Shown: positions 1 to 64,000, counted from the stretch's first letter. The stretch is DNA of 64,000 nucleotides from Hyaloraphidium curvatum (GCA_025558095.1 JAIVFI010000005.1:744001-808000), one strand, 5' to 3'. Numbers and translations are program-made. The notes: a model not told the origin generated them from the letters alone.

Positions 1-855
1 CCGTTCGATGATGCTACGAAGGTCGTCGTCCGAGATCGACGCATCCAGCCTCGCGTAGGCTTCCAGCTTGGCCTTGATGTCGTCCATCGCCTCCTTCCGC
101 GCGGCAACCTCGCGCGAGATTTCCCACTCGGCCCAGTCGACCCGGGTCTGGTCCGCCTTCCGCTTGTCCTCCAAGGCGTGCTCCAACCGCGTCACCAGCC
201 GCTCCAAAAAGCGCTCCCGCGTCGACAGCTTCGCTTCCTCCTTCTTTTTGAGGTACCGCGCGTACCAGTCCGGCTCCTTCTTCTGCTGCGAGGCAAGGAG
301 CCGCAGCCGCACCAGCTCCAGTTCCCGCCGGACCTTGGGCAGGAACTCCAGGGCAAACAGGCTGTGCGTGTCCGTCGGCGAGTCCACGAGCTCGATCAGG
401 GCGCGCTCGCCCTGGTCGCGCTGCCGGTAGCCCGCGAGGGTGACGCGGGCAAAGTTCTTCTTGCGGTCGCGGTAGCGGAACCGCAGCTCCCCGAGCAGCT
501 TGGGGACCACGGTCTCTTGTTGCTGCAGGATGGCCGCGGCGCGATGCGCCCGTGAGCAGGATTCCGGCGCCGATCGCGGCGGGCACCCACGTAGACCTTG
601 TAGCGGAGCGCCCACCGCGCGTAGTCCGTATCGCGCTTCGCCAGCGCGATGGCCTGCCGCCACATGAGCCGTATTAGGGACATCGAGGCGCGCGGCCGGC
701 GTTCCCACCTTCTCGGCCACCTTCTGGACCTCGCGCGCCTTTGCGTTTGTCGTGATTATCTGCTCGTGCACGACGAGCTGGCCGAGCAGCGTCCGCAGCA
801 GGTCGCGGCGGTGCAGCGCCGTGCGGCCGAGCTTCCGCATTCGCTGCATCGGCAT
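1..855 (-). CDS. MRPL17: Mitochondrial ribosomal protein bL17m (3' end beyond window)
   Basis: Large-subunit mitoribosome protein of the bL17 family. Reading on the minus strand, exon 1 (855-709) starts at an ATG and encodes a basic start with KLGRTALHRRDLLRTLL and TTNAKAREVQKVAEK, which match the bL17 core. Exon 2 (653-591) gives AIALAKRDTDYARWALRY, the usual 'LAKRG..HARR' segment. Exon 3 (522 to the window edge) gives VVPKLLGELRFRYRDRKKNFARV and RGERALIELVDS-type sequence, the C-terminal signature. Introns are 55 and 68 nt, both phase 0. Exon 3 continues into a long charged extension typical of mitochondrial versions, and the stop codon lies outside the window. The neighbour GPHR is transcribed divergently, with starts about 100 bp apart. 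Confidence 0.85.
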   Translation of the reverse strand, partial: MPMQRMRKLGRTALHRRDLLRTLLGQLVVHEQIITTNAKAREVQKVAEKVGTPAARLDVPNTAHVAAGHRAGEARYGLRAVGAPLQGLRGCPPRSAPESCSRAHRAAAILQQQETVVPKLLGELRFRYRDRKKNFARVTLAGYRQRDQGERALIELVDSPTDTHSLFALEFLPKVRRELELVRLRLLASQQKKEPDWYARYLKKKEEAKLSTRERFLERLVTRLEHALEDKRKADQTRVDWAEWEISREVAARKEAMDDIKAKLEAYARLDASISDDDLRSIIER

Positions 856-957
856 CGTGGCGGCGATGCGCGGGATGGCGCGCGGGGAGAGGTGTGCGGC
901 GGTCGCGCGCCGCGCGCGCTGCGAGTGATGCGGGGAAGACGCGACTTCAATGCGCCA

Positions 958-2926
958 ATGCCCACGGCCGCCCTGCTCTTCAATGGAGCGGTCGTCTTCT
1001 GGTGCGAACTGTTCCGAAGCGGCGATCGATCTCCCCTGAGTTTCCGCGGAGCTCCCTCGCCGTGTTCTACCTCTTCGGCTGGGTCTTCACGGAATCGAAG
1101 CTCTTCGCCAACTACGCGGTCCACAACAATGTCGTCCGCGTCGTCTTTGCCCTGCTCTTTGCGCTGTCGTGCGAGGTGTTTGAGCTCATCATCTTTGAGA
1201 TCCTGGACGTGCTGAACAGGGAGTGGGTCGGTCTCCCGGAGCTTGTGTTCCCGAGCTGACGTGTCGTCCGCAGCTTCCGGCGCTGGCACTGGTACGAATC
1301 GCTTCCTTTGGCGCTTGACTCACCCGTTCGGATCGCTGAATGGCCGTTCCGCCGCTTGTTTTGGGAGCAGGAAGTTCTCCCTCTTCCTCATCCTCACGAT
1401 CACCGTCTGCGTGGTCCCGTTCTACCAGTTCGTCATATTCTTTTCTAATCGCCGCTACGGTGCGTTGTCAGACGTGCTCTTTACTCCCTTGGAGGAGCGA
1501 AGGGAGGACCAACTGACTGGGATGCCGGCCAACAGCATGGACAAGGCGGTACCGATATCACCTCTCGTCCCTCTTCTTCATCCCCTACGCTTTCCTCTTC
1601 TGGAAGGTCGGCGACTGGTTCCCGATCCGCTCGGACGGCGATGCGGGGAGAAGGAGCTCCTGTGAGCACTGCAACGGGCCCATGGCCAGGGGGCACACTG
1701 ACAGCCGTGGCAGACCTCGGGGAGGCGCAGATTGAGGCGACCATGGGCCGTGTGGGGGTGGTCGGGGTCACGATGATGGCTCTGCTTTCGGGCTTTGGCG
1801 CGGTGAACGCGCCGTACACGTCTCTTTTCTTCTTTCTCCGGTGCGTTGGCTTCCGTCGGTCATCAGCCTCGCACTCACTTTCGGGACAGACCAGTGACTG
1901 CCGCGCAGATCACTGCCGCGGAGAAGCGTCTCGCCCTGGCGGACGACCAGCTGGCGCACAAGCGCCGCAAGATGGAGGCGGCGCGGACCAAGGTGCAGGA
2001 GCAGGAGCAGCGCACCCGGCGCGACGGCGTGGCGGGCCTAGCGCGGCGGGTGTGGACCACCGTGGCGGGCAAGGGCAAGGACCACGAGATGCTGCGGATG
2101 CTGGAGCACGACATCGCGGCCATGGAGACCTTCAGGGACACCATGGCCGCGGATCTGGACGACATGCAGGCCGAGCGGGTGGGCCGACAATCCGGTCCGC
2201 TTTTGCTGCGGCTGATTGGGATCCGCAGAAACGCACCGAGGAGGCCAAGACCCTGCGCGGACAGTACGCCAACGTCCTCGGCGTCCTCTTTTCCGTCTAC
2301 TGCGTCTACAAGGTTGTTATGTCGACCGTCAACATCGCCTTCAACCGCACCGGCGGCTCGGACCCGGTCACGTACGCCATCACGCTGCTGATCGAGCTCG
2401 TGGGCTGGACGACGATCGACGTGGAGCTGTGGTCGCAGCAGCTCAGCTTCGCGCTGATCGGCGTGATGATCTTTGCCACCATTCGGAGCCTGCTCATACA
2501 GCTCATGAAGGTGCCGCGCGTACTAGCTGCTGCGCGTGCGACGGGCTCTGACTTGCCCCGCCCCGCAGTTCTTCCAGTTCATCTCGACCGTCTCCATCTC
2601 CCACGAATCCGTCCTCCTCTTCCTCGCCCAGATCATGGGCATGTACTTCTCCTCCACCGTGCTCATGATGCGCAGCACGCTGCCGCCGCAGTACCGCACC
2701 ATCATCACCGACCTGCTGCCGTCGACCGACTTTGCGTTTTACCACAGGTGGTTCGACGTGCTGTTTGTGATTTCGGCGCTGCTGTCCATGGTGGGTGATG
2801 CGGGCCGCAACGGCCGGAGCGCAGCTCAAACAGCCGCATGCTCCGCAGGGCTTTGTGTGGTTCAGCGAGCAGATGCTGCGGAGCAAGGAGGAAGGCTGGA
2901 TCGGGCTCAGCCTGTCCTCCGTGTAG
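958..2926 (+). CDS. GPHR: Golgi pH regulator / GPR89-like multi-pass membrane protein
   Basis: Golgi-resident anion channel/pH regulator family (GPHR, plant GTG). About ten exons can be joined in frame: 958-1001, 1052-1222, 1274-1291, 1371-1459, 1536-1661, 1714-1840 (or from 1705), 1890-2178, 2229-2510, 2569-2790, 2849-2926, giving about 481 residues against 455 in human. Diagnostic blocks occur in family order: SCEVFELIIFEILDVLN, GRVGVVGVTMMALLSGFGAVN, a cytoplasmic coiled-coil loop, FSVYCVYKVVMSTVNIAF, LAQIMGMYF, YRTIITDLLP and FYHRWFDVLF. The third exon is only 18 nt. The family call is secure; individual splice sites, especially exon 6, are inferred. Confidence 0.9.
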
Positions 2927-2967
2927 CGCCCCGACCTTCGAATACCCGCGCGCGCCAGAGCGGCCCG

Positions 2968-3570
2968 CTACACCTTGATTCCGGCCAGCTTCGCCTCCAA
3001 CGCCGCAACTTCGTCCTCCAGTTCCGGAAGGCGGGAAACCTTGGCCTCCTGCTCGGGGAGCAGAGCGTCCCCGGCGGCCTTCTTTGCCTCGAGGTCCTTT
3101 GCCTGCTGCAACTTCTTTTTCAGGTTCCGGAGGTGTTTCTGGTCGTCCGCTGGGGTGGCTTCCGCCGCTGCCGGGTCGGCAGGGGCGGCACCGGCCGCGG
3201 AGGTGGCGGCAACAGGAGGCTCGGTCTGCCCGTCGGCCTGATCGCCCTCCTCGTCCCCTCCCTCCCCTCCCTTCTTCTTCTTCGCCCTCCTCTTTTCGTT
3301 CTTTTTCGCTGCCTTGCTCTTCTCGGCCTCGCCCGGCGCGTGCCCGGCCTTGTTCTTGTCCACGACCCCCAGCCCGACCACGTAGCCCTCGGGCAGCTTC
3401 ATCCCCTCCACCTTCTGGTTTGCATACCGCGCCACGTCCTCTGGCGGCACGTATCCGGGGCGAATGCGGATCTCCTTGCGCAGGGAGCCATCCGCGCGGC
3501 GGGTGGCGGCGACGACGCGCTCGCCGTCCTTGGCGACAATGCCGGCGGCGCTGGGCTGCGGGCGTGACAT
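2968..3570 (-). CDS. PYM1: PYM/WIBG, partner of Y14-Mago (exon junction complex disassembly)
   Basis: Single exon, 200 residues. The N-terminus carries the Mago-binding PYM domain: GERVVAATRRADGSLRKE at about residues 17-34, followed by IRIRPGYVPPEDVARYAN. PYM binds the Mago-Y14 heterodimer and ribosomes and removes exon junction complexes from translated mRNA in the cytoplasm. The middle is Lys-rich (RRAKKKKGG) and Ala-rich, and the C-terminus is a coiled coil (LRNLKKKLQQAKDLEAKK), as in family members. The gene is convergent with GPHR, whose stop lies only 41 bp away, so the two 3' UTRs must overlap. Presence of PYM fits the intron-rich genes seen here. Confidence 0.85.
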   Translation of the reverse strand: MSRPQPSAAGIVAKDGERVVAATRRADGSLRKEIRIRPGYVPPEDVARYANQKVEGMKLPEGYVVGLGVVDKNKAGHAPGEAEKSKAAKKNEKRRAKKKKGGEGGDEEGDQADGQTEPPVAATSAAGAAPADPAAAEATPADDQKHLRNLKKKLQQAKDLEAKKAAGDALLPEQEAKVSRLPELEDEVAALEAKLAGIKV

Positions 3571-3806
3571 CGGACGATGCGATGCGACTTTTGAAGGTGG
3601 CCTGGCGCGATTCCGAGGGCGAGAGCGTGGGCTGCTCAACGCTTGTCTGTAGTGATCGGCGAGAAGTCGCGAATTTGCTGTTTGGCCTTCGAAGTCCCCC
3701 AACCTGTCGATCGAAGCCCCGCAGCATTCGGGCGGCCGCAGGCGGACGCCGGGGCTGACACGGGCGCGGAGCTCACGCGGTGCCGGCGGCGACCGCACGG
3801 TGCGCG

Positions 3807-5207
3807 ATGGCGGACTTTGCCGCGGCGGAGCCGATAGCGCCGGAGCGGGCACTGGAGGCGCCGGCGGACACCGCCGCACTGTCAGAGGGCGGGGCGGCGC
3901 ACATGGACGCTGAGAGGACCGGCGAGGACGGCGGCGACGCAGGCGGGGACGGGGCAGGCCCCGGGGCACCCGCCTCGGACGACGTGCCGCGCACGCCGAC
4001 CCGCGGCTCGCCGTCGCCCGCGCCGTCGTCGGACGACACGTCGCCCGCCGCAACGCCCTCCAAGCCGCACTGGAAGGCGCTCATGAAGGAGCGCGAGAAG
4101 ACCGCCCCGCGGTGCAGGGTCATCGTGCACCCGGACGACGCCCGCGACAAGGTGCTCATGGGCATCGTGCGCGTGCTCATCAAGAGCGGGAACATCCCGA
4201 GCACGCCCAAGGAGCTCACGGCCATGATCTTGCACTGGAAGATCGTGCGAATGGGGTGCGTGGAACCCAGCCTGCTTGACATTCCATTTCGCTGACACCC
4301 TCTCCGCTTCCTTCCTCGCCCCTTCCATTCGTCATTTGCACCTTTCTACCTCTCTGCTTTGGGCATGCAGCGGCGCGACGCCGCACGCAACGATCTCGTC
4401 CCGGATCTCGCAGCACTTCAAGCGCTGCGCCGAAGCCAACCCCGTCCGCGAGCCGATCCTGGGCGCCTGGGCCGCTGAAGGCGTGCGCCGCCTGAGGTAC
4501 TTTGTGAACCACAAGGGCGTGCCGGTCGCGGAGGTGCCCAAGTCGCGCCTGGAGTACCGGCTGCAGCTCGAGGACCCGGTCCCGGGCAAAGACGGCGCCG
4601 CCACACCGGACGGCAAGGAAGGGGAAAAGAAGACGCCGGTCAAGAAGCTCAAGTCGGGCGCTTCCAGCCGCCAGCCGACCCCAACGCCCCTCACCAAGGT
4701 CAAGAACATACCCCTGGCTCTCCAGACCAGCGGTAGGTCAACCGCATGGGTGCGCACCCGATCATGTTCACTCATTCCACGACCCTTCCAGCCGTCATGT
4801 ACGCGCCCGGCGAGAAGCCCCTTTTCCCCCCCGAACCCGCCCCCGCTCCCGCGGCTGTCCTTGCCGCGGGCCTCCTCCCCCACCAGCAGATCCCCGTGCA
4901 GCCCGAGAGCTCCCCTTCCCCCGCGCCCGGCCACGCGGTGGAGCTCAACGCGATCTCGCTCGACGTCCCTGCCGAGGAGCCCGCGGCCCCGGCCCCGGCC
5001 GCGGGCGCCAAGCGCGACCGCGACGCGTTCGAGGACGACGACGACCACGCGGTCGTGCCCTCGGTCTCGACGGTCGTCTCGCCCGCGGCGCCCAAGAAGA
5101 AGAAGAAGAAGAAGGCGGCCGCAGAGCAGGCCGGCCTGTTCGACGATGGCTTCCTCGATTCGCTGGGGGCCAAGCTGAAGAGCGACCTGGACCCCGCCGA
5201 GGCCTGA
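3807..5207 (+). CDS. GDS1/HARE-type winged-helix protein, putative transcription regulator
   Basis: Three exons (3807-4255, 4371-4732, 4792-5207) join to 408 residues; both junctions restore frame exactly. The first junction rebuilds IVRMGGATPHATISSRISQHFKR. Together with the upstream VLMGIVRVLIKSGNIPSTPKELTAMIL this resembles the winged-helix domain of fungal Gds1-like and HARE-HTH proteins, a DNA-binding fold. Flanks are low complexity: an acidic, Pro/Ser-rich N-terminus, a Lys-rich patch, and a C-terminus with an EDDDDH stretch and a run of seven lysines that could be a nuclear signal. The start at 3807 is chosen over 3780 only because it is the simpler ATG; both are in frame. The target genes cannot be told from sequence. 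Confidence 0.7.
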
Positions 5208-5755
5208 TCGGCCCCGCTTGCGACGATCTCTTAGTGGACTTTCTCGTTGGACATTTTGCCGCCATCTTTTGCGGCTTGCACTCTTCATTCTGCTGCCGGT
5301 CGGCTCATTCGCACGATTCACGACACTCATTCCACGCCACCTCACGTCAAGACACTAATCAAGCACGCACGCACAGCACGCACATTCCACGCAACCACGC
5401 ACGGCGGATCACGACACCCATGATGAGGCGGAGATGCACGGGAGGAGGAGGAGGGGGCCCGCAGGGCGGGCAGGTCATTTTTGAGGTGTAGATACCAATG
5501 CACGGTTCAAACTCCCCAAGCGCCAGTTGCTCCTCCACAGCATAGAGAAGCCGCATCAACGGCCGATCGGAAAGGCGATAGCGCGCACATAGCGCCGTGG
5601 GGGAGGCGCGATCGGATATGGTGTGCGTGATCGTTAGTCGGCCCGACATTCCGCCCGCTCCGCTTCCGCTTTCCGCTCGTCTCCCTCGCTGCATCGCGTC
5701 CGACGCGTCTGCCGGTCGACACTCCACGCTGCAGATTGCCTCCGCGCTGCCGAAA
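5208..5755. other. Intergenic, CACGCA-rich low complexity
   Basis: No supportable gene between the winged-helix gene and the thioesterase gene. A stretch around 5360-5405 is a degenerate run of CACGCA-type repeats, followed by a purine-rich GGAGGAGG block near 5440. The minus-strand open frame here has no recognisable protein features. The last 150 bp are the likely promoter and 5' leader of the thioesterase gene. Confidence 0.4.
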
Positions 5756-6804
5756 ATGGCTTTCCACTACGACAAAACCACCGCGCTGGAGCCCGCGCCG
5801 GGGAAGAAGGACACTTTCCACCACACCTTCCACGCGTCCTGGCTCAACGAGGGCGGCGGCCCGCTCGGCTCCGTGATCATCGCCGTCGTGCTCAAGGCCA
5901 TCCTCCACGTCACCAAGCCCCTGGGCTTCCCGGACCCTGTCACGCTGTACTCGACCTTCCTCGCGAGCCCGTCTGCGGGGCAGCGCTGCGAGATCCGGGT
6001 GGAGATACTGAAGAGGGGGCGGCAGTTCTGCTTCGCCGAGGGCCGGCTGTTCATCCCCGGCCGGAAGGATCCGGCGGAGCTGGAGCTCGCCTTCACGGCC
6101 CAGGGCTCTTTCGGGACCCTCTCTTCCGACGCGCGGCAGCCCATCTTCTCGCCCGGCCCGATTGCCCTCCCGTACTACAAGCTACAACCTTACCCTACCG
6201 CGACGGGAAAGTCGCCCAGCGAATCCGTGGACGTGTTTTCCGTCGTCGACGAGCTCCTGATCGCGCCGTACCTCGAGAACCTCTCGATGCTGGTGGACAA
6301 GGCCGCCGTCGAGGACGTCGTCAGACAGACCGAGGCCCAGATGAAGGCCGGGTTCGCGCCGGACATGATGGCTGCCTCGTACGGGGACTTGTGGATGGGC
6401 GACCGGGACCGCAGGCCGCCAGACTACGAGGCGCTGGCCATCTACAGCGACGTGGCGCCGACCTTCAACGCCAAGATGCACAACCTGTACGCGGACAACG
6501 AGCCGCACATGATGAGCACCGTCGCAGAGGCGATACACTTTTTGGCTCCGGTGGGTGGCTTGCTGCTCCTTCGGGGCGCTCATCTCACTCCATTTGGCAG
6601 ATCCCCGAGGACAATGGCCCGTTCGTGCGCGTCCGCGCCAACTACACCGTCTGCAGCCGCGATCTCGTGGAGTACGAGACTGCCATTTGGGACCGGCAGG
6701 GAAACCCGATCGCGTTGGCGAGGCAGGTGGGCCTGCTCAGGAAGCTCGACAATGCCAAGGAGGGTTCGGTGGCCGCCGCGGTGGGCAAGAAGGCAAAGAT
6801 GTAG
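5756..6804 (+). CDS. Acyl-CoA thioesterase-like protein (double hot-dog, TesB type)
   Basis: Two exons, 5756-6550 and 6601-6804, with a 50-nt phase-0 intron starting GTGGGT; 332 residues. The N-terminal half reads as a hot-dog fold of the thioesterase-like superfamily: a W..GGGPLGSVIIAVVLKA helix, a VTLYSTFLASP strand, and EIRVEILKRGRQFCFAEGRLF. The C-terminal half repeats the pattern with FVRVRANYTVCSRDLVEYETAIWDRQGNPIALARQVGLL, the usual end of the second hot-dog domain. Family members hydrolyse acyl-CoA thioesters; the substrate is not predictable. No peroxisomal SKL-type end is present; the protein ends KKAKM. Confidence 0.7.
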
Positions 6805-6926
6805 ATGAGGGAATGTAGACCTAGATAGACGTACGGAGCATCTTCAATTGATCGATGGAGGGTGCGCGGCCCCGCATGCGGACTCTTCCCTGAATTCGCT
6901 TCCGGTCCCTGCCTTCTCGAGTCGCG

Positions 6927-9650
6927 ATGGGTGCGCCGCAGCCGCCGGCCAGTTCGTTCGAGGACGCGGCCAAGGCGGTGCGGCACCTGCGCGGTGCGCG
7001 GGCCGCCGCGGTCGCGCTCCTCACCGCGGCGAGGACGGCGCCGGCCGACGCCGCCGCGATCGGCATCCCCGCGCACTGCGCCGGCGCGGAGGGCGGCGCC
7101 GCGCTGAAGACGGCGCTCTTTACCGCGCCCGATGGGCGGAGCCACTCGGGAAGAGACGGCGCACGCGCAGGCCTCGGAAGCGCGGATCCCAAGGGGGCGC
7201 CGGCGAACGCCCCCGCAAACGACGCCTCGCCGCTCTTTGCCGTGCGCGCCGTTCGCGCACAGTACCAGAGCGCGCGCCAGCGCGCCATCCTCGCCGCCGC
7301 CCGGCCGGCCCCGTCGCGGACCTTTGATCCCGCCGTCCCGCTCGCCGACGTGCTCTCGCACCTTCACCCTTCGCACCCCCTGCGGCGCACCGCGGTGCAT
7401 CTTTCCGAATGGCTCGACGATCACGTTGCGAGGCTGTGGACGGCGCATCGCGCGTACGAGGCTGCGGAAGCTGAGATGGAGGCTGAACGGGAGGCCGAGA
7501 GGGCTTCTCGTGCAGGAGGGTTCACGGCCATCGCTGGGCGCCCTAGCGTTGACGATTTCGTGTTTCCGGCATACGGGAGGTACGGTGGCGTTGAGGAGCA
7601 CAAGACGGGGCCTCCCAATGGAGGAGTGGCAGAACCAGCCGACGCCTCTCGGACCCCTGCCGCCAAGGCGGCCGGTACGCCGGCCTCTCGGGCAACACGC
7701 ACGCCCAGGACATCGCGAAAGTCAAAGGTGGCGAACCACGCCCTCCGACCCGGCGTGCCGACGCTCGGATCGCTCGCCGCTGCGGCCGTGGGCGAGCTGT
7801 GCGCGCGCAGAAGCATCTCGGCTTCTGTCACATTGGACGATACGCCGGCTTCTTCCCCAACTTCCGCTTCAGCCTCGGACGAATCTCCATCGAATCTCGT
7901 CTCGATTTCGGTTCCGGCAGAGGACGATGTTGTCTTCTACTCCCGCATCCCCTTCCTCCATCGCCGCGACGTGCTCCTTTCCCACGCTCTTCATCTGGCC
8001 CTCGCGCACGCTCCCCTGCCGGCCCTCATTGCATCCGTCCTTCGCACGTGCCAGCGTGCCGGCTACCTGCCAGGAGCCCGGGCGTGCCTCTCCCGCCTCG
8101 CCGCCATCCGCGAGGGCGGCTCACGATCGGCGCTCGAGTTCTGGAAGTGGTTCATCCCCTCCGCCCGGACCGCGGGCTGGGCGGACTCGGCCTTGGCGGC
8201 GGCCCTCGCGGATTCGCAGCACGCTTCGTACGATCCCGCCGAATCGCCGCCCGGAGGCCGGCTGCGCGCGGAGCGGCTCGCGGCGTCGGAGGAGCTCTCG
8301 GACGGCGAGGCCGTGCGTTTCGCGGCCGCTGCGTTCGAGATGGTGCTGGCCGGAATGGAAGGCACGGTGGATGTGCATCCCTCGCACCTGTCTGCAGCGG
8401 AGGCGCTGTCTGCTACCATCGTCTCGCGTTCCGTTTCGGCGGCTGATGCCCCGGAGCCAGCTCAGGCCTCGGCGCGGGCCGTGCTAACGGCCGCACTTGC
8501 CGCCTCGCTGTCGAAAGCTTGCAAGAACGAGGCTCCCCAGGCCGTCCTCCTGGTCTGCATGCACGCCCTACGCCTCTGCTCCGACTTTGGATACCCCGTA
8601 CCTCCTTCCCTGTCCCAGGCTCTCCGCGACCCTTCGGTGGAATCCGCCGACCCTGCTCCCCTCCTCGACGCCCACGCCGCCCGCCCGGAGCTCCTCCTCC
8701 GTCTCGCATCCACCGCCTTGCGGGAAGGATGCCACGGGGCCGCGTACCGCCCCCTGCAGCACCTCGCCGCCACGGGCGCGGACCTGGTGCGGGAGCTCGC
8801 CGAGTGCGAGCGCGGGCTGGAAGGCGCGGGGAGGGCGAGGTGGAAGTTCGACCCGCTGGTGGGATCGTACGTGCCCGCCACGCCCGCGGTGGTGCGGCGG
8901 GTGGCTCCGGAGAGCGAGTCGGAGAGCGAGGCGGAGGAGAGGGCGAGGAAGCCCAGGAAGCCGGCGGGGGCGCGCAGGAAGGCCGCCGCCGAGGACGACA
9001 GCGAGGACGAGGTGGTGAGGTTCCGGAGGCCCGAGACAGAGAGCGAAGGAAGCGACGAGGAGAGCGGGTCGGAGCGATCGAACCGGTCGGACGAGACGGA
9101 CGGATCGGAGAGCGACGGCTCCTCCTCCGATGAGGACGCAAGCTCCCACAGCGACCGCGATTCCGATTCCACCGTGCCCCTGGCCGCACGTCTCCGTTCG
9201 GGACTGTGCGTGACGCCGGCGGCCGAGGCTGCGGGCAGGAAGCTCGTGGGCAAGGTGACGAGGAGCATGGGCAAGCTCAGCGTCGGGAAGCGGGCTCGGC
9301 AGTCCTCGTCGTCTTCGTCTTCGAGCGGATCGGATTCCGGCAGGCAGAAGGCGGAGCAGGAGAGCAGCGGATCGGAGGCGCCGACGCCGCGGAGGACGCT
9401 CAAGCGCCGCAAGCGTTCCCCTTCGCCTTCTTCCTCCTCGTCTTCGGAGGACGAGATCGCCGCCCTCCCGGCCCGCAGGCCCCTCGCTCCTCGCGCTGCG
9501 GGCCGGCCGGCCGCGATGCGGGTGTTTGTGCGGGGCGGCAAGGAGAACTCGCCGACGGGCAAGGTGAACGCGGCTTTCAGGGTGGCGGCGGTGCCCAAGT
9601 TCCCGCTCGCGGGAGAATACGATTCGGACGCGGATCCGCTGGCGATGTAG
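6927..9650 (+). CDS. Large hypothetical protein, helical with acidic/Ser-rich C-terminus
   Basis: Single exon, 907 residues, not recognised. Residues 1-330 are Ala-rich with low-complexity linkers. Residues about 330-640 are helical and repeat-like (RDVLLSHALHLALAH, LIASVLRTCQRAGYLPGARACLSRLAAI), suggesting an alpha-solenoid. From about residue 650 the protein is strongly charged, with alternating Glu/Ser/Asp tracts (SESESEAEE, SDETDGSESDGSSSDED), Ser runs and basic KRRKRSPSPSSSSS elements, which resembles nuclear or nucleolar proteins rich in CK2 sites. The long open frame with codon use like its neighbours supports a real gene. The large minus-strand frames overlapping it are mirror artefacts of GC-rich codons. 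Confidence 0.6.
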   Translation: MGAPQPPASSFEDAAKAVRHLRGARAAAVALLTAARTAPADAAAIGIPAHCAGAEGGAALKTALFTAPDGRSHSGRDGARAGLGSADPKGAPANAPANDASPLFAVRAVRAQYQSARQRAILAAARPAPSRTFDPAVPLADVLSHLHPSHPLRRTAVHLSEWLDDHVARLWTAHRAYEAAEAEMEAEREAERASRAGGFTAIAGRPSVDDFVFPAYGRYGGVEEHKTGPPNGGVAEPADASRTPAAKAAGTPASRATRTPRTSRKSKVANHALRPGVPTLGSLAAAAVGELCARRSISASVTLDDTPASSPTSASASDESPSNLVSISVPAEDDVVFYSRIPFLHRRDVLLSHALHLALAHAPLPALIASVLRTCQRAGYLPGARACLSRLAAIREGGSRSALEFWKWFIPSARTAGWADSALAAALADSQHASYDPAESPPGGRLRAERLAASEELSDGEAVRFAAAAFEMVLAGMEGTVDVHPSHLSAAEALSATIVSRSVSAADAPEPAQASARAVLTAALAASLSKACKNEAPQAVLLVCMHALRLCSDFGYPVPPSLSQALRDPSVESADPAPLLDAHAARPELLLRLASTALREGCHGAAYRPLQHLAATGADLVRELAECERGLEGAGRARWKFDPLVGSYVPATPAVVRRVAPESESESEAEERARKPRKPAGARRKAAAEDDSEDEVVRFRRPETESEGSDEESGSERSNRSDETDGSESDGSSSDEDASSHSDRDSDSTVPLAARLRSGLCVTPAAEAAGRKLVGKVTRSMGKLSVGKRARQSSSSSSSSGSDSGRQKAEQESSGSEAPTPRRTLKRRKRSPSPSSSSSSEDEIAALPARRPLAPRAAGRPAAMRVFVRGGKENSPTGKVNAAFRVAAVPKFPLAGEYDSDADPLAM

Positions 9651-9851
9651 AGGCAGGGAGTGAAATGGTGGATGATGCTTTGATCGAAGGCAACTAGCTA
9701 GAGTGTCACAAAGAGCCCCGCGCGGGTGTTTGCAGAACTCGACATACTCGGAGGCCGCGTGGTCAGTTAGAAACCGCGGTGGCCGCAGGACGTACTCCAG
9801 AGGAACAAGATGATGGCCCGGCACGTTCCATTGCCGATTACGGGGCGAATG

Positions 9852-11009
9852 CTATTTGGGAGCGTACACGTTGACCTTTGACTCCTCATCCTTGCCAAAG
9901 ACAAAACGGTAGGCCCTTTTCGCAGCGTGGGCCAGCTCTGTGACCGTGTCTACCAGCACTTCCACGGTAGTTGACGTCTTGAAAGCATCCCGTATGCTAT
10001 CTGTCTGGTTAAGCCTAGCCCTGATGATACCCTTCGCAGCATTGATTTTCTTGACAAACTCTTCCCTCTTCTGCATGTCATGCTGAGTGCCTTCCAGATC
10101 TATCAACGCTTCCTTGCACTCCTCCTGCAACTTGGCAAACTTCGACCCGAAAATCAGCCTCCATATCCATTTGTCATAGGAACGGTACTGGCCCATCAAT
10201 GCTACCAGCTTCTGTGCCTTTTCAGCCTCGTTCCAGTTGTCGCGCGACTTTATGAGATTATCGAGATCCCTCTCCATTTGCTCCACAGTCGTTGTCAGAT
10301 CCCGAATGGGCCTCGCGTCGTCGGCCTTTGGGTAGTCCGAAAGCACTTTCGACGAGTCCTCCATCAGCTTCTGCCTCAGTGCCTCGACGTTGCGACCCTT
10401 AGTGATGATGATCGAGTCAGGACTGTACGCGTCCACGAGCTTGCCAAGGTAGTTTGCAAACTCCGGGTCGTCATCCTCTGAGTAGTTGTAGGTGATGACC
10501 AAATGGATCTCGACCTTGTCACGGACCAAAGCGAGAAGCGTGCTCAAGAAGTCGTCGAACTCTGGCTGGTTGCGGATTGCCACAGAAAAGCACAACAGGA
10601 AGCGGCTGACGGTGTTTGATGCCCTTGGCACGTCACTGAGGATCTGGGTGAGGGCATACCGGCGCCGCTCCGGGTCCGTGCCGTTGTAGCCCTCCGTGTC
10701 CAAGATGTAGGACGTCTCTGTGAACGCGGATTAGCTTGCAAGACGCCTGCAGCGGGCAGTACGCACTCATGTCGGGAAGAACTACCTCGTACATGTGGCA
10801 GCCCTCGGTTTGCGAGGTCGCGCTGATCGGAGTCACCTTCTCTCCTTTCAAGAGCCGCACGAGCGAAGTCTTGCCGGAGCCCGTCGCGCCGAACAAGATA
10901 GAGCATGTTTTGACGGGCAACTGGCTTTCGGGGACTGGGCACGGTTAGGCAGCGCCTTGCCTGCGCCGATGCGGTGCTCACTAGAGCCCTTTGCGGTGAA
11001 AGACTCCAT
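9852..11009 (-). CDS. AIG1/GIMAP-like P-loop GTPase
   Basis: Three exons (11009-10982, 10934-10767, 10717-9852) with 47- and 49-nt introns join to 353 residues. The G domain has a P-loop GATGSGKTS at residues 25-33 and a DTEGYNG switch II/DxxG motif at about residue 72. The middle strand VEIHLVITYNYSEDDD holds no TKxD/NKxD motif, so the base-specificity loop looks unusual. This resembles AIG1/GIMAP-type GTPases, which oligomerise on membranes. The C-terminal half is a long charged coiled coil (LTTTVEQMERDLDNLI to EEFVKKINAAKGII). It is divergent from the hairpin/coiled-coil gene starting 125 bp away, probably with a shared promoter. The upstream CTG/TTG codons are not starts; the ATG at 11009 is reached by splicing a 28-nt first exon. 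Confidence 0.7.
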
Positions 11010-11134
11010 CTCGCGCGATGCAGTAGGGGACTAAGCGCAGGATAGGAGAAGTCAGAACTGGTCAGGGTCCTGGGTGATGGTGTATCAGTCCCGGCCAGGG
11101 TCCTGCAACTGGTCGCCAGCTTGCGAACGCAAAG

Positions 11135-12882
11135 ATGGCGGCAACCGGAGTCGCTACCGCCGTCAATGCTGCTGCCACCGTGCTCACTTTCGCTTCGGGC
11201 GAAGATGCGATGCGCGGCGCAGGGGGGAACGTCGCCGGCGCCGTGGCGGAACTGTTCGACCGGGGGCAGGCGCTCTGGGCCAAGGCCAAGACCCTCAAGA
11301 AACTCGCGCCGGCGGTCAACGAGCTCCTTAAGGCGGACACGGATCTCGGGCAAAAGCTCAGCCTGGCAAAAGACATCGTCGGCGACGTCGTCGCGGTCGG
11401 GGCCGCTGTGAAAGATATATTGTCCAAGCCGTTGGCCGACGGATCTTTCCTGGGCGCGGGCCTCGGCGCCGCTGCTTCGGAGCTCGTTGCAAACGGTGCC
11501 GCGGTGATTGGCAGCGTTGGCAGCGCTGCTGCCGCTGTGCCCCTCGGACTCGGGGTTGCCAACGCATTCCTTAGTGCCGTCTCCGTGGGAATCGGCGTTC
11601 GCACGCTGCAGAAGCTGGGCAAAGTCGCCGAAGATGTCAAGCAGATCTATGGCCGCGCGGAGGACATCGACAAGAAGCTCGACAGGACAAACAGCTCCCT
11701 CGATCTGGCGCATACGAAACTAGATAGCATTCTCAACCTGCAGCAGCGGGCGAACGCGGGCATAGGTGGGCACGCATTTCGTGCAGTGTTCTCTGGATGG
11801 GAGTTGACCAGGCGTCTGAAAGGCAAGCTCATCCGGGGCCAGGGCGAGTTGATGGATGCTCTCAAGAGACTGCCGGCCGAGGCGGCGCAAGCGCAGGCAC
11901 TGGTGCAGCTGACCATAAACGTGCCCGCGCTAGCGATGAGCCGCAGCCAGTACTTTGCGCTGGTTAATGAGAAGGGCACCGACGCGCCGGATGTGGCCAC
12001 AATGAAGGTGCATCTACTGCGTGACGCGAACCTGATAGTCGCTACCGCCATCGAGCTGGCCCGGGCCGCCGTTGCACCTGGGCAGGCCTCGGATCCCGAA
12101 CGCCTGTGGAATCTGTTCTGCACGCGTGCGTTTGCCCTGCGGTGCAAGGCGGAGGTGGAGGCTGAGCAGCGCAACGGCCTCCTGTTGGTGCACAAGGAAA
12201 TCTCTGACCTGGCTAAAGAAATCAAGGAGACAGGAGCAAGTCTCTGCAGGGGCATGACGGTCAAACAGCTCGTCGCGGGGGAGTGGGACCTCGTCCTCAA
12301 CTATGCTGTTTTGTACCGGATGGTGCTCCTCGGCGTGGCCGGTGACTACATCGACTTCGAAACGGCCGACGGCAAGACAGATGAGGTCGAAAAGAAAGAG
12401 GTCGACAAGGTAAGCCCGTGGGGTGTCGTGGGAGGGAGCGCGACACACTCACGGCGCGCCAGGTGGTTTCGGATCTAGTGTCCTGCCTCGCGGACGACGT
12501 CAACCTCCACATGTCCAACCTCGCGGCGGCCTTTGGGACTGAAAGGGTGTGCTGGGTCCCCCTCCGCTCGCCCGAAGACATCAAGTGGTTCCGAAAGGCT
12601 GCGCTGCCCGAGCACCGTGACAAGAACCCCGTCGCCGTCAACCTGGCGGCGATCGCCGTCTCCCTCGGCGGGCAGGGCGTGGCACAGCGCGTAGACGAGG
12701 GCAAGGCCAAGACGCTCCTCGCTGCCGCGCTTCCCGACTTCCACGAGAACCTCGCCCGGGCGGTGCGCCTCCTGTTCGACCTCGACGAGAAGGCCGCGAT
12801 CGGCATCGAGAGGCGTGGTGTGGACGCGGCAGGCTTCTGCTTTGCGCAGGATCTGGGCGCGGGGACCCGTGCGCTTCGTTAA
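11135..12882 (+). CDS. Hypothetical protein with Gly/Ala-rich hydrophobic hairpin and coiled coil
   Basis: Two exons (11135-12409 and 12463-12882, 53-nt phase-0 intron), 564 residues, not recognised. The N-terminus is amphipathic helix. Residues about 103-155 form two adjacent Gly/Ala/Val-rich hydrophobic stretches (GAGLGAAASELV, AAAAVPLGLGVANAFL) that could insert in a membrane as a hairpin. A coiled coil follows at about 160-200 (VAEDVKQIYGRAEDIDKKLDRTNSSLDLAHTKLD). The rest is mixed alpha. The gene is divergent from the AIG1-like GTPase with 125 bp between start codons. Its close link to a membrane-type GTPase suggests a functional pair; that is inference. Confidence 0.65.
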
Positions 12883-12985
12883 GCCGGGACGCCCGGCAAC
12901 TTGTCTGCATCTCCCTGCTCGTCCGGATAGAGCCGAAATAGGCCGGTTTGGCCGGCACCATCGCGCCCATGCAAACCAAGTGCCT

Positions 12986-14068
12986 TCAATGCAAAACAAT
13001 ACGCTTTGCCAGCTCCTTGTTGACATAAAGCAGATCGTACTGGTCCACTTTCGAGTGGAACACGAAACCCAGTCGACCCATCACCTCGCGAACTTTGCGC
13101 TCGGCTTCCGGGGTGTTGACCTCCACCGTCATCACCCTCACATCCAGCCGGCTAAAGTCGGTCGACTTCAGGATCGCCGATTCTGATCCTTCCGTATCCA
13201 AGCTCCAGTAGTCGATCAGGTGCACCATGCCTGGCACAGAGCCGGGCATCGAATCCAGCAGGTCCAACAGAGGCCAACAGTCCACCTCGCCCAGATGCCC
13301 GTCCCCGCCTTCATCGACGAACCAGGAGTGGTTTGAATCCTTCAGCAGCCTCATCTTGTCCTTCATCGGCTCGTCGATGTAGGCTTCGATGCCGCCGAGT
13401 CCGGCTCCCATCCGCCACACGACCCGCTTCCGCGTCCCCGAGTCCGAGAGGCACACGCCGGCCATCCAGCTCGTGCGGCGGCTGGCCCGCAACTTCCGGA
13501 AATTCAGCGGATTGCCTTCGACGAGGAGACCCGTCCAGCCGACGGTCTCCATGAATAAGGTATTCGAGTCCCATACGCCGTCCAGAGCCCCCGACTCGAC
13601 GAAGAAGCCATTCGACTGGTTGCCCAGCAGGCTGTAAACCAGACTGTCCTGCCCGAACTGGCTGTGAAAACGCCCCTTGTATTGGGCATGGGAGGGATCC
13701 GGATCCAAGGCGCGTTCAAGCACGTTTGGTTCCGGGGGGCGGGCAGACAGTCCCTGGAAACGCAAATCGCGGAGATGTGCCGAAGGAGCCAGGAGCAAGC
13801 ATGCGAAGAGGAGGAAGAACAGCGCGGAGAGGAGCGCGAGGACGCGCGCGAGGCCCGTGTTCGTGGGCACGCCGCGCGTCAAGTCGGCGAGCAACGGGGT
13901 CCGGAGCGCGAGCTTCGACATGATACTGTCCGATGCGGAGGCATGGTTGCCCGATGAGAGGCTCGGAGGGGACGGGGCAGCATTTGGCATGAGGGCATGG
14001 AGCAACGGACTCGCAGTGCGTCTGACGAGGCAAGACGACCCCTGTCCACCCTGCTGCTCGTTCCACAT
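12986..14068 (-). CDS. FkbM-type methyltransferase domain, type II membrane protein
   Basis: Single exon. Candidate starts are ATG at 14068 (360 residues), 13990 and 13921 (311 residues); the shortest places a signal anchor VLALLSALFFLLFACLLLA near the N-terminus, as in type II Golgi/ER proteins, and is my preference. The lumenal part has the FkbM pattern: SQFGQDSLVYSLL, FFVESGALDGVWDSNTLFMET (SAM-binding region), GLLVEGNPLNFRKL, and later IDYWSLDTEGSESAILKS followed by VEVNTPEAER. Family members O-methylate sugars or related hydroxyls. Substrate unknown. The 3' end is 103 bp from the convergent hairpin-protein gene. Confidence 0.75.
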   Translation of the reverse strand: MWNEQQGGQGSSCLVRRTASPLLHALMPNAAPSPPSLSSGNHASASDSIMSKLALRTPLLADLTRGVPTNTGLARVLALLSALFFLLFACLLLAPSAHLRDLRFQGLSARPPEPNVLERALDPDPSHAQYKGRFHSQFGQDSLVYSLLGNQSNGFFVESGALDGVWDSNTLFMETVGWTGLLVEGNPLNFRKLRASRRTSWMAGVCLSDSGTRKRVVWRMGAGLGGIEAYIDEPMKDKMRLLKDSNHSWFVDEGGDGHLGEVDCWPLLDLLDSMPGSVPGMVHLIDYWSLDTEGSESAILKSTDFSRLDVRVMTVEVNTPEAERKVREVMGRLGFVFHSKVDQYDLLYVNKELAKRIVLH

Positions 14069-15029
14069 CGCCAATGCCGTTTTCTACCCCGCGCATTGTG
14101 CCGGATCCCTGTTTCGCTGCTTTCAACTTTGTCGGTCAGCTTGTCGGTCCCTACGTGCCCCCATCTTCCGCATCCACCCGACGCGCTGGTTCACGCGCAT
14201 TCCAATGGCACGGCCACAAATTCGTGTTCGGCGGCGAGAAATGAGCCCGGATGATTGGCAGACGGCCCGGGAGGCCGTGCGGAAAGCTGGCGGACTAGCG
14301 CGGGGCCGGATCCCCTTGCAACGCTCCCCGACGCGTTGAACCTCCGAAACCGGTACCCGGATCAAGCGAATGAATTCACTGCGGTATGTATGCACCAGGA
14401 CCTTGTAGAAATTGCTTCTCTTCGGCGGATTTTGGAGGTGGCTTCCGTCGAGGGTAGGCTGGGTCGGGGTTGAAAATGATGGCGGGGTGCATACGCGACG
14501 CTTGGGATGGGAAGCGACCTCTCTGCGCCTCTTTCTGATTCTAGTGGATGCTCTGGAATGTCCAGTGCCAGCAAAGGGGAAGCGCGGGCGGCGAGACGTC
14601 GCGCCCCGTGGAGCAAAGCGGCCGGACCGATGCCCGGTTGGCTCTGGCCGTCCATTGGAGCGTGGACTCCTCCGAAACGTGCATGGGCCGTCCTGTGCAG
14701 TGGTCGCAACTCGCGCATTGGTCGCATACCTCGAACTGCCTCCGAACCTCGCGAAACGGCCGAAGGTTCCGCGGTGGTCCGCCCTCCTTCCCCTGGCCTC
14801 TTCATGCAGGGCAAGATAGACAATCGTGCCTTGCGGCCTCCGCTTTGTGGCTTCTGGCGCCACACGGCGTTAAGGTCCACGAATCCTAGGGGTCCATGTG
14901 ATGGCATGGAGCTCGAGAACTTTTCGCTTTCTTCTTCATCTTCTTCATCAACTCTCGCCCGTCGCATCGCCTCCGCTCCGAGGCCACGACTCGCCGCCGC
15001 CTCCTCGCGACTTTCTGCCGCCGAAGAAG
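14069..15029. other. Intergenic, no gene supported
   Basis: Nearly 1 kb with open frames on both strands but none with family resemblance, domain pattern or plausible splice partner. The minus-strand 246- and 201-codon frames overlap each other in different frames and look like random open reading in GC-rich DNA. The region must contain the promoters of the FkbM gene and of the small gene at 15030. Confidence 0.4.
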
Positions 15030-15611
15030 ATGTCGCTCTGCACCTGCGAGGCCGCCGCCGCCCCCCGGTACATCTCTCTGTACAGCAACCCCGACGCTCC
15101 CGCCCGCGACGTGATGCCCCGGGTCGTCGCGCGCCAGCCCTCGCTCGGCCGGTACCTCAGCTGCTACGACTTCTCGGACCGGCTGGGCTTCTTCGCCTTC
15201 GAGGAGGTGCGGCTGAAGTGGGCGGTCGCCGCGGACAAGCCCGGCGCCCACGAGGCATTCGCCGCGTTCCTGCGCGGGAGGTTCGGCCCCGCGTCGGTGA
15301 AGGACATGTTTGCTTTGCAAGCCATCGCGGAGGAGCACGCCCCGGAGCCGGTCGCCGCCGCCGAAGCCGCTGCCGAGCCCGAGGCCCCGAACGCCATCCC
15401 TGCCGTCACAGAGGCCAAGCCGGCCCGCCGCCGCTTCTTCCCGCGCCTGTCGGACATCCGCCTGCGGTTCTGGCGCCGCAGTGCTCAGTGGACTTTGCCA
15501 GTGACAGATGCTATCTACTCTAAGAGCCCGAGATGGGCAGGGGACACGCGGACGGGGACGATGTGGGATGGGCGAAGTCGTGTAGGGGCTTGCGAGGTCC
15601 TGGTGGCCTGA
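15030..15611 (+). CDS. Small hypothetical protein
   Basis: ATG at 15030 opens 193 residues. The first 140 residues look like protein: a Cys pair near the N-terminus (SLCTCEA), then RYISLYSNPDAPARDVMPRVVARQPSLGRYLSCYDFSDRLGFFAFEEVRLKWAVAA-type sequence with good hydrophobic periodicity, then an Ala/Glu-rich linker and a basic RRRFFPRLSDIRLRFWRR patch. The last about 40 residues lack such character, so a splice near 15490 to a different end is possible. Not recognised. An in-frame upstream start at 14901 would add a 43-residue leader of mixed character. Confidence 0.45.
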   Translation: MSLCTCEAAAAPRYISLYSNPDAPARDVMPRVVARQPSLGRYLSCYDFSDRLGFFAFEEVRLKWAVAADKPGAHEAFAAFLRGRFGPASVKDMFALQAIAEEHAPEPVAAAEAAAEPEAPNAIPAVTEAKPARRRFFPRLSDIRLRFWRRSAQWTLPVTDAIYSKSPRWAGDTRTGTMWDGRSRVGACEVLVA

Positions 15612-16740
15612 CTGTGTCTAGAATGATTGTTGACGATGCAGAGCTGTTGTCTGTAGACCTCTAGTTGGCTCAATGAGAGTTGCGGATGTGCCTCACGAGT
15701 CTCCTGTCCGCGCAGGCCGAAGAGGGCACCTGGCGACCAACAGATGGCAAACGAGGTCCGAAAGCCGGCAAACGGCAAGCAGCCAAACCGAAGATGTCAG
15801 AGAGCAGGCGAAATAGCGACCTGCCGCTCGTCCGACCGCCGAGATTCGGAGAGCCCGATCTGTGAACGCTGTTGACACACACCAGCCCGGCGTCGCTCGA
15901 CCGTCCTCCCGTTCCCTCCAAAGCCAAGATGGGGAGCGAGCAAATCGGGGTCTCCGGCCGCTCGATGGGGTCTCCGGGGACGACTCGGCACGGTAACGGC
16001 GGGAAAACGTGGTTCTCGCCGCAGCCGAGGGGGATGGAACTGTTCGTCCATGGAGGTCCTTCCGGCAAGTCGCAGGCACGTATCGGAACCATCGTGGCAG
16101 GAAGGAAGCAACGAAGCTTCGAATGGGATCCTCTGGAGGCGAAAGATGGCAGACATATCGCCGTTGAACGTCCCTCGCAGGCGGTTGGTCCCCAGAGCCA
16201 GATATGCGTGCCGCTTCCGAATTCCCGCGAGCCACGGAGGTCCAAAGAAGTGTATGCGGCCATTGAGCATTGAGAATGGGCCATGCAAAGAAGAGAGACG
16301 CGTGGGGAGGCGTCATGGGGAATAGAGTTCAGGTGAGCCACAAGCTGAGCTGGCGCACGAGTCGAAGAACGCTGACGATGCGCGCCTTTGACAAACTTTG
16401 CTGACAGTTTGGAATCGGCCGTTAGCTGGCCGTTGAATGAGGCTCAATGACGGAACGAGAGAGGAGATCGCCGGTGCCGCTTTTGTCGCTCCGCGCATTC
16501 CGAGGAAGCTCAGACCGCGCGTGGAACGTTGAGCGGACTTTGCGGAAGCAGAACACTCTGGGATCCCTCCGGTCTTCTGTGTCGCTCATCGAAGGGACGG
16601 GTCGAGGGTCGATGAGTTGGAGCGACCTTGCGCTGGACCCCTGCCTGCCCTTTTTCCTTTCATCACTCAACCGACTCCCGCTCTTCCCGCGGCGACTTCG
16701 GCAGCTACTGCGACTTCTGCGCTTCAACCGCATCGCGACA
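15612..16740. other. Intergenic, no gene supported
   Basis: About 1.1 kb. Several overlapping minus-strand frames (up to 223 codons) and short plus-strand frames occur, mutually exclusive and without recognisable motifs or signals. I see no RNA gene. The 3' part is probably promoter for the gene at 16741. Confidence 0.35.
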
Positions 16741-17337
16741 ATGCACACGCTGCGCCGCGCTGTTCCGCAGCACCAGCTGTGGTGGTCCCGGGAGTTCAGC
16801 TTCGTGCCCGGGGACGACCTGCACCTCACGTCGGACATTTCTGCTGCCGTCGCCGCCGTCACCCTCAAGGACCTCGCGAATGAGCCTCCTTACGCTCCGC
16901 GGCTCCCGTTCAAGCCGTTCCCGCAGCTGCTGGTCGGCTCGCAAGCGAGCCTGCACTCCGAAACGGCACAGGCTGCCGTGCACAACGCCGGCGCCGGACA
17001 AGCCGATGACGGCCGCCTCAGCGCTGTCGGCTCGATGCGCGCTCAGGACTCTGTCCGCCACGATGGCGAGCGCATCGGCCTCGGGGCCGCGGACCCATTC
17101 TCGTTCGTCGTCGGCGACGACGTGCACCTCATGGAGGCCGCGACCTCCGAGGGCGCCGCCAACCGCAATGACATGTTCGCACAGCCCTCGCATGCTGCTG
17201 CCCCCGCAACGCCGGCGCTTAATGCCGCCTGGTCCTGGGAACAGTTGGTCGGCCGGGCCGCGGCCGACCCGGCTTCCGGCGCGCGGAGGCTGGGTCTTCC
17301 GTGCTGGTGCATGAAGCTGAGGAGTATTTTGCGCTAG
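16741..17337 (+). CDS. Hypothetical protein with repeated FSFV-GDD-HL motif
   Basis: Single exon, 198 residues, not recognised. The motif FSFVPGDDLHL near residue 20 recurs as FSFVVGDDVHL near residue 121, each preceded by a small polar turn and followed by an Ala/Asp-rich helix. This internal duplication is the main argument that the frame is coded. The C-terminus has WSWEQLVGRAA and ends with two cysteines (CWCMKLRSILR). No signal peptide or membrane segment is apparent. Confidence 0.45.
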   Translation: MHTLRRAVPQHQLWWSREFSFVPGDDLHLTSDISAAVAAVTLKDLANEPPYAPRLPFKPFPQLLVGSQASLHSETAQAAVHNAGAGQADDGRLSAVGSMRAQDSVRHDGERIGLGAADPFSFVVGDDVHLMEAATSEGAANRNDMFAQPSHAAAPATPALNAAWSWEQLVGRAAADPASGARRLGLPCWCMKLRSILR

Positions 17338-17527
17338 ACATACGTTGCGTCGGACAGGGCGGTTGGTTGGACGTTGAGTGAGCATGCCAAGGACTGGCAT
17401 GGACAATTGGATTGAAGGGCCGGCTGCATCGAATGTACAGCATCAAAACTGTCAGAACTGGTCACTATTCAATCAAATGGGATATCGCATCCATCGCTCG
17501 AGCTTGGTACTTTCGGTCCTCGATCTG

Positions 17528-19294
17528 CTAGTCGCTCCGAGACCACGCGGTGGACCTGTACGTGCTGAGCCTCATCCACTCGTCCATGCCGGAGCCCGAA
17601 CCGCCCTGCCGCCAACGCTGGCCCGTCGTCTCCACCAGCACCTTCACCATCTCCTGCAGATCATCCTGGGCACCGAGCTTGCCGCCGACCACGAACCGGA
17701 GCTCCGGCGCATCTATCGCGGTCAGCAGCTCCTTCTCCTCCGTAGTGAACCGCCCGGGGGCAGCTGCAACCCGCATCCCGCGCAGACCCAGCTGCCGCAG
17801 CTTCGGCCACCCGCCCGGAAGCTGCAGCGCACCGGCAAGGAGGGGAAGAGGCTGTTGCTTTGCACCCTGGAGCTTCTCCTTCTTCAGGACAAAGTTGGTA
17901 TCGACGTCGAGGCCGAGCGTCTCGAGCTTGCTGGAGCATGCAGCATGGATGATGGACACGAGGTTGCGGAAGAGCTGGGAGGGCGAAATCAATCAACGAA
18001 AGTTTACGACCGTCCACGGGCGACCAACCCTGTCGACCGTCTCCTGCGGCCGCGCCGGGTTGGGCACTTGGAAGGTGGAGGAAAGGCCGACGAGAATGTG
18101 ATCAATCAACAGGGTGCGGAGGCGGGGCATGGGCTCCAACGCCGGCAAGGGGACGGCCAAGTCGGAGTTCGAGGAGCGGCTGTGGGTCGTGAAGCCCGAA
18201 ATGTGAAGGTACTCGAGTTCCGAAAACAAGGACCCAAGCTGGGCAATGGCGGCCGGATCCACCGAAAGCGAATGCCTATCCGTGTTCACTGTGGCGTGGG
18301 AAGACAAGGAGAAGGAAAGAGTCAGATGCTCTGTCCGGGTTCTCATCGTGAATGGAACCAACGCGAAAGCCTCACGATCCTCGAGAACCCGTGGGCTCCG
18401 CCGGGTCTCAGCGCCGAACCAGCTCTTGCGAACCTCGCGAGTTCCGCGGCGCTGATGTAGTGCATCATGAGGCAGAGATCTTCGATGTTGGGATTCTGGT
18501 CGAGGATCTTGACGACCGTGTCGGCGTAGATCTTGGAGTTCCTAACGACGAAACGGCGCAGATTCGGGGCGTACGCCTTGGAAGCCTGCTGAATCGCATG
18601 GTCCGTGAGCGATTTCTCGCCCGAGAGCTCCAAGTCGACGACGTTGGGAGTCCACGCGAATATCCTGAGGCCAGCATGAGCGTTCACATCATCACACGAT
18701 TGAAATCGCCCACTTCTTGAGGTCGGGCGAGCTCAGGTCGCTCGTTGCCTGGTAATGGATCTTGCGAATGTTGGCCAGATCAAGCGTCTTGAAGCACCCT
18801 TCCGCCCTTCCGAACAGCCGAGAGATCGACGACAAAGTGAAGTGCCTCGGCGGTTTCTTGAGGAATCCCCATTCGAACTCCGCGCTCTCCCACAGAACAG
18901 GGACCTTGAGCAGCTCCCGCCACGACCGGCAAACAAGGGCAGCAGCGCGCAGACGATCGACGAACGGCAGCATCGAGAAGATGAGCAGCTGGACCTCGTT
19001 CGGTAGCGCCGCAAAGGCGCCGACGGCCCCACTCCGGAGATCCTTGGCGACGACGTCGATCTTCTGCGACACGAGCTCGCGCCGGTTCTCGGGCAACCTC
19101 GCCTTGACGTGTTCGAGCGGCACCGCGCCGCTCCGCATGGCCTCCAGCATCAGGTCCTCGAGGTCCGCGCGCGGCAGGCGGTTCACGAGCGCAGCGGCGA
19201 GCGTGTTGCCGTCGTCCTGCGTCTTGGCGGCCTTGCGGCGCGGCGCGCGCCCCTTCTTGGCCGTGGAGGCGTCCTGAGCTTCCGTCCCCTCCAT
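17528..19294 (-). CDS. F-box/leucine-rich repeat protein
   Basis: Four exons (19294-18714, 18664-18420, 18288-18029, 17974-17528) join in frame to 510 residues. A basic N-terminus (APRRKAAK) is followed by a helical region and then an F-box at about residues 105-150: ALPNEVQLLIFSMLPFVDRLRAAALVCRSWRELLKVPVLW. F-boxes recruit substrates to SCF ubiquitin ligases through Skp1. The rest has LRR-like strands (LRRFVVRNSKIYADTVVKIL, NPNIEDLCLMM, LEYLHISGF, PKLRQLGLRGM). The first intron is rebuilt from GTGGGC within AAGAAGTGG; reading further into TCAATCGTG would hit an in-frame stop. The gene is divergent from the MYND gene, 223 bp between starts. Confidence 0.8.
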
Positions 19295-19517
19295 GGCGAA
19301 CGGGTGGCGATGCGGGCAAAGAGCGGCGCTCGGACGGACTAGAGGGATTCCGAAGTACACGAGGAGGACCGGAAGTCGCGAGGACGCGTCGCACGAGCCG
19401 CGAATTGGTCCTGTACACGCAGAAAAGCAGTTCGAGCAGAGCAGCGGCGCGAAAGACCTTTCTATACACCACAAATCAACTTGGCTTACTCCGCCGCCTT
19501 GGGAGAACGAGCGCAGA

Positions 19518-20099
19518 ATGCCGACGGTTTTCGTCCGCGCCGCCGTCAACTTTAGGCCCTCGTGGGAGATGGAGGCCGAGCACGGCAGCATGCCCATGGA
19601 GGACGCCATTCGCGAAGTGGAAGAGCGGATGTGGGCCTCGCTCCGGGGTTCCGCGATGCCGTGCTTCAACTGCCAGTCTGAGAACTCGGACGACCGGCTC
19701 GTGGCCATTAGCACGCGCTCGCCCGCGGACCTGACCATGGTCTCCTACACGATCCTGGCGTACTGCGCCAAGCCCGAGTGCAAATTCCACGCGGGGCGGT
19801 CGAGCGAGTTTGAGCTTGAGATGTTCGAAAGCATTGGTTGTCACAGCAGCAGGGCGTGCACCGGGTGCCGGCGCTCTTTCCGGACGGGGGAGCTGCAGCG
19901 CTGCGGGAAGTGCAAACACAGCTTCTACTGCTCGCGGGACTGCCAGGCCAAGGACTGGCCACACCACAAACCCGAATGTTTCAAGCCGCCAGCGAGACCG
20001 CCGGCGGAGAAGGAGAGCCTGGCGGGGGCACGGTCGGTTTTGAAGGACCCGAAGAGTGCGGAGGTGCTCAAGCAATATTTGATGTCGAGATCAATCTAG
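19518..20099 (+). CDS. MYND zinc-finger protein
   Basis: Single exon, 193 residues. A MYND finger spans about residues 113-153 with the full ligand pattern: C-x2-C (CTGC), C-x2-C (CGKC), C-x3-C (CSRDC) and H-x3-C (HKPEC), including FYCSRDCQAKDWPHHK typical of the family. MYND fingers bind proline-rich partners. A CFNC pair upstream (about residue 50) and another Cys (CAKPEC) suggest an additional metal site. No SET domain is present, so this is not a SMYD methyltransferase. Function beyond protein binding is not predictable. Confidence 0.8.
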   Translation: MPTVFVRAAVNFRPSWEMEAEHGSMPMEDAIREVEERMWASLRGSAMPCFNCQSENSDDRLVAISTRSPADLTMVSYTILAYCAKPECKFHAGRSSEFELEMFESIGCHSSRACTGCRRSFRTGELQRCGKCKHSFYCSRDCQAKDWPHHKPECFKPPARPPAEKESLAGARSVLKDPKSAEVLKQYLMSRSI

Positions 20100-20226
20100 C
20101 CCATTGAAGACTGGGGCCCGGACTTTGTGAGTGTGGGGGTCAGGAAGGTAGCGAGTTAAATGGGTTATCTGGGCAGAGCGGAGCAAAGAGGCTGCGCGGA
20201 GTGTAGCATTCGACGCGGGTACACCG

Positions 20227-22017
20227 TCAGCCAATCTCGAGCATGTCCTTGGCCACCTCGAACAGCGCGAACCCCTGCCGACGACATCGATCAGCGTTCC
20301 TTACAAAGCACCACCATGCGAGAAGACACCCACGATCCCGACCCCCGGTGCGGCCTTGGCCAGCGTCGGGACAAGCCCCTTGTAGAACCCGCGGGGCCCG
20401 GTCGTCCTCAGGAGCTTCCTGAAGCAGTCCCACGTCGAGGAGTAGGTCTCGGGGTTGGTCACGGTGTTTTGGGACTGCATGCGGGCGCGAAGCACCGTAA
20501 GCGGGTCTGTCGGAGAGGTGAGGGAGGCCAAGCGGACGCCGCGCGCGGGACCCACAGACGGCCGTCTCGGCGGCGGCCCCCGCCAGGCACCCGATCCCCA
20601 GTATCATCACCAGGTGTGGCCTGGACTCGGTCGCCTGCGCGTTCAGGTACCCGTTCTTGAGCGTCTCGAAGACGCTCAGGTTGATCCCCGCGTAGGGCAC
20701 GATGCCCGTCAGCGCGAGCGGGAAGCCCCGGTAGAAGGCGCGCCACCCTCCGTCGCGGAGCATCGACTGCGCCGTGTGGATCGCCGGGTGGTCGTGCACG
20801 ATGGAATGATACAGCGCGCGCCAGCTAATGCCGCGGCGCTGCGAGGGAGGTGTCCGCGGCCGGGGGGCCGACAAGGTGTGGAAACGGCGGGCGCGGGCGT
20901 CCGCCGCCGCCGAAGCTGTCCGTCCGATTGAGCCAGCGGCCTCGTCCGCCGCGGCGTCCTTCGCCACGTTGCTCATCATCCGGATCCGGAGGACGTCCAT
21001 CGGGTATACCACGCTCGTGGACGCCAGCCCGCCCATGGCGCCCGCCATGAACCTCCCCGCGGGCGAGATGCTCATCCCGTCGTCCACGCGTTCCATCCGC
21101 GCCACCATCACCCTCGTCTGGCCCAGCGCCAGGCTCCGCGTGGCCGCCTCGGGGATCACCTTGACCACGGAGATGAGGTTCCCGCGCCAGAAGCCGCGCA
21201 CGAGGCCGCCGTCCCGGCCGATGGTCCGAATGGTGGTCCGCACGCCGTCGGCGAAATCGCGGCGGCCTCGGGCGGTGAGGAGGGTCCACCATTTCGGCCG
21301 CTTGCGCTCGCCGCCGCCCAAAGAAAGGTACACGCGTATCCGTTCGGCAGGCGCGGTGCAGGTCCTCGACGCCGCGGCGGATATCGAAGACGCGAGAATG
21401 TACTTGTACCGCGTCCCTTCGGCCTTGGCCTCGTCGGGGGGCAGCGGGACAAACTCGACGCCCGCGACGGCGGCGCCGAACAGCGTCTGGTAGTAGCCGA
21501 ACGCCGACACGAGGTCCACCGCGTCGGGATTCAGCGCAAAGGCCTCGCGGAACTCGACCCACGACACGGTCGCGTCGCCGTCGCGGTTCAGGTTCCCGAC
21601 GAAGCGGGACAGCGACTTGTCCGAGACGGAGATGCCCTTTGCCGCCAGCGCGTCCTTGAGCTCCGCCATCTCGATCTGCCCGTCGCCCGACGCGTCGATC
21701 TGGCCGAACAGCGCGTACAGGTCGCGCTCCTGGGCCTCGACGAACCGGCAGAACTCGCCGGCGTCCACAAGCCCGTCGCCCGACTCATCTGCGCGCGCCA
21801 GCAGCCCGTCGGCGAGGCGGCCGGCGGCCTCGGTGCCCGCGGCGCCGGATTTGGCCAGCGACTCGAGCTTGCGCCGCAGCTCGTCAGCCGTGAGCGTCCC
21901 CGACCGGTCGGCGTCGATCGAGCGGAACAGCCGCATGAGCCGCGCATGCCGCTCCCCCGGCGTTTCCAGCTCGTCGTACGTCGGCCGAGCGCCGCCCGCC
22001 CGTCCCTCCGCCGCCAT
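20227..22017 (-). CDS. Calcium-binding mitochondrial carrier, SCaMC/ATP-Mg:Pi type
   Basis: Three exons (22017-20556, 20506-20334, 20274-20227), 560 residues. The N-terminal half has four EF-hands: DADRSGTLTADE, DESGDGLVDAGE, DASGDGQIEMAE and NRDGDATVSWVE. The C-terminal half has three mitochondrial carrier repeats with PxAERIR, YPMDVLRIRM and, rebuilt across the first intron, YPLTVLRARM. This is the layout of short calcium-binding mitochondrial carriers (ATP-Mg/Pi exchange across the inner membrane, Ca2+-activated). The second repeat contains an unusual insertion of about 50 Ala/Arg/Pro-rich residues (around genomic 20830-20940), which may hide another intron. Divergent from the dCTP deaminase gene, 115 bp between starts. 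Confidence 0.88.
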   Translation of the reverse strand: MAAEGRAGGARPTYDELETPGERHARLMRLFRSIDADRSGTLTADELRRKLESLAKSGAAGTEAAGRLADGLLARADESGDGLVDAGEFCRFVEAQERDLYALFGQIDASGDGQIEMAELKDALAAKGISVSDKSLSRFVGNLNRDGDATVSWVEFREAFALNPDAVDLVSAFGYYQTLFGAAVAGVEFVPLPPDEAKAEGTRYKYILASSISAAASRTCTAPAERIRVYLSLGGGERKRPKWWTLLTARGRRDFADGVRTTIRTIGRDGGLVRGFWRGNLISVVKVIPEAATRSLALGQTRVMVARMERVDDGMSISPAGRFMAGAMGGLASTSVVYPMDVLRIRMMSNVAKDAAADEAAGSIGRTASAAADARARRFHTLSAPRPRTPPSQRRGISWRALYHSIVHDHPAIHTAQSMLRDGGWRAFYRGFPLALTGIVPYAGINLSVFETLKNGYLNAQATESRPHLVMILGIGCLAGAAAETAVCGSRARRPLGLPHLSDRPAYGASRPHAVPKHRDQPRDLLLDVGLLQEAPEDDRAPRVLQGACPDAGQGRTGGRDRGCLLAWWCFVRNADRCRRQGFALFEVAKDMLEIG

Positions 22018-22132
22018 CGCGCGTGGCGCCGCGTGGCCGCGCGGTGTTTGGGACGCAGACTCCGCGTTAGCGAATTTCGCGTATTTGACCCCCAACAAAC
22101 ACAACTGCGACTTGCCGGGGTCGCATCCCGCG

Positions 22133-22988
22133 ATGGGCGTGCTCTCCGGCGCAGATATCCGTGCGGCACTGGAGGACGGCACGCTGGTGATCGACCCGTT
22201 CGACTCCAACCACATCGGCGCGGCGTCCATCGACCTGACGCTCGGCAACGAGGTCCGCCCCGACCGCTCCGGGACCGCGATACGGAGGGCTGACAGCCGA
22301 ACCGGTGCCAGTTCCGCTCGTTCCAGCACCACAATGGGCCGGTGGACGTGTCGGATAGGGCCGAGGCGAAGGAGTACCAGAAGTTCACCAACTTGGTCCG
22401 TCCCGCCGGTTTCGGACGCTGCGGGCGGGGCCTGACGCGCGGGGGGGAACGCAGATCAAGCTCGAGGACGGGGAGCCGTACTATCTCGGCCCCGGGCAGA
22501 TGTGTCTCGGTGCGTCGGCCTTCCGGCGGCCGCGGAAGTGGGGCTGACAGCTCGGGCAGCGATAACGCGGGAGCGGGTGGTGCTGCCGCCGACCCTTTGC
22601 GCGCTCATCGAAGGTCGCTCGCGCTTCGCCAGGCTGGGGCTGAGCGTGCACATCACGGCGTCGTTCATCAACCCCGGGGTCGGTGTGCTCGAGGCTGCGA
22701 TGGTGACGGCGGCCTGACTCCCGCCGCAGGTGCAAAACCAGACCGTACTCGAGTGCTTCAACGCGTCCTCGCTGACGCTAGCTCTGTACCCGGGGACCAA
22801 GGTCTGTCAAATGATCGTGGGTCCCCTCCGTCTGCCGCCAACGAGCAAAGATCGCTGACATCGCAACGACAGTTCTTCAGGATGGAAAACCCGGCGACGT
22901 GGGCCTGCACCGGTATGCGTCGCTGCCGGCGCTCAACTTCCCGTCCGCTGCCAGGTACACCGGGAACTTCAACTACCAGTCGCTGTGA
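22133..22988 (+). CDS. dcd: dCTP deaminase family protein (Dcd), seven exons
   Basis: Exons 22133-22252, 22312-22395, 22455-22509, 22560-22678, 22730-22816, 22873-22898 and 22955-22988 join exactly in frame to 174 residues (bacterial Dcd about 190). The joined protein matches the Dcd trimer fold in order: GADIRAALEDG, IDPFDSNHIGAASIDLTLGNEF, LGPGQMCLAITRERVVLPP, the signature IEGRSRFARLGLSVHITASF, NQTVLECFNAS, LYPGTKVCQMIFFRME and an end YTGNFNYQ. Dcd converts dCTP to dUTP for thymidylate supply; bifunctional forms also hydrolyse dUTP. The active-site block (EGRSR..RLG, then H.TA.F) is intact. Exon 6 is only 26 nt. Dcd is mainly bacterial, archaeal and viral, so an intron-rich eukaryotic copy suggests an old acquisition. 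Confidence 0.82.
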
Positions 22989-23223
22989 CCGCGGATAAGG
23001 TGATCTCTGTCGCACGATATCAGGGGAACGGGGAGGGGCTGCCGCTGCGGGATACCCGGGCGAGGAACGAGGATATGGATGTAGAAACTGGCCGCGCACG
23101 GCTGCCGCCTTGGTTGGTAGATCAGAGATCAGCTGATGGACATGGACGCGTGTACTTTACTGAGACTGCGCCCCCTCCGCCGGCCCACAACGGACGCGCT
23201 GTTGCCCTGTCGTCCACCTGACT

Positions 23224-24193
23224 ATGGCCGCTGCCAACCAGATCCAGAATGAGACCACCGTCGAGGGTCGCCCGGTGGAGTTATTGCTGGGCGATGGCCG
23301 GACGCTGCTCCAGCAGCTGCAGGACTGGGCCGACGCGCAACTCGGCAGCAGGGAGTTCGTCTTCCTCATCCCGGACGGCGATGCACGCGCTTCTGTTGTC
23401 ACCGATGGCACCCCGGTGTCGGACGCCATCGGCAAGAAGGTCCACGCGGTCGTCTCGGCGAGCCTTCACATCGCGGTCGTCAAAGATGTTGCCACCCTCA
23501 AGAAGGGCCTGGCCACACTCCAGGAACAGTTTGCTGGCTTCAAAGATAAGGCTCTGGCCGTCGAAAACCTCACGATCACCGGCAAGATCACTGCTCAGGA
23601 GCTGCAAGTCAACGGAGCTACCGAGATCAGCGGCGTTGTGACACTTTCCAACGCGACCTCGCTGATCGCACGAGGCAACGTTGAATGCAAAGGGAAGCTG
23701 GTGGCAGAGGGGACTACCGAGGCGAGTATGTTCTGCATCAGTCTGCGGCTCAATTGATCTCTTCGAGTTCCAGATCAAGTCCCTCGTAGTCGGACCGGAC
23801 AACAACAACCAAAGCCGTGTCCCGGTCCCGGTAGCAGTCATCAACGGGCTGCTCGATGCCGCAAAGGCGACTGTCAACGGGGATATCGGTGTCACAGGCA
23901 AGGCAAAGCTGGGCACGGTCGAAGTCGAGGAGACGGCTACATTCAAGAAGGGGGTGGAAGTCCAATCTGGCGGCCTCAAAGTAACCAAGTGCGACATCCA
24001 AGTGAATGAGGGCAGCGTCAACATCAACGGCAGGGCACGCGTTTTGGGCGGCCTCGAGGCCTCTAATGGCATCGAGATCCATAGTGGCAACAAAGACGGA
24101 TGGGGCCTGCTCATACACAGTGACAACTTGGCTGTTGCCAGAGGCACAATAAAGGCCAGAGACGGTGTTTATCATGGTGATCGAAGGCTTTAG
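23224..24193 (+). CDS. Fibre-like repeat protein, short paralogue
   Basis: Two exons (23224-23725, 23790-24193; donor GTATGT, acceptor TAG at 23789) join to 301 residues; another acceptor at 23834 is possible. The first about 130 residues are a close paralogue of the protein at 30964: TTVEGRPVEL, TLLQQLQDW, EFVFLIPDGDARA, VTDGTPVSDAIGKKVHAVV, a coiled coil (LKKGLATLQEQF) and AVENLTITGKITAQELQVNGATE. The rest is short beta repeats (TVNGDIGVTGKAKLGTVEV, GVEVQSGGLKV) like viral or bacterial fibre and beta-helix proteins. It lacks the C-terminal cap domain of the longer paralogue. Function unknown. Confidence 0.6.
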
Positions 24194-24319
24194 GAATGTG
24201 GAGCGGTGTGGAATAGCTGCATATCAGTGTGAAGAACAGGATCTATCGGATTGAAATTTACTATCCAAACACCGTGCTCAAATCGGTCTAAAGAAAGAAA
24301 AAAGCCCGCAACACTCGCC

Positions 24320-25245
24320 GCCGCCGCCGCCACCCTGATATCCCGCACGACGCTCCGCGCCTCCACCCCCACCTCGCCTGCTCCTCTACGAACGCCTCCG
24401 CCTCGCCCAGCTCCACCCCCCTCGCATCCCTCGCCAACCACACCACAAACTCCTCCGGGCTCGGCCCGCCCATCCCCAGCCTCGCGCGGGGGCGGTGCAT
24501 CAGGCCGTAGTAGAAGCTCTGCACGCTGCAGTCACCCAGGGCGCCGTACAGCCGCGGCAGGCGGACCAGGGCAAAGGGGACGTCCTCGCTGCCGCGGAGG
24601 GCGTGCTTGCAGCAGCGGATGGCGGCGAGGAGGCGGTCGTTGAGGGCGGCGGGGATCGGGGTCGTTGGGGCGCGGTAGCCGTACGGGGCGGGCGGCGGAG
24701 CGGAGTGCGAGGCCAGGGATTCGTAGGCCGAGGCGAGGGCGGCTCACATCCACGAGTCGTGGGCCCGCGAGAAGCGGAGAGGGATCAGCGATCGGCGTCA
24801 GGTCTGAGGCGCCGACCCTTGATCGCCGCCGCCGCTGGTAGCAATAAACCGAATAGGACGGCATCCGCAGCACTTCGTACGCCTGCTCCAGCCCATACCA
24901 CGACCACAGCTCTTTCGGATTGATGTCAACGGCCTGCGGTACGCCTCCATCGCGGCCATGTTTGTCACCTCCACGTTACTCGTGGCCTATGAGCATCCAC
25001 GCGGCGGAGTAGTTGCAGTCAGGCGCAGGGCCCGAAGGAAGTGCATGTCGGCCTTTTCGTGCTCGGTGCGGAGGGAGAAATAGTCGCCTGCAGAACGGAG
25101 CGTGAGCGATGCGTGGATGCAAGTTCGGGTGACGACTGACCGACGACGACAACATTTCCCGCCTCCACCGGTCCACGCCCATGCACTAGTGCGCCCATAA
25201 ACCCAGCTTGGCCTCTTCTCCATAAAAGAGAGCGCACTGGCGTAG
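24320..25245 (-). pseudogene. Decayed 3' part of CDC23/APC8 (anaphase-promoting complex TPR subunit)
   Basis: Fragments in shifting frames, in the order of CDC23: DGYASALSFMEKRP (compare the CDC23 'YSN-L-VMEKR' helix); VVVVG then an apparent intron ending at about 25089; DYFSLRTEHEKADMHFLRAL (the CDC23 'NYYSLR.EHEKA..YF.RAL' block); NYSAAWMLIGHE; VEVTNMAA; AVDINPKELWSWYGLEQAYE; VLRMPSYSVYCY; then AIRCCKHALRGSEDVPFALV. At least four frameshifts and stops break it. An intron-like gap is kept, so it is a genomic duplicate and not a retrocopy. The live CDC23 gene is not in this window. Confidence 0.75.
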
Positions 25246-25772
25246 CCGTCCTCCTTGCTCTGGTGCGCGACAACCAGCCGCGCTCAACATCCGGTAGAGG
25301 GATGCGCAGACGTGAGAGCCGCCGCCGCGTCGGTGCGAAATGCGAGACAATGGAAGGCGCCAGGCACCTCGTAGGGCAGTTCGCCCCCGTCGGCTAGTTC
25401 GAGTGCGCCGTCGGTGGACGCGCGGACAGGGTTCACGCCCCCGTCAAAGTCGCAGAATCGTCCGCGTCCGCAGGGAATGGCACAGTCGCGGCCCTAGCCA
25501 CCGCACAATCCGCTGCTTGAGCAGATCCGCCGGAAATGCGGCGCCGAGGGGTCGTTGGTCTCGACAGCATGGCCGCCGCCTCACAAGCGCTCGTCGGGGG
25601 GCAGGCGTGCAGCATTCGCGCTGCCGCGGGGTGGGGTTCGATGTCGAGCAGCGCCGGCTGCACTCGATGCCGTAGCCCGCGCGCTCTGAGCGGCCCAAGT
25701 CGCGTCGACCACGGGAGGCGGCGGAACTGGACGCGGAAGAGCTCTCCACGCGGCGATCTCGTCGCGCGCCAT
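25246..25772 (-). pseudogene. Decayed 5' part of the AAA ATPase gene (paralogue of 27503-30743)
   Basis: From an ATG at 25772 (MARDEIAAW, compare MANDEAEAC at 30743), the N-terminal domain of the AAA ATPase can be followed through three frames: VQPALLDIEPHPAAARML, FPADLLKQRIVR, ATVPFPADADD, VNPVRASTDGALE, GAFHCLAFRTDAA, and LVVAHQSKED, each aligning with the intact gene. The upstream 60 bp are also alike in both loci (CAGCGCGGCCCCTCCTGC), so promoter sequence was copied. At about 25245 the ATPase similarity stops and CDC23 similarity begins on the same strand. Frameshifts make it non-functional. Confidence 0.75.
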
Positions 25773-26100
25773 CGCGGTGTCCCAGCGCGGCCCCTCCTGC
25801 TGTGGACCGTGCGCGACACGCCTCACGCGCAACGCGGGTGAATGGGAGACCCGCAGAATGTTTCCAACGCAAGACGTGGACCTGACTGGCGCATGAGACC
25901 GCGTTTGGACCGCGTTGAGACGCCTTTCAACGGACGCGGCGACGACGCCATCCCGGCACCGCACGACCGCACGCGCCGCCGGATCCGGCCTCCGTCTGGC
26001 GCCGCCGAAGTCTCCCGAGCTCGCCGCCTAAGCAGCTGCCGGCCCCGCCGGACTCGGTCGCCTGAGGCGCAGAACTCCGTCCCCAGCCGTACTTTTCGCC
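25773..26100. promoter_or_regulatory. Divergent intergenic region, partly duplicated from the AAA ATPase promoter
   Basis: 328 bp between the pseudogene start and the coiled-coil gene. The 60 bp next to the pseudogene match the leader of the intact ATPase at 30744-30810. No defined promoter element was recognised. Confidence 0.35.
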
Positions 26101-27458
26101 ATGCCCGACCTCAGGGACCTGCTCGAGGACCAGAAGCTCCTGCAGAGCGAGCTCAAGGACCTGCAGGCCTGCCGCAACGCGGTGGACGAGGAGCTGGCGA
26201 ACGCCAGTGACGCGCTGGACAAGCTCCTGGGGGCGCTGGGAGGGAAGACGGACGAGCTGCTGCAGCAGCTCATCGGACGCGATCTGCTCGGCAATGAGCT
26301 GCTGCAGCTCAGGGAAGTCGAGCGCATGGTCACCGGAGCGATCGACGATGCGCTGAAGGAGCTGGCCGACGTCGCCAAGAACGAGGCCAAAGCGCTTCTG
26401 AACAAGGAAGGAGTGCAGAACATCCTGTCCTTCCTCCAAAAGGGGCAGGCCGCGCTCGAGCAAGCCACAAAAGCCGTATCATCGGCGGTGTCGGCCGCGA
26501 CGGCGGCTATCGAGAAGTTCAAGTCCCTCCTTTCCCGTGCCGAACAGGGCGTGGATGAGATAAAGAACGAGAAGGACGACGTGCTCAAGGCCATCATGGC
26601 CATCGAGCTGGTTCTGGAGCTTGTCGAGAAGCTGCTCGACGCGCTCATTGCTTTGATCGCCGCGCTTCTTGTGGCCCTCGCCGGTGCGTTCCGAAAACCA
26701 GCTGTAGCTGCCTAGACAACTGATTCGCCTTCCCCTGCAGCTGCTTCCTTTCTCTTCGGCATCGGCGTCGCGCCCATCGTCGCGGCCCTAAAGAAAGCTT
26801 CTGCTACCCTCCTTCTGACGAAGGAGAAGGTCGGACTGCTCCGCCTCAAGATTCGCCTCATGCGCGTGGCGTTCACGGGCCTGACACAGGGCTGGCAGAA
26901 GGCGATCGAGCTGGCCAAGGGGCTGACCAAAGACCTTGCAATGAAGGTGGCCGACGAGATAGGGCTCGGCGACGAGCTGAAGAAGCTGCAGAAGGACATA
27001 ACGGACAAGGTCCAAGAGATTGCGAAGCAGACTGGGATAATGGACGTCGTCAACTCAACCCTGGACGGGCTTAACGGACTAAAGAAAGGGTTGGAAGCCA
27101 CGGTGGCTGCCAGTAACGAGAACCTTGCAGGAATCATCGCGGATGTTTCAAGGACGGTGGGATGCTTACCGCAGGTTCTCATAATCGTTTCCAATGCTGA
27201 TTTTGCATTCTGTAGGCGGGAAACCTTGACAAGGCAAAAGAAACTGTCGGCCAATTAACGGGTCAAATTGGAGCCATCACTGACGCCAAGGGCGTTCTGG
27301 ACAGCATCATTAGCGAAGCCGGCAAACGCAAGTCGCAGTTAGACAAGCAGATCGAAGATGTTACCAAGCGCAGTGAGGCGCTCGAGTCGCAAATCGCACA
27401 GGAGGAGGCGAAGATGAATGCCAACGTGGTGAACGTGGCCTCGAACATCAACCGTTGA
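26101..27458 (+). CDS. Coiled-coil protein with hydrophobic helices
   Basis: Three exons (26101-26683, 26741-27156, 27216-27458; the second donor could also be at 27175) give 413 residues. Almost entirely heptad helix: LEDQKLLQSELKDLQACRNAVDEEL at the N-terminus, long Ala/Lys/Glu coiled coils, and KSQLDKQIEDVTKRSEALES at the C-terminus. Two hydrophobic stretches sit across the first intron (LLDALIALIAALLVAL and AASFLFGIGVAPIVAAL), which could be a membrane hairpin. Not recognised. It lies between the decayed and the intact AAA ATPase copies and is convergent with the intact one (44 bp between stops). Its general design recalls the hairpin protein at 11135. Confidence 0.6.
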
Positions 27459-27502
27459 TTGCCGCGTAATGTTCTGAATGTGGTTCAAAAGTGCGTTTTG
27501 AA

Positions 27503-30500
27503 TTACTTCGATGCCTTTTGTACAATCTGTTTCTTGGCCATGTTCGTCAACGCATTCCAGTTCACATCTGCAGGTGATCCTCGAGTGCTGTGGGGAGCCG
27601 GTATTTCCCCCTTCTCCGACCATGCCTTCCCACAGCACATCCATTTGGCCTCTACAGGTTCTTTCATCTCTTTCAGCCGGTCGAGAACATCGACGAAATT
27701 GCAGATTTCCGGCACTGGAGCAGGGGCATCGGTTTCTTGGTTGCCGTTGCTAGCACTTGCTTTTGCAAGGGCAAGGAACTGTGACGCGTGTCGTCCGCAT
27801 TCCGTTGGCCCATTGTCCTCCTCTTTGTAGTTTTGGAAGCAGAAGATGCATTGGGTCTCTGTTGTCCTCTGTCGGCCTTCCTCTTGCACTCTTCGGTCGT
27901 CCTCGGTATCCCATCTGAGTTCCTCCTTCAGTCGCTGTGTCACGTAAGGGTGCCCGGAGACTGCAACCACGCAGCAACGCGGCCAGTTGCTTTCTGGTTC
28001 CGTTTCCAACTCGCCAGCAAGCTGGATCTTTGCAACAATGGCCTCGAACAACTGCTGGCGTAGGAGTTTGTACGTCACGCTCTCTGTTGAAGTGCTCTTA
28101 ACCTGGTTGCGCGCCGAGGATTCGAGCTCCTTAGCCCGGCCCGATACGTCCTTCGTAGGAGAAACCACCGAGTCGCAATCGATGATGAGCAGCGCCTTCT
28201 TGTACTGCAATGCCTCGTCCCACACGCGCTTCAGCTCATGCAGTGCAGCGGACTCCTCCGTAGCACGCTTCGCAAGGAGAACATCGAGGTTGAAAATGGC
28301 GACGTGGTCCAGCTCCTTGCGCACCGCAAGCTTGATCAGAGTACTGTACGCGGCCTTCTTTGCCGTCTGTCCTGCGGCCACGGGGTCCTCCACAAGGCGC
28401 ACAAGAGGCCGGATCCTCGCTTCGGCCTCCTCAAGCTCCCGCTGCCAATTTGCCTTGATATTTGCACTGCATGGGAAGTTTGGGCCGAGGTAGCTGGATA
28501 CCGTCCCGCCCACAGCCCTATAGAGGGCTTTGTCAAGCTCTGAATCACGTGCTCTTGCCGAGTGCACGCCATTCTCTCCAGCAAAAGCTTGTTGAGCGCC
28601 TGGCCACGTGCAATTGTCCCTGTCCCCAGAGTGCCCTTGGATTAGTGCCGTCAGTGTGCGGTGCACCCAGAGCAGGTGCTCTGTGCTCCGGCTCCAGCCA
28701 GCAGCACCAAGCTCAGGTCGGACCTTGGAGAGGTACCTCACGGACGTCTCCGCTAGCTCCGCAATCACCTGCTTGGCGCCGTTCCCGAAGGGCCTTTCAG
28801 GTTCTCCTGCCGGCAGCTGCGGGTCCGTGGAGGGCGAGGGCGGAGGCTTGCGTGAATGGGCGTCCGCAGACTGCCCTGCAGGATCCGGCGGTGCAGTCCC
28901 GGCCTCTGGTACGGCGGCTCCGGCCTGAGGTGCCGCCCCGGCCTGCGGCGTCGTCCCCACAATGTCCGTGACCAGGTTGCCGCCGACGTCGATGCCCTCC
29001 TCTCGGCAGAAGTCCCTCACGAGCTTCTTCACGCGGCCCGCCTTGCCCTCCGCCGTGCGGAAGACGACGTCGAGCATCAGATAACGCAGCAGCTTCTCCA
29101 TTGCAGCGTGGGAGAAGCCGAGGGTCCATTCCACGAGACTCGTGCCCAGCCCAGATAACAGTATCTCACCAGGACGAAGTGGGTCCTGTCTGAACAAATG
29201 ATCGAGGGCGGTTTGGTCTGCGCGCGGCACTTTGAAGACCTCAGGTCGCGTGCGAGCCATGTGAATCCATTCTTGTCGGTGCGCGGCCGACGGGAGACCA
29301 ACGAAGATCTTGACGTGCATGCGGCGGAGGAAAGCCGGGTCTAGTACGTCGAATCGGTTGGTGGAACCGAACAGCACCAGGTTCTTGGTTTTGTCCTTGA
29401 TCCCAGCAATGAGGCTGAGGAGCGAGTTGAGCCCCGTGGCGCGGCCCTCGCGCCCCGAGCTCGAGCTCCTGTCCATCGCCATCGTGTCGATCTCGTCGAT
29501 CGCGGCGACGCAGACGGCCCAGGGCAAGCGCTCCGCCCGGTCGGCGAGCTCGTTGAACATGCGCTTGTCGTCGCCTACGATGCCTTGGTCGAAGTCGGCC
29601 GAGGACATGGGTTCCACGATCAGGAAAACTCCCAGGGCTGCGCACAGTCGCTCCACGAGCATCGTCTTGCCCGTGCCCGGGGGACCCCAGAGGACGATTC
29701 CGCGAGGGATGCCGGGGGTGGTGTAAGGCCGCAGAGGGAGCTCAAACTCGTCCCGCAACTGCTCGGCACCAATCAGGTCGCTCAACCCAACGGACAAAGC
29801 CAGGTCCACGATGTCCTGGTGGCAGTAGGCCATGTTCGCGTACGCCGTTTTGTTGTCGACGCCTTCCGAATGATAGGCGAGGTAGCGCATGAAGAGCCTG
29901 CCGGGAAGGCAAGAAGAGGGCGTTAACACTCGGTGGGTCGAGATGCGCGGAGATGACGCCCAACCACGCGGTTGCCATGTCCTTGGCCTTCTTTGCATCG
30001 ACGTCGGGTGGGACCGACGACGTCTGGGGCACCGAGGTGAAATCGATATCGACAGAATTGCCTTGCTTCAGCGCAAACAGGTCCGACGGCAGCACCTTAT
30101 AGGTGCGTCCAGGCAGGAGCACCTCCTCTTTGGATTGATGCGCGACGACCAGCGGCGAAAGTTTGATATCGGGGAACAGGACCGGCCTAGCAGCGAGGCG
30201 CCGGACGCCGTCCTGCACAGCGGCGCGCTCGCTCGTGCGCAGGGCGGAGAGCGCCCAACGCGCGGCATCGGTGAGAGGAACTAGTTGCAGGTAAGCGCCG
30301 CTGCTTGGGACGCCGGCGTCCGCGTCGGCGCCCTCGAGCACGCCTGCGATGAAGGCACTGGCGCGGTTGACGTCCGCAGGGAGAGCGTCTTTGTCGTCCC
30401 CTTCCGCTGGGAACGGTACGGTGCACAGCTGACCTTGTCGCCGCACGATGCGCATCTCCAGCAGATCGGCCGGGAAAGAATCGCCGAAGGGGTCGTTGCC

Positions 30501-30743
30501 CTCGGCCAGTCGCCGAGCGAACGCCTCCTCGGCCCGCGAGCGCTTCTCAACGCCCAAAGAGCGCAGGACCCGCACGGCGGCGGGGTGCGGCGCGCGGCGA
30601 AGCAGCGCCGGCTGCAGTCTGATGCCGAAGCCAGCGGCGGGCGCGTGCTGCGAGACCCACACCGCGTCGACGTGCGAAGGCCGAGGTCCCGCATCGACCG
30701 CGCTGAACAGCGCATCGCACGCCTCGGCCTCGTCGTTCGCCAT
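27503..30743 (-). CDS. Large AAA+ ATPase with degenerate second AAA region and Cys/His-rich tail
   Basis: Two exons (30743-29968, 29897-27503; the splice rebuilds KDMATALFMRYLAYHSEG), 1056 residues. Residues 1-258 are a unique domain also found in the decayed copy at 25.3-25.8 kb. A canonical AAA module follows: Walker A GPPGTGKT at 330-337, Walker B AAIDEID at about 390, sensor-1 LVLFGSTNRFD and arginine fingers FLRR. After a Pro/Ala linker comes a second helical region with LLIIDCDS resembling a degenerate Walker B and no P-loop. The C-terminus has CIFC, ECGRH and WMCCGKAW..H, a likely zinc-binding module. Divergent from the fibre-like gene at 30964. Role unknown; the single active AAA ring suggests an unfoldase or remodeller. 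Confidence 0.75.
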
Positions 30744-30963
30744 CGCGGTGCCCCAGCGCGGCCCCTCCTGCCGTGGACCGCGCGCAACTTCACGCGCAAC
30801 GCGGGCGAATGGGTGGGGCGCCATCTTTCTCGTCACAGGGAGAAGAACGCGTTGAGACTCGCCGCGTGGATTGCGCGGACCCTGACTGGTTGAGATAGAA
30901 CTCAAAACGCGGCCGACGCCATCGACGTTGTCGACGAGAGCAACAATCTCCTCCCTGCAGACC

Positions 30964-32463
30964 ATGCCCGCTGCCAACCAGAATGAGGCCACCGTCGAAG
31001 GCCGCCAGGTGCAGCTAGCCCTGGGCGGTGACTCGACACTGCTCCAGCAGCTGCGGGACTTGGCCGGCAAGGAGTTCGTCTTCCTCATTCCGGATGGCGA
31101 CGGACGCGCAATCATGGTCACCGATGGCACCCCGGTGTCGGACGCCATCGGCAAGGAGGTCCACGCGGTCGTCGCGGCCGGCGCACACAAGACGCTCGCG
31201 AAGGAAGTCGACGACCTCAAGAAGAATCTGAAAGCGCTCCAGGATCAGTTTACTGCCATCAAGGATAAAGCTCTGACCGTGGAAAACCTCACGATAACCG
31301 GCAAGATCATTGCTCAGGAGCTGAAAGTCCACGGAGCTACCGAGTTCCAGGACAGCGTTAAGGTCACGCACGGGGAGCACGGCCTGAACGTGTCCGGCCC
31401 ACTCGTCTGTAACGGCGTCACTTGCAACGGAAATGTGGTCGTTCAAGAAGGCGCCACGCTCCAGGTTGGTCGCTCACGTCCCGGCATCGCGATCGCGAAT
31501 GACGACCTTCTGCCCTCGCAGGTGAAGGGCCAGCTCACGGTCGAAGGCGAAAGAGGCAAGGCAAATATCAAGGCTCTCGATGTCGGCAAGATCGCCCAGA
31601 CGGGCTACAATGATGCTACGGCGGAGCTCAGGGGCCTGACCATCAGGGAAACCGGCATCAAGGTTGAGAGAGGCCTGGTTGAGGTCCAGAACGACGGCAT
31701 CACGGTCAAAGAAGGCGGACTGGAGGTTAAAGCTGGTCTCCTGCGCGCCAGGGACGGCATCAAGGCGACTTCGACGCTGACGAGGGACCGCCCTGGTGTG
31801 GAGATCAGCAACGGGCTCGTCTCAAGCGACGGAAATGTGGTCGTTCAAGAAGGCGCCACGCTCCAGGTTGGTCGCTCACATCCCGGCATCGCGATCGCGA
31901 ATGCCGACCTTCTGCCCTCGCAGGTGAAGGGCCAGCTCACGGTCGAAGGCGAAAGAGGCAAGGCAAATATCAAGGCTCTCAATGTCGGCAAGATCGCCCA
32001 GACGGGCTACAACGATGCTTCGGCGGAGCTCAGGGGCCTAACCGTGAAGGAAACCGGGATTAAGGTCGAGAAGGGGGGCGTGGAGGTCGAGAAGGGCGGC
32101 GTGGTGGTCCAGGATGGCCGTTTGCTTGCCAAGAACGGCATCACGGTCGAGAAGGACGGGCTGGAGGTTAAAGCCGGCCCCCTGTTCGCCAACCACGGCA
32201 TCCATACGACTTCGATCATGTCGAGCGGTGGCGCCGTCCTCGGCGACTCTGTCAATATCCGGAACTTCCGATTCAAGGCAGTCGATGACTTTACGCTTCA
32301 TCTGGAACACAACAACGGGGACACGAACATGGTGCGGTTCAGCCTGCACCACCCGGACCGCATCCGGATCTACAACAACCACGGCAACTTCTTCTTTTTC
32401 AACCACGACAGCCGCTTCGGGGTAGGGATGAAGGGAGGAGCTGTCCACTATGGCAAAACATAA
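30964..32463 (+). CDS. Fibre-like beta-repeat protein, long paralogue
   Basis: Single exon, 499 residues. Residues 1-75 form a small domain (EFVFLIPDGDGRA, VTDGTPVSDAIG), then a coiled coil (VDDLKKNLKALQDQF), then many short beta repeats such as LTITGKIIAQELKVHGATE, GNVVVQEGATLQVG, TGIKVEKGGVEVEKGGVVVQDG. The C-terminal 70 residues are aromatic and polar (NFRFKAVDDFTLHLEHNN, GNFFFFNHDSRFGVG), a plausible trimerisation cap. The design recalls viral or bacterial tail fibres and trimeric beta-helix adhesins, but no signal peptide is visible. A 402-bp unit is tandemly duplicated inside the gene (about 31429-31830 and 31831-32232). Divergent from the AAA ATPase, 220 bp between starts. Confidence 0.7.
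   Translation: MPAANQNEATVEGRQVQLALGGDSTLLQQLRDLAGKEFVFLIPDGDGRAIMVTDGTPVSDAIGKEVHAVVAAGAHKTLAKEVDDLKKNLKALQDQFTAIKDKALTVENLTITGKIIAQELKVHGATEFQDSVKVTHGEHGLNVSGPLVCNGVTCNGNVVVQEGATLQVGRSRPGIAIANDDLLPSQVKGQLTVEGERGKANIKALDVGKIAQTGYNDATAELRGLTIRETGIKVERGLVEVQNDGITVKEGGLEVKAGLLRARDGIKATSTLTRDRPGVEISNGLVSSDGNVVVQEGATLQVGRSHPGIAIANADLLPSQVKGQLTVEGERGKANIKALNVGKIAQTGYNDASAELRGLTVKETGIKVEKGGVEVEKGGVVVQDGRLLAKNGITVEKDGLEVKAGPLFANHGIHTTSIMSSGGAVLGDSVNIRNFRFKAVDDFTLHLEHNNGDTNMVRFSLHHPDRIRIYNNHGNFFFFNHDSRFGVGMKGGAVHYGKT
31429..32232 (+). repeat. 402-bp in-frame tandem duplication inside the fibre-like gene
   Basis: GGAAATGTGGTCGTTCAAGA begins at 31429 and again at 31831. About the first 240 bp of each unit differ at only roughly ten positions; the remaining 160 bp are more diverged but still alignable. 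The unit equals 134 codons, so frame is kept. Confidence 0.85.
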
Positions 32464-32610
32464 GGGGATGGAGGAGAGAGAAGACGGTGCAGCCATGAAG
32501 AAGCGATCTATCGCGGCAGACGGTGTAGCTAAATGGATGTCGGGCACGGATGAAGTCCGAGATCCGATACCATGCCCCGCAAAGCGGGAGCCTGCCGACT
32601 TGATCAACAA

Positions 32611-33849
32611 TCAAGGTCCGCGGAGGATCCACTTGAGCATGGACGTGCGACGGCCCGCCAGCGTCCCCGCGTGGAGCTCTCCAAACACATCCGAAGTCCC
32701 ACACAACTGCTCCAGAAGCTGGTTGCCCCCCTCCGCGTGCTGCTTCTCCCAGAACGCCGCAGCCAGCCACCGGGCGAGCTCGTCGACCCTGCACGCGTCC
32801 CCCAGCTTGGCCGCCTCGGCCTGCGCTGCCTCCGACCCGCCCTCGGCAGCGAGCAGCACCGCCAGCGCGCCCTTGACCTGCTGCTCCAGCTGCCACTTGG
32901 ACAGCTGCAGCTTTGCCGAGCTCGCCATCTCCCTCGCCCGCAGCGCGACCCGCATCAGCACCGACACGTACTCCAGGTCCCCCTGCGCCCCACCCGCTCC
33001 GGGACCCAGCAGCCCGACGAAATGCCGCGCGAGGCAGCCCATCCCCGCCGGCGAACGGATCAGCATCCCTGCCTCGCTGTAGGCCCCGACGTCCTTGGAT
33101 ATGCGGTCGAAGAAGCCCCGCGTGCGGGCGACGTCGAGCGCTCCCAGCCGCGAGGAGTCGCTTATGAGCTCCGCGAGCTCGGCGTACGGGTCGTCGGGGG
33201 GGCGGAGGGCGGCGAGGAGGCGCTGCCGGAGGGAGCTCATCGCTGCCTCGTCGCCGGCGAGGAAGCGCGATCGGAGCTCCTGCGAGAGGCGGGCCCGGGA
33301 GGCGGGGGAGCTCCGCGCGATGAGCTCCAGCGCGCGAAAGGCGGAAGTGGTTGACTGGTCGACAGAGGGTTCCGCCGGGGCACCGTCCGAGTTCCCGTTT
33401 GCGTCCGACTGCAGACCTTCCCCTGCAATGTCCGTAGACGCCGTCTCGCCCTCCCAAAACTCTCTCTGGAACCCATCGAGCCAATACTTCAGCTCGGAAT
33501 CGAGCACCCCCTCGTCGTACCCGCACAGCTTTGCCCGCAGCAGCACCGGCAGCGCGCGCAGCAGCCCCCGACTGTCCGCGCACTGCGCCGCCAGCTCCCC
33601 CAGCAGCTCCGGCGGGCAACTTTCGGGATCGATCCGCCGCAGCGCACCCAGCAGGACGGCGCGCGGCTCGTCGAACCGGGCGTACGGGACCGACGCGGCG
33701 GCGAGCGTGGCGAGCGCGTCCTGGCCCGCGGTCTGCACGCGCCGGCGGAGGGCATCGCCCAGGGTTCGGAGGAGGTGGCTCTCGAAAAGCGCCTCCGGGA
33801 TGTCGTGCTCGTCGAGGAGCTCGGGAAGGGCGGGAATCGTGCGGCTCAT
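32611..33849 (-). CDS. NELF-B/COBRA1-like protein (possible)
   Basis: Single exon, 412 residues, all helical. The N-terminal half (LPELLDEHDIPEALFESHLLRTLGDALRRRV, then ELLGELAA..LLRALPVLLRAKLCGYDEGVL) and the middle (AGMLIRSPAGMGCLARHFVGLLG..DLEYVSVLMRVAL) follow the order of NELF-B blocks (FLDLHG..FHQSVFDELRDKLLE; LCDP..LALSTVRHLQELVG..PDLLLLLRLLALG). NELF-B is part of the negative elongation factor that pauses RNA polymerase II. The match is by pattern only and human NELF-B is longer (about 580), so an alternative helical scaffold protein is possible. Confidence 0.45.
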   Translation of the reverse strand: MSRTIPALPELLDEHDIPEALFESHLLRTLGDALRRRVQTAGQDALATLAAASVPYARFDEPRAVLLGALRRIDPESCPPELLGELAAQCADSRGLLRALPVLLRAKLCGYDEGVLDSELKYWLDGFQREFWEGETASTDIAGEGLQSDANGNSDGAPAEPSVDQSTTSAFRALELIARSSPASRARLSQELRSRFLAGDEAAMSSLRQRLLAALRPPDDPYAELAELISDSSRLGALDVARTRGFFDRISKDVGAYSEAGMLIRSPAGMGCLARHFVGLLGPGAGGAQGDLEYVSVLMRVALRAREMASSAKLQLSKWQLEQQVKGALAVLLAAEGGSEAAQAEAAKLGDACRVDELARWLAAAFWEKQHAEGGNQLLEQLCGTSDVFGELHAGTLAGRRTSMLKWILRGP

Positions 33850-34166
33850 CGCGGTGTTTTCGTCGCGTCGTCGTGTGCTCCGGTCGACTTCAGACGTGTC
33901 GACTCGTTGATCTGGCACGGACCTCGTCGATGTCCTCACTGTAAGCTGCAAACTCGGACAATCTGATCCCGGATCCCGTCCGATTCGACACCGACGGGGC
34001 ATCTTTTCGCCATAATCCCCGATCCACGCCTCCCGTCCCCATCCCCGTTGCTTCCGCCCTTCCTTCCCTTCCCCAACCCGAATTCCAGCCCGCACCCACC
34101 AGCACCGCACCCGTCCCAGCCTGGCACGGCAGCCCATCCGCGCCGAGCCCTCCGCCGGCACTCGGA
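33850..34166. other. Intergenic between NELF-B-like gene and WIP 3' end
   Basis: 317 bp holding the 5' flank of the NELF-B-like gene and the 3' flank of WIP (both minus strand). Pyrimidine-rich tract around 34040-34080; no gene seen. Confidence 0.35.
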
Positions 34167-35573
34167 TCACCCCGCCAGCCTGTTCTGCTCGATCATCCCC
34201 CTGACCCGAACAAACTCGGGCGACGTCGCGGGGACGTTCTGCGCCGCGAGGGCTTTCAGCGTCTGCCGACCCCAAGCCGTTAGCGAGCGCAAATCCGAGT
34301 AGGGCAACGGGCAACCCACGTCGGTGGCCTCTTTGATCTGCTGGCAACGCGCGAAGTCCATCTTGGCGATCGACGCCTGCAGCTGCGCATCCAGCTTCGG
34401 CACCGTAACATCCGCATACGACGCCGCGGTCTCGGCCGGCGCAACGGGTGCCCGCGGCGGGGGCGGCGGCGCGTTGACCCGCGACGGGGGCGGCGGCGGC
34501 CTGGGGGCGGCGGGAGCGGGCGCGGCGCCGCCAGCGGGGCCGTACGGGTACGCTCGCGGAGGGGGGAGGTCCGTGGGGAACCGCCATTTGCCCTCCGTGG
34601 GCCCGGGCATGGCGGGGCCCCGGTTGGGAGGGGGTCCGGGAGGCGGGGCGAACTGGTTCGCCGGGGCGGGAGGAGGGGGAGCGGGGGCGCGGGAGGGAGG
34701 TGGGGGCGCGGTGGCGACGGCTGCGGCAACGGCGACGCCGGCGACGGCGGCGGGGGCGGGGTTGCGGGTCGGCGGGGGCGGGGGTGGGCCGCGCCTGGTG
34801 ATCGCGGGGTCAGATTGCGACAAAAAAGGAGCTGATCGACAAAGAACTCACCTAGATGGAGGAGGCGGCGGAGGAGGACGCGGTCTGGATTCCGAGGACG
34901 CGTTTGCCGGGGGCGGCGGTGGAGGAACGGTCCGCGCGGGAGGCGGCGGCGGGGGGCCTGGACGAGATCGGGTGTCACAATCGAAATGCAACGACGAAAG
35001 CAAGCATTCCAAATCACCTGTTCTTGCGGGAGGAGGCGGCGGGACGGTGGTCCGCGGCGCGGTCGGGGGAGGCGGGGGAGGTGCGGTGGTGCGCGCCGCT
35101 GTGGGCGGCGGTGGCGGCCTGGGTGTTGCCGGCGTGCCCCCAGCCGAATCTGTCGCGAATCCGTGCGTCAGCAGCCGCGATGAGTGGTGCGAGCCGGGGT
35201 GATGCCCACCTCCGGCCGGCTTCAGGCCGGTCGACTTGAGCTTCGGCATGCCGCCAGCAAACAGCCCGCCGAGCCCCGGCGGCCCGGCCATCGGCGACGC
35301 GCCCGCCGAGCCGCCGCCGCCGCCGCCTCCGCTCGGTGGCGCCGCGGGCTTCGCGTCCTTTGTCGACACGATGGGCGCCGAGCGGTCGTTCGTCACGGTC
35401 TTTTTGAGCTTCGCGCCCTTCTGGATGTCGGCGAGCAGCGCGTTGGTGCCGCCCGCCGGCGCGGGGCGCTCGGCCGCGGGCGGCGGCGGCGGAGGCGGCG
35501 GGCCGCCGGAAGGCGGAGGCGGAGGTGCGGGCGGGCCGCCCGGCGGAGGCGGTGGGGGAGGTGGGGGCGGCAT
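34167..35573 (-). CDS. WIP: WASP-interacting protein (WIP/verprolin)
   Basis: Exons 35573-35018, 34957-34852 and 34794-34167 give 429 residues; the 60-nt first intron is in frame and its removal is inferred from GTGATT...CAG. The protein starts with polyproline tracts, followed by a WH2 actin-binding motif with the verprolin signature NALLADIQKGAKLKKTVTND and RSAPIV. Many PPPPPP profilin/SH3 sites follow. Near residue 335 GKWRFPTDLPPPRAYP matches the WASP-binding WIP C-terminal motif (F-P..DLPPP). It acts at cortical actin patches, stabilising WASP and delivering actin to Arp2/3. A further about 75-residue helical C-terminal region (KLDAQLQASIAKMDFARCQQIKE) is not part of standard WIP. Confidence 0.88.
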
Positions 35574-36200
35574 TCCGCGCTCCGAATACGTTCCGGAAAG
35601 TGTTCTTTTAAGTGCTCCTCGCCGCTCAGCAGCCCATCATGGGCCGGGTCGGGTGGGGTGGAAACGCGTTGGCCGCAGCACGCGGACGCCGACGACGCGT
35701 CTTCGCGGTTCGACCCAGCACCGCTGCGCCCCAGTGGCATTCAACCCTCAAAAATTGGAAACGTGCAGCTTCAACTGCTTGAATGACCATTGAACGATGC
35801 GCGCCGCGGATTTGCCGAGGGTCGCGAAGGATCTGATCTCGCCGTCCCCCGCAGATCTCTTCGCGTCAGCGTCACGGCCATCCCGACGATCTATCTTTGA
35901 CGCAGTGCATCCGCCGGAATCAAAACTTGCCAGGAAATAAGCACGTCTCGGAGCAGCGCCTCCCTTGAACCCAGCCCTCCACGGCTCGAGTCCATCGCCA
36001 CTATCACCGCACAGCTACAACGTCCACGATTCGTGGCAGATGCAAACCGTGAAGGCTATGTCTGTCGCACCAGTGTCCGATTCATCAAGAAACACCCCTC
36101 TAGCGTACTCTCTTTGTATCCCGGCCGCAAGTGGACCCGCTTTGCACCCGCTGGGTTGCCACAAGATCCCTCATCGGTCCCTCTCTAACGTCATCCCACG
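35574..36200. other. Intergenic with a relic of the 2H-phosphoesterase 3' end
   Basis: Contains the WIP promoter side. At about 35956-36046 a sequence ending CCACGATTCGTGGCAGATG is a diverged direct copy of 37470-37562, the 3' end and downstream flank of the 2H-phosphoesterase gene. No intact gene. Confidence 0.5.
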
Positions 36201-37326
36201 ATGCGGACCCGCCCCGCGTGGAGCTTGGCTGCCTTGGCCATCGCCCTCATCGCCCTCCCATTCCCGACGACCGCCACGTAAGCTGGGACCACTCCGCCCC
36301 ATCCGCGCCGTTCCAACGCTCGTCCCCCAAACCAGGCCTGCCCCCATCTGCACCGCCCCGCGGGGCGGCCCGTCCCTGGGCGGCTCCCCCTGGAAATGCG
36401 TGCAGGGCGCCGGCGACGCATGGGTGCCGGTGAAGGTGACCGCCGGCGGGGACGGCGCGTGCATGTCGTTCGATTCGGGCAAGGAGTGCGTGTGGACCGA
36501 CAAGGAGTGCTGCGCGGGATACGCGGCCTCGGCCGACGAAACAACGCCGTACTTTGAGTGGGTCGCGGGATGTTGCCTGCGGGCCGGCTGCCGCGGGGAT
36601 TTACCGGGAGACATCCCTGCTGACAGGTGCGGCGAGCGATACGCGGCCGCGTACGGTGGAGACGACGGCTACGGCGAGCCTTCGAGCTTCTGCAACAAGG
36701 CGTTCGATGCGTTGGGCAGCAGTTCGGGTGAGTGTAGTCGTACCGCGCAGATTTCCACTGCGTCTAATTGTTCGGTTTCCTTTCAGTCACAGCTCAAGAT
36801 GCGGGAAGCCCGCCGGGTCTCGACTGTGAAAGGCAGTGCCTCATCAGCCGAATTGAGCAGGCCAACATCTGTATCAGAACCCATTCACGCAAGTTCTGCG
36901 AGAGGGAGGGGGACAGACTTTACCAAGAGTGCATCTCCAAATGTGGGCACTGGATATTGCTCAATGTTTTTTGACACTGATTGTCCGCGACATACTTGGG
37001 GATTGGGCGCCTGGTACACCGCCAATGACATAGGCCCTCTCACTACCGGTGCGCCGCCCACGGATGCGCCGCCCACGGATACAGCGTCGCCAAGCGACGA
37101 TACCCAAGACCCATGTCGCGTGTGCAGGGACCTCGCGACCTGCAAGGAAGGGGAAGGGATTGATTTGGCCAAGTGCGATAAATCGACCGGCACCGTGCAC
37201 GATGTCTGCGTAGCCACTGCCAAGGCTAGGTACGGAAATTGCGTTGTAGGTTGCGTGGCCCAGTGCGGATCTTTGCTTCTTCCGGAGGAGAATTGCCTGG
37301 GCAAATATGTACTTGTCTTGGCCTGA
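36201..37326 (+). CDS. Secreted cysteine-rich protein
   Basis: Four exons (36201-36277, 36336-36727, 36787-36942, 37034-37326) join in frame to 305 residues. Exon 1 encodes a classical signal peptide: MRTRPAW then a hydrophobic core SLAALAIALIALPF and a PTTAT cleavage region. The mature protein has about 28 cysteines in clusters (KECCAGYAAS, CLRAGCRG, LDCERQCLISR, ECISKC, CRVCRDLATC, CVVGCVAQC). A Thr/Pro linker with GAPPTDAPPTD repeats sits before the last Cys domain. This is the build of small extracellular or wall-attached proteins of chytrid-like fungi. No enzyme motif is recognised. The last junction preserves a Cys codon (T|GC), supporting the model. Confidence 0.65.
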
Positions 37327-37530
37327 TTCGTGCAATAGATTGGTGCCATGATGGACGGTCACTGTATGTTTATGAAGAGCGTTCGCCGTCAGCTCGCAGC
37401 CACCAGCCAGAAGATGTATCAAAGACACAGCGGCATCAAGGCAGAATCAACTCTCTGCATGGTCTTGAAGCACCTCCTCCCCTGAAACCAGCCCGCCATG
37501 ATTCGAGTTCAAGGCCACGTCACCACACAG

Positions 37531-38064
37531 CTACAGTGTCCACGAATCGTGGCAGATCCAATCGCCGTTGTCCATCTGCTCGTAGAGCCGCACCTCCCAC
37601 GCGACCTTGGAGCGCGGATCGACCATCAGACGCGCCAGCGCAGCGAGGCGCTGCCCCTGGTCCCTCCGGAACCCGTACGCCAGGCTGACGTGGAGGTTCC
37701 CCTTGAGCCGCAGTGCCTCCCTGCGCGTCGGCGAGCGTGCGCGACGGGCAAAGTCCGCGGTCACGGCTTCGAGCCACGGCGCGTCGACCAGCAAGCCGTG
37801 GAAGCGTTCGCCGAGCTCCATCCTCGCGATCGACAGCGGCGGGTCCGGGCGGGAGGGGCGTGCCGCGTCGAGCGCGTCCGTGAGCGCTTTGGTGTAGATC
37901 GGTACCGATTCGGGCGCGTCTTCGAAGAAGCCGGTCAGAGTGACGTGGGGCGGGTACGCGTGCGCCTCGTTGCGCCCGACGGAGGAGAGCGAGCACGCAA
38001 AGTACGCGTCCAGCTGGTCGGCCAGCGGGCCTGTGGGGCACGCGTAAACGATGTAGCGCGGCAT
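37531..38064 (-). CDS. 2H phosphoesterase superfamily protein
   Basis: Single exon, 177 residues. Two HxS/T motifs typical of 2H phosphoesterases (2'-5' RNA ligase / cyclic phosphodiesterase fold): HVTLTGFF at about residue 40 and HVSLAYGF at about residue 125, separated by a normal distance. The first strand (RYIVYACPTGPLADQLDAYF) also fits. Members act on 2',3'-cyclic phosphates or 2'-5' linkages in RNA or nucleotides. Divergent from the glyoxalase-like gene, 97 bp between starts, implying a shared promoter. A copy of its 3' end lies at 35956-36046. Confidence 0.75.
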   Translation of the reverse strand: MPRYIVYACPTGPLADQLDAYFACSLSSVGRNEAHAYPPHVTLTGFFEDAPESVPIYTKALTDALDAARPSRPDPPLSIARMELGERFHGLLVDAPWLEAVTADFARRARSPTRREALRLKGNLHVSLAYGFRRDQGQRLAALARLMVDPRSKVAWEVRLYEQMDNGDWICHDSWTL

Positions 38065-38161
38065 TCCCGCTGCGGCTCCGGTCGTCGTTGCGTTGGCGCG
38101 ACCAGTGATCGCGTGGAATCGCGCGATTGTCTCCCACGTCCGCAATTTCGATTGCCCGCCA

Positions 38162-39031
38162 ATGGCCGACCCGCTGAAACACATCGCGGGCGTCGATCAC
38201 GTCGTCGTCGCGGTCCGCGCGCTCGACGCCGCGGCGGCGGCCTGGCGCGCGCTGGGCTTCACGCTCTCTCCCCGCGGCGAGCACCCGCCGCAGCTCGGCA
38301 CCGCGAACCACACGCTGATGCTCTCCGACGGCGACTACATCGAGCTGCTCGCGCCCGTCATCGACACGGACTTCAACGCCGCGATGCGCGCGTTCCTCGC
38401 GCGGGGCGAGGGGATCGACCGCGTCGCGTTCAAGACCGACGACGCGGCGGCGGGCGTCGCGGAGCTCAAGGCTCGCGGGATCGACGCCGCCGGGCCGATC
38501 AACTTTGCCCGGCCGGTCGATCTCCCCGAGGCCGATGGCGGCGGGTCGGCCGAGGCCGCGTTCAATGTTCTTCTGTATCCGCCATCGGCGCGGCCCGCAG
38601 GCCTGGGCCTTTTCGCCTGCCAGCAGCTCACGCCCGACACGGTGTGGATCAAATCTCTGTGCCGCCACGCGAACGGGGCGCGCGGGCTCGTGCGGGTCGA
38701 GATCCTGGCCGGGGACCCGCGGGCGGCGGCCGCGGAGGCGTCGAGGCTGTTGGGTCGGCCCGTGAAGGAGGAGGCTGACGGGGCATTCGAGATTGCCACC
38801 GCACCGGGACTCGCATCGCTCGTCTTTCTCTCCCTTTCTGCGTTCAAGGCGCGTCACAAGGGGCTCGTCTCGGACGCGGATGCGGAGAAGCTGCCAAACG
38901 AGGGCGCGGCGGGCCTCGTGGTCCGTACCGAAGACCTCGGCGCAGCAAGGAAGTGCCTCGGAGTTAGCGACGGGGCAAATGAGGTCGGCAAGTGGGCTAC
39001 GGGGTTGCTAGTCGTGTTCGTCACGGCGTGA
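38162..39031 (+). CDS. Glyoxalase-like (VOC fold) domain protein
   Basis: Single exon, 289 residues. N-terminus KHIAGVDHVVVAVRALDAAAAAWRALGFTLSP followed by G.HPP.LGTANHTLMLSDGDYIELLAP is the glyoxalase-like domain common in bacterial VOC proteins: H at GVDHV, H in NHTLM and E in YIELL are the usual metal ligands. The second half (LVRVEILAGDPRAAAAEASRLLG) looks like the second betaalphabeta unit pair. Function unknown; the bacterial look and absence of introns could mean transfer. Divergent from the 2H phosphoesterase gene. Confidence 0.75.
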   Translation: MADPLKHIAGVDHVVVAVRALDAAAAAWRALGFTLSPRGEHPPQLGTANHTLMLSDGDYIELLAPVIDTDFNAAMRAFLARGEGIDRVAFKTDDAAAGVAELKARGIDAAGPINFARPVDLPEADGGGSAEAAFNVLLYPPSARPAGLGLFACQQLTPDTVWIKSLCRHANGARGLVRVEILAGDPRAAAAEASRLLGRPVKEEADGAFEIATAPGLASLVFLSLSAFKARHKGLVSDADAEKLPNEGAAGLVVRTEDLGAARKCLGVSDGANEVGKWATGLLVVFVTA

Positions 39032-39100
39032 TAGAGGGCGGTGGATGCTGCTACTTTTTTCTCAAACGATCACATTACAATTCCGTCCTTTGACGAGCGT

Positions 39101-40594
39101 TCACGACGGACACGCAATCTCGAGCGTGAGCACCACGCCCGATGATCTGAGGACCGACCACAGGCCCACTGCCACGGTGAACACGGCGATCAGGATCGCC
39201 CTCGCGGACCCCCAATCCGCCTCGATCCCCAGCACCTTTGCCCTGGCCTGATCCGCGGCGTACTTTTCCAAAAGCTCCGCATGCCACGCCAGGCTCTTCG
39301 CCGCCCGGGTGCCCGAGAGCCCGTCGGCGGTGGCGCGCGCGAGGAGCGCTGTGGCTTCGCGGGAGGCGCGGCGCAGGACAGTCGAGGTGCCCGAGACCTG
39401 GGCGTTGGCGGCGGCGACGGCGAGCAGTTCGCGGGCAAAGAAGTAGAGGAAGTAGAGGAGCGGGGTGAGCCAGCAGGCGGGGATGCAAGATCCGGCGACG
39501 ACGTTGGCGATGGCACCGGCAACGGGGAGCACGACGAAGCCGACAAAGAGCGCCCAGGAGACGCCGAGCACGGCGAATCGGTTGGTGCGGTAGGCGGCAA
39601 GGCGGTCGCAGAGGTCCTGGTAGGGCTCCGTGATCCGCAGTGCGGCTTCCGCGGCCTCGCGGTCGCGATCGGCGTCCCAGAGCGCTGCAAAGTGGCGCCT
39701 CAGCATGTCCGCCACTGCGTCCGAAACGGCCCTCACGTGGAGGCGCCGCGAGAGCTCCAGGGTGGGCAGCGAGGCAGAGACCAGAAGCAGGCTGGAAAAG
39801 ACCAGCATTATTGCGAACGAGACCGCGAGCAGGGACGCAAAAGTGGCGGGGACCGGCGTGGTCCAGGTGAAGGAGCGCAGGGTGATGAATTGGGTGTAGA
39901 TGCCGAAGAGAAGGTGCACGCCCATCAGCGCAAATCTGGCGAGGACGTCCAATAGACGGAGCAGGCCGGAGCGTCGAGGGAGGCCACCCGCGCAGGCTGG
40001 CTTGCCGCAGGGGCACGCCTCGTCACCGTCCACGTGACGGACCAACGGGTGCTCGGGCGCCTTCCCGGTCTCCACGTTCACAGCTTCCGCAGCAGCATTC
40101 TGATCTGGAGAGAAGTTCACGAGCCGCGCCCACCGCGCCAGCACGGCGTGCGGGTGGCCGCTGAAGTCATACTGCTTCGATCGAAAGTACCTGCCGCGGC
40201 CGGTGAGGCCCGAAACGGCACCCCACACATGCCAGGCGATGTAGATGGCCAGAAAAGCCACGGCAACGGCAAACTGCGTGGGCCCGAACAGTGGGATGCC
40301 GGAGCGGGGGATATATGCCGTGACGATGGCCCAGCTCGCGCCAAAGGTGACCATGCACGCCGCGAAGACGCCCCCGGTGTACAGCGGCGACAGCCTCAGT
40401 TGCAGACCGACGAGAACGCGCAATAGCGGCGACCCGAGGCCGCGGAGAAGCGCCGTCCTGTCCAGCCGAGGGGCCGCGTTGGCATCCTCGACTCGGCGCG
40501 CGCCCGCGTCCGGCAGCGTGAACAGGTGCGGTGGGACCGGCGGCGAGGCGGGAAACAGCGCGAGGCGCTCGTCGGCGTCGAAAATCGCGTCCAT
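39101..40594 (-). CDS. Multi-pass membrane protein, CPC-family copy 1 (intronless)
   Basis: Single exon, 497 residues, a member of a family with four copies in this window. About six to eight hydrophobic segments (FAVAVAFLAIYIAWHVW, LMGVHLLFGIYTQFITL, ATFASLLAVSFAIMLVF, ALFVGFVVLPVAGAIANVV, WLTPLLYFLYFFA, ILIAVFTVAVGLWSVL). A soluble loop carries CPCGKPACAGG at about residue 200, preceded by PLVRHVDGDEA. The C-terminus ends VGLWSVLRSSGVVLTLEIACPS, conserved among copies. The segment GSCIPACWLTPLLY aligns with SSCLP and GQCLP of copies 3 and 4, where an intron precedes it; here the intron is absent. Family function unknown. Confidence 0.75.
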   Translation of the reverse strand: MDAIFDADERLALFPASPPVPPHLFTLPDAGARRVEDANAAPRLDRTALLRGLGSPLLRVLVGLQLRLSPLYTGGVFAACMVTFGASWAIVTAYIPRSGIPLFGPTQFAVAVAFLAIYIAWHVWGAVSGLTGRGRYFRSKQYDFSGHPHAVLARWARLVNFSPDQNAAAEAVNVETGKAPEHPLVRHVDGDEACPCGKPACAGGLPRRSGLLRLLDVLARFALMGVHLLFGIYTQFITLRSFTWTTPVPATFASLLAVSFAIMLVFSSLLLVSASLPTLELSRRLHVRAVSDAVADMLRRHFAALWDADRDREAAEAALRITEPYQDLCDRLAAYRTNRFAVLGVSWALFVGFVVLPVAGAIANVVAGSCIPACWLTPLLYFLYFFARELLAVAAANAQVSGTSTVLRRASREATALLARATADGLSGTRAAKSLAWHAELLEKYAADQARAKVLGIEADWGSARAILIAVFTVAVGLWSVLRSSGVVLTLEIACPS

Positions 40595-40783
40595 TGGAGC
40601 TCGTTCTTCGGGATCCTGGAAGCTTCTAGTGGGCGGAAGTTTGCGATCCCTCTGCTGCTAAAACCGCCGCCGCAACTCGTCGACCGTCACAGAGCTGTGG
40701 AGCGCGAATTTTTGAGCTTCTCGACCGAGCTGTAAACGACGGCAATGTCCTGTTTGCGGGGTATCAGCGGATGCACGTCGGCT

Positions 40784-42702
40784 TCACCCTGCGCCTGTAC
40801 CAACGTGGCTTCCCTGGCTGCCGGGCAGGAATCCGACGATCTCGTCCATGCTGGTGTCCACGATGATGGTGCCGCTCTCGTAGCGCTGGAAGCCGCCGAC
40901 GGCGATGAGGAGGTACCTCCCGTCGTCGGTCATGCCCATGCTCTGCGTGTCGTGCACCACATAGCGGATCTCCTTGACGATCCTGAGCCTGGTGAGGTCG
41001 ACCACGGCAATCGAGGAGCGGGATTCCTTGGTCGACGGGTCTGCGTCCCCGTGGATGGGGTTGAGCACGGCGATGTAGACCTTGTTGGGGTAGATGGGGT
41101 GGAACGTCATGTGGAAGGGCGACGGGTACATGCCCTTCCACAGCGGGTCGCGGATCACGCCCAGGCGCTTCCACTTCTTGGGGTCGGGGTCCGACGAGTC
41201 GTAGACCGAGATGCCGTTGAGCTTGACGTTGGCCATGTTGAGGAAGAAGTGGCCGTCGGGCGAGAAGCCGAGCTCGTGGCTGGGCGTATCGACGCGGTAC
41301 AGCTCGATCTCCCAAGTGTCGTCGCCGACCTTTTGCACGGGGCGGTGCTCGAGGGTGTCCTCGTTGAAGGAGATGTACAGGTAGGGCTCCGCCGCATCGC
41401 TGGTCATGTCGTGGACCACGGCACCGCCGAGCATGCGCAGGATCTCGGCGGCCCACTTGCCCGTCGGGTGCCAAACAAAGCCGTCCGCGGCCACGAGCGA
41501 CTCCTTCTGGGGTCCGGGGATCAGGCCCTGCTCGATCTGGCCCTCGGCCATGGGCACCAGTTCCACGGTGATCTTGTTGCCCTTGGTGCCGAGGAGGTCG
41601 TACTTGCCCGTCTTGGGGTCCGGCCTGAGCTTGGTGATGCGAACGTTGCCGCCCTTGGCCTGGATGAGGATTGCCATAATGTCAAATTGTGAAGTGCTTG
41701 GGACTCGCGACTAACGACCTACGCACCCAGCAGTTTTTGAGCGACTTGCAGTTGTTTCCGATCCAATCATAGCGGAAGGACGCCTTGACTGTGCCGCTGT
41801 CCTTGTCGATCCATGCATTGACGTCCTTCTGGCCGTCGGAAACCGTGAACGACTTAGCGTCGTCGGGTTTGACGCAGACGTGCACGCCGAGGCCGAGTCC
41901 CGAGATGTCGCTGTAGTTCTTTGCGATAGACAGGCTGTTGCCGTCGAAATGCAGCAGGTAGAAGTTTGTGGCCTGCGGGATCGTGTCGGCGGTCCACTTG
42001 GTCGGGATGTTGTAGAGCAGCGTGTTGGCGCCGCCCTGGCACGAGTTGATCACGTCGAAGCCCTTGCGCGGGTTGGCCGACGGGAACGCCTGGATGTGGT
42101 GGGCGATGCAGTTTTCGTCTCCCCTGTGTTGGGGGAGTGCGGAAGTTAGAGGCTGGCCTCCGGATCGGACGGCAGCTGACCGACCAGTTCGAGTACCACA
42201 GCGACGCGAGAGTGAGGCCGCGCTTGAGATCGAGAACGTTGACGCCGAGGCCGAGTTTCGTGGGATAGACGACGAGCTGGTCGCCGAGGTCGAACCCATT
42301 CAACTTCATGGTGTAGTTGTCCCAGTTCCAGTCGTATCGCGGGATGTCATCGCCGTACTGCACCTGCAACGTTGTGCAACGTGTTTCAGGACTAGTTTGG
42401 CGATAGGTCAGCGCATGCGCCGGCCTCACCTCGGAACGGAACGCGGTCACGTCAACCACGCCGTCCGCGGGGGAACGCGTCTGCGGCGCCGAGGGCGAGC
42501 CGCGGCCGACCAACAGCAGTGCGAGATTGACAAATCCGAGAGCGGTCGACACCACGAGCAGGCCGAGGAGCAGCGCAGAGCGGTCAATGCGGCGGTTCAG
42601 GACCAGGGATTCGCCGGCGAGAGTGCGGCCAGACGCGCCGGACTCGTCCGAAACGCGCGAGAGCGGGTCGTCCTTGCCGAAAAGCGGTACGAAGTCGGCC
42701 AT
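40784..42702 (-). CDS. Membrane-anchored beta-propeller-like protein
   Basis: Three exons (42702-42185, 42123-41727, 41659-40784), 596 residues; splices rebuild YSNWGDENCIAHH and LKNCWAKGGNVRI. A short cytoplasmic N-terminus precedes one membrane span (ALLLGLLVVSTALGFVNLALLLV, about residues 41-63). The remainder is a chain of blade-like repeats: GLGVNVLDLKRGLTLASLWY, IAHHIQAFPSANPRKGFDVINSCQGG, GLGLGVHVCVKPDDAKSFTVSDGQ, HELGFSPDGHFFLNMANVKLNGISVYD, RSSIAVVDLTRLRIVKEIRYVV, DDGRYLLIAVGGFQRYESGTIIVD. These are YncE/quinoprotein-like propeller blades. The HH and H residues could bind metal or cofactor; no catalytic assignment. It sits between two copies of the CPC membrane family. Confidence 0.65.
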
Positions 42703-43126
42703 GGCGGCAGATCCGGACCTGAAAACGCGCCGAGGGCGGTCCCGGAGCTTGGGGTGCCAATACTCAGGGGCCCTGTGTCCCTGCGTCCGGAGCGTCCGAA
42801 GCTCCGGATACGGGCGGCCCAGCCGCCAAGCACCGGACGTCATTGGATTCGAAACGCACACAGTGGTGCTTTCGGCAGCCACATGCGAACATACATGAAT
42901 CTCCGTCTTTGAGGCATTTGGGATCGAAACCCTGTTGTTCTGATCTTCCGCAAGACGGCCTGCACAGGCCCGCCCTACAGAGCTAGAAGACGGGCAAAGG
43001 CCTGGAAGCTCCGCCGACAACAGTTCAACAGTGCTGCTGCTCAAACGTCTTTCCAATGTCACAGTATCATTGACAACCCTGCCCTTGACTGCGCGAGCTC
43101 CAGCTGCTGCTCAACCTCCAAGTCGC
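42703..43126. other. Intergenic, no gene seen
   Basis: 424 bp between the propeller gene start and the end of the membrane-family pseudogene. Presumed promoter of the propeller gene; no further feature recognised. Confidence 0.35.
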
Positions 43127-44180
43127 TCATGACGGACACGCAATCTCGAGCGTCAGCACCACGCCCGACGATCTGAGGACCGACCACAGGCCCACGGCGA
43201 TGGTGAACACGGCGATCAGGATCGCCCTGGCGGACCCCCAATTCGCCTCGATCCCCAGCACCTTTGCCCTGGCCTGATCCGCGGCGTACTTTTCCAAAAG
43301 CTCCGCATGCCACGCCAGGCTCTTTGCCGCGCGGGTGCCGGAGAGTCCGTCGGCGGCAGCGCGGGCGAGGAGCGCGGTGGCTTCGCGGGAGGCGCGGCGA
43401 AGGACGGCCGAGGTGCCCGAGACCTGGGCGTTGGCTGCAGCGACGGCGAGCAGTTCGCGGGCAAAGAAGTAGAGGAAGTAGAGGAGCGGGGTGAGCCAGC
43501 AGGCGGGGATGCAAGATCCGGCGACGACGTTGGCGATGGCACCGGCAACGGGGAGCACGACGAACAAAGAGCGCCCAGGAGACGCCGAGAACCGCGAATC
43601 GCTTCGTGCGATAGGCCGCGAGACGGTCGCAGAGGTCCTGATAGGGCTCCGTGATCCGCAGTGCGGCTTCCGCGGTCTCGCGGTCGCGATCGGCATCCCA
43701 GAGCGCGGCAAAGTGGCGCCGGAGCATGTCGGCTGCAGTATCCGAAACCGCCCGCACGTGAAGGCGCGCCGCGAAAGTTCCAGGGTAGGCAGCGAGGCAG
43801 AGACCAGCGACAGGCTGGAAAAGACCAGCATGGTTGCGTACGAGACCGCGACCAAGGACGCAAACGTGGCGGGGACCGGCGTCGTCCAGGTGAGGAGCGC
43901 AGGGTGATGAACTGCGTGTAGATGCCAAGAAATTGAAGCAAACACATCAAGGCAAACCGAGAACATACGTCCAGCAGGCGCAGTTGCCCCGAGCGTCTAG
44001 GGAGCCTGCCTGCACAGGTCTCACTGCCGCAGGGGCACGTATCGTCATTGTTCACGTGCCGGATCAGCGGGTGCTTAGACACCTTCCCGGCTTCCACATC
44101 AGGAGCCAGAGCGTCCACGAGCTGGGCCCAACGTGCCATAACCGCGTGAGGGTGACCGCTGAAGTCCTGCTGAGTGGACT
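43127..44180 (-). pseudogene. CPC membrane family copy 2, frameshifted and N-terminally truncated
   Basis: Very close to copy 1 at DNA level, but broken. It begins inside the family at QDFSGHPHAVMARWAQLV (about residue 145 of copy 1), so the first membrane spans are missing. It keeps CPCGSETCAGRLPRRSG and IYTQFITLRS, then shifts frame near 43900; WTTPVPATFASL continues in another frame; a second shift occurs near 43765 (LHVRAVSDTAADMLRRHF), and a third near 43565, where several residues (GF) are deleted before VVLPVAGAIANVV. The 3' third (VAAANAQVSGTSAVLRR to LEIACPS) is intact and almost identical to copy 1. Confidence 0.85.
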
Positions 44181-44184
44181 GAAA

Positions 44185-44640
44185 GGGAGGCGGGGAGGTC
44201 GGGGGGGTAGGGCGAGGAGCGGTCGGGGTGGCGCTCGGACAAGGTGGGGAACTTCGAGGCAGTCGTGTGGTGGAGCGGGGAGGGACCGAGGGTGCCCGTG
44301 CTGGGGGCGTTGGGGTCCCCCGAGCAGGTCTGTGAGTCCGAGAGCCGATGGAGGCAGGCAGCGCCCGTCAGTCTTTCTTCCGGCCCAGGCTTCCGCCCAC
44401 GGTAGTCCCACCTTGTCCGTAACGACGCTCGTCGACGGGTCCGACGACGCCGCGGGCATCGGGTTCGTCCCCGCCGGCATCCCCTCGGCGACCGACGCCG
44501 AGCCGCCCGTGTCCTTCTCCCCCTTGATGCGGACCAAGCTGCGGTAAAGGTGAGCGGAAGTACGGCGGAGGCTAACGGTGGGGCCCACGATTCTTTGCTG
44601 GCCTCGCTGGTCGTTGCGTTGCGTTTTGATTGGGGATGAC
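44185..44640 (-). pseudogene. Relic of the small hydrophilic protein gene (paralogue of 51920-52537)
   Basis: In the reverse direction it aligns with 51900-52360: VRIKGEKDTGGSASVAEG and GTNPMPAASSDPSTSVV match the second exon of the intact gene. The start codon is changed to ACG (GCAACGACCAGCGAGGCCAG against GCAATGACCAGC). The acceptor TTTAG is changed to TTTAC. Exon 3 similarity is frameshifted and ends at about 44185, where membrane-family sequence begins directly. Confidence 0.7.
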
Positions 44641-44779
44641 GTGGCGTCGGCGGAACCGACTAACCGGGGCGGTTGGGGCCCCGCGAAAAGAAGAATGCCC
44701 CTGGATGGAACGTATCCGGCCCAACGCTCCAGATTTATCGATTCCGAATGTGCAGAAGCAAGACAACAACGACGCGCCC

Positions 44780-45086
44780 TTATTTGACAGCCACCCATGT
44801 GCCGCTCTCGGCCGACCGCACCCAGTCCCTCGAATCCGGGTACCGGTAGTAGCTGTAGCGAGCGTTGCGCGAGCCGGAGTCACATGTCCTTCTCCGCCGC
44901 GGCATCCGAGCCCTCGTCGTACTTCCGCCCGACCGCGAAACCGCCGATCCACAGCCAGCCGACGAGGCGCCGCACCTCGCGCTCCACGCGGGGGAGCTCG
45001 GCGGCACGGATTCCGAACTCGGAAACGGAGAGCTTGAGCTTCTTGGTGCGGGGGAAGCCGTGGACCGGATATGCGAGTAGGGGCAT
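44780..45086 (-). CDS. Small single-span membrane protein, possibly mitochondrial
   Basis: Two exons (45086-44884, 44852-44780; 31-nt intron GTGACT...ACAG) join to 91 residues: MPLLAYPVHGFPRTKKLKLS, a short hydrophobic segment VRRLVGWLWIGGFAVGRKY, and a polar tail DIYYRYPDSRDWVRSAE. Without splicing the frame stops straight after EKDM. The small size, one weak membrane helix and Tyr/Trp-rich tail are like accessory subunits of mitochondrial complexes, but I do not recognise the family. The intron would be the shortest in the window, so a frameshift is an alternative. Confidence 0.45.
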
Positions 45087-45269
45087 CGCACGTGCTATCC
45101 GGGTCTTGCCGTGGTGGTGAAGAAAGTACACGCATTCATCAACAGCATGCCCGTCTGTCAGTTACCAGACGAGTTATAGGTGGTTTCGACCAGTCCCGGG
45201 CGCTGAGTAAGGGGCGCATCCTTGCGGATCCTCGGCACCACCAACACGGCCGACTGCCTCCCGCCCGAC

Positions 45270-46117
45270 ATGAGCGTAGTCATCACCGGCACCAACAAAG
45301 GAATCGGCCTGCAGCTCGCGGCCGACTACGCCGCCGCCGGCGAGCCCGTCGTGGCGGCGTGCCGCGCGGCATCGGACGCGCTGCTCGCTCTCGGGGTGCA
45401 CGTCGGTGCGTCTCCCGCGCGCTCGACGCGTCCGGCGTGAGGAATTGATCCCGGAGACAGTCGAAGGCGTCGATGTGGGGACGGACGCCGGCGCCCAGGT
45501 GCTCGCGGACGCGTTGGAGGCCAAGGGAGCGCCGGTGAAGCTCCTGGTCTGCAACGCCGGGACCGCGGAGGGGGACACCTTGGAGACGTTCGGCACGGAA
45601 GAGATGCTCCGCGAATACAACGTCAATGCCGTGGGTGCCATGCGCACCGTCAGGGCCGCGCTGCCGCAAATGGGCGAAGGCGGGAAGGTCGCGTTCATCA
45701 CCTCGAGGTTGGCAGACATGCTCGAAGGCCGGCGCGACGGGGCTAAGTAACAACGCGCTTTCCAGGGCCGGATCGATAGGGGACGGACCGTCGGGAGGCA
45801 ACTACGCGTACCGGGCGTCCAAGGCGGCAATGAACATGCTGGGCAGGAACCTCGCATCCGACCTCAAGGCCCGGGCGATCGCGGTCTGCGTCATCCACCC
45901 GGGCATGGCGCAGACCGACCTGCTGCCGGCGCACCTGAAGCACATGGGGATCCCGGTGGAGCGGTCGACGGCGGGGATAAGGAAACAGATCGAGAGGCTG
46001 GACCTGGAGACGACGGGGAACTTCTGGCACTTTGAGTCCGGCGACGTGGGTTGGCGTGTTCTTTTGAAGTGGGACACAGCTGACATACCTGCCTACATCC
46101 AGGTTTTGCCGTGGTGA
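45270..46117 (+). CDS. Short-chain dehydrogenase/reductase (sniffer/C-factor-like)
   Basis: Four exons (45270-45401, 45442-45707, 45766-46035 approx., last codons ending 46117). N-terminal Rossmann motif VVITGTNKGIGLQLA (TGxxxGIG), then LLVCNAGTAEGD (NAG), FITSR, the catalytic YRASK after splicing (RAGSIGDGPSGGNYAYRASKAAMNML), and IHPGMAQTD. The last intron (GTGGGTTGG to CAG) rebuilds FWHFESGDVLPW, the typical end of this SDR subgroup. An ATG 48 nt upstream in the same frame is possible. NAD(P)-dependent oxidoreductase of unknown substrate. Confidence 0.8.
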
Positions 46118-46172
46118 AGAAGCGGTATCTGGGGCGTTGTGCGACAGAGGCGGCATCCCGCTGCCCATTTCT

Positions 46173-47472
46173 TCAAAGCTCGTTGCCTGGTCGGAAGATC
46201 AGCGATCGTGCGAGCCGACCGACGGGCGGGTACGCACCGAGGGTCACCCAGCCGTCGCGGAGGTTGTTCCTGCGGCTGCGGGTGGGGACGTTGGTCAGCA
46301 ATCCGCCGTCGGCAGCGTAAGGCGCCGACGCACCCGAAGATCTCGATGTACTTGCCTGCCCCACCCAAAATGGTCAGTGCCCTCCCCATCCGCGAGCCCG
46401 GGCGACCCACCATTGGGCACCAGCTCCTCGATCATCTCGTACAGCCTGTCCGGCTTCTGGCTCTGCCCCCTCCGCTCGGCGTAGATCACGTCCGACAGGA
46501 TCGAATGCCTCGTCCCCGGCGGGTCCTTCCCCTTCTTCCCGACCAGGCACGTCTCCTTGGCGTGCTGCAGGTAGTACCCGTGCCCCTTTGCCATCCGCCT
46601 GTTGACCGTCTTCTTGATCCAGGTCACGTCGTCGACGAAGGTGTACCCCCAGCGGTCCATGAGGTCGAACGCCTTGGTGTACTTGTTGTTGATGACCCAG
46701 ATGAAGATGAAACCGTCCGTGGAGAGCTTGGCGATGGGGAGCTCCTCGATGCAGGCGTCGGGGAGCTGCTGGTAGCCGATGGCGACGCCGCGGGTCGGTT
46801 GGGCGGAGGTGAGCTGCCAGGGGGGGTCCATGAGGATGACGTCGAACTGGCAGGCCTGGGCGAGTTTCTGAAATCATGTCAGGGCCGTCACGGCGGCACA
46901 ACAGGAGGACAACCCACGTCCCAGTCGAAGGTCATGACGTCGGCGCGGATGGGGACGCACCACTCGGGGACGCGGTAGTCGTCCGGCACGAGACGCTCGC
47001 CCTCTTCCGCGGGGCCCTCGAGCGGGGGCTCCTCGTCGGCTTCCGGCGTGCCGCCCCGCGCCCCCGCCGGCACCTTGCCTTTCAGCCGGCTCCGAATCGC
47101 CCCGACCTCCTCCTCCAGCGCCTCGATCCTCAGCCGCAGCTGGATCTCATCGTCCACCAGCGCCCGCAGCACATTGTCCGACTGCACGAGCTCGTCGTCG
47201 AGCTCGAGGTCCGGGGGCAGCACGGGGAGGGAGGGGGCCGGGGCGCTGCCCTCCGAGAAGTCGTCGCCGCTGCTGTCGCTCCCGCGTGCCTTGCGCTTCC
47301 GGGTCCGCGCAGGCTTCTTTTTGCCGCGTGCCGCCGGGGCCTTTGGCGGCTTCGGGGCATTCCGCGGCTTCGACGACGCGACGGCGGCGCGGACTTTGGC
47401 GAGGTGCGGCCGCCCGCCATCGCCGCCCGCCGACGCGTCGCCGCCCTCCAAATTGTCAGCAGGGCGCTCCAT
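46173..47472 (-). CDS. IME4: MT-A70 RNA adenosine methyltransferase (METTL3/IME4-like)
   Basis: Four exons (47472-46918, 46867-46411, 46355-46334, 46275-46173), 378 residues. The MT-A70 domain has the catalytic DPPW (FDVILMDPPWQL), then GFIFIWVINNKYTKAFDLMDRWGYTFVDDVTWIKKT, HAKETCLVGKKG, QKPDRLYEMIEELVPNG and, after the third splice, IEIFGRRNNLRDGWVTLG. This is the catalytic m6A writer subunit fold acting on mRNA. The N-terminus is Lys/Ser-rich with a coiled coil (DEIQLRLRIEALEEEVGAIRS). Exon 3 is only 22 nt. No CCCH finger is visible, so METTL4- or IME4-type subfamily is unsettled; METTL14-type is unlikely given DPPW. Divergent from the aminotransferase gene, 96 bp between starts. Confidence 0.88.
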
Positions 47473-47568
47473 CGCCGTTTCTGTAAATTCATTCGCGTCG
47501 CCCGCCGCCTCGTCGCCCGAGAGCATCCCGGGCGAAGGCGCGCACGTGCGTCTCAGAACCCCGGTGCG

Positions 47569-48459
47569 ATGGAGCCCGCGGGGGCCCCGGCCCTGCCCGA
47601 TGCGCCGTGCTACCTCAACGGAGAATATCTCCCCGTCAACAAGGCCCAGATCTCCGTGCTGGACAGGGGCTTCATATTCGGCGACGGGATATACGACGTG
47701 GTCCCCGTCTATGCCTGCAAGCTCTTCAGGTTCGACGAGCACATCGCGCGGCTGGAGCGCGGGCTGCGAGAGATACGCATCCCGAACCCGCACACCCGCG
47801 AGGAGTGGCTGGAGCGGTGCCGGAAACTCGTGGCCATGCTGATGGAGCAGAAGGGCGCCGCGGACCAGGTGGTGTACATCCAGGTCACCCGCGGCCCCGC
47901 CCCGCGGGACCACGTGATGCCGGCCCACCCGTCGCCAACCGTCTTCATGATGGCCAACCCAATGCGGCCGCCTTCAGCAGAGATGCGCCAACGGGGCGTC
48001 AGCTGCGTGACGGTGCGCGACTTCCGCTGGGAACGCGGGGACATCAAGAGCGTCAGCCTCCTGGGAAACGTGCTCGCGCGGCAGGTATCGGCCGACGCGG
48101 GCGCCCTCGAGACCATCATGTTCCGTGACGGCTTCCTGACCGAGGCGTCGGGGAGCAACGTGTGGGTCGTTCGCGGCGGAGCGCTCCTCGGCCCGCCAAA
48201 GAGCGCGCACCTGCTCGAGGGCATCCGCGTGGACCTGCTGAGGGAGCTCTGCGGCAGCTGCGGGATCGAGTACCGGCTGCAGCCGGTTTCGGAGGCCGAG
48301 GTGCGCGGCGCGGACGAGGTGCTGGTCAGCTCGGCGACCAAGGAGATCCTGCCCGTCACGACGATAGACGGCGAGCCCGTGGCGGACGGCAAGCCGGGCC
48401 CGGTCTGCGGGAGGCTGTACGAGGCGTACCAGCAGGCCAAGAGATCCATGTCGATCTGA
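47569..48459 (+). CDS. Class IV PLP aminotransferase, D-amino-acid aminotransferase-like
   Basis: Single exon, 296 residues. Class IV features in order: CYLNGEYLPVNKAQISVLDRGFIFGDGIYDVVPVY, RLERGLREIRI, VYIQVTRG, RDFRWERGDIKSVSLLGNVLARQ with the PLP lysine (IKSVSLL), EASGSNVWVV, and VLVSSATKEILPVTTIDG. The pattern is closest to D-alanine/D-amino-acid transaminases of bacteria. It interconverts D-amino acids and 2-oxo acids in the cytosol. No introns and a bacterial look suggest possible transfer. Followed directly by copy A of a 135-bp repeat. Confidence 0.88.
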   Translation: MEPAGAPALPDAPCYLNGEYLPVNKAQISVLDRGFIFGDGIYDVVPVYACKLFRFDEHIARLERGLREIRIPNPHTREEWLERCRKLVAMLMEQKGAADQVVYIQVTRGPAPRDHVMPAHPSPTVFMMANPMRPPSAEMRQRGVSCVTVRDFRWERGDIKSVSLLGNVLARQVSADAGALETIMFRDGFLTEASGSNVWVVRGGALLGPPKSAHLLEGIRVDLLRELCGSCGIEYRLQPVSEAEVRGADEVLVSSATKEILPVTTIDGEPVADGKPGPVCGRLYEAYQQAKRSMSI

Positions 48460-48479
48460 TTGCGCGCAGCGCGCCGACG

Positions 48480-48616
48480 TTCAGGCACCTTTCGAGTGAT
48501 GGTGCCCTTGTAGTGCGCCCCTCATCGTCACTTGGAACACCATGCTGACCGCTTCCCGATCATCGCATCCTATCCATTCACTCCTGGCCCCGAATCGGAG
48601 CGCCTTCGCTGGCGAC
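48480..48616. repeat. Direct repeat, copy A (about 135 bp)
   Basis: TTCAGGCACCTTTCGAGTGA begins copy A; copy B lies at 51613-51746 in the same orientation and starts TTCATGCACC. The two are about 90% identical by eye, including GCGCCCCTCATCGTCACTTG and ACCATGCTGACCGCTTCCCG, and both end near CGCCTTCGCTGGCGAC. Copy A starts 21 bp after the aminotransferase stop. Confidence 0.85.
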
Positions 48617-48800
48617 ACGGAGCTGCCTTTTTCGCGGCCTTCCGAACGAATTGCTTCGTGATCCCTGGAGTTCTCACGTGCTTTGGATGCGCCGGCGGCA
48701 GGTTCCATGATGGTGTATTGGCGATCGGGTCGGAATTTGGGAAGGCAACAAATCTACCCGCAGCCGGCTGGAACCGATTCGCACCCTCGTCATGGCCGCC
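48617..48800. other. Intergenic after repeat A
   Basis: Together with the repeat this makes a 341-bp gene-free stretch between the convergent aminotransferase and SDR genes. Nothing else recognised. Confidence 0.35.
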
Positions 48801-49883
48801 CTACAACTTCGAAATGTACTCATCCAGGGCAAAGTCCTTGACGTACGGGACCATTTTGCCGCCGGAGCCGACGACCGCAAAAGCCTGCCCGCGGATGTGC
48901 TCGTCCTCGATGACGCGCACGTAAGCGTCCACCAGCTTCTCCATCGGCACCCAGCCGCCGAGGCCCTCCACCCAGGGGCCGAACATGGGACTCCGCTCGA
49001 CCTTCTCCGGTGTGTCCTGTGGCGGGTCGGGCGGTTACTGTCGGCGGGCGTTGGGAGCGGCGGGCCATGCTCACGCCTGCGGAAGCATAGATACCGGTGA
49101 ACACCATTCGCCCGCGGCACCGTCCACAAAGAGCTGCATGTTGTTGGTGATGGCAATCTGCCCCGCCTTGGTCGCCGGATCTGGAGGCAGGGTCGATCCG
49201 CGATTGCAAGAGAAGGGAGGATGGAAGCGAGCCGCCGGTGATGAGATACCGTGGGTCAGATCCTGGCTGCCGCTTACATGAGAAGGAAAAGTGGGACTTG
49301 CCGAAAACCTTGCCCGCTCCGAAGATGGCCGCGAACGAAGCGGTGGCGACCAGGGCGCCCGGCATGTCGTTCTTCCACCAGTACGCCGTCGCAAGCCGCA
49401 CCAGGAGGCCGAAGCCGACCAGGTTGCCGTCGATGTCGCGGACCCACCGCGCGTCGTCCTCGCGATCGAGGTCGGCCGGCCCGAGCGGTGTCCCGCGCGC
49501 GGGGTGGAACGACATGATGTCCGACGCAAAGCCGGCATTGGCAACGACCATGTCGACACCGCCGAGCACCCTGATCCCCTCCGCAAACCCCTCCCGGAGC
49601 TCGGACCGGCTGCACACGTCCAGCATGACGAACCCGGCGGCACGGTCGCCGAAGCGGGCCTGCAGCTCCGAGAGGACTTGACGGCCGTGGGCGGCGTTGC
49701 TGGCAACCACGACGCGCGCTCCGAGGGCGAGCAGGCGCTCGGCGACGGCGCGGCCGATGCCCTGCGGAGAGATGGGGTCAGGACCGGCGGGAGCGGGACG
49801 CATCGCGGCGCGGCGGCGCCCGGCCGACGTACATCCGTGCCGCCGGTGACGAAAGCGCGCTTCCCGGCGATTCGGAAGGCCAT
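48801..49883 (-). CDS. Short-chain dehydrogenase/reductase
   Basis: Four exons (49883-49833, 49761-49278, 49180-49095, 49016-48801), 278 residues. The first splice rebuilds the Rossmann motif FVTGGTDGIGRAVAERLLALGARVVVAS. VVANAGFASDIM is the NAG motif. The second splice rebuilds the catalytic YPATK (Y-x3-K) with the preceding TASFAAIFGAGKV. The last splice gives CSPDTPEKVE, like the usual SPG..DTP. The C-terminus GKMVPYVKDF is normal for 15-PGDH-like SDRs. Substrate unknown. Divergent from membrane-family copy 3 (128 bp between starts). Confidence 0.8.
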
Positions 49884-50011
49884 GGCTCGCGTGGTCTGTT
49901 CGCCGCGGGAGCGTTTGCGAGGAAACTGGCGGGGCGAAGGGAAACTGGGGGAGGACCATTCTCCACCGCCGCCGCGGTCAACACCGAAGACGCGTGGACG
50001 CGACCGCGACA

Positions 50012-51570
50012 ATGGAGACTGAGGAGGTGGCCATGACAATGGAGGCCTCGTCTGTCGACGGGCGACCCTCGCCCGAGGAGTTCCTCCTCCTGTTTCCCGT
50101 GTTCCCGGCAACGCCGCCGTCGCTGTCGGATGTTCCTGCGCCGACCGATCCGGCGTCCGAGCTGCGCGCCCTGAAGCCACTCACGCGTGATGCGGTGCTC
50201 GACGGGCTGGGTTCGGTCGGGGCGGGTTTCCTCGCCCTCGCGACGCGTCTGCAGCTTTCCGCAATGAACATTCCCGGCGGCTATGCCATTTTGCGGGGCC
50301 TTTTCTTCGCGGGATTCTACGTTCCCGTGGTGGCTTCCGCGTCCGTCTTTGACACGGGCGCCACATACGGCTCGCGGAACCTCATCGCTAGAACGGTCAT
50401 CTCCACCATCCTCATTTCGACGAACTCGTGGGGAAACGGACTCTTTTTCGCGTACCGGCAAAGCCTCCTCGCCTTCAACTCGGCAACGGCGACGGCACCG
50501 CGCGATCTCTCCTCACTTCCCTCTGCCGGCTTGGTGCGATGGATTGAGGCGACGCACCTTCCGGGCGAGCCACTTCCCCTGCTCTCCCACGTGTCCGGCG
50601 ATGCTCTCTGCCCTTGCGCCCTCACTAGCTGCGCTGGATCGGTGCCGACCGACGCGTCCCGCCTCCGTCTTCTCGAGATGGTGTGCAAATCGATCTTCCT
50701 CGCCTGCAATGTCCTCTTCTGGGGTTTCGTACCAATGTTCTCGCTTCCCGGGCAGTTCTGGACGACGCCTTGGACGGCCGTTTGCGGTGCGCTCTACATC
50801 GTTGCCGGATTCGTGTTCTCCTACTACCCGACCGTCTTGAGGTTCAACGGTTCCCCACCCCTCCTCCAGCTGTCGCGGAGGCTGCAAACCCGGGCTATGT
50901 CCCGCGCCCTGGCCTGCGCGCTGAAGAAGGTGCGGAAGGCGGCCCTGAATGGCGAGGACGCGGTGTTTCCGACCGTCTACATGGAGCTCTCCCGCGTCCT
51001 CACCGGCGTGTGGAAGAGCAGGGTCAACATGTTCAACTTCACGAAGCCGCTGGCCCTCTCCGTCATCTTTACCCTGGTCGCGATGGGTCTGACAATGGTA
51101 TGTTTCGGTGCATGCCTGCATTTGAGTCATTTGCGCACCGTGTGCTGACAAAGGAACCGATCCAGATCATCTCCTCTTGCCTCCCGGTAGCCTATCTCTC
51201 CTACGCCTTCTACATGGCTCTGCTTGCGCTCATCGACCTCGTCAATGTTGCAGCAAGCAACGCCGCCATTTCCTCCACGCTATCGCTGTATCTCGACGCA
51301 CAGAGGGAGCTTCGAGAACTTGTAGACGAAGCCTCGCAGAAAGGCACGCTCACCCCGACGATGCTACAGCGGATCTCCACGCACGATCGCATCCTTGCAT
51401 CCTATCTCGAGGCAGACAGGTACAAAGGAACGTTCTCCGGGTTCGTTGTCGACTACGGGATCGTCAGGACGGTGGTTGTTACCGTGATCACAATTGTGGT
51501 CGGACTCTGGAGCATCCTGCGTGGCTTGGGGGTCAGGCTCAGCGCAGGCGCTATCTGTCCAAGCAGTTGA
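50012..51570 (+). CDS. Multi-pass membrane protein, CPC-family copy 3
   Basis: Two exons (50012-51097, 51166-51570), 496 residues, almost the same length as copy 1. Hydrophobic spans include AILRGLFFAGFYVPVVA, MVCKSIFLACNVLFWGFV, AVCGALYIVAGFVF, ALSVIFTLVAMGLTM, VAYLSYAFYMALLALI and VVVTVITIVVGLWSIL. The loop motif is CPCALTSCAGSVP preceded by LLSHVSGDAL; the end is VGLWSILRGLGVRLSAGAICPS. The intron (phase 0, GTATGT donor) lies just before IISSCLP, and exon 2 is 405 nt, the same as in copy 4. The start could also be the GTG-preceded reading at 49994, but ATG 50012 is simpler. Confidence 0.8.
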
Positions 51571-51612
51571 CTTCTTCCGGCGAATAGAAATACGCCGCGA
51601 CTTGACGAGACA

Positions 51613-51746
51613 TTCATGCACCTTTCGAGTGATTGTGCCCTTGTAGTGCGCCCCTCATCGTCACTTGGAACACCATGCTGACCGCTTCCCGATCATCGCA
51701 TGCTATCCATTCAATCCCGGCCTCGCAAAGCGCCTTCGCTGGCGAC
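51613..51746. repeat. Direct repeat, copy B (about 135 bp)
   Basis: Partner of 48480-48616, same orientation, starting 43 bp after the stop of membrane-family copy 3. The two copies flank a 3-kb segment with the SDR gene and membrane copy 3. Confidence 0.85.
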
Positions 51747-51919
51747 GAGAGTGGATAGCATTGTGGCGGAAGTCCCCATACATGTCCACGTCGGCCGTCC
51801 GGAGCTCTTCATCAATCCATGTTCTCACATCTTCCGAGATGGATCGTTGGAAATCGCTCGCGTGCTCGGTCCAGCGTTGCCGCGAGAAGCCACATCATCC
51901 CCCAACAAGCACCATCGCA
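51747..51919. other. Leader/promoter of the small hydrophilic gene
   Basis: With repeat B this forms a 349-bp gene-free stretch after membrane copy 3. No coding feature recognised. Confidence 0.35.
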
Positions 51920-52537
51920 ATGACCAGCGAAGCCAGCAAAGAATCGTGGGTCCCACCGCCCGCCACCGCCGCACCTCGGCTCACCTTTAGCGCAGCTCCG
52001 TCCGCGTCAAGGGGGAGAAGGACACGGACTGCTCGGCGTCTGTCGCCGAGGCGATGCCGGCGGGGACGAACCCGATGCCCGTCGCGTCGTCGGACCCGTC
52101 GACGAGCGCTGTGGAGGACAAGGTGGGAGCGCGGCGCGGCGTCAGCGGCCCGAGCGTGCCTGACAATGGATGAACGTGCATTGACGCACCTCCCACAGAC
52201 CGGCTCGGGCGATCCCAACGCCCCCGGCACCGGCACCCTCGGCCCCTCCCCCCTCCAAGGCACCGCCGCCTCGCAGTTCCCCACCTTCTCCGAGCGGCAC
52301 CCCGACCGCGCCTCCCCGTACCCGCCCGAGCTCCCGACCTCCAAGGCCTCGGGCGAGCCGGAGCGGGCGCACGTGGAGCACGGTCCCGGGAACCTGGACG
52401 ACGAGGGGAGGAGCGATGATGGGACGATAAGGACGGGGTCGTGGAATCCCAAGGGGAAGGGGAAGGGGGAGGTGGCCGGTGCGGCGAGGGACGAGGACAA
52501 GGCGAACGAGGTGCCGGGGAGGAAGGGGAGCCTCTGA
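51920..52537 (+). CDS. Small hydrophilic, probably disordered protein
   Basis: Three exons (51920-51949, 51991-52122, 52199-52537) join to 166 residues. Exon 2 (VRVKGEKDTDCSASVAEAMP, AGTNPMPVASSDPSTSAVED) is supported by a relic copy at 44185-44640 in which the same frame is conserved. Exon 3 is rich in Gly, Pro, Ser, Asp and Glu (TGSGDPNAPGTGTLGPSPLQ, FPTFSERHPDRASPYPPELP, WNPKGKGKGEVAG) with no hydrophobic core, like stress-type disordered proteins. Not recognised. A 41-nt first intron is shorter than average here. Confidence 0.55.
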   Translation: MTSEASKESWVPPPATAAPRLTFSAAPSASRGRRTRTARRLSPRRCRRGRTRCPSRRRTRRRALWRTRWERGAASAARACLTMDERALTHLPQTGSGDPNAPGTGTLGPSPLQGTAASQFPTFSERHPDRASPYPPELPTSKASGEPERAHVEHGPGNLDDEGRSDDGTIRTGSWNPKGKGKGEVAGAARDEDKANEVPGRKGSL

Positions 52538-53165
52538 GCCCGTGGGGTAGACGGATGAGGGGTAGGGCGTGGGGATAGAGACGGAATTGGGTGGTTTCGA
52601 CTTGCGATCGGCCGGATGCGGTGGCATTTGGCGCAGACGTATCGTGCGTCACGAGTCGCGCGTGGAAAGAGACACGAATCCCGGCTTCCTCCATAAAATA
52701 CTAATCATTCGTATGGAGTTCCCATGATTTCCCCGTGCTCCGGGGTCCTCCCTAGTGCTCCGCGTGCAATCTCCGTGGGATCGGAGACCGGGGCATCGGG
52801 TCCGCTCGACGCGAGGCTGAACGCAAACTCCCCCCTCCCCATCAGGCGTTCCCTCCGCGGCGGCGATCCGCGGCTGCTATTCGGAACATCAGACCTTGCC
52901 GTCGCCGCACACCGAGCGGGCGACGGCGGGGCGGGCGCGTCGGGTGCCTTCCCCCGCTCCGCGCAACGCAACCCGGCGCAATCGCCCGCGACGGCGCACC
53001 GCGACGCGTTCCCTAAGCGCGGAATTCCGATTCGCGCCGTCGTAATTTCCTGGATCGGCGTTGGACGGCGCTTAGCCCCTGCTGAACCGCCGCCGGTCCC
53101 CCGCGGTCACGCGGCCGACCCCGGCCCCGGCACCCGCCCTCCGCACCGCCGCCCCCGATCCGCGA
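52538..53165. other. Intergenic, no gene seen
   Basis: 628 bp between the small hydrophilic gene and the RanBPM-like gene. An 88-codon minus-strand frame (52971-52705) has no recognisable character. Likely promoter of the RanBPM-like gene in the last 200 bp. Confidence 0.35.
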
Positions 53166-55221
53166 ATGGAAATGGACATCGACGTCGCGCCGGCCGCCGG
53201 CGACGCCCCCGCCGCCCAGAACGGCGCGTCCCGCCTCCCGAAGGCCCGGTCGGCCCCCTCCTTCTCGCACCTCACGCACTTCCAGATCCCGCTGCCGGCG
53301 CCCGCTCCGGGCAGGCCGCCGCAGAGCTCGCGCCTGGCATCGGATGCATACGATGAGGGTGCGCCATTTGCCCCCGACGGGCCGGCCACGCCGATCCTGG
53401 AACCCACCACGGTGTCGATCTCGAACCACTTCCTGGAGATTTCCAAGGACAGGCTGAGCGTCAAGTACGTCGGCAAGGTGGGTCTCATCTACAACACCCT
53501 CCCCGCAGGCTAAGGCTTTGATGGAGCTCATGGCTGATCACCCCCATGCCGTACAGGGAAACCACACGTACGACGTCGGGGTCATCCGCGCCAACCGCCC
53601 CTTCTCGAGCCGCCACCAGTCCGTCGGCTACTTCGAGGCCAAGATCCTTGATGCCGGCGCGCGCTGCCAGATCTCGGTCGGCCTCTCGACCAAGGACTTT
53701 ACCCTGTGCAAGCACCCCGGCAGCGACGGCAACTCCTACGGCTTCGGCGACGGCCGCAAGTCGCACGACGGCCGCGGCGAGCCGTTCGGCGGGAAGTTGG
53801 CGGCAGGGGACACAGTGGGGTGCGGGCTGGTGTTTGAGAAGATGCAGGTGTTCTTTACGCTCAACGGCAAGCACCTCGGTGGGTGGACGCGGCTGCCAAT
53901 GGGGAGCCCCTATTCATGTCTCACCCTTATTGGCGCTAGGCGTCGCGTTCAGGGGAGTGCGACCCGCGAGCTGGTACCCGTCCGTGGGCCTCCACAGCCC
54001 CGGCGAGCACGTGTCGGTCAACTTCGGCAGCTCCTCCTTCCTCTTCGACATCGACGGCTTCGTCGAGGACGAGCGGCGGCAGAAGCTCGCGCAGCTCGCC
54101 AGGATCCCCGTCGACATCCCCGGCCTACACCACCTCATCCGCAACTACCTCCTCCACAACGCGTACGAATCCACCTACACCAGCTTCACCTCCGCCTCGC
54201 GCGCCCCGCCCGATACTGCTGCCGAAGGCAACCGCGCCAACGGCCACCGCGCGCCCGCGGACGGCGACGCCGACGAGGCCATGCCCGACGCCCCCCGCGG
54301 CCCGGACCCCTCCGCCATGCTCTTTTCCCTGCACCGCCGCGCCGCCATCCGCCGCGCCGTCCTGGCCGGCCGCATCGCCGACGCCCGCACCGCCGCGCTG
54401 CGCGACTTTCCCGGCATCGAGCGGCTGCCCATCTACCCCCGCCTCCGCCTGCTGCTGCTCTGCCAGGAGTTCGTGGAGGCGGTCAAGGCCGGCGGCGACG
54501 CGCGCGACGACGCGTGCATCGCGATGATGACGGGTGGGGGGATGGCCGAGTACTGGCGCGAGGAGGAGCGGGCGGCGAGCGGGACCAAGCGGCCGCGGAC
54601 GGAGAAGGAAGGGAGGGGGGAGAGGGAGGAGGAGAGGAGGCTCCTGATGGACGTGGCGTCGCTGATGGCGTATGAGGAGCCGGGGAGGAGCCCGCAGGCG
54701 TGGCTGCTGGACGATGCGCAGAGGGAAAGGGTGGCGGACGCGCTGAACACGGCCATCCTTGGTACGGTGCTCGACCTTGACATGCGCTGGACGCAGCCTG
54801 ACGCTCCCCACCTCCAGCCTCGCTCGACCCGCCGTCGCACGCGGTCTACCCCATCTCCTCCCTGGAGCTCTTTGCCCGGCAGCTCGTCGTCACCCGCACC
54901 CTCCTCCGCGAAGGCTTCAACATTCCCCCCCCTCCCATCCTCAGCACCCCCTCCCCGCAGGGCCCGCCCTCGCCCGCCGCATCCCCCGCCCCGCCCGCCG
55001 CCGCGGTGCTCTCGGCGTCGCCCGTGTCGCAGCGGGGGTGGCTGTCGAACCTGCTCGTCGCGTCGCCGCTGCCGCTCGCGCCGCCGGCGGGGGGTCCGCC
55101 GAGGGAGGCGCAGCCGCCCGAGCCGCCCGAGAGGCTCGAGGTGGGGCCGCGGAGGGCGACACCCGAGGGGGGGAGGTACTCGGAGGACGAGCTCGAGGGG
55201 ATCCTGAACGAAGTTGCTTGA
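53166..55221 (+). CDS. RanBPM/Gid1-like SPRY-LisH-CTLH-CRA protein (GID/CTLH ubiquitin ligase)
   Basis: Four exons (53166-53477, 53557-53878, 53940-54761, 54818-55221), 619 residues, all junctions in frame. The SPRY domain spans about residues 75-245: SNHFLEISKDRLSVKYVGKG, GYFEAKILDAG, ISVGLSTKDFTLCKHPGSDGNSYGFGDGRKSHDG, GCGLVFEKMQVFFTLNGKHLG, YPSVGLHSPGEHVSVNFG. A LisH motif follows (LIRNYLLHNAYESTYTSF), then a CTLH/CRA region (RAAIRRAVLAGRIADARTAALRDFPGIE, RLRLLLLCQEFVEAVKAG). This is the scaffold subunit of the GID/CTLH E3 ligase. The C-terminus has a long Pro-rich insert before a final SEDELEGILNEVA. Confidence 0.9.
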
Positions 55222-55411
55222 GTGGGAGGGCGCCTGAGGCCAGTTTCGCGGCGGAGCTTTGTCTTGATTGTATTGGCCACTATGAACGGTAGGAAGCGGC
55301 GTTGCTTTTGCATTCAGGAGCGATTATTCTGTAGGCAGAGGACTGATGGAACTTGAAATCGATTCAGCTTGATCACATTGGAAGCTGTCGCCGTCCGCTT
55401 CTGGCGCCCAA

Positions 55412-56449
55412 TCACAACTTCGTGTCCGCCTCGGGCCACAGGTCCAGCCCCAGCAGCTTCCTACCCAATGCCGTCAGCTCCGCCGTCTTCCCCTCCCTCT
55501 CCTCCTTGCCCCTCGCGTCTTTGCGCACCCAAGGCGCCTCGAGAGGCTGCCTCGCACTCCACGCTGCAACCCTCGCGGCACGAAGACGCTCCCTCCGCTC
55601 CAGTTCCCGCGGCGCGGGGGCCATGAACACGTACATAGCCATCCGCGGGCGCCCTGGGTCGGCAACGGCGCCCGAGGGGAGAACACAGCGGGACAGATTG
55701 CGCCCGTTGCCGTGGAACAGCAGCCGGCTCCAGATGATCAGGTCCCCGGCTTTGGTCGCGATCGGCACCGTCTTTGTCCGCGACATGTCGGGCCGCGGCT
55801 CGGCGGGGTCCGCGCGGATCCAGTTCCGCAGGATGGCCGTGTGCCCGGGGGCGCAGACGAAGCCGCCCATGTCCTCGTCCGTGTCCGAGAGCGAAAGGAC
55901 GCCCTGGACCGAGAACGGCATCCCGCGGAGGCACTTGCGCAGGTCCCTGGGCAGGTCCCAGTGCGCGAAGCCTTTGTCGTCGTCGAACTCGGGGCGGTCG
56001 GGGCGCACGGGGAGCTTGACGTTGACGCGGTCGATAGAGCACCAGAGCGTGTCGGTGCCGAAGAGGTCCGAGAAGGCCGCGTGGACTCGAGGGTGCTGCC
56101 TGATGTCCCAAAGTTGCTGCGATTGGTAAAGTTCGACCATGCCGTTCCGCTTGGGATCCAGAGGCGGGCGGTACCAGTCTTCGGGACTCGAAGCGTCCAT
56201 TTCGAGGAAAGACCAGACGCTCCGCACGAGCCGGTCCAGCAGCTCCATAGGCACCGCGTTCCGCACGATCATGTAGCCATTTTCCACGAAAAACTGGAGG
56301 TCCTCGGGGGAGAGCACTTTGAGGGGGGGGCGCGAAGCTTCGGGGAGATACAGGTACGGCGGGACGGTGGGGTCGCACGAGGGCGCGGCAACGAGCTCCG
56401 GGATGCCCTGCGTGTCGAGATACGCGAGCTCCGCCTCGCTGAACGACAT
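55412..56449 (-). CDS. Phytanoyl-CoA dioxygenase (PhyH) family protein
   Basis: Single exon, 345 residues. Fe(II)/2-oxoglutarate oxygenase features: N-terminal EDLQFFVENGYMIVRNAVP (PhyH start), GFAHWDLP with the HxD iron ligands (HWD), GGFVCAPGHT, GDLIIWSRLLFHGNGRN with the distal histidine, and arginine further on (RPRMAMYVF) for 2-oxoglutarate. PhyH enzymes hydroxylate varied small molecules. The end DTKL is not a clear peroxisomal signal. Intronless. Confidence 0.85.
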   Translation of the reverse strand: MSFSEAELAYLDTQGIPELVAAPSCDPTVPPYLYLPEASRPPLKVLSPEDLQFFVENGYMIVRNAVPMELLDRLVRSVWSFLEMDASSPEDWYRPPLDPKRNGMVELYQSQQLWDIRQHPRVHAAFSDLFGTDTLWCSIDRVNVKLPVRPDRPEFDDDKGFAHWDLPRDLRKCLRGMPFSVQGVLSLSDTDEDMGGFVCAPGHTAILRNWIRADPAEPRPDMSRTKTVPIATKAGDLIIWSRLLFHGNGRNLSRCVLPSGAVADPGRPRMAMYVFMAPAPRELERRERLRAARVAAWSARQPLEAPWVRKDARGKEEREGKTAELTALGRKLLGLDLWPEADTKL

Positions 56450-56872
56450 TTTGTGCGATTTAGTGGGGTGCAAACGGGACTGGGAGACAATGTGAAGCGA
56501 CAAAGTCAAAGACGGACATCACCGTTTGCACAGGAAGATCTTCACCACCGCGAGCGAGACGCGGCACATTCGAAGGGGATGCAAACATGGATCAAAACGT
56601 GACTTATGGGACACGGCGGTTGCGATAAGGGGCCAGTTTTTTGGAAACAGTGTGCCACCGATTACACCCAACGAGCACGGGGATCCGGGGCTGGCCAAAC
56701 AGTGGATGGGCGATGCTCAGGCATCGGCGGGTCCAATCCTGGATGGTGGAAAAGGTTAGCAAGATCGGCCGGAAGGGTCGGTCAGCGGGACTCACTGCGA
56801 TCAGGAGCCATCGCCGTAATCCCACGTCAAGAAAGGACGTGAAACAACCGCATCGCGCGGGAAGACGCGTCT
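56450..56872. other. Intergenic, no gene seen
   Basis: 423 bp between the PhyH gene start and the glyoxalase gene end. It may hold the last intron and stop of the glyoxalase gene (acceptor GATCGCAG at about 56795, directly followed by TGA). Confidence 0.4.
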
Positions 56873-57359
56873 TTAGCCACAAGCCACCCGAGCACTGACG
56901 CGTTTCCGTACCTTGCAGACGTTGAACTTGTTGCCCTCGGGGTCCTTCGCGTAGAACGCGTAGAACGCCTGCGGCCCCTCTGGGCCGCGCAGACCCGGCT
57001 TGCCCTCGTCCGTGGCGCCATTCTCCATCGCAATCTTGTATATTTCGTCGACCAGCTTGCGGGAAGGCGCCGCGAGGGCCAGCATCCACCCGTTACCGGG
57101 CGCGTGGGGTTTCCCATTCTCGGGGGTGTTGATTCCACAGACGAGGCCCGATGCCCCCATGTACATCATGCCGCGTCCGTTCTCGCCTATGGAGGGGCGG
57201 GATTCGGTGAGCGCGCGCTTGGGGCGACGAGTTTGGCGCGCTCGGAGTCATACCGTAGGCGAAGCCCTGCGTCACGCCGAGCGGGGCCAATACCTTGTCC
57301 CAGAAGGCCAAGGCCTTGGGAAGGTCGTTGGTGCCGATCGTGGTGTAGGCGACGGACAT
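56873..57359 (-). CDS. Glyoxalase/VOC-fold protein
   Basis: Two exons (57359-57254, 57186-56873), 139 residues. Starts SVAYTTIGTNDLPKALAFWDKVLAPLGV, the first VOC unit; exon 2 gives GRGMMYMGASGLVCGI, NGWMLALAAPSRKLVDEIYKIAMENGATDEGKPGLR and AFYAFYAKDPEGNKFNVC. This is the small VOC protein group frequent in bacteria and fungi (lactoylglutathione lyase-like), where the E/D ligands at GNKF-type ends are partly lost, so catalysis is uncertain. The final RKRVSARVACG may be intron read-through; splicing at GTACGG would end the protein at NVCK. Confidence 0.75.
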
Positions 57360-57434
57360 CGTGGCGTTCAGGCGGCGATGGAAGGGGACGCGGGTGCTGT
57401 AAAGTTGCTAGGGGTTTACCGCAATGCCGTTTGA

Positions 57435-58754
57435 AGACTCGCAGAGCATGGGAGCAGCAAGGAGGCGGAGGGCGTGCCGCCGTCGCCGAGCTTCGGCAGC
57501 CTGCCGCACGAGCTCCTCTGTGCCGTGCTCGCGAGCGGCCGTCTCGCATTCGCCGACGTGTTCTTCGCGCGCTTCGTCTCGCGCGTACTTCGCGATGCCG
57601 CCAACGACGTGCTCGTCTTGCGCGTACGTCGTGCGCTGCTTGTCGATCGTGATTCGCGGGCCGTGGCAGCGGCCGTGCAGCTGGTCCGGGCGGGCGCAAA
57701 GCGCCGCGCTGGCGTGGACGGCCGCGAAATCCTGCGCGCCGAAAGCGTTGGAAACCTGCTGCGGAGGGCCGGCGTGCAGCTGGATTTGTTCTCCGCCATG
57801 GAGGTCCTCGTCGAGCTATTCGAGGCGCGAGGAGAGGCCGGCTCGGCCCTGGAGGCGATGGGGGTGTCGGCCGCCTCGCTCCGTACTTTCGTGGATTACC
57901 TAGCTCTGCGGAGACTGTTTCCTAGTACGGACCACGGGCTGGACATGCTGCACGCCACGCATCTGCCGACGCCGGACCTGGTGAAGGCCGTGAAGCTGGC
58001 GAGGGAGCTCGCGTTCGAGGACCGCTGGCACATCATCCACCAACTGCGGCACATCAGTCCCGACGATGCAGAGGACTTCTTCCTAGATGCTCAGAACAAT
58101 GATGTGCGGCGCGCCGGGATCCCACCCGGCGATCACGTACAGCGCGCGTTTGCGGTCTTGGAGCGTTCCTTCAATCCGACCAAGAAGGCCTTCGACATGA
58201 TCCTGAGATCGCCGTGGCCTCCACAAGACCGCGGTCGGCTTCTCGCTCTTTTGTCTAAAGCCGTACCAGAGGTTTCCATTCTCCTCGTCGGTTACCTTCG
58301 CCAGCTCCTGTACCCGCCACCACCCATGACCCGCGAGCAGGCCTGCGACCTGTTCTTCGGCATGACCTCGGAACTCGGCCTCAGGCCGATCGACTTCGTG
58401 CCCCGGCTCCTCAGCGGCGCCGTCTGGCCGGGGGACATGCCGATCCAGGTCTGGGACCTCCTGACCGGGCAACGCCCCGGCCCGGCTGACATGTACCGCC
58501 TCGTGGAGGACCTCATCTTCGGGGCCCCATGTTGCGAAAAGGCCGAGCGGTTCGTGCGCGAGACGGCGGAGCTGCCGTGGGGAAAGGCGGTGCACGGATG
58601 GGCCTGGGCGGTGGTGCCGCAGCGGCAGCGCGAACTCGCGGCCATGCTCGGGGCCGTGCCGGGGGCCAGGGAGCGCCTGGATTGGCTCATGCGGGAGTAC
58701 CGCACGCCGGTGCCGGACTGGCTCAGAGATCCTCGAGCGACGTATCGGCAATAG
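57435..58754 (+). CDS. F-box-like helical protein; start uncertain
   Basis: An open frame of at least 426 residues (57474-58754) with an F-box-like start: SFGSLPHELLCAVLASGRLAFADVFFARFVSRVLRDAAND. The rest is helical with ankyrin- or HEAT-like spacing (VGNLLRRAGVQLDLFS, LVKAVKLARELAFEDRWHII, VPEVSILLVGYLRQLLYPP). No ATG lies in frame upstream before a stop at 57432, so the first exon must come from elsewhere, perhaps ATG 57424 or 57448 through a very short intron ending at TTCGGCAG (57503). Convergent with the F-box gene at 58816-60170 (61 bp between stops). Confidence 0.55.
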   Translation, partial: RLAEHGSSKEAEGVPPSPSFGSLPHELLCAVLASGRLAFADVFFARFVSRVLRDAANDVLVLRVRRALLVDRDSRAVAAAVQLVRAGAKRRAGVDGREILRAESVGNLLRRAGVQLDLFSAMEVLVELFEARGEAGSALEAMGVSAASLRTFVDYLALRRLFPSTDHGLDMLHATHLPTPDLVKAVKLARELAFEDRWHIIHQLRHISPDDAEDFFLDAQNNDVRRAGIPPGDHVQRAFAVLERSFNPTKKAFDMILRSPWPPQDRGRLLALLSKAVPEVSILLVGYLRQLLYPPPPMTREQACDLFFGMTSELGLRPIDFVPRLLSGAVWPGDMPIQVWDLLTGQRPGPADMYRLVEDLIFGAPCCEKAERFVRETAELPWGKAVHGWAWAVVPQRQRELAAMLGAVPGARERLDWLMREYRTPVPDWLRDPRATYRQ

Positions 58755-58815
58755 AGGTCTTCTCTTTTGCGCAGATGGCAACACACTGCGACTGCGCCCC
58801 CAAGCGTGTCGCTCT

Positions 58816-60170
58816 CTAAGTGTCCGACTCGTCCGAATCATCGCCGTCAGGCAGGTCCGCGTCTCTTTGTTCACCCCTCCGCGCCAGTACGTGACGGTCG
58901 CGCCCGGCAGTGACTCCCAAAAGCGCATCTCCCGCTTCAGCGCCCTCAGGAACGCCTTCCTCGGGCGTTCCCCGTCCTCGTCTTCTTCGGAGCAGAGGAG
59001 GCTCAGAACGAGGCGGATTTTCCGTCCCGTGAGCGTGGCGGCTATTTCATCCAGAAGCGAGGCAGGCCGCCCAATGACCGTGAGCGTAGAGGTTCGGAGC
59101 TCCTCAAGGTTGCGGGGTAGGCCGATGAGAAGGTGGTGCTCCACGACGATCTGGCCGAGGACGAGCTTGCGCAGCGAGTCCAGGCCCACAAGCATCCGCC
59201 ATTCCGCCTCTGATGGAGCTGCCAAGCACTCGCTGTCCTCGAACTGATCGATGGCCTTCGGACTGAACCCTTCCAGAGCAAAAGGAAGCCACAGGTCCGG
59301 AAGGTAGCTGTACGTCCACGTGTGCATCTTCTCAACGAAAACCCGGGGCAGCATTTCGCCCAAGCCACCGTTCCGCAGGTCCGACAGCCGCCACAGCCCG
59401 CAGTCGACCGATTTCAGGGCCGGACATGCGTTGGCGACGGCGCGAAACAGGGTGCGGTTGGGCGTTCCCACGAATGCGAAATGTTTTAGCCGCGGAAACC
59501 GCATCGAAAGGTTGCGGTAGTCTCCGTCGTCCTGCTTCGCGTCCCAGATCTGAACCCGCAGCCGTGCAAGGTTCCTCGTTGCAAGGTCTCCAATGATCCA
59601 CCGTAGATCTTCCAGCGAATGGAACGAGAACGAGGCGTCCTGCACGGATTCTCAGGCCCGCACCAGACCCCTGAGTGCGTCATGGAAGTCGTAGTGCCAG
59701 CAGGTGAAATCGCGGACCAGGGTCCGCACGAACGCGAATCTGTTGCCGTCGTAGCTAGAACACCATCGGCATGCGAACCGTTCGACGGCGGAAGTACTGG
59801 GGCAGAACATGTCACGGAGGTCGAGCTCGAGGTGGAAGAGCGGTGTCACGAGGTCGCGGTACGCCTTGCAGGCCAGCATCATGCGGAGCAGGGTGGGAGA
59901 ACGCGGCGCAAAGTACTCGGCGACCCTCAGAATGAGCTCAGGTGGCAGCGATGGGACGTTTGCGGCGACGGAATCCGAATGATGCTCGGCCGACGCGACC
60001 GTCCCGCGCTCCGCCTGCGCCAGCCGCTCATGGAGGGACACGACCGTGGCGAGTAGCGAAGATATTTCGGCGCGGAGCCCGTCGTTCTCGGCCCGAAGGA
60101 GCTCGTTTTCGGCCGCAAGCGAGGTCATTTCTGGAGCGGAGTTGCAGGGGCGGCCGTCCCGGGAAGTCAT
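58816..60170 (-). CDS. F-box/LRR-like protein with N-terminal coiled coil; internal TGA
   Basis: From ATG 60170: a coiled coil (LAAENELLRAENDGLRAEISSL), an F-box-like LPPELILRVAEYFAPRSPTLLRMMLACKAYRDLVTPLFH, then LRR-like strands (RWIIGDLATRNLARLRVQIWD, RFPRLKHFAFVG, CPALKSVDCGLW, LVGLDSLRKLVLGQIVV). At about 59656 an in-frame TGA interrupts the reading (ALRGLVRA, stop, ESVQDASFSF); a 24-nt GTGCGG...CAG or a 78-nt GTCCGC...CAG intron would remove it. Near the 3' end a frame change gives an acidic tail DADLPDGDDSDESDT stopping at 58816. The exact gene model is therefore uncertain. Confidence 0.6.
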
Positions 60171-60525
60171 TTCGCCTCACCTCGGGCTGGACGAAACTGG
60201 ACGGCATCTCCAACGAACCGTGGCAGCCTTCCTCTTTTCAGCTCGGAATCCTAAACACGGTTGCGGTAAGGAACCGCGATTCTGGATGTTTCGCCGTGCG
60301 AAACCAGATCCCGTCTATGTACACATGTATCCATCTCCGTTGAACCTGGATGGAACTGGACGCAGTCTAGGTCAAGCCAACGAGGTTGTTCATGTTTTCA
60401 TGTCACCATCAATCGTCCAATTGCGGTAAGGGACCGCGCCCCTCGACCTCTCGTCCCGCCCAGCCCGAGCGGTCTGGCCGGCTTCCTCCTCGGCCAGCGG
60501 AGGTCCCACCGCGGCTGCCCGCAGG
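60171..60525. other. Intergenic with an 18-bp repeated hairpin element
   Basis: TTGCGGTAAGGAACCGCG at 60261 and TTGCGGTAAGGGACCGCG at 60421 are direct repeats with one mismatch; each contains GCGGT...ACCGC inverted arms able to form a small hairpin. A GGA(C/T)G-AACTGGA motif also recurs (60187, 60345). Possibly promoter elements of the F-box gene. Confidence 0.5.
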
Positions 60526-62100
60526 CTACGCCGGACAGTAGCTCTCCCACACCACCCCCACACCCACCCCCCTGAGCACGCCCCACACGCCGAACGTGAC
60601 GGTGACCACCCCGAGGAATAGCGCGCGGATGCTCCCGAACCCGACCTCGAACGCCAGGAACTTCGCACCCCCTCCGCCCCGCGCGAGCCGGGCGAGCACC
60701 CCCGCATGGGCCTGCACGTGGCCCAGCGCCGCCGTCGAAGCCGGCGGACTGCAGGCCGGCTGCGCGGCGAGGAGGTCCCGCGAGAGCGAGTCCAGCGCCG
60801 AGGCGTGCAGCGCGCACAGGGAGGCGCCCTCGGCGTTGAGCACCGCGACGTTCCAGAGGTCCATGAAGAGGATACCGAGCAGCCATGCCAGCACGACGAT
60901 GGTCCCTGCGGGGAGGCACTGGCCCTCGATCTGCGGCGGGCGGGGAGGAAGCGGGTGAGAAGGCGGTGCGGGCGGGCAGCAATCAAGGACGAAGGTACGC
61001 ACAGCGTTGGCGGCGCCGCAGAGCACGAACAAAGCGATGTTGCGGAGCGTGGTGCTCGGGTGGAAGGATGCAGTGGTGCCCGCGCGGCACTGCGCGGCCA
61101 GGAGGGGACCCAGCGTCGCGTACTCGGATGCATCGGGCAGGTCCGCCTTACCGGCCAGCACGGCACGGCAGCTCGCCAGCATCCGGGAGAGCGTGATGGT
61201 CACGGCGCGAAGTCGCAGCCTCGAGGTGAGGCGAAGCGACGATGGTGTCGCCTCGATGCCGGTGGCCCCCGTGGCGAACAGCAGTGAGGGCACCTGCACG
61301 GCGAGAAAGACGGCCAAAAGAGCAGCAGACCAGGGCTGCGACCATGTGCGCGACGCGAGTGTCACGACTGGCGTCCAGCACATGGCGAGGAAGCCGGTGA
61401 CCCTCATGAGCACGAACCAAGCCATGGCAGAGAGCCGCTCCCGCGGGATCCGGGAAAGCAGAGCACCTCCGCAAGTAGATTGCGGGCACGGGCACGCCGG
61501 ATCGTCCGCGTCGTGTGTCAGCAGACTTGACGACTCGCCCAGCCCGCCGAGTTCCTCGTTGGCCCCCTTGGTGCGGTTGCCGACGAGCGCGGCCCACCGC
61601 ACTATGCCCGCCAAGCTTCCATTGAGGACGAGATGTCTGGCAAGAGAAGCCCTTCCGGCTAGCACCGCCGGCGAAGGAAAAAGAACCGCGAGCGGGTTGC
61701 GCTCCTTGTCACGGCGCGCATAGAAGACCGCGTAATTGTACACGGCGATCATGTACCCCAGCATTGCCGTGACGGTTCCGACGGCGAGGCTCGCGGTTGT
61801 GAAGCCGCCTGTCCCGGCCGCAATAACGGCGCCGACCACGAGGCAGCCGCACGCTCCGGCGGCGTGCAGCAGCAGCAGCGTCGGTGCGGCGACGGCGAAG
61901 TCAAAAAGGGCAAGTTGGAATCGCACGAGTCCCGTGAGGCGTCCGAACGGCGCGAGGGCCTTGGCCGCGTCGCCCGCCGTCACGTCCGCCCTCGCGTCTC
62001 CCGCGGGGTCCACCGCAGGCAACGCGTCGAACGGCGTCCCTCGCGACGGCAACGCCACCGGGAGCAGCGCCGCGTACTCCAGGCTGTCAAAAAGCGGCAT
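60526..62100 (-). CDS. Multi-pass membrane protein, CPC-family copy 4
   Basis: Two exons (62100-61003, 60930-60526), 500 residues. The 72-nt intron (GTGCGT...CCGCAG) is in frame without a stop, so it would be missed by simple reading; it lies just before IEGQCLP at the same alignment position and phase as in copy 3, and exon 2 is 405 nt in both. Spans include ACGCLVVGAVIAAGTGGF, SLAVGTVTAMLGYMIAVYNYAVFY, MAWFVLMRVTGFLAMCWTPVV, ALLAVFLAVQVPSLLF and ALFLGVVTVTFGVWGVL. The loop motif is CPCPQSTCGGALLSRIPRE after LLTHDADDPA. The end is FGVWGVLRGVGVGVVWESYCPA. Confidence 0.8.
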   Translation of the reverse strand: MPLFDSLEYAALLPVALPSRGTPFDALPAVDPAGDARADVTAGDAAKALAPFGRLTGLVRFQLALFDFAVAAPTLLLLHAAGACGCLVVGAVIAAGTGGFTTASLAVGTVTAMLGYMIAVYNYAVFYARRDKERNPLAVLFPSPAVLAGRASLARHLVLNGSLAGIVRWAALVGNRTKGANEELGGLGESSSLLTHDADDPACPCPQSTCGGALLSRIPRERLSAMAWFVLMRVTGFLAMCWTPVVTLASRTWSQPWSAALLAVFLAVQVPSLLFATGATGIEATPSSLRLTSRLRLRAVTITLSRMLASCRAVLAGKADLPDASEYATLGPLLAAQCRAGTTASFHPSTTLRNIALFVLCGAANAVRTFVLDCCPPAPPSHPLPPRPPQIEGQCLPAGTIVVLAWLLGILFMDLWNVAVLNAEGASLCALHASALDSLSRDLLAAQPACSPPASTAALGHVQAHAGVLARLARGGGGAKFLAFEVGFGSIRALFLGVVTVTFGVWGVLRGVGVGVVWESYCPA

Positions 62101-62261
62101 GACCGCGGTCGATTGGGGGAAACTCGCTCTGCATGAAATCTCTTGCTTCGGACTGTTCATCTGGTTGGCACGAGATCTGTCGCCGCAGGTGCCCGTTGAT
62201 CGTTCGTACCATCGCTCATTACTGGGCACCCAAGGTCCCGGCTGCAGGCATCAACGACCCT

Positions 62262-63971
62262 TCATGCGCTCGTCTCCGGCCCATCCACCTCGGCGGCCCT
62301 CCGCCCCTTTGCCTCCCTCGCCTTGTCCTCCACTTCCCTGAGCACCTCCTCTGCCCTTTTCTGCAGCTCCCCGTCCCCCGCCTTGCCCGCCGCCGCAACC
62401 AGCTCCTTCAGCTCCGTCGCCGCCTGCGCGTACCATCCCTGCGCCTCCAGGATCACGGCATGGTTGAACCCGGCCGCCTTGAGGCATTCCGCGCACGCCG
62501 GCTCCCGCGGCCGCGACTCGGCCAGCAGCTTCGCCGACTCGGCCCACTGCCGTGCCATCCTCAGGTCCGCCGCATATCCCGTCGCCTTGGGCCCCATGCT
62601 TTTCGCCAGCGGCGGCGGCGACCCGTCCGGCAGCGGCGCCTTCCTCCTCGCCTGCCTGTACACGCCATCGGCGAGGTTGCACATGATGGTCGCGCGGCGG
62701 CACACGGCCTGCCGGTCGTGCTTGTCGGCCCAGGTGAGCGCGGCGTAGAGGTGGTAGATCCCGTCGCCGTAGCTCCCGCGCGCCGTTGCCTCCTCGAGGG
62801 GGTGCCGCAGCGCGGGCGGGACGGCATCGTTACCGGCCTCGATGTGGGCGGCGAGCTTGATGAGGAGCACGCCGACGGCTTCCTGGCCGAGCGAGACCTC
62901 GAGGGGCGTGAGCCAGGACGGCGGGTTAGGGGGAGTGAAGGGGAGCCGGGGACGTTGTCGGGCGGCCTGCGAAGGGGCCAGCTGGGAAGGGACGGCCTGT
63001 GAAGGGGCCGGCTGGGAGATATCCGCCGGGGGAGCGGCACTCGAGCTGTCGCCAGCCACCGAGCCGGGCCCGCCATCGGCGTTCGGTCCCGCGACACGTG
63101 GCGCCGACGCCTCGGCCGCCGCCGCCGCGCCGTCCTTGGCGTTCGGCGCCGCGTCCATCCGAGCGACCGTCTGCAGCAGCGCCGCCCGCCGCTTCCCGTA
63201 GTCCTGCACAATGCTCTGCATCTCGGGCCGCGTCCCAGGCTCCCGGAACGACGGCCACATGTCCGCCAGCGTGAGCTTCATGAAGGTCGCGATGGCCACG
63301 GCATCGGGCGCCGGCGGCGCCTCCATCGAGTTGAACAGCTCGATGATCTGCATGCCCAAGGCAAACTGCCGCCGCCAACGGCGCTCCCTATCCTCCTTGG
63401 ACTCTTTTCCCAGGGCATCGGGGCCGATGGCGCCCGCCTCGAGCGCCCCCAGCGCGCGCTGCAGCACCTTGGCCCCGTCCAGCGGACGCCCCATGCCCTC
63501 CAGCAGCTCCGCCTCGCGCACAAACAACCCCACCATGCCCTCGGAATGGCCCGGCATGCCGCCCTCGAAGGCCGCGCGGGCCGCCTGCTCGTACAGCGAG
63601 ATCGCGGCGTCGGGTACGTCTCCCCGTGCGTCCACGATTGCCGCCCGCTGCAGCAACTTGAGGGCCTCGGGCGGAAAGGCATTCAAGTCCCCGAAGCGGC
63701 GCGGGAGGAAGGCGTCCGAGGCCCAGATCAGGCCGGCGGCGCCCAGCGCGGCGAACATCAGCCGGCGGTGGGCCGCGGAGGGCGCGGCGTGCGGGGCGTC
63801 CCGCGGCTCGGTGCCCGGCCGGTAGAGGAGGAGCGTCGTGCGGTTCGGGCGGGCCGTGACGATCCGGCGGTGCGGCAAATGGTGCGAAGATGCGGAGTTG
63901 CGTGGGCCGGGAGGGTGGCGCCCTCCCGGCCCGGCAAAAGCGCCGGGCACCGGACGCCCGGCCAGCAGCAT
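62262..63971 (-). CDS. TPR protein with N-terminal membrane anchor, Mgr3/TTC19-like (possible)
   Basis: Single exon, 569 residues from ATG 63971; an upstream exon outside the window cannot be excluded. The Arg-rich N-terminus (RIVTARPNRTTLLLYR) looks like a mitochondrial presequence, followed by one membrane helix (LMFAALGAAGLIWAS, about residues 71-86). The rest is TPR-like: ALKLLQRAAIVDARGDVPDAAISLYEQAARAAFE, MVGLFVREAELLEGMGRPLDGAKVLQRALGALE, and C-terminal AACAECLKAAGFNHAVILEAQ, WYAQAATELKELV. This is the build of inner-membrane TPR adaptors such as Mgr3. Assignment is by architecture only. Confidence 0.55.
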   Translation of the reverse strand: MLLAGRPVPGAFAGPGGRHPPGPRNSASSHHLPHRRIVTARPNRTTLLLYRPGTEPRDAPHAAPSAAHRRLMFAALGAAGLIWASDAFLPRRFGDLNAFPPEALKLLQRAAIVDARGDVPDAAISLYEQAARAAFEGGMPGHSEGMVGLFVREAELLEGMGRPLDGAKVLQRALGALEAGAIGPDALGKESKEDRERRWRRQFALGMQIIELFNSMEAPPAPDAVAIATFMKLTLADMWPSFREPGTRPEMQSIVQDYGKRRAALLQTVARMDAAPNAKDGAAAAAEASAPRVAGPNADGGPGSVAGDSSSAAPPADISQPAPSQAVPSQLAPSQAARQRPRLPFTPPNPPSWLTPLEVSLGQEAVGVLLIKLAAHIEAGNDAVPPALRHPLEEATARGSYGDGIYHLYAALTWADKHDRQAVCRRATIMCNLADGVYRQARRKAPLPDGSPPPLAKSMGPKATGYAADLRMARQWAESAKLLAESRPREPACAECLKAAGFNHAVILEAQGWYAQAATELKELVAAAGKAGDGELQKRAEEVLREVEDKAREAKGRRAAEVDGPETSA

Positions 63972-64000
63972 GTCCAGGCAGCTCGAACAGCTGCGGCCCA

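What the first reader, a model, noticed from the sequence alone, without database searches (positions are those of the whole stretch)
39101..62100. Undescribed membrane-protein family with CPCx4CxG loop, four copies
Copies at 39101-40594, 43127-44180 (broken), 50012-51570 and 60526-62100 share length near 497 residues, a loop CPC-x4-C-x-G preceded by a His/Asp stretch, and a VG(L/V)W(S/G)(V/I)LR...CP end. The Cys loop could bind metal. Copies range from almost identical (1 and 2) to highly diverged (4), so the family is both old and still expanding.
Basis: seen in the sequence. Interest (0 to 1): 0.72.

Follow-up and report, generated by a model that had tools for sequence, protein, structure and literature searches.

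The report
Fungal insect-taste-receptor-like channel expansion
A fungus-like genome carries roughly 250-340 divergent copies of a seven-helix membrane protein that most resembles insect taste and smell receptor channels and always carries a probable metal-binding site on its inner side, hinting at a very large chemical-sensing repertoire outside animals.

Summary
The four loci encode one family: spliced lengths of the intact copies are 497, 496 and 500 residues, and the Cys loop aligns in all. But the family is far larger than four. A codon pattern for DxxCPCx4C hits the 31.9 Mb eukaryotic genome 257 times against 4 for its reversed control, so about 253 copies, or about 340 after correcting for variants. 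In 54 members (median identity 28%) His187, Cys194, Cys196 and Cys201 are invariant. An extracellular pair, Cys370/Cys495, is almost invariant, and close paralogues have dN/dS 0.23-0.41. There is no Pfam or PDB sequence match. Topology is seven-helix, N-terminus inside: intracellular loops about 79/72/68 residues, extracellular 5/9/6. This, the helix plan and a fold search point to the insect gustatory/odorant receptor channel superfamily (7TMIC/GRL). All 13 PDB chains with Z of 8 or more for the copy-1 model are insect receptors. The model is low-confidence (pLDDT 48), the copy-4 model did not repeat the match, and no sequence homology is detectable, so membership is probable, not proven. Best reading: a large lineage-specific radiation of ligand-gated channel subunits with an intracellular HC3 metal site. 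Published chytrid members are single-copy.

The parts
39101..40594 (-). copy 1 (W1): intact single-exon gene, 497 aa, 7 TM
   Evidence: open frame; family HMM E=1.3e-164; closest tree kin L012, 42% identity
39992..40036 (-). copy 1 HC3 site H187-x6-C194-x-C196-x4-C201 in intracellular loop 1
   Evidence: H and 3 C invariant in 54/54 members
43127..44185 (-). copy 2 (W2): truncated, frameshifted pseudogene, 85% nt identity to copy 1
   Evidence: three frames carry successive parts; similarity ends at 44185
44186..44648 (-). repeat abutting the truncated 5' end of copy 2
   Evidence: 80% identical to 51886-52342 in inverted orientation
50012..51097 (+). copy 3 (W3) exon 1, residues 1-362
   Evidence: family HMM match; splice site GTATGT at 51098
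51098..51165 (+). copy 3 intron, 68 nt, with TGCTGAC branch-like site
   Evidence: sequence; same HMM position 365-375 as breaks in many paralogues
51166..51570 (+). copy 3 exon 2, 134 residues plus stop
   Evidence: family HMM match
50588..50632 (+). copy 3 HC3 site
61003..62100 (-). copy 4 (W4) exon 1
   Evidence: family HMM E=1.4e-121
60931..61002 (-). copy 4 in-frame intron, 72 nt (GTGCGT...CCGCAG)
   Evidence: sequence; 24 extra residues only here in the alignment
60526..60930 (-). copy 4 exon 2
61471..61515 (-). copy 4 HC3 site

Best explanation
The genes encode a very large, lineage-specific family of seven-transmembrane ion channel subunits of the insect gustatory/odorant receptor (7TMIC, GRL) kind, in what is probably a fungus. 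Likely mechanism, by analogy with BmGr9 and Orco: four subunits assemble through an intracellular anchor domain built from the cytosolic ends of S4, S5, S6 and S7a. S7b lines a central cation pore. The variable helices S1-S6 form a ligand pocket open to the outside, and ligand binding opens the pore. Family-specific additions: a roughly 79-residue intracellular loop 1 with an invariant His-Cys3 site that probably holds Zn2+ (or an Fe-S cluster) and stabilises or modulates the anchor; and a probable disulfide between extracellular loop 3 (C370) and the C-terminal tail (C495). Shown: copy number, invariant residues, 7TM pattern with long cytosolic loops, purifying selection, conserved S7b. Inferred: the fold (low-confidence model), homology, tetramer, channel activity, ligands, metal identity.
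For: Hydropathy over 32 members gives seven helices. Intracellular loops are 79/72/68 residues (median) and extracellular 5/9/6/12. K+R per 100 residues is 11.5-13.5 inside against 2.5-3.2 in EL2, EL3 and the C-terminus, so N-in/C-out, opposite to GPCRs. These match most criteria used for unicellular GRLs (PMC7746228). Copy-1 model helices S4 248-308, S5 312-366, S6 373-423, S7a 430-451, S7b 461-484 parallel BmGr9's S4 178-229, S5 287-339, S6 345-389, S7a 395-409, S7b 424-444 (PMC11100771). Foldseek against the PDB: ranks 1-3 are BmGr9 (E 0.031, prob 0.98) and Gr64a. VIA: all 13 chains with Z>=8, of 722 aligned, are insect ORs or GRs; Orco 6c70 Z 8.6, 303 residues, rmsd 7.3. S7b is by far the most conserved TM (1.6 bits against 2.7-3.0 for S1-S6), with R465 invariant and T473 94%; the threonine of the GR TY motif forms a pore ring in BmGr9. 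Copy number. dN/dS 0.23-0.41 in pairs with dS 0.28-0.78.
Against: The copy-1 model has mean pLDDT 47.7 and pTM 0.39, because only window sequences could be used for its alignment. Low TM-scores (0.26-0.34) and Z under 10 can reflect a shared helical arrangement. The copy-4 model (pLDDT 42.9) gave no insect-receptor match at all. No Pfam 7tm_6, 7tm_7 or DUF3537 match in 27 members; the 7tm_7 model finds nothing in the genome; no PDB sequence match; the family C-terminal profile scores GR/Orco ends no better than shuffles. The TYhhhhhQF motif is absent except perhaps the T. The C-terminus runs about 24 residues past that T, longer than in GRs.
Confidence: 0.72

Rival explanations
1. A fungal-lineage 7TM receptor or transporter family unrelated to 7TMICs, whose resemblance to insect receptors comes only from a common arrangement of long helices in a weak model.
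For: No sequence-level link to any GR/OR; the copy-4 model did not repeat the match; Z<10.
Against: The top ranks of the copy-1 search are exclusively insect receptors, out of 350,542 PDB chains; N-in topology with long cytosolic S4-S5 and S6-S7 segments and a conserved S7b is the specific 7TMIC plan.
Confidence: 0.22
2. The family spreads as or with a mobile element (selfish multi-copy ORF) rather than as a host receptor repertoire.
For: Hundreds of copies; single-exon copies beside copies with one or two introns, as retroposition would give; a repeat abuts truncated copy 2.
Against: Most copies are 25-35% identical with purifying selection, introns at two conserved positions across the tree, local tandem clustering (55 of 98 within 20 kb of another against 26% expected), and no transposase-like domain.
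Confidence: 0.04
3. The HC3 site is a redox-active [2Fe-2S] cluster (mitoNEET-like ligand set) that makes the channels redox sensors, rather than a structural zinc site.
For: Three Cys and one His including a CxC pair, invariant in 54 of 54, as in the CDGSH ligand set (own knowledge); D191 98% conserved.
Against: Order and spacing (H-x6-C-x-C-x4-C) differ from CDGSH (C-x-C-x8-C-x3-H, own knowledge) and no Pfam Fe-S model matches; structural Zn is the commoner occupant of HC3 loops.
Confidence: 0.15

Closest known systems
Insect gustatory/odorant receptors (7TMIC; BmGr9, Gr43a, Gr64a, Orco, MhOr5)
   Same: Seven TM, N-inside, long cytosolic S4-S5 and S6-S7 segments, very short extracellular loops, split S7a/S7b, S7b most conserved; best fold-search matches
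   Different: No sequence similarity detectable; no TYhhhhhQF motif beyond a conserved T; C-terminus longer after S7; long intracellular loop 1 with invariant HC3 site; C370-C495 extracellular Cys pair
GRLs of chytrid fungi (Spizellomyces SpunGRL1, SpalGRL1; PMC7746228)
   Same: Fungal 7TM, N-in, GR-like proteins in which only one of four TM7-motif positions is conserved
   Different: Single copy per genome in the published survey, against about 250-340 here; direct sequence comparison could not be made (sequences not held)
Plant DUF3537 and animal PHTF 7TMICs (PMC9998090)
   Same: Remote 7TMICs recognised by topology and fold
   Different: Small families (DUF3537 4-12 members); no Pfam DUF3537 match here
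CDGSH/mitoNEET iron-sulfur domain
   Same: Three Cys and one His with a CxC pair
   Different: Order and spacing of ligands differ; no Pfam match

Membership tests
7TMIC / gustatory receptor-like (GRL) | Seven TM helices with intracellular N-terminus | tested here: met
   hydropathy and positive-inside counts over 32-54 members; no dedicated topology predictor was available
7TMIC / gustatory receptor-like (GRL) | Length about 350-500 aa and intracellular loops longer than extracellular loops (Benton 2020 criteria) | tested here: met
   about 500 aa; loops 79/72/68 inside against 5/9/6/12 outside
7TMIC / gustatory receptor-like (GRL) | OR/GR-like tertiary fold (anchor domain of S4-S5-S6-S7a, S7b pore helix) | tested here: inconclusive
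   copy-1 low-confidence model: top PDB matches all insect receptors, Z up to 9.4; below the Z>10 used by Benton and Himmel; copy-4 model no match
7TMIC / gustatory receptor-like (GRL) | TM7 motif TYhhhhhQF (animal GRs; weakly kept in unicellular GRLs) | tested here: not met
   only a T (T473, 94%) is conserved in S7b; Y, Q, F not. Published fungal GRLs also keep only one of four positions, so for unicellular members this feature is not treated as required
7TMIC / gustatory receptor-like (GRL) | Significant sequence match to Pfam 7tm_6/7tm_7/DUF3537 | tested here: not met
   27 members, none; 7tm_7 model finds nothing in genome
7TMIC / gustatory receptor-like (GRL) | Ligand-gated cation channel activity as tetramer | not testable with these tools
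   needs expression and recording
GPCR | Extracellular N-terminus, intracellular C-terminus | tested here: not met
   charge distribution gives the opposite orientation; no GPCR Pfam match
Known transporter family | Match to any transporter model | tested here: not met
   no Pfam match in 27 members, no PDB sequence match
CDGSH iron-sulfur domain | C-x-C-x2-(S/T)-x3-P-x-C-D-G-(S/A/T)-H | tested here: not met
   ligand order H-x6-C-x-C-x4-C; no Pfam match

The most novel reading that the evidence does not exclude
A fungus has independently evolved an insect-scale chemosensory repertoire (about 250-340 receptor channels) from the insect taste/smell receptor superfamily, with an added intracellular metal or redox site in every subunit that gates or tunes the channels, so that external chemicals and internal metal/redox state are read by one protein.
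Probability: 0.25. Interest if true: 0.9.

Novelty: new variant of a known kind. Interest (0 to 1): 0.72.

Why it matters
Large chemoreceptor repertoires of the gustatory/odorant receptor superfamily are known from invertebrates; in the survey read here, fungi had one GRL each and only in two chytrids. A radiation of some 250-340 genes, perhaps 2-3% of the genes of a 32 Mb genome (my estimate, assuming about 10,000-12,000 genes), would show that this channel scaffold was recruited for diversified sensing outside animals, and would give hundreds of natural variants for mapping pocket, pore and anchor. The invariant intracellular HC3 site is a feature not reported in the insect receptor paper read here and is directly testable. 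It also shows a family invisible to Pfam that occupies a sizeable part of a genome.

Tried and rejected
Pfam scans of the copies and of 27 members: nothing. Profile search of PDB sequences: only a weak VMA21 hit, E 0.38. 7tm_7 model over the whole genome: nothing. C-terminal profile against GR/Orco ends: no better than shuffles except a non-significant Orco score (15 of 500 shuffles as high). A second structure prediction with copy 4 as query: pLDDT 42.9, no OR/GR match; insect receptors were therefore not seen in that list. Relatives in viral contigs and prokaryote genomes by single-protein patterns: none; alignment-based scans not possible. rRNA search for species identification failed twice. 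Genome loci were not given to the structure predictor because its stated rule admits only window proteins and loci from other tools. Considered and rejected: GPCR (orientation), transporter (no match), CDGSH domain (ligand order).

Full report
WHAT IS THERE. The window lies in a 31.9 Mb, 55-contig eukaryotic genome (G000:C5:744001-808000) with 61-69% G+C. It carries fungal-type chitin synthases: three loci match the PF01644 model, and the best of them matches the PDB entry Chitin synthase 1 at E 2e-62. The genome also has the second-largest subunits of eukaryotic RNA polymerases (three loci; the best matches RPC2 of Pol III). I therefore call it probably fungal; the species was not identified (rRNA searches failed).

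The four loci encode one family. Copy 1 (39101-40594, -) is an intact 497-aa frame. Copy 3 (50012-51570, +) is one gene with a 68-nt GT-AG intron at 51098-51165, spliced 496 aa. Copy 4 (60526-62100, -) has a 72-nt intron at the same place (60931-61002) that happens to be in frame, spliced 500 aa. Copy 2 (43127-44185, -) is a pseudogene: its parts lie in three frames, about 134 N-terminal residues are missing, and its 85% similarity to copy 1 stops exactly where a repeat begins. The Cys loop and the VG(L/V)W..LR...C end align in all four.

COPY NUMBER. The codon pattern for CPCx4CxG hits 288 places against 33 for the reversed control; the stricter DxxCPCx4C hits 257 against 4. That is about 253 copies, a lower bound, because 26% of members found by protein search alone lack the strict pattern (12 of 46); correcting gives about 340. 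Pseudogenes are included. Protein searches with copies 1 and 4 each reached the scoring limit (86 and 82 candidates scored). Copies lie on at least 39 contigs, with local clustering: 55 of 98 sites on the fully listed contigs are within 20 kb of another, against 26% expected at random.

EVOLUTION. Among 54 members from fetched loci, median pairwise identity is 28% and the closest pair is 81%. Close pairs have dN/dS 0.23-0.41, so the proteins are under purifying selection. Gene structure varies between no, one and two introns, at two recurring positions, profile positions about 255-262 and 365-375. The intron-bearing state clusters on the tree but needs several changes, consistent with repeated intron loss.

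ANATOMY. Averaged hydropathy shows seven helices. Loops on one side are long and basic (IL1 79, IL2 72, IL3 68 residues median; 11.5-13.5 K+R per 100), on the other side short and poor in charge (5, 9, 6, C-terminus 12; 2.5-3.2 K+R per 100 in EL2, EL3 and the C-terminus). The N-terminus is therefore inside and the C-terminus outside. Invariant in 54 of 54 members: H187, C194, C196, C201 (IL1), R288 (IL2), R465 (start of S7b). Nearly so: D191 98%, R284 96%, N397 98%, C370 93%, T473 94%, C495 96%. C370 and C495 are both on the extracellular side and are both present in 50 of 54 members; two of the four exceptions lack both. I infer a disulfide outside and a metal site (HC3) inside. S7b is the most conserved transmembrane helix (1.63 bits of entropy against 2.7-3.0 for S1-S6).

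WHAT IT RESEMBLES. No Pfam model and no PDB sequence matches. The anatomy is that of the insect gustatory/odorant receptor superfamily (7TMIC): N-in, long cytosolic S4-S5 and S6-S7 parts, tiny extracellular loops, conserved S7. AlphaFold2 on copy 1, with only window sequences allowed in the alignment (4 rows), gave a low-confidence model (pLDDT 47.7). Its best part (pLDDT 59-81 at residues 291-330 and 401-450) is the cytosolic helix bundle, and its helices S4 248-308, S5 312-366, S6 373-423, S7a 430-451, S7b 461-484 (S4 and S5 each with a short break) closely parallel BmGr9's S4 178-229, S5 287-339, S6 345-389, S7a 395-409, S7b 424-444 (PMC11100771). Foldseek's first three PDB matches are BmGr9 and Gr64a (E 0.031-0.14). 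Realignment with VIA puts insect ORs and GRs at all 13 places with Z of 8 or more among 722 chains, Orco included (Z 8.6, rmsd 7.3, 303 residues). Such exclusive enrichment is hard to get by accident, but Z is below the threshold of 10 used in the published screen (PMC9998090), and the model from copy 4 (pLDDT 42.9) found no such match. At sequence level the family's C-terminal profile does not recognise GR or Orco ends beyond shuffles, and the TYhhhhhQF motif is reduced to one T. Published chytrid GRLs likewise keep one of four positions (PMC7746228). I put the chance that this is a 7TMIC family at about 0.72.

HOW IT PROBABLY WORKS. Inferred from BmGr9: tetramer held by the anchor domain, S7b pore with the T473 ring, ligand pocket between S1-S6 opening outward, gating by S7b movement. 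The HC3 site sits in a long IL1 between S2 and S3. In BmGr9 the cytosolic extension of S2 packs on S4 and S5 of the anchor, so a metal site here could rigidify or modulate the link between pocket and anchor. Zn is the default; a redox cluster is possible. Hundreds of diverged, mostly intact copies under purifying selection fit a repertoire of receptors with different ligands. A selfish element is unlikely.

KNOWN OR NEW. GR-like proteins were reported as single genes in two chytrids, and a later structural screen (Himmel et al. 2023, Curr Biol, known to me only from memory and from citation) reported many 7TMICs in unicellular eukaryotes and prokaryotes. I found no report of a fungal expansion or of an HC3 loop in the papers searched, but Himmel et al. 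was not readable here, so prior description cannot be excluded. Verdict: new variant of a known kind, probable.

FUNCTION CONTEXT. A search for the ciliary protein IFT46 found nothing and IFT57 only a sub-threshold match, a weak hint that the organism may lack a flagellum; the zoospore-chemotaxis idea is therefore not assumed.

Noticed in passing
window 18695-19744(-), 57435-58751(+), 59655-60176(-): F-box-like proteins (PF12937): strong at 18695, weaker at 59655, marginal at 57435; several in one window, possibly another expanded family of this genome.
   Followed up: no
window 44186-44648 and 51886-52342: 463-nt repeat, 80% identical, inverted orientation; one copy abuts the truncated end of pseudogene copy 2.
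   Followed up: partly
window 48476-48616 and 51609-51746: Direct repeat of about 140 nt, 91% identical, one copy just downstream of copy 3.
   Followed up: no
window 23220-23628, 30960-31347, 31416-31716, 31818-32118: Duplicated ORF pair sharing a TVEGR...LLQQL start (23164-23754 and 30886-32460), 78% nt, plus an internal 301-nt repeat at 89%; no Pfam match for either ORF.
   Followed up: no
L003-L007, L043-L069 (paralogues): Family members have zero, one or two introns at two recurring positions; single-exon copies predominate, suggesting repeated intron loss or retroposition.
   Followed up: partly
G000 C10:808992 and C10:813173; C1:703987 and C1:716685: Pairs in opposite orientation about 4-13 kb apart: the first pair has identical motif DNA, the second are 81% identical proteins, suggesting inverted duplication as a route of expansion.
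   Followed up: no
G000: IFT46 model finds nothing and IFT57 only a sub-threshold match; possible absence of a cilium in this organism; a miss across introns is possible.
   Followed up: no
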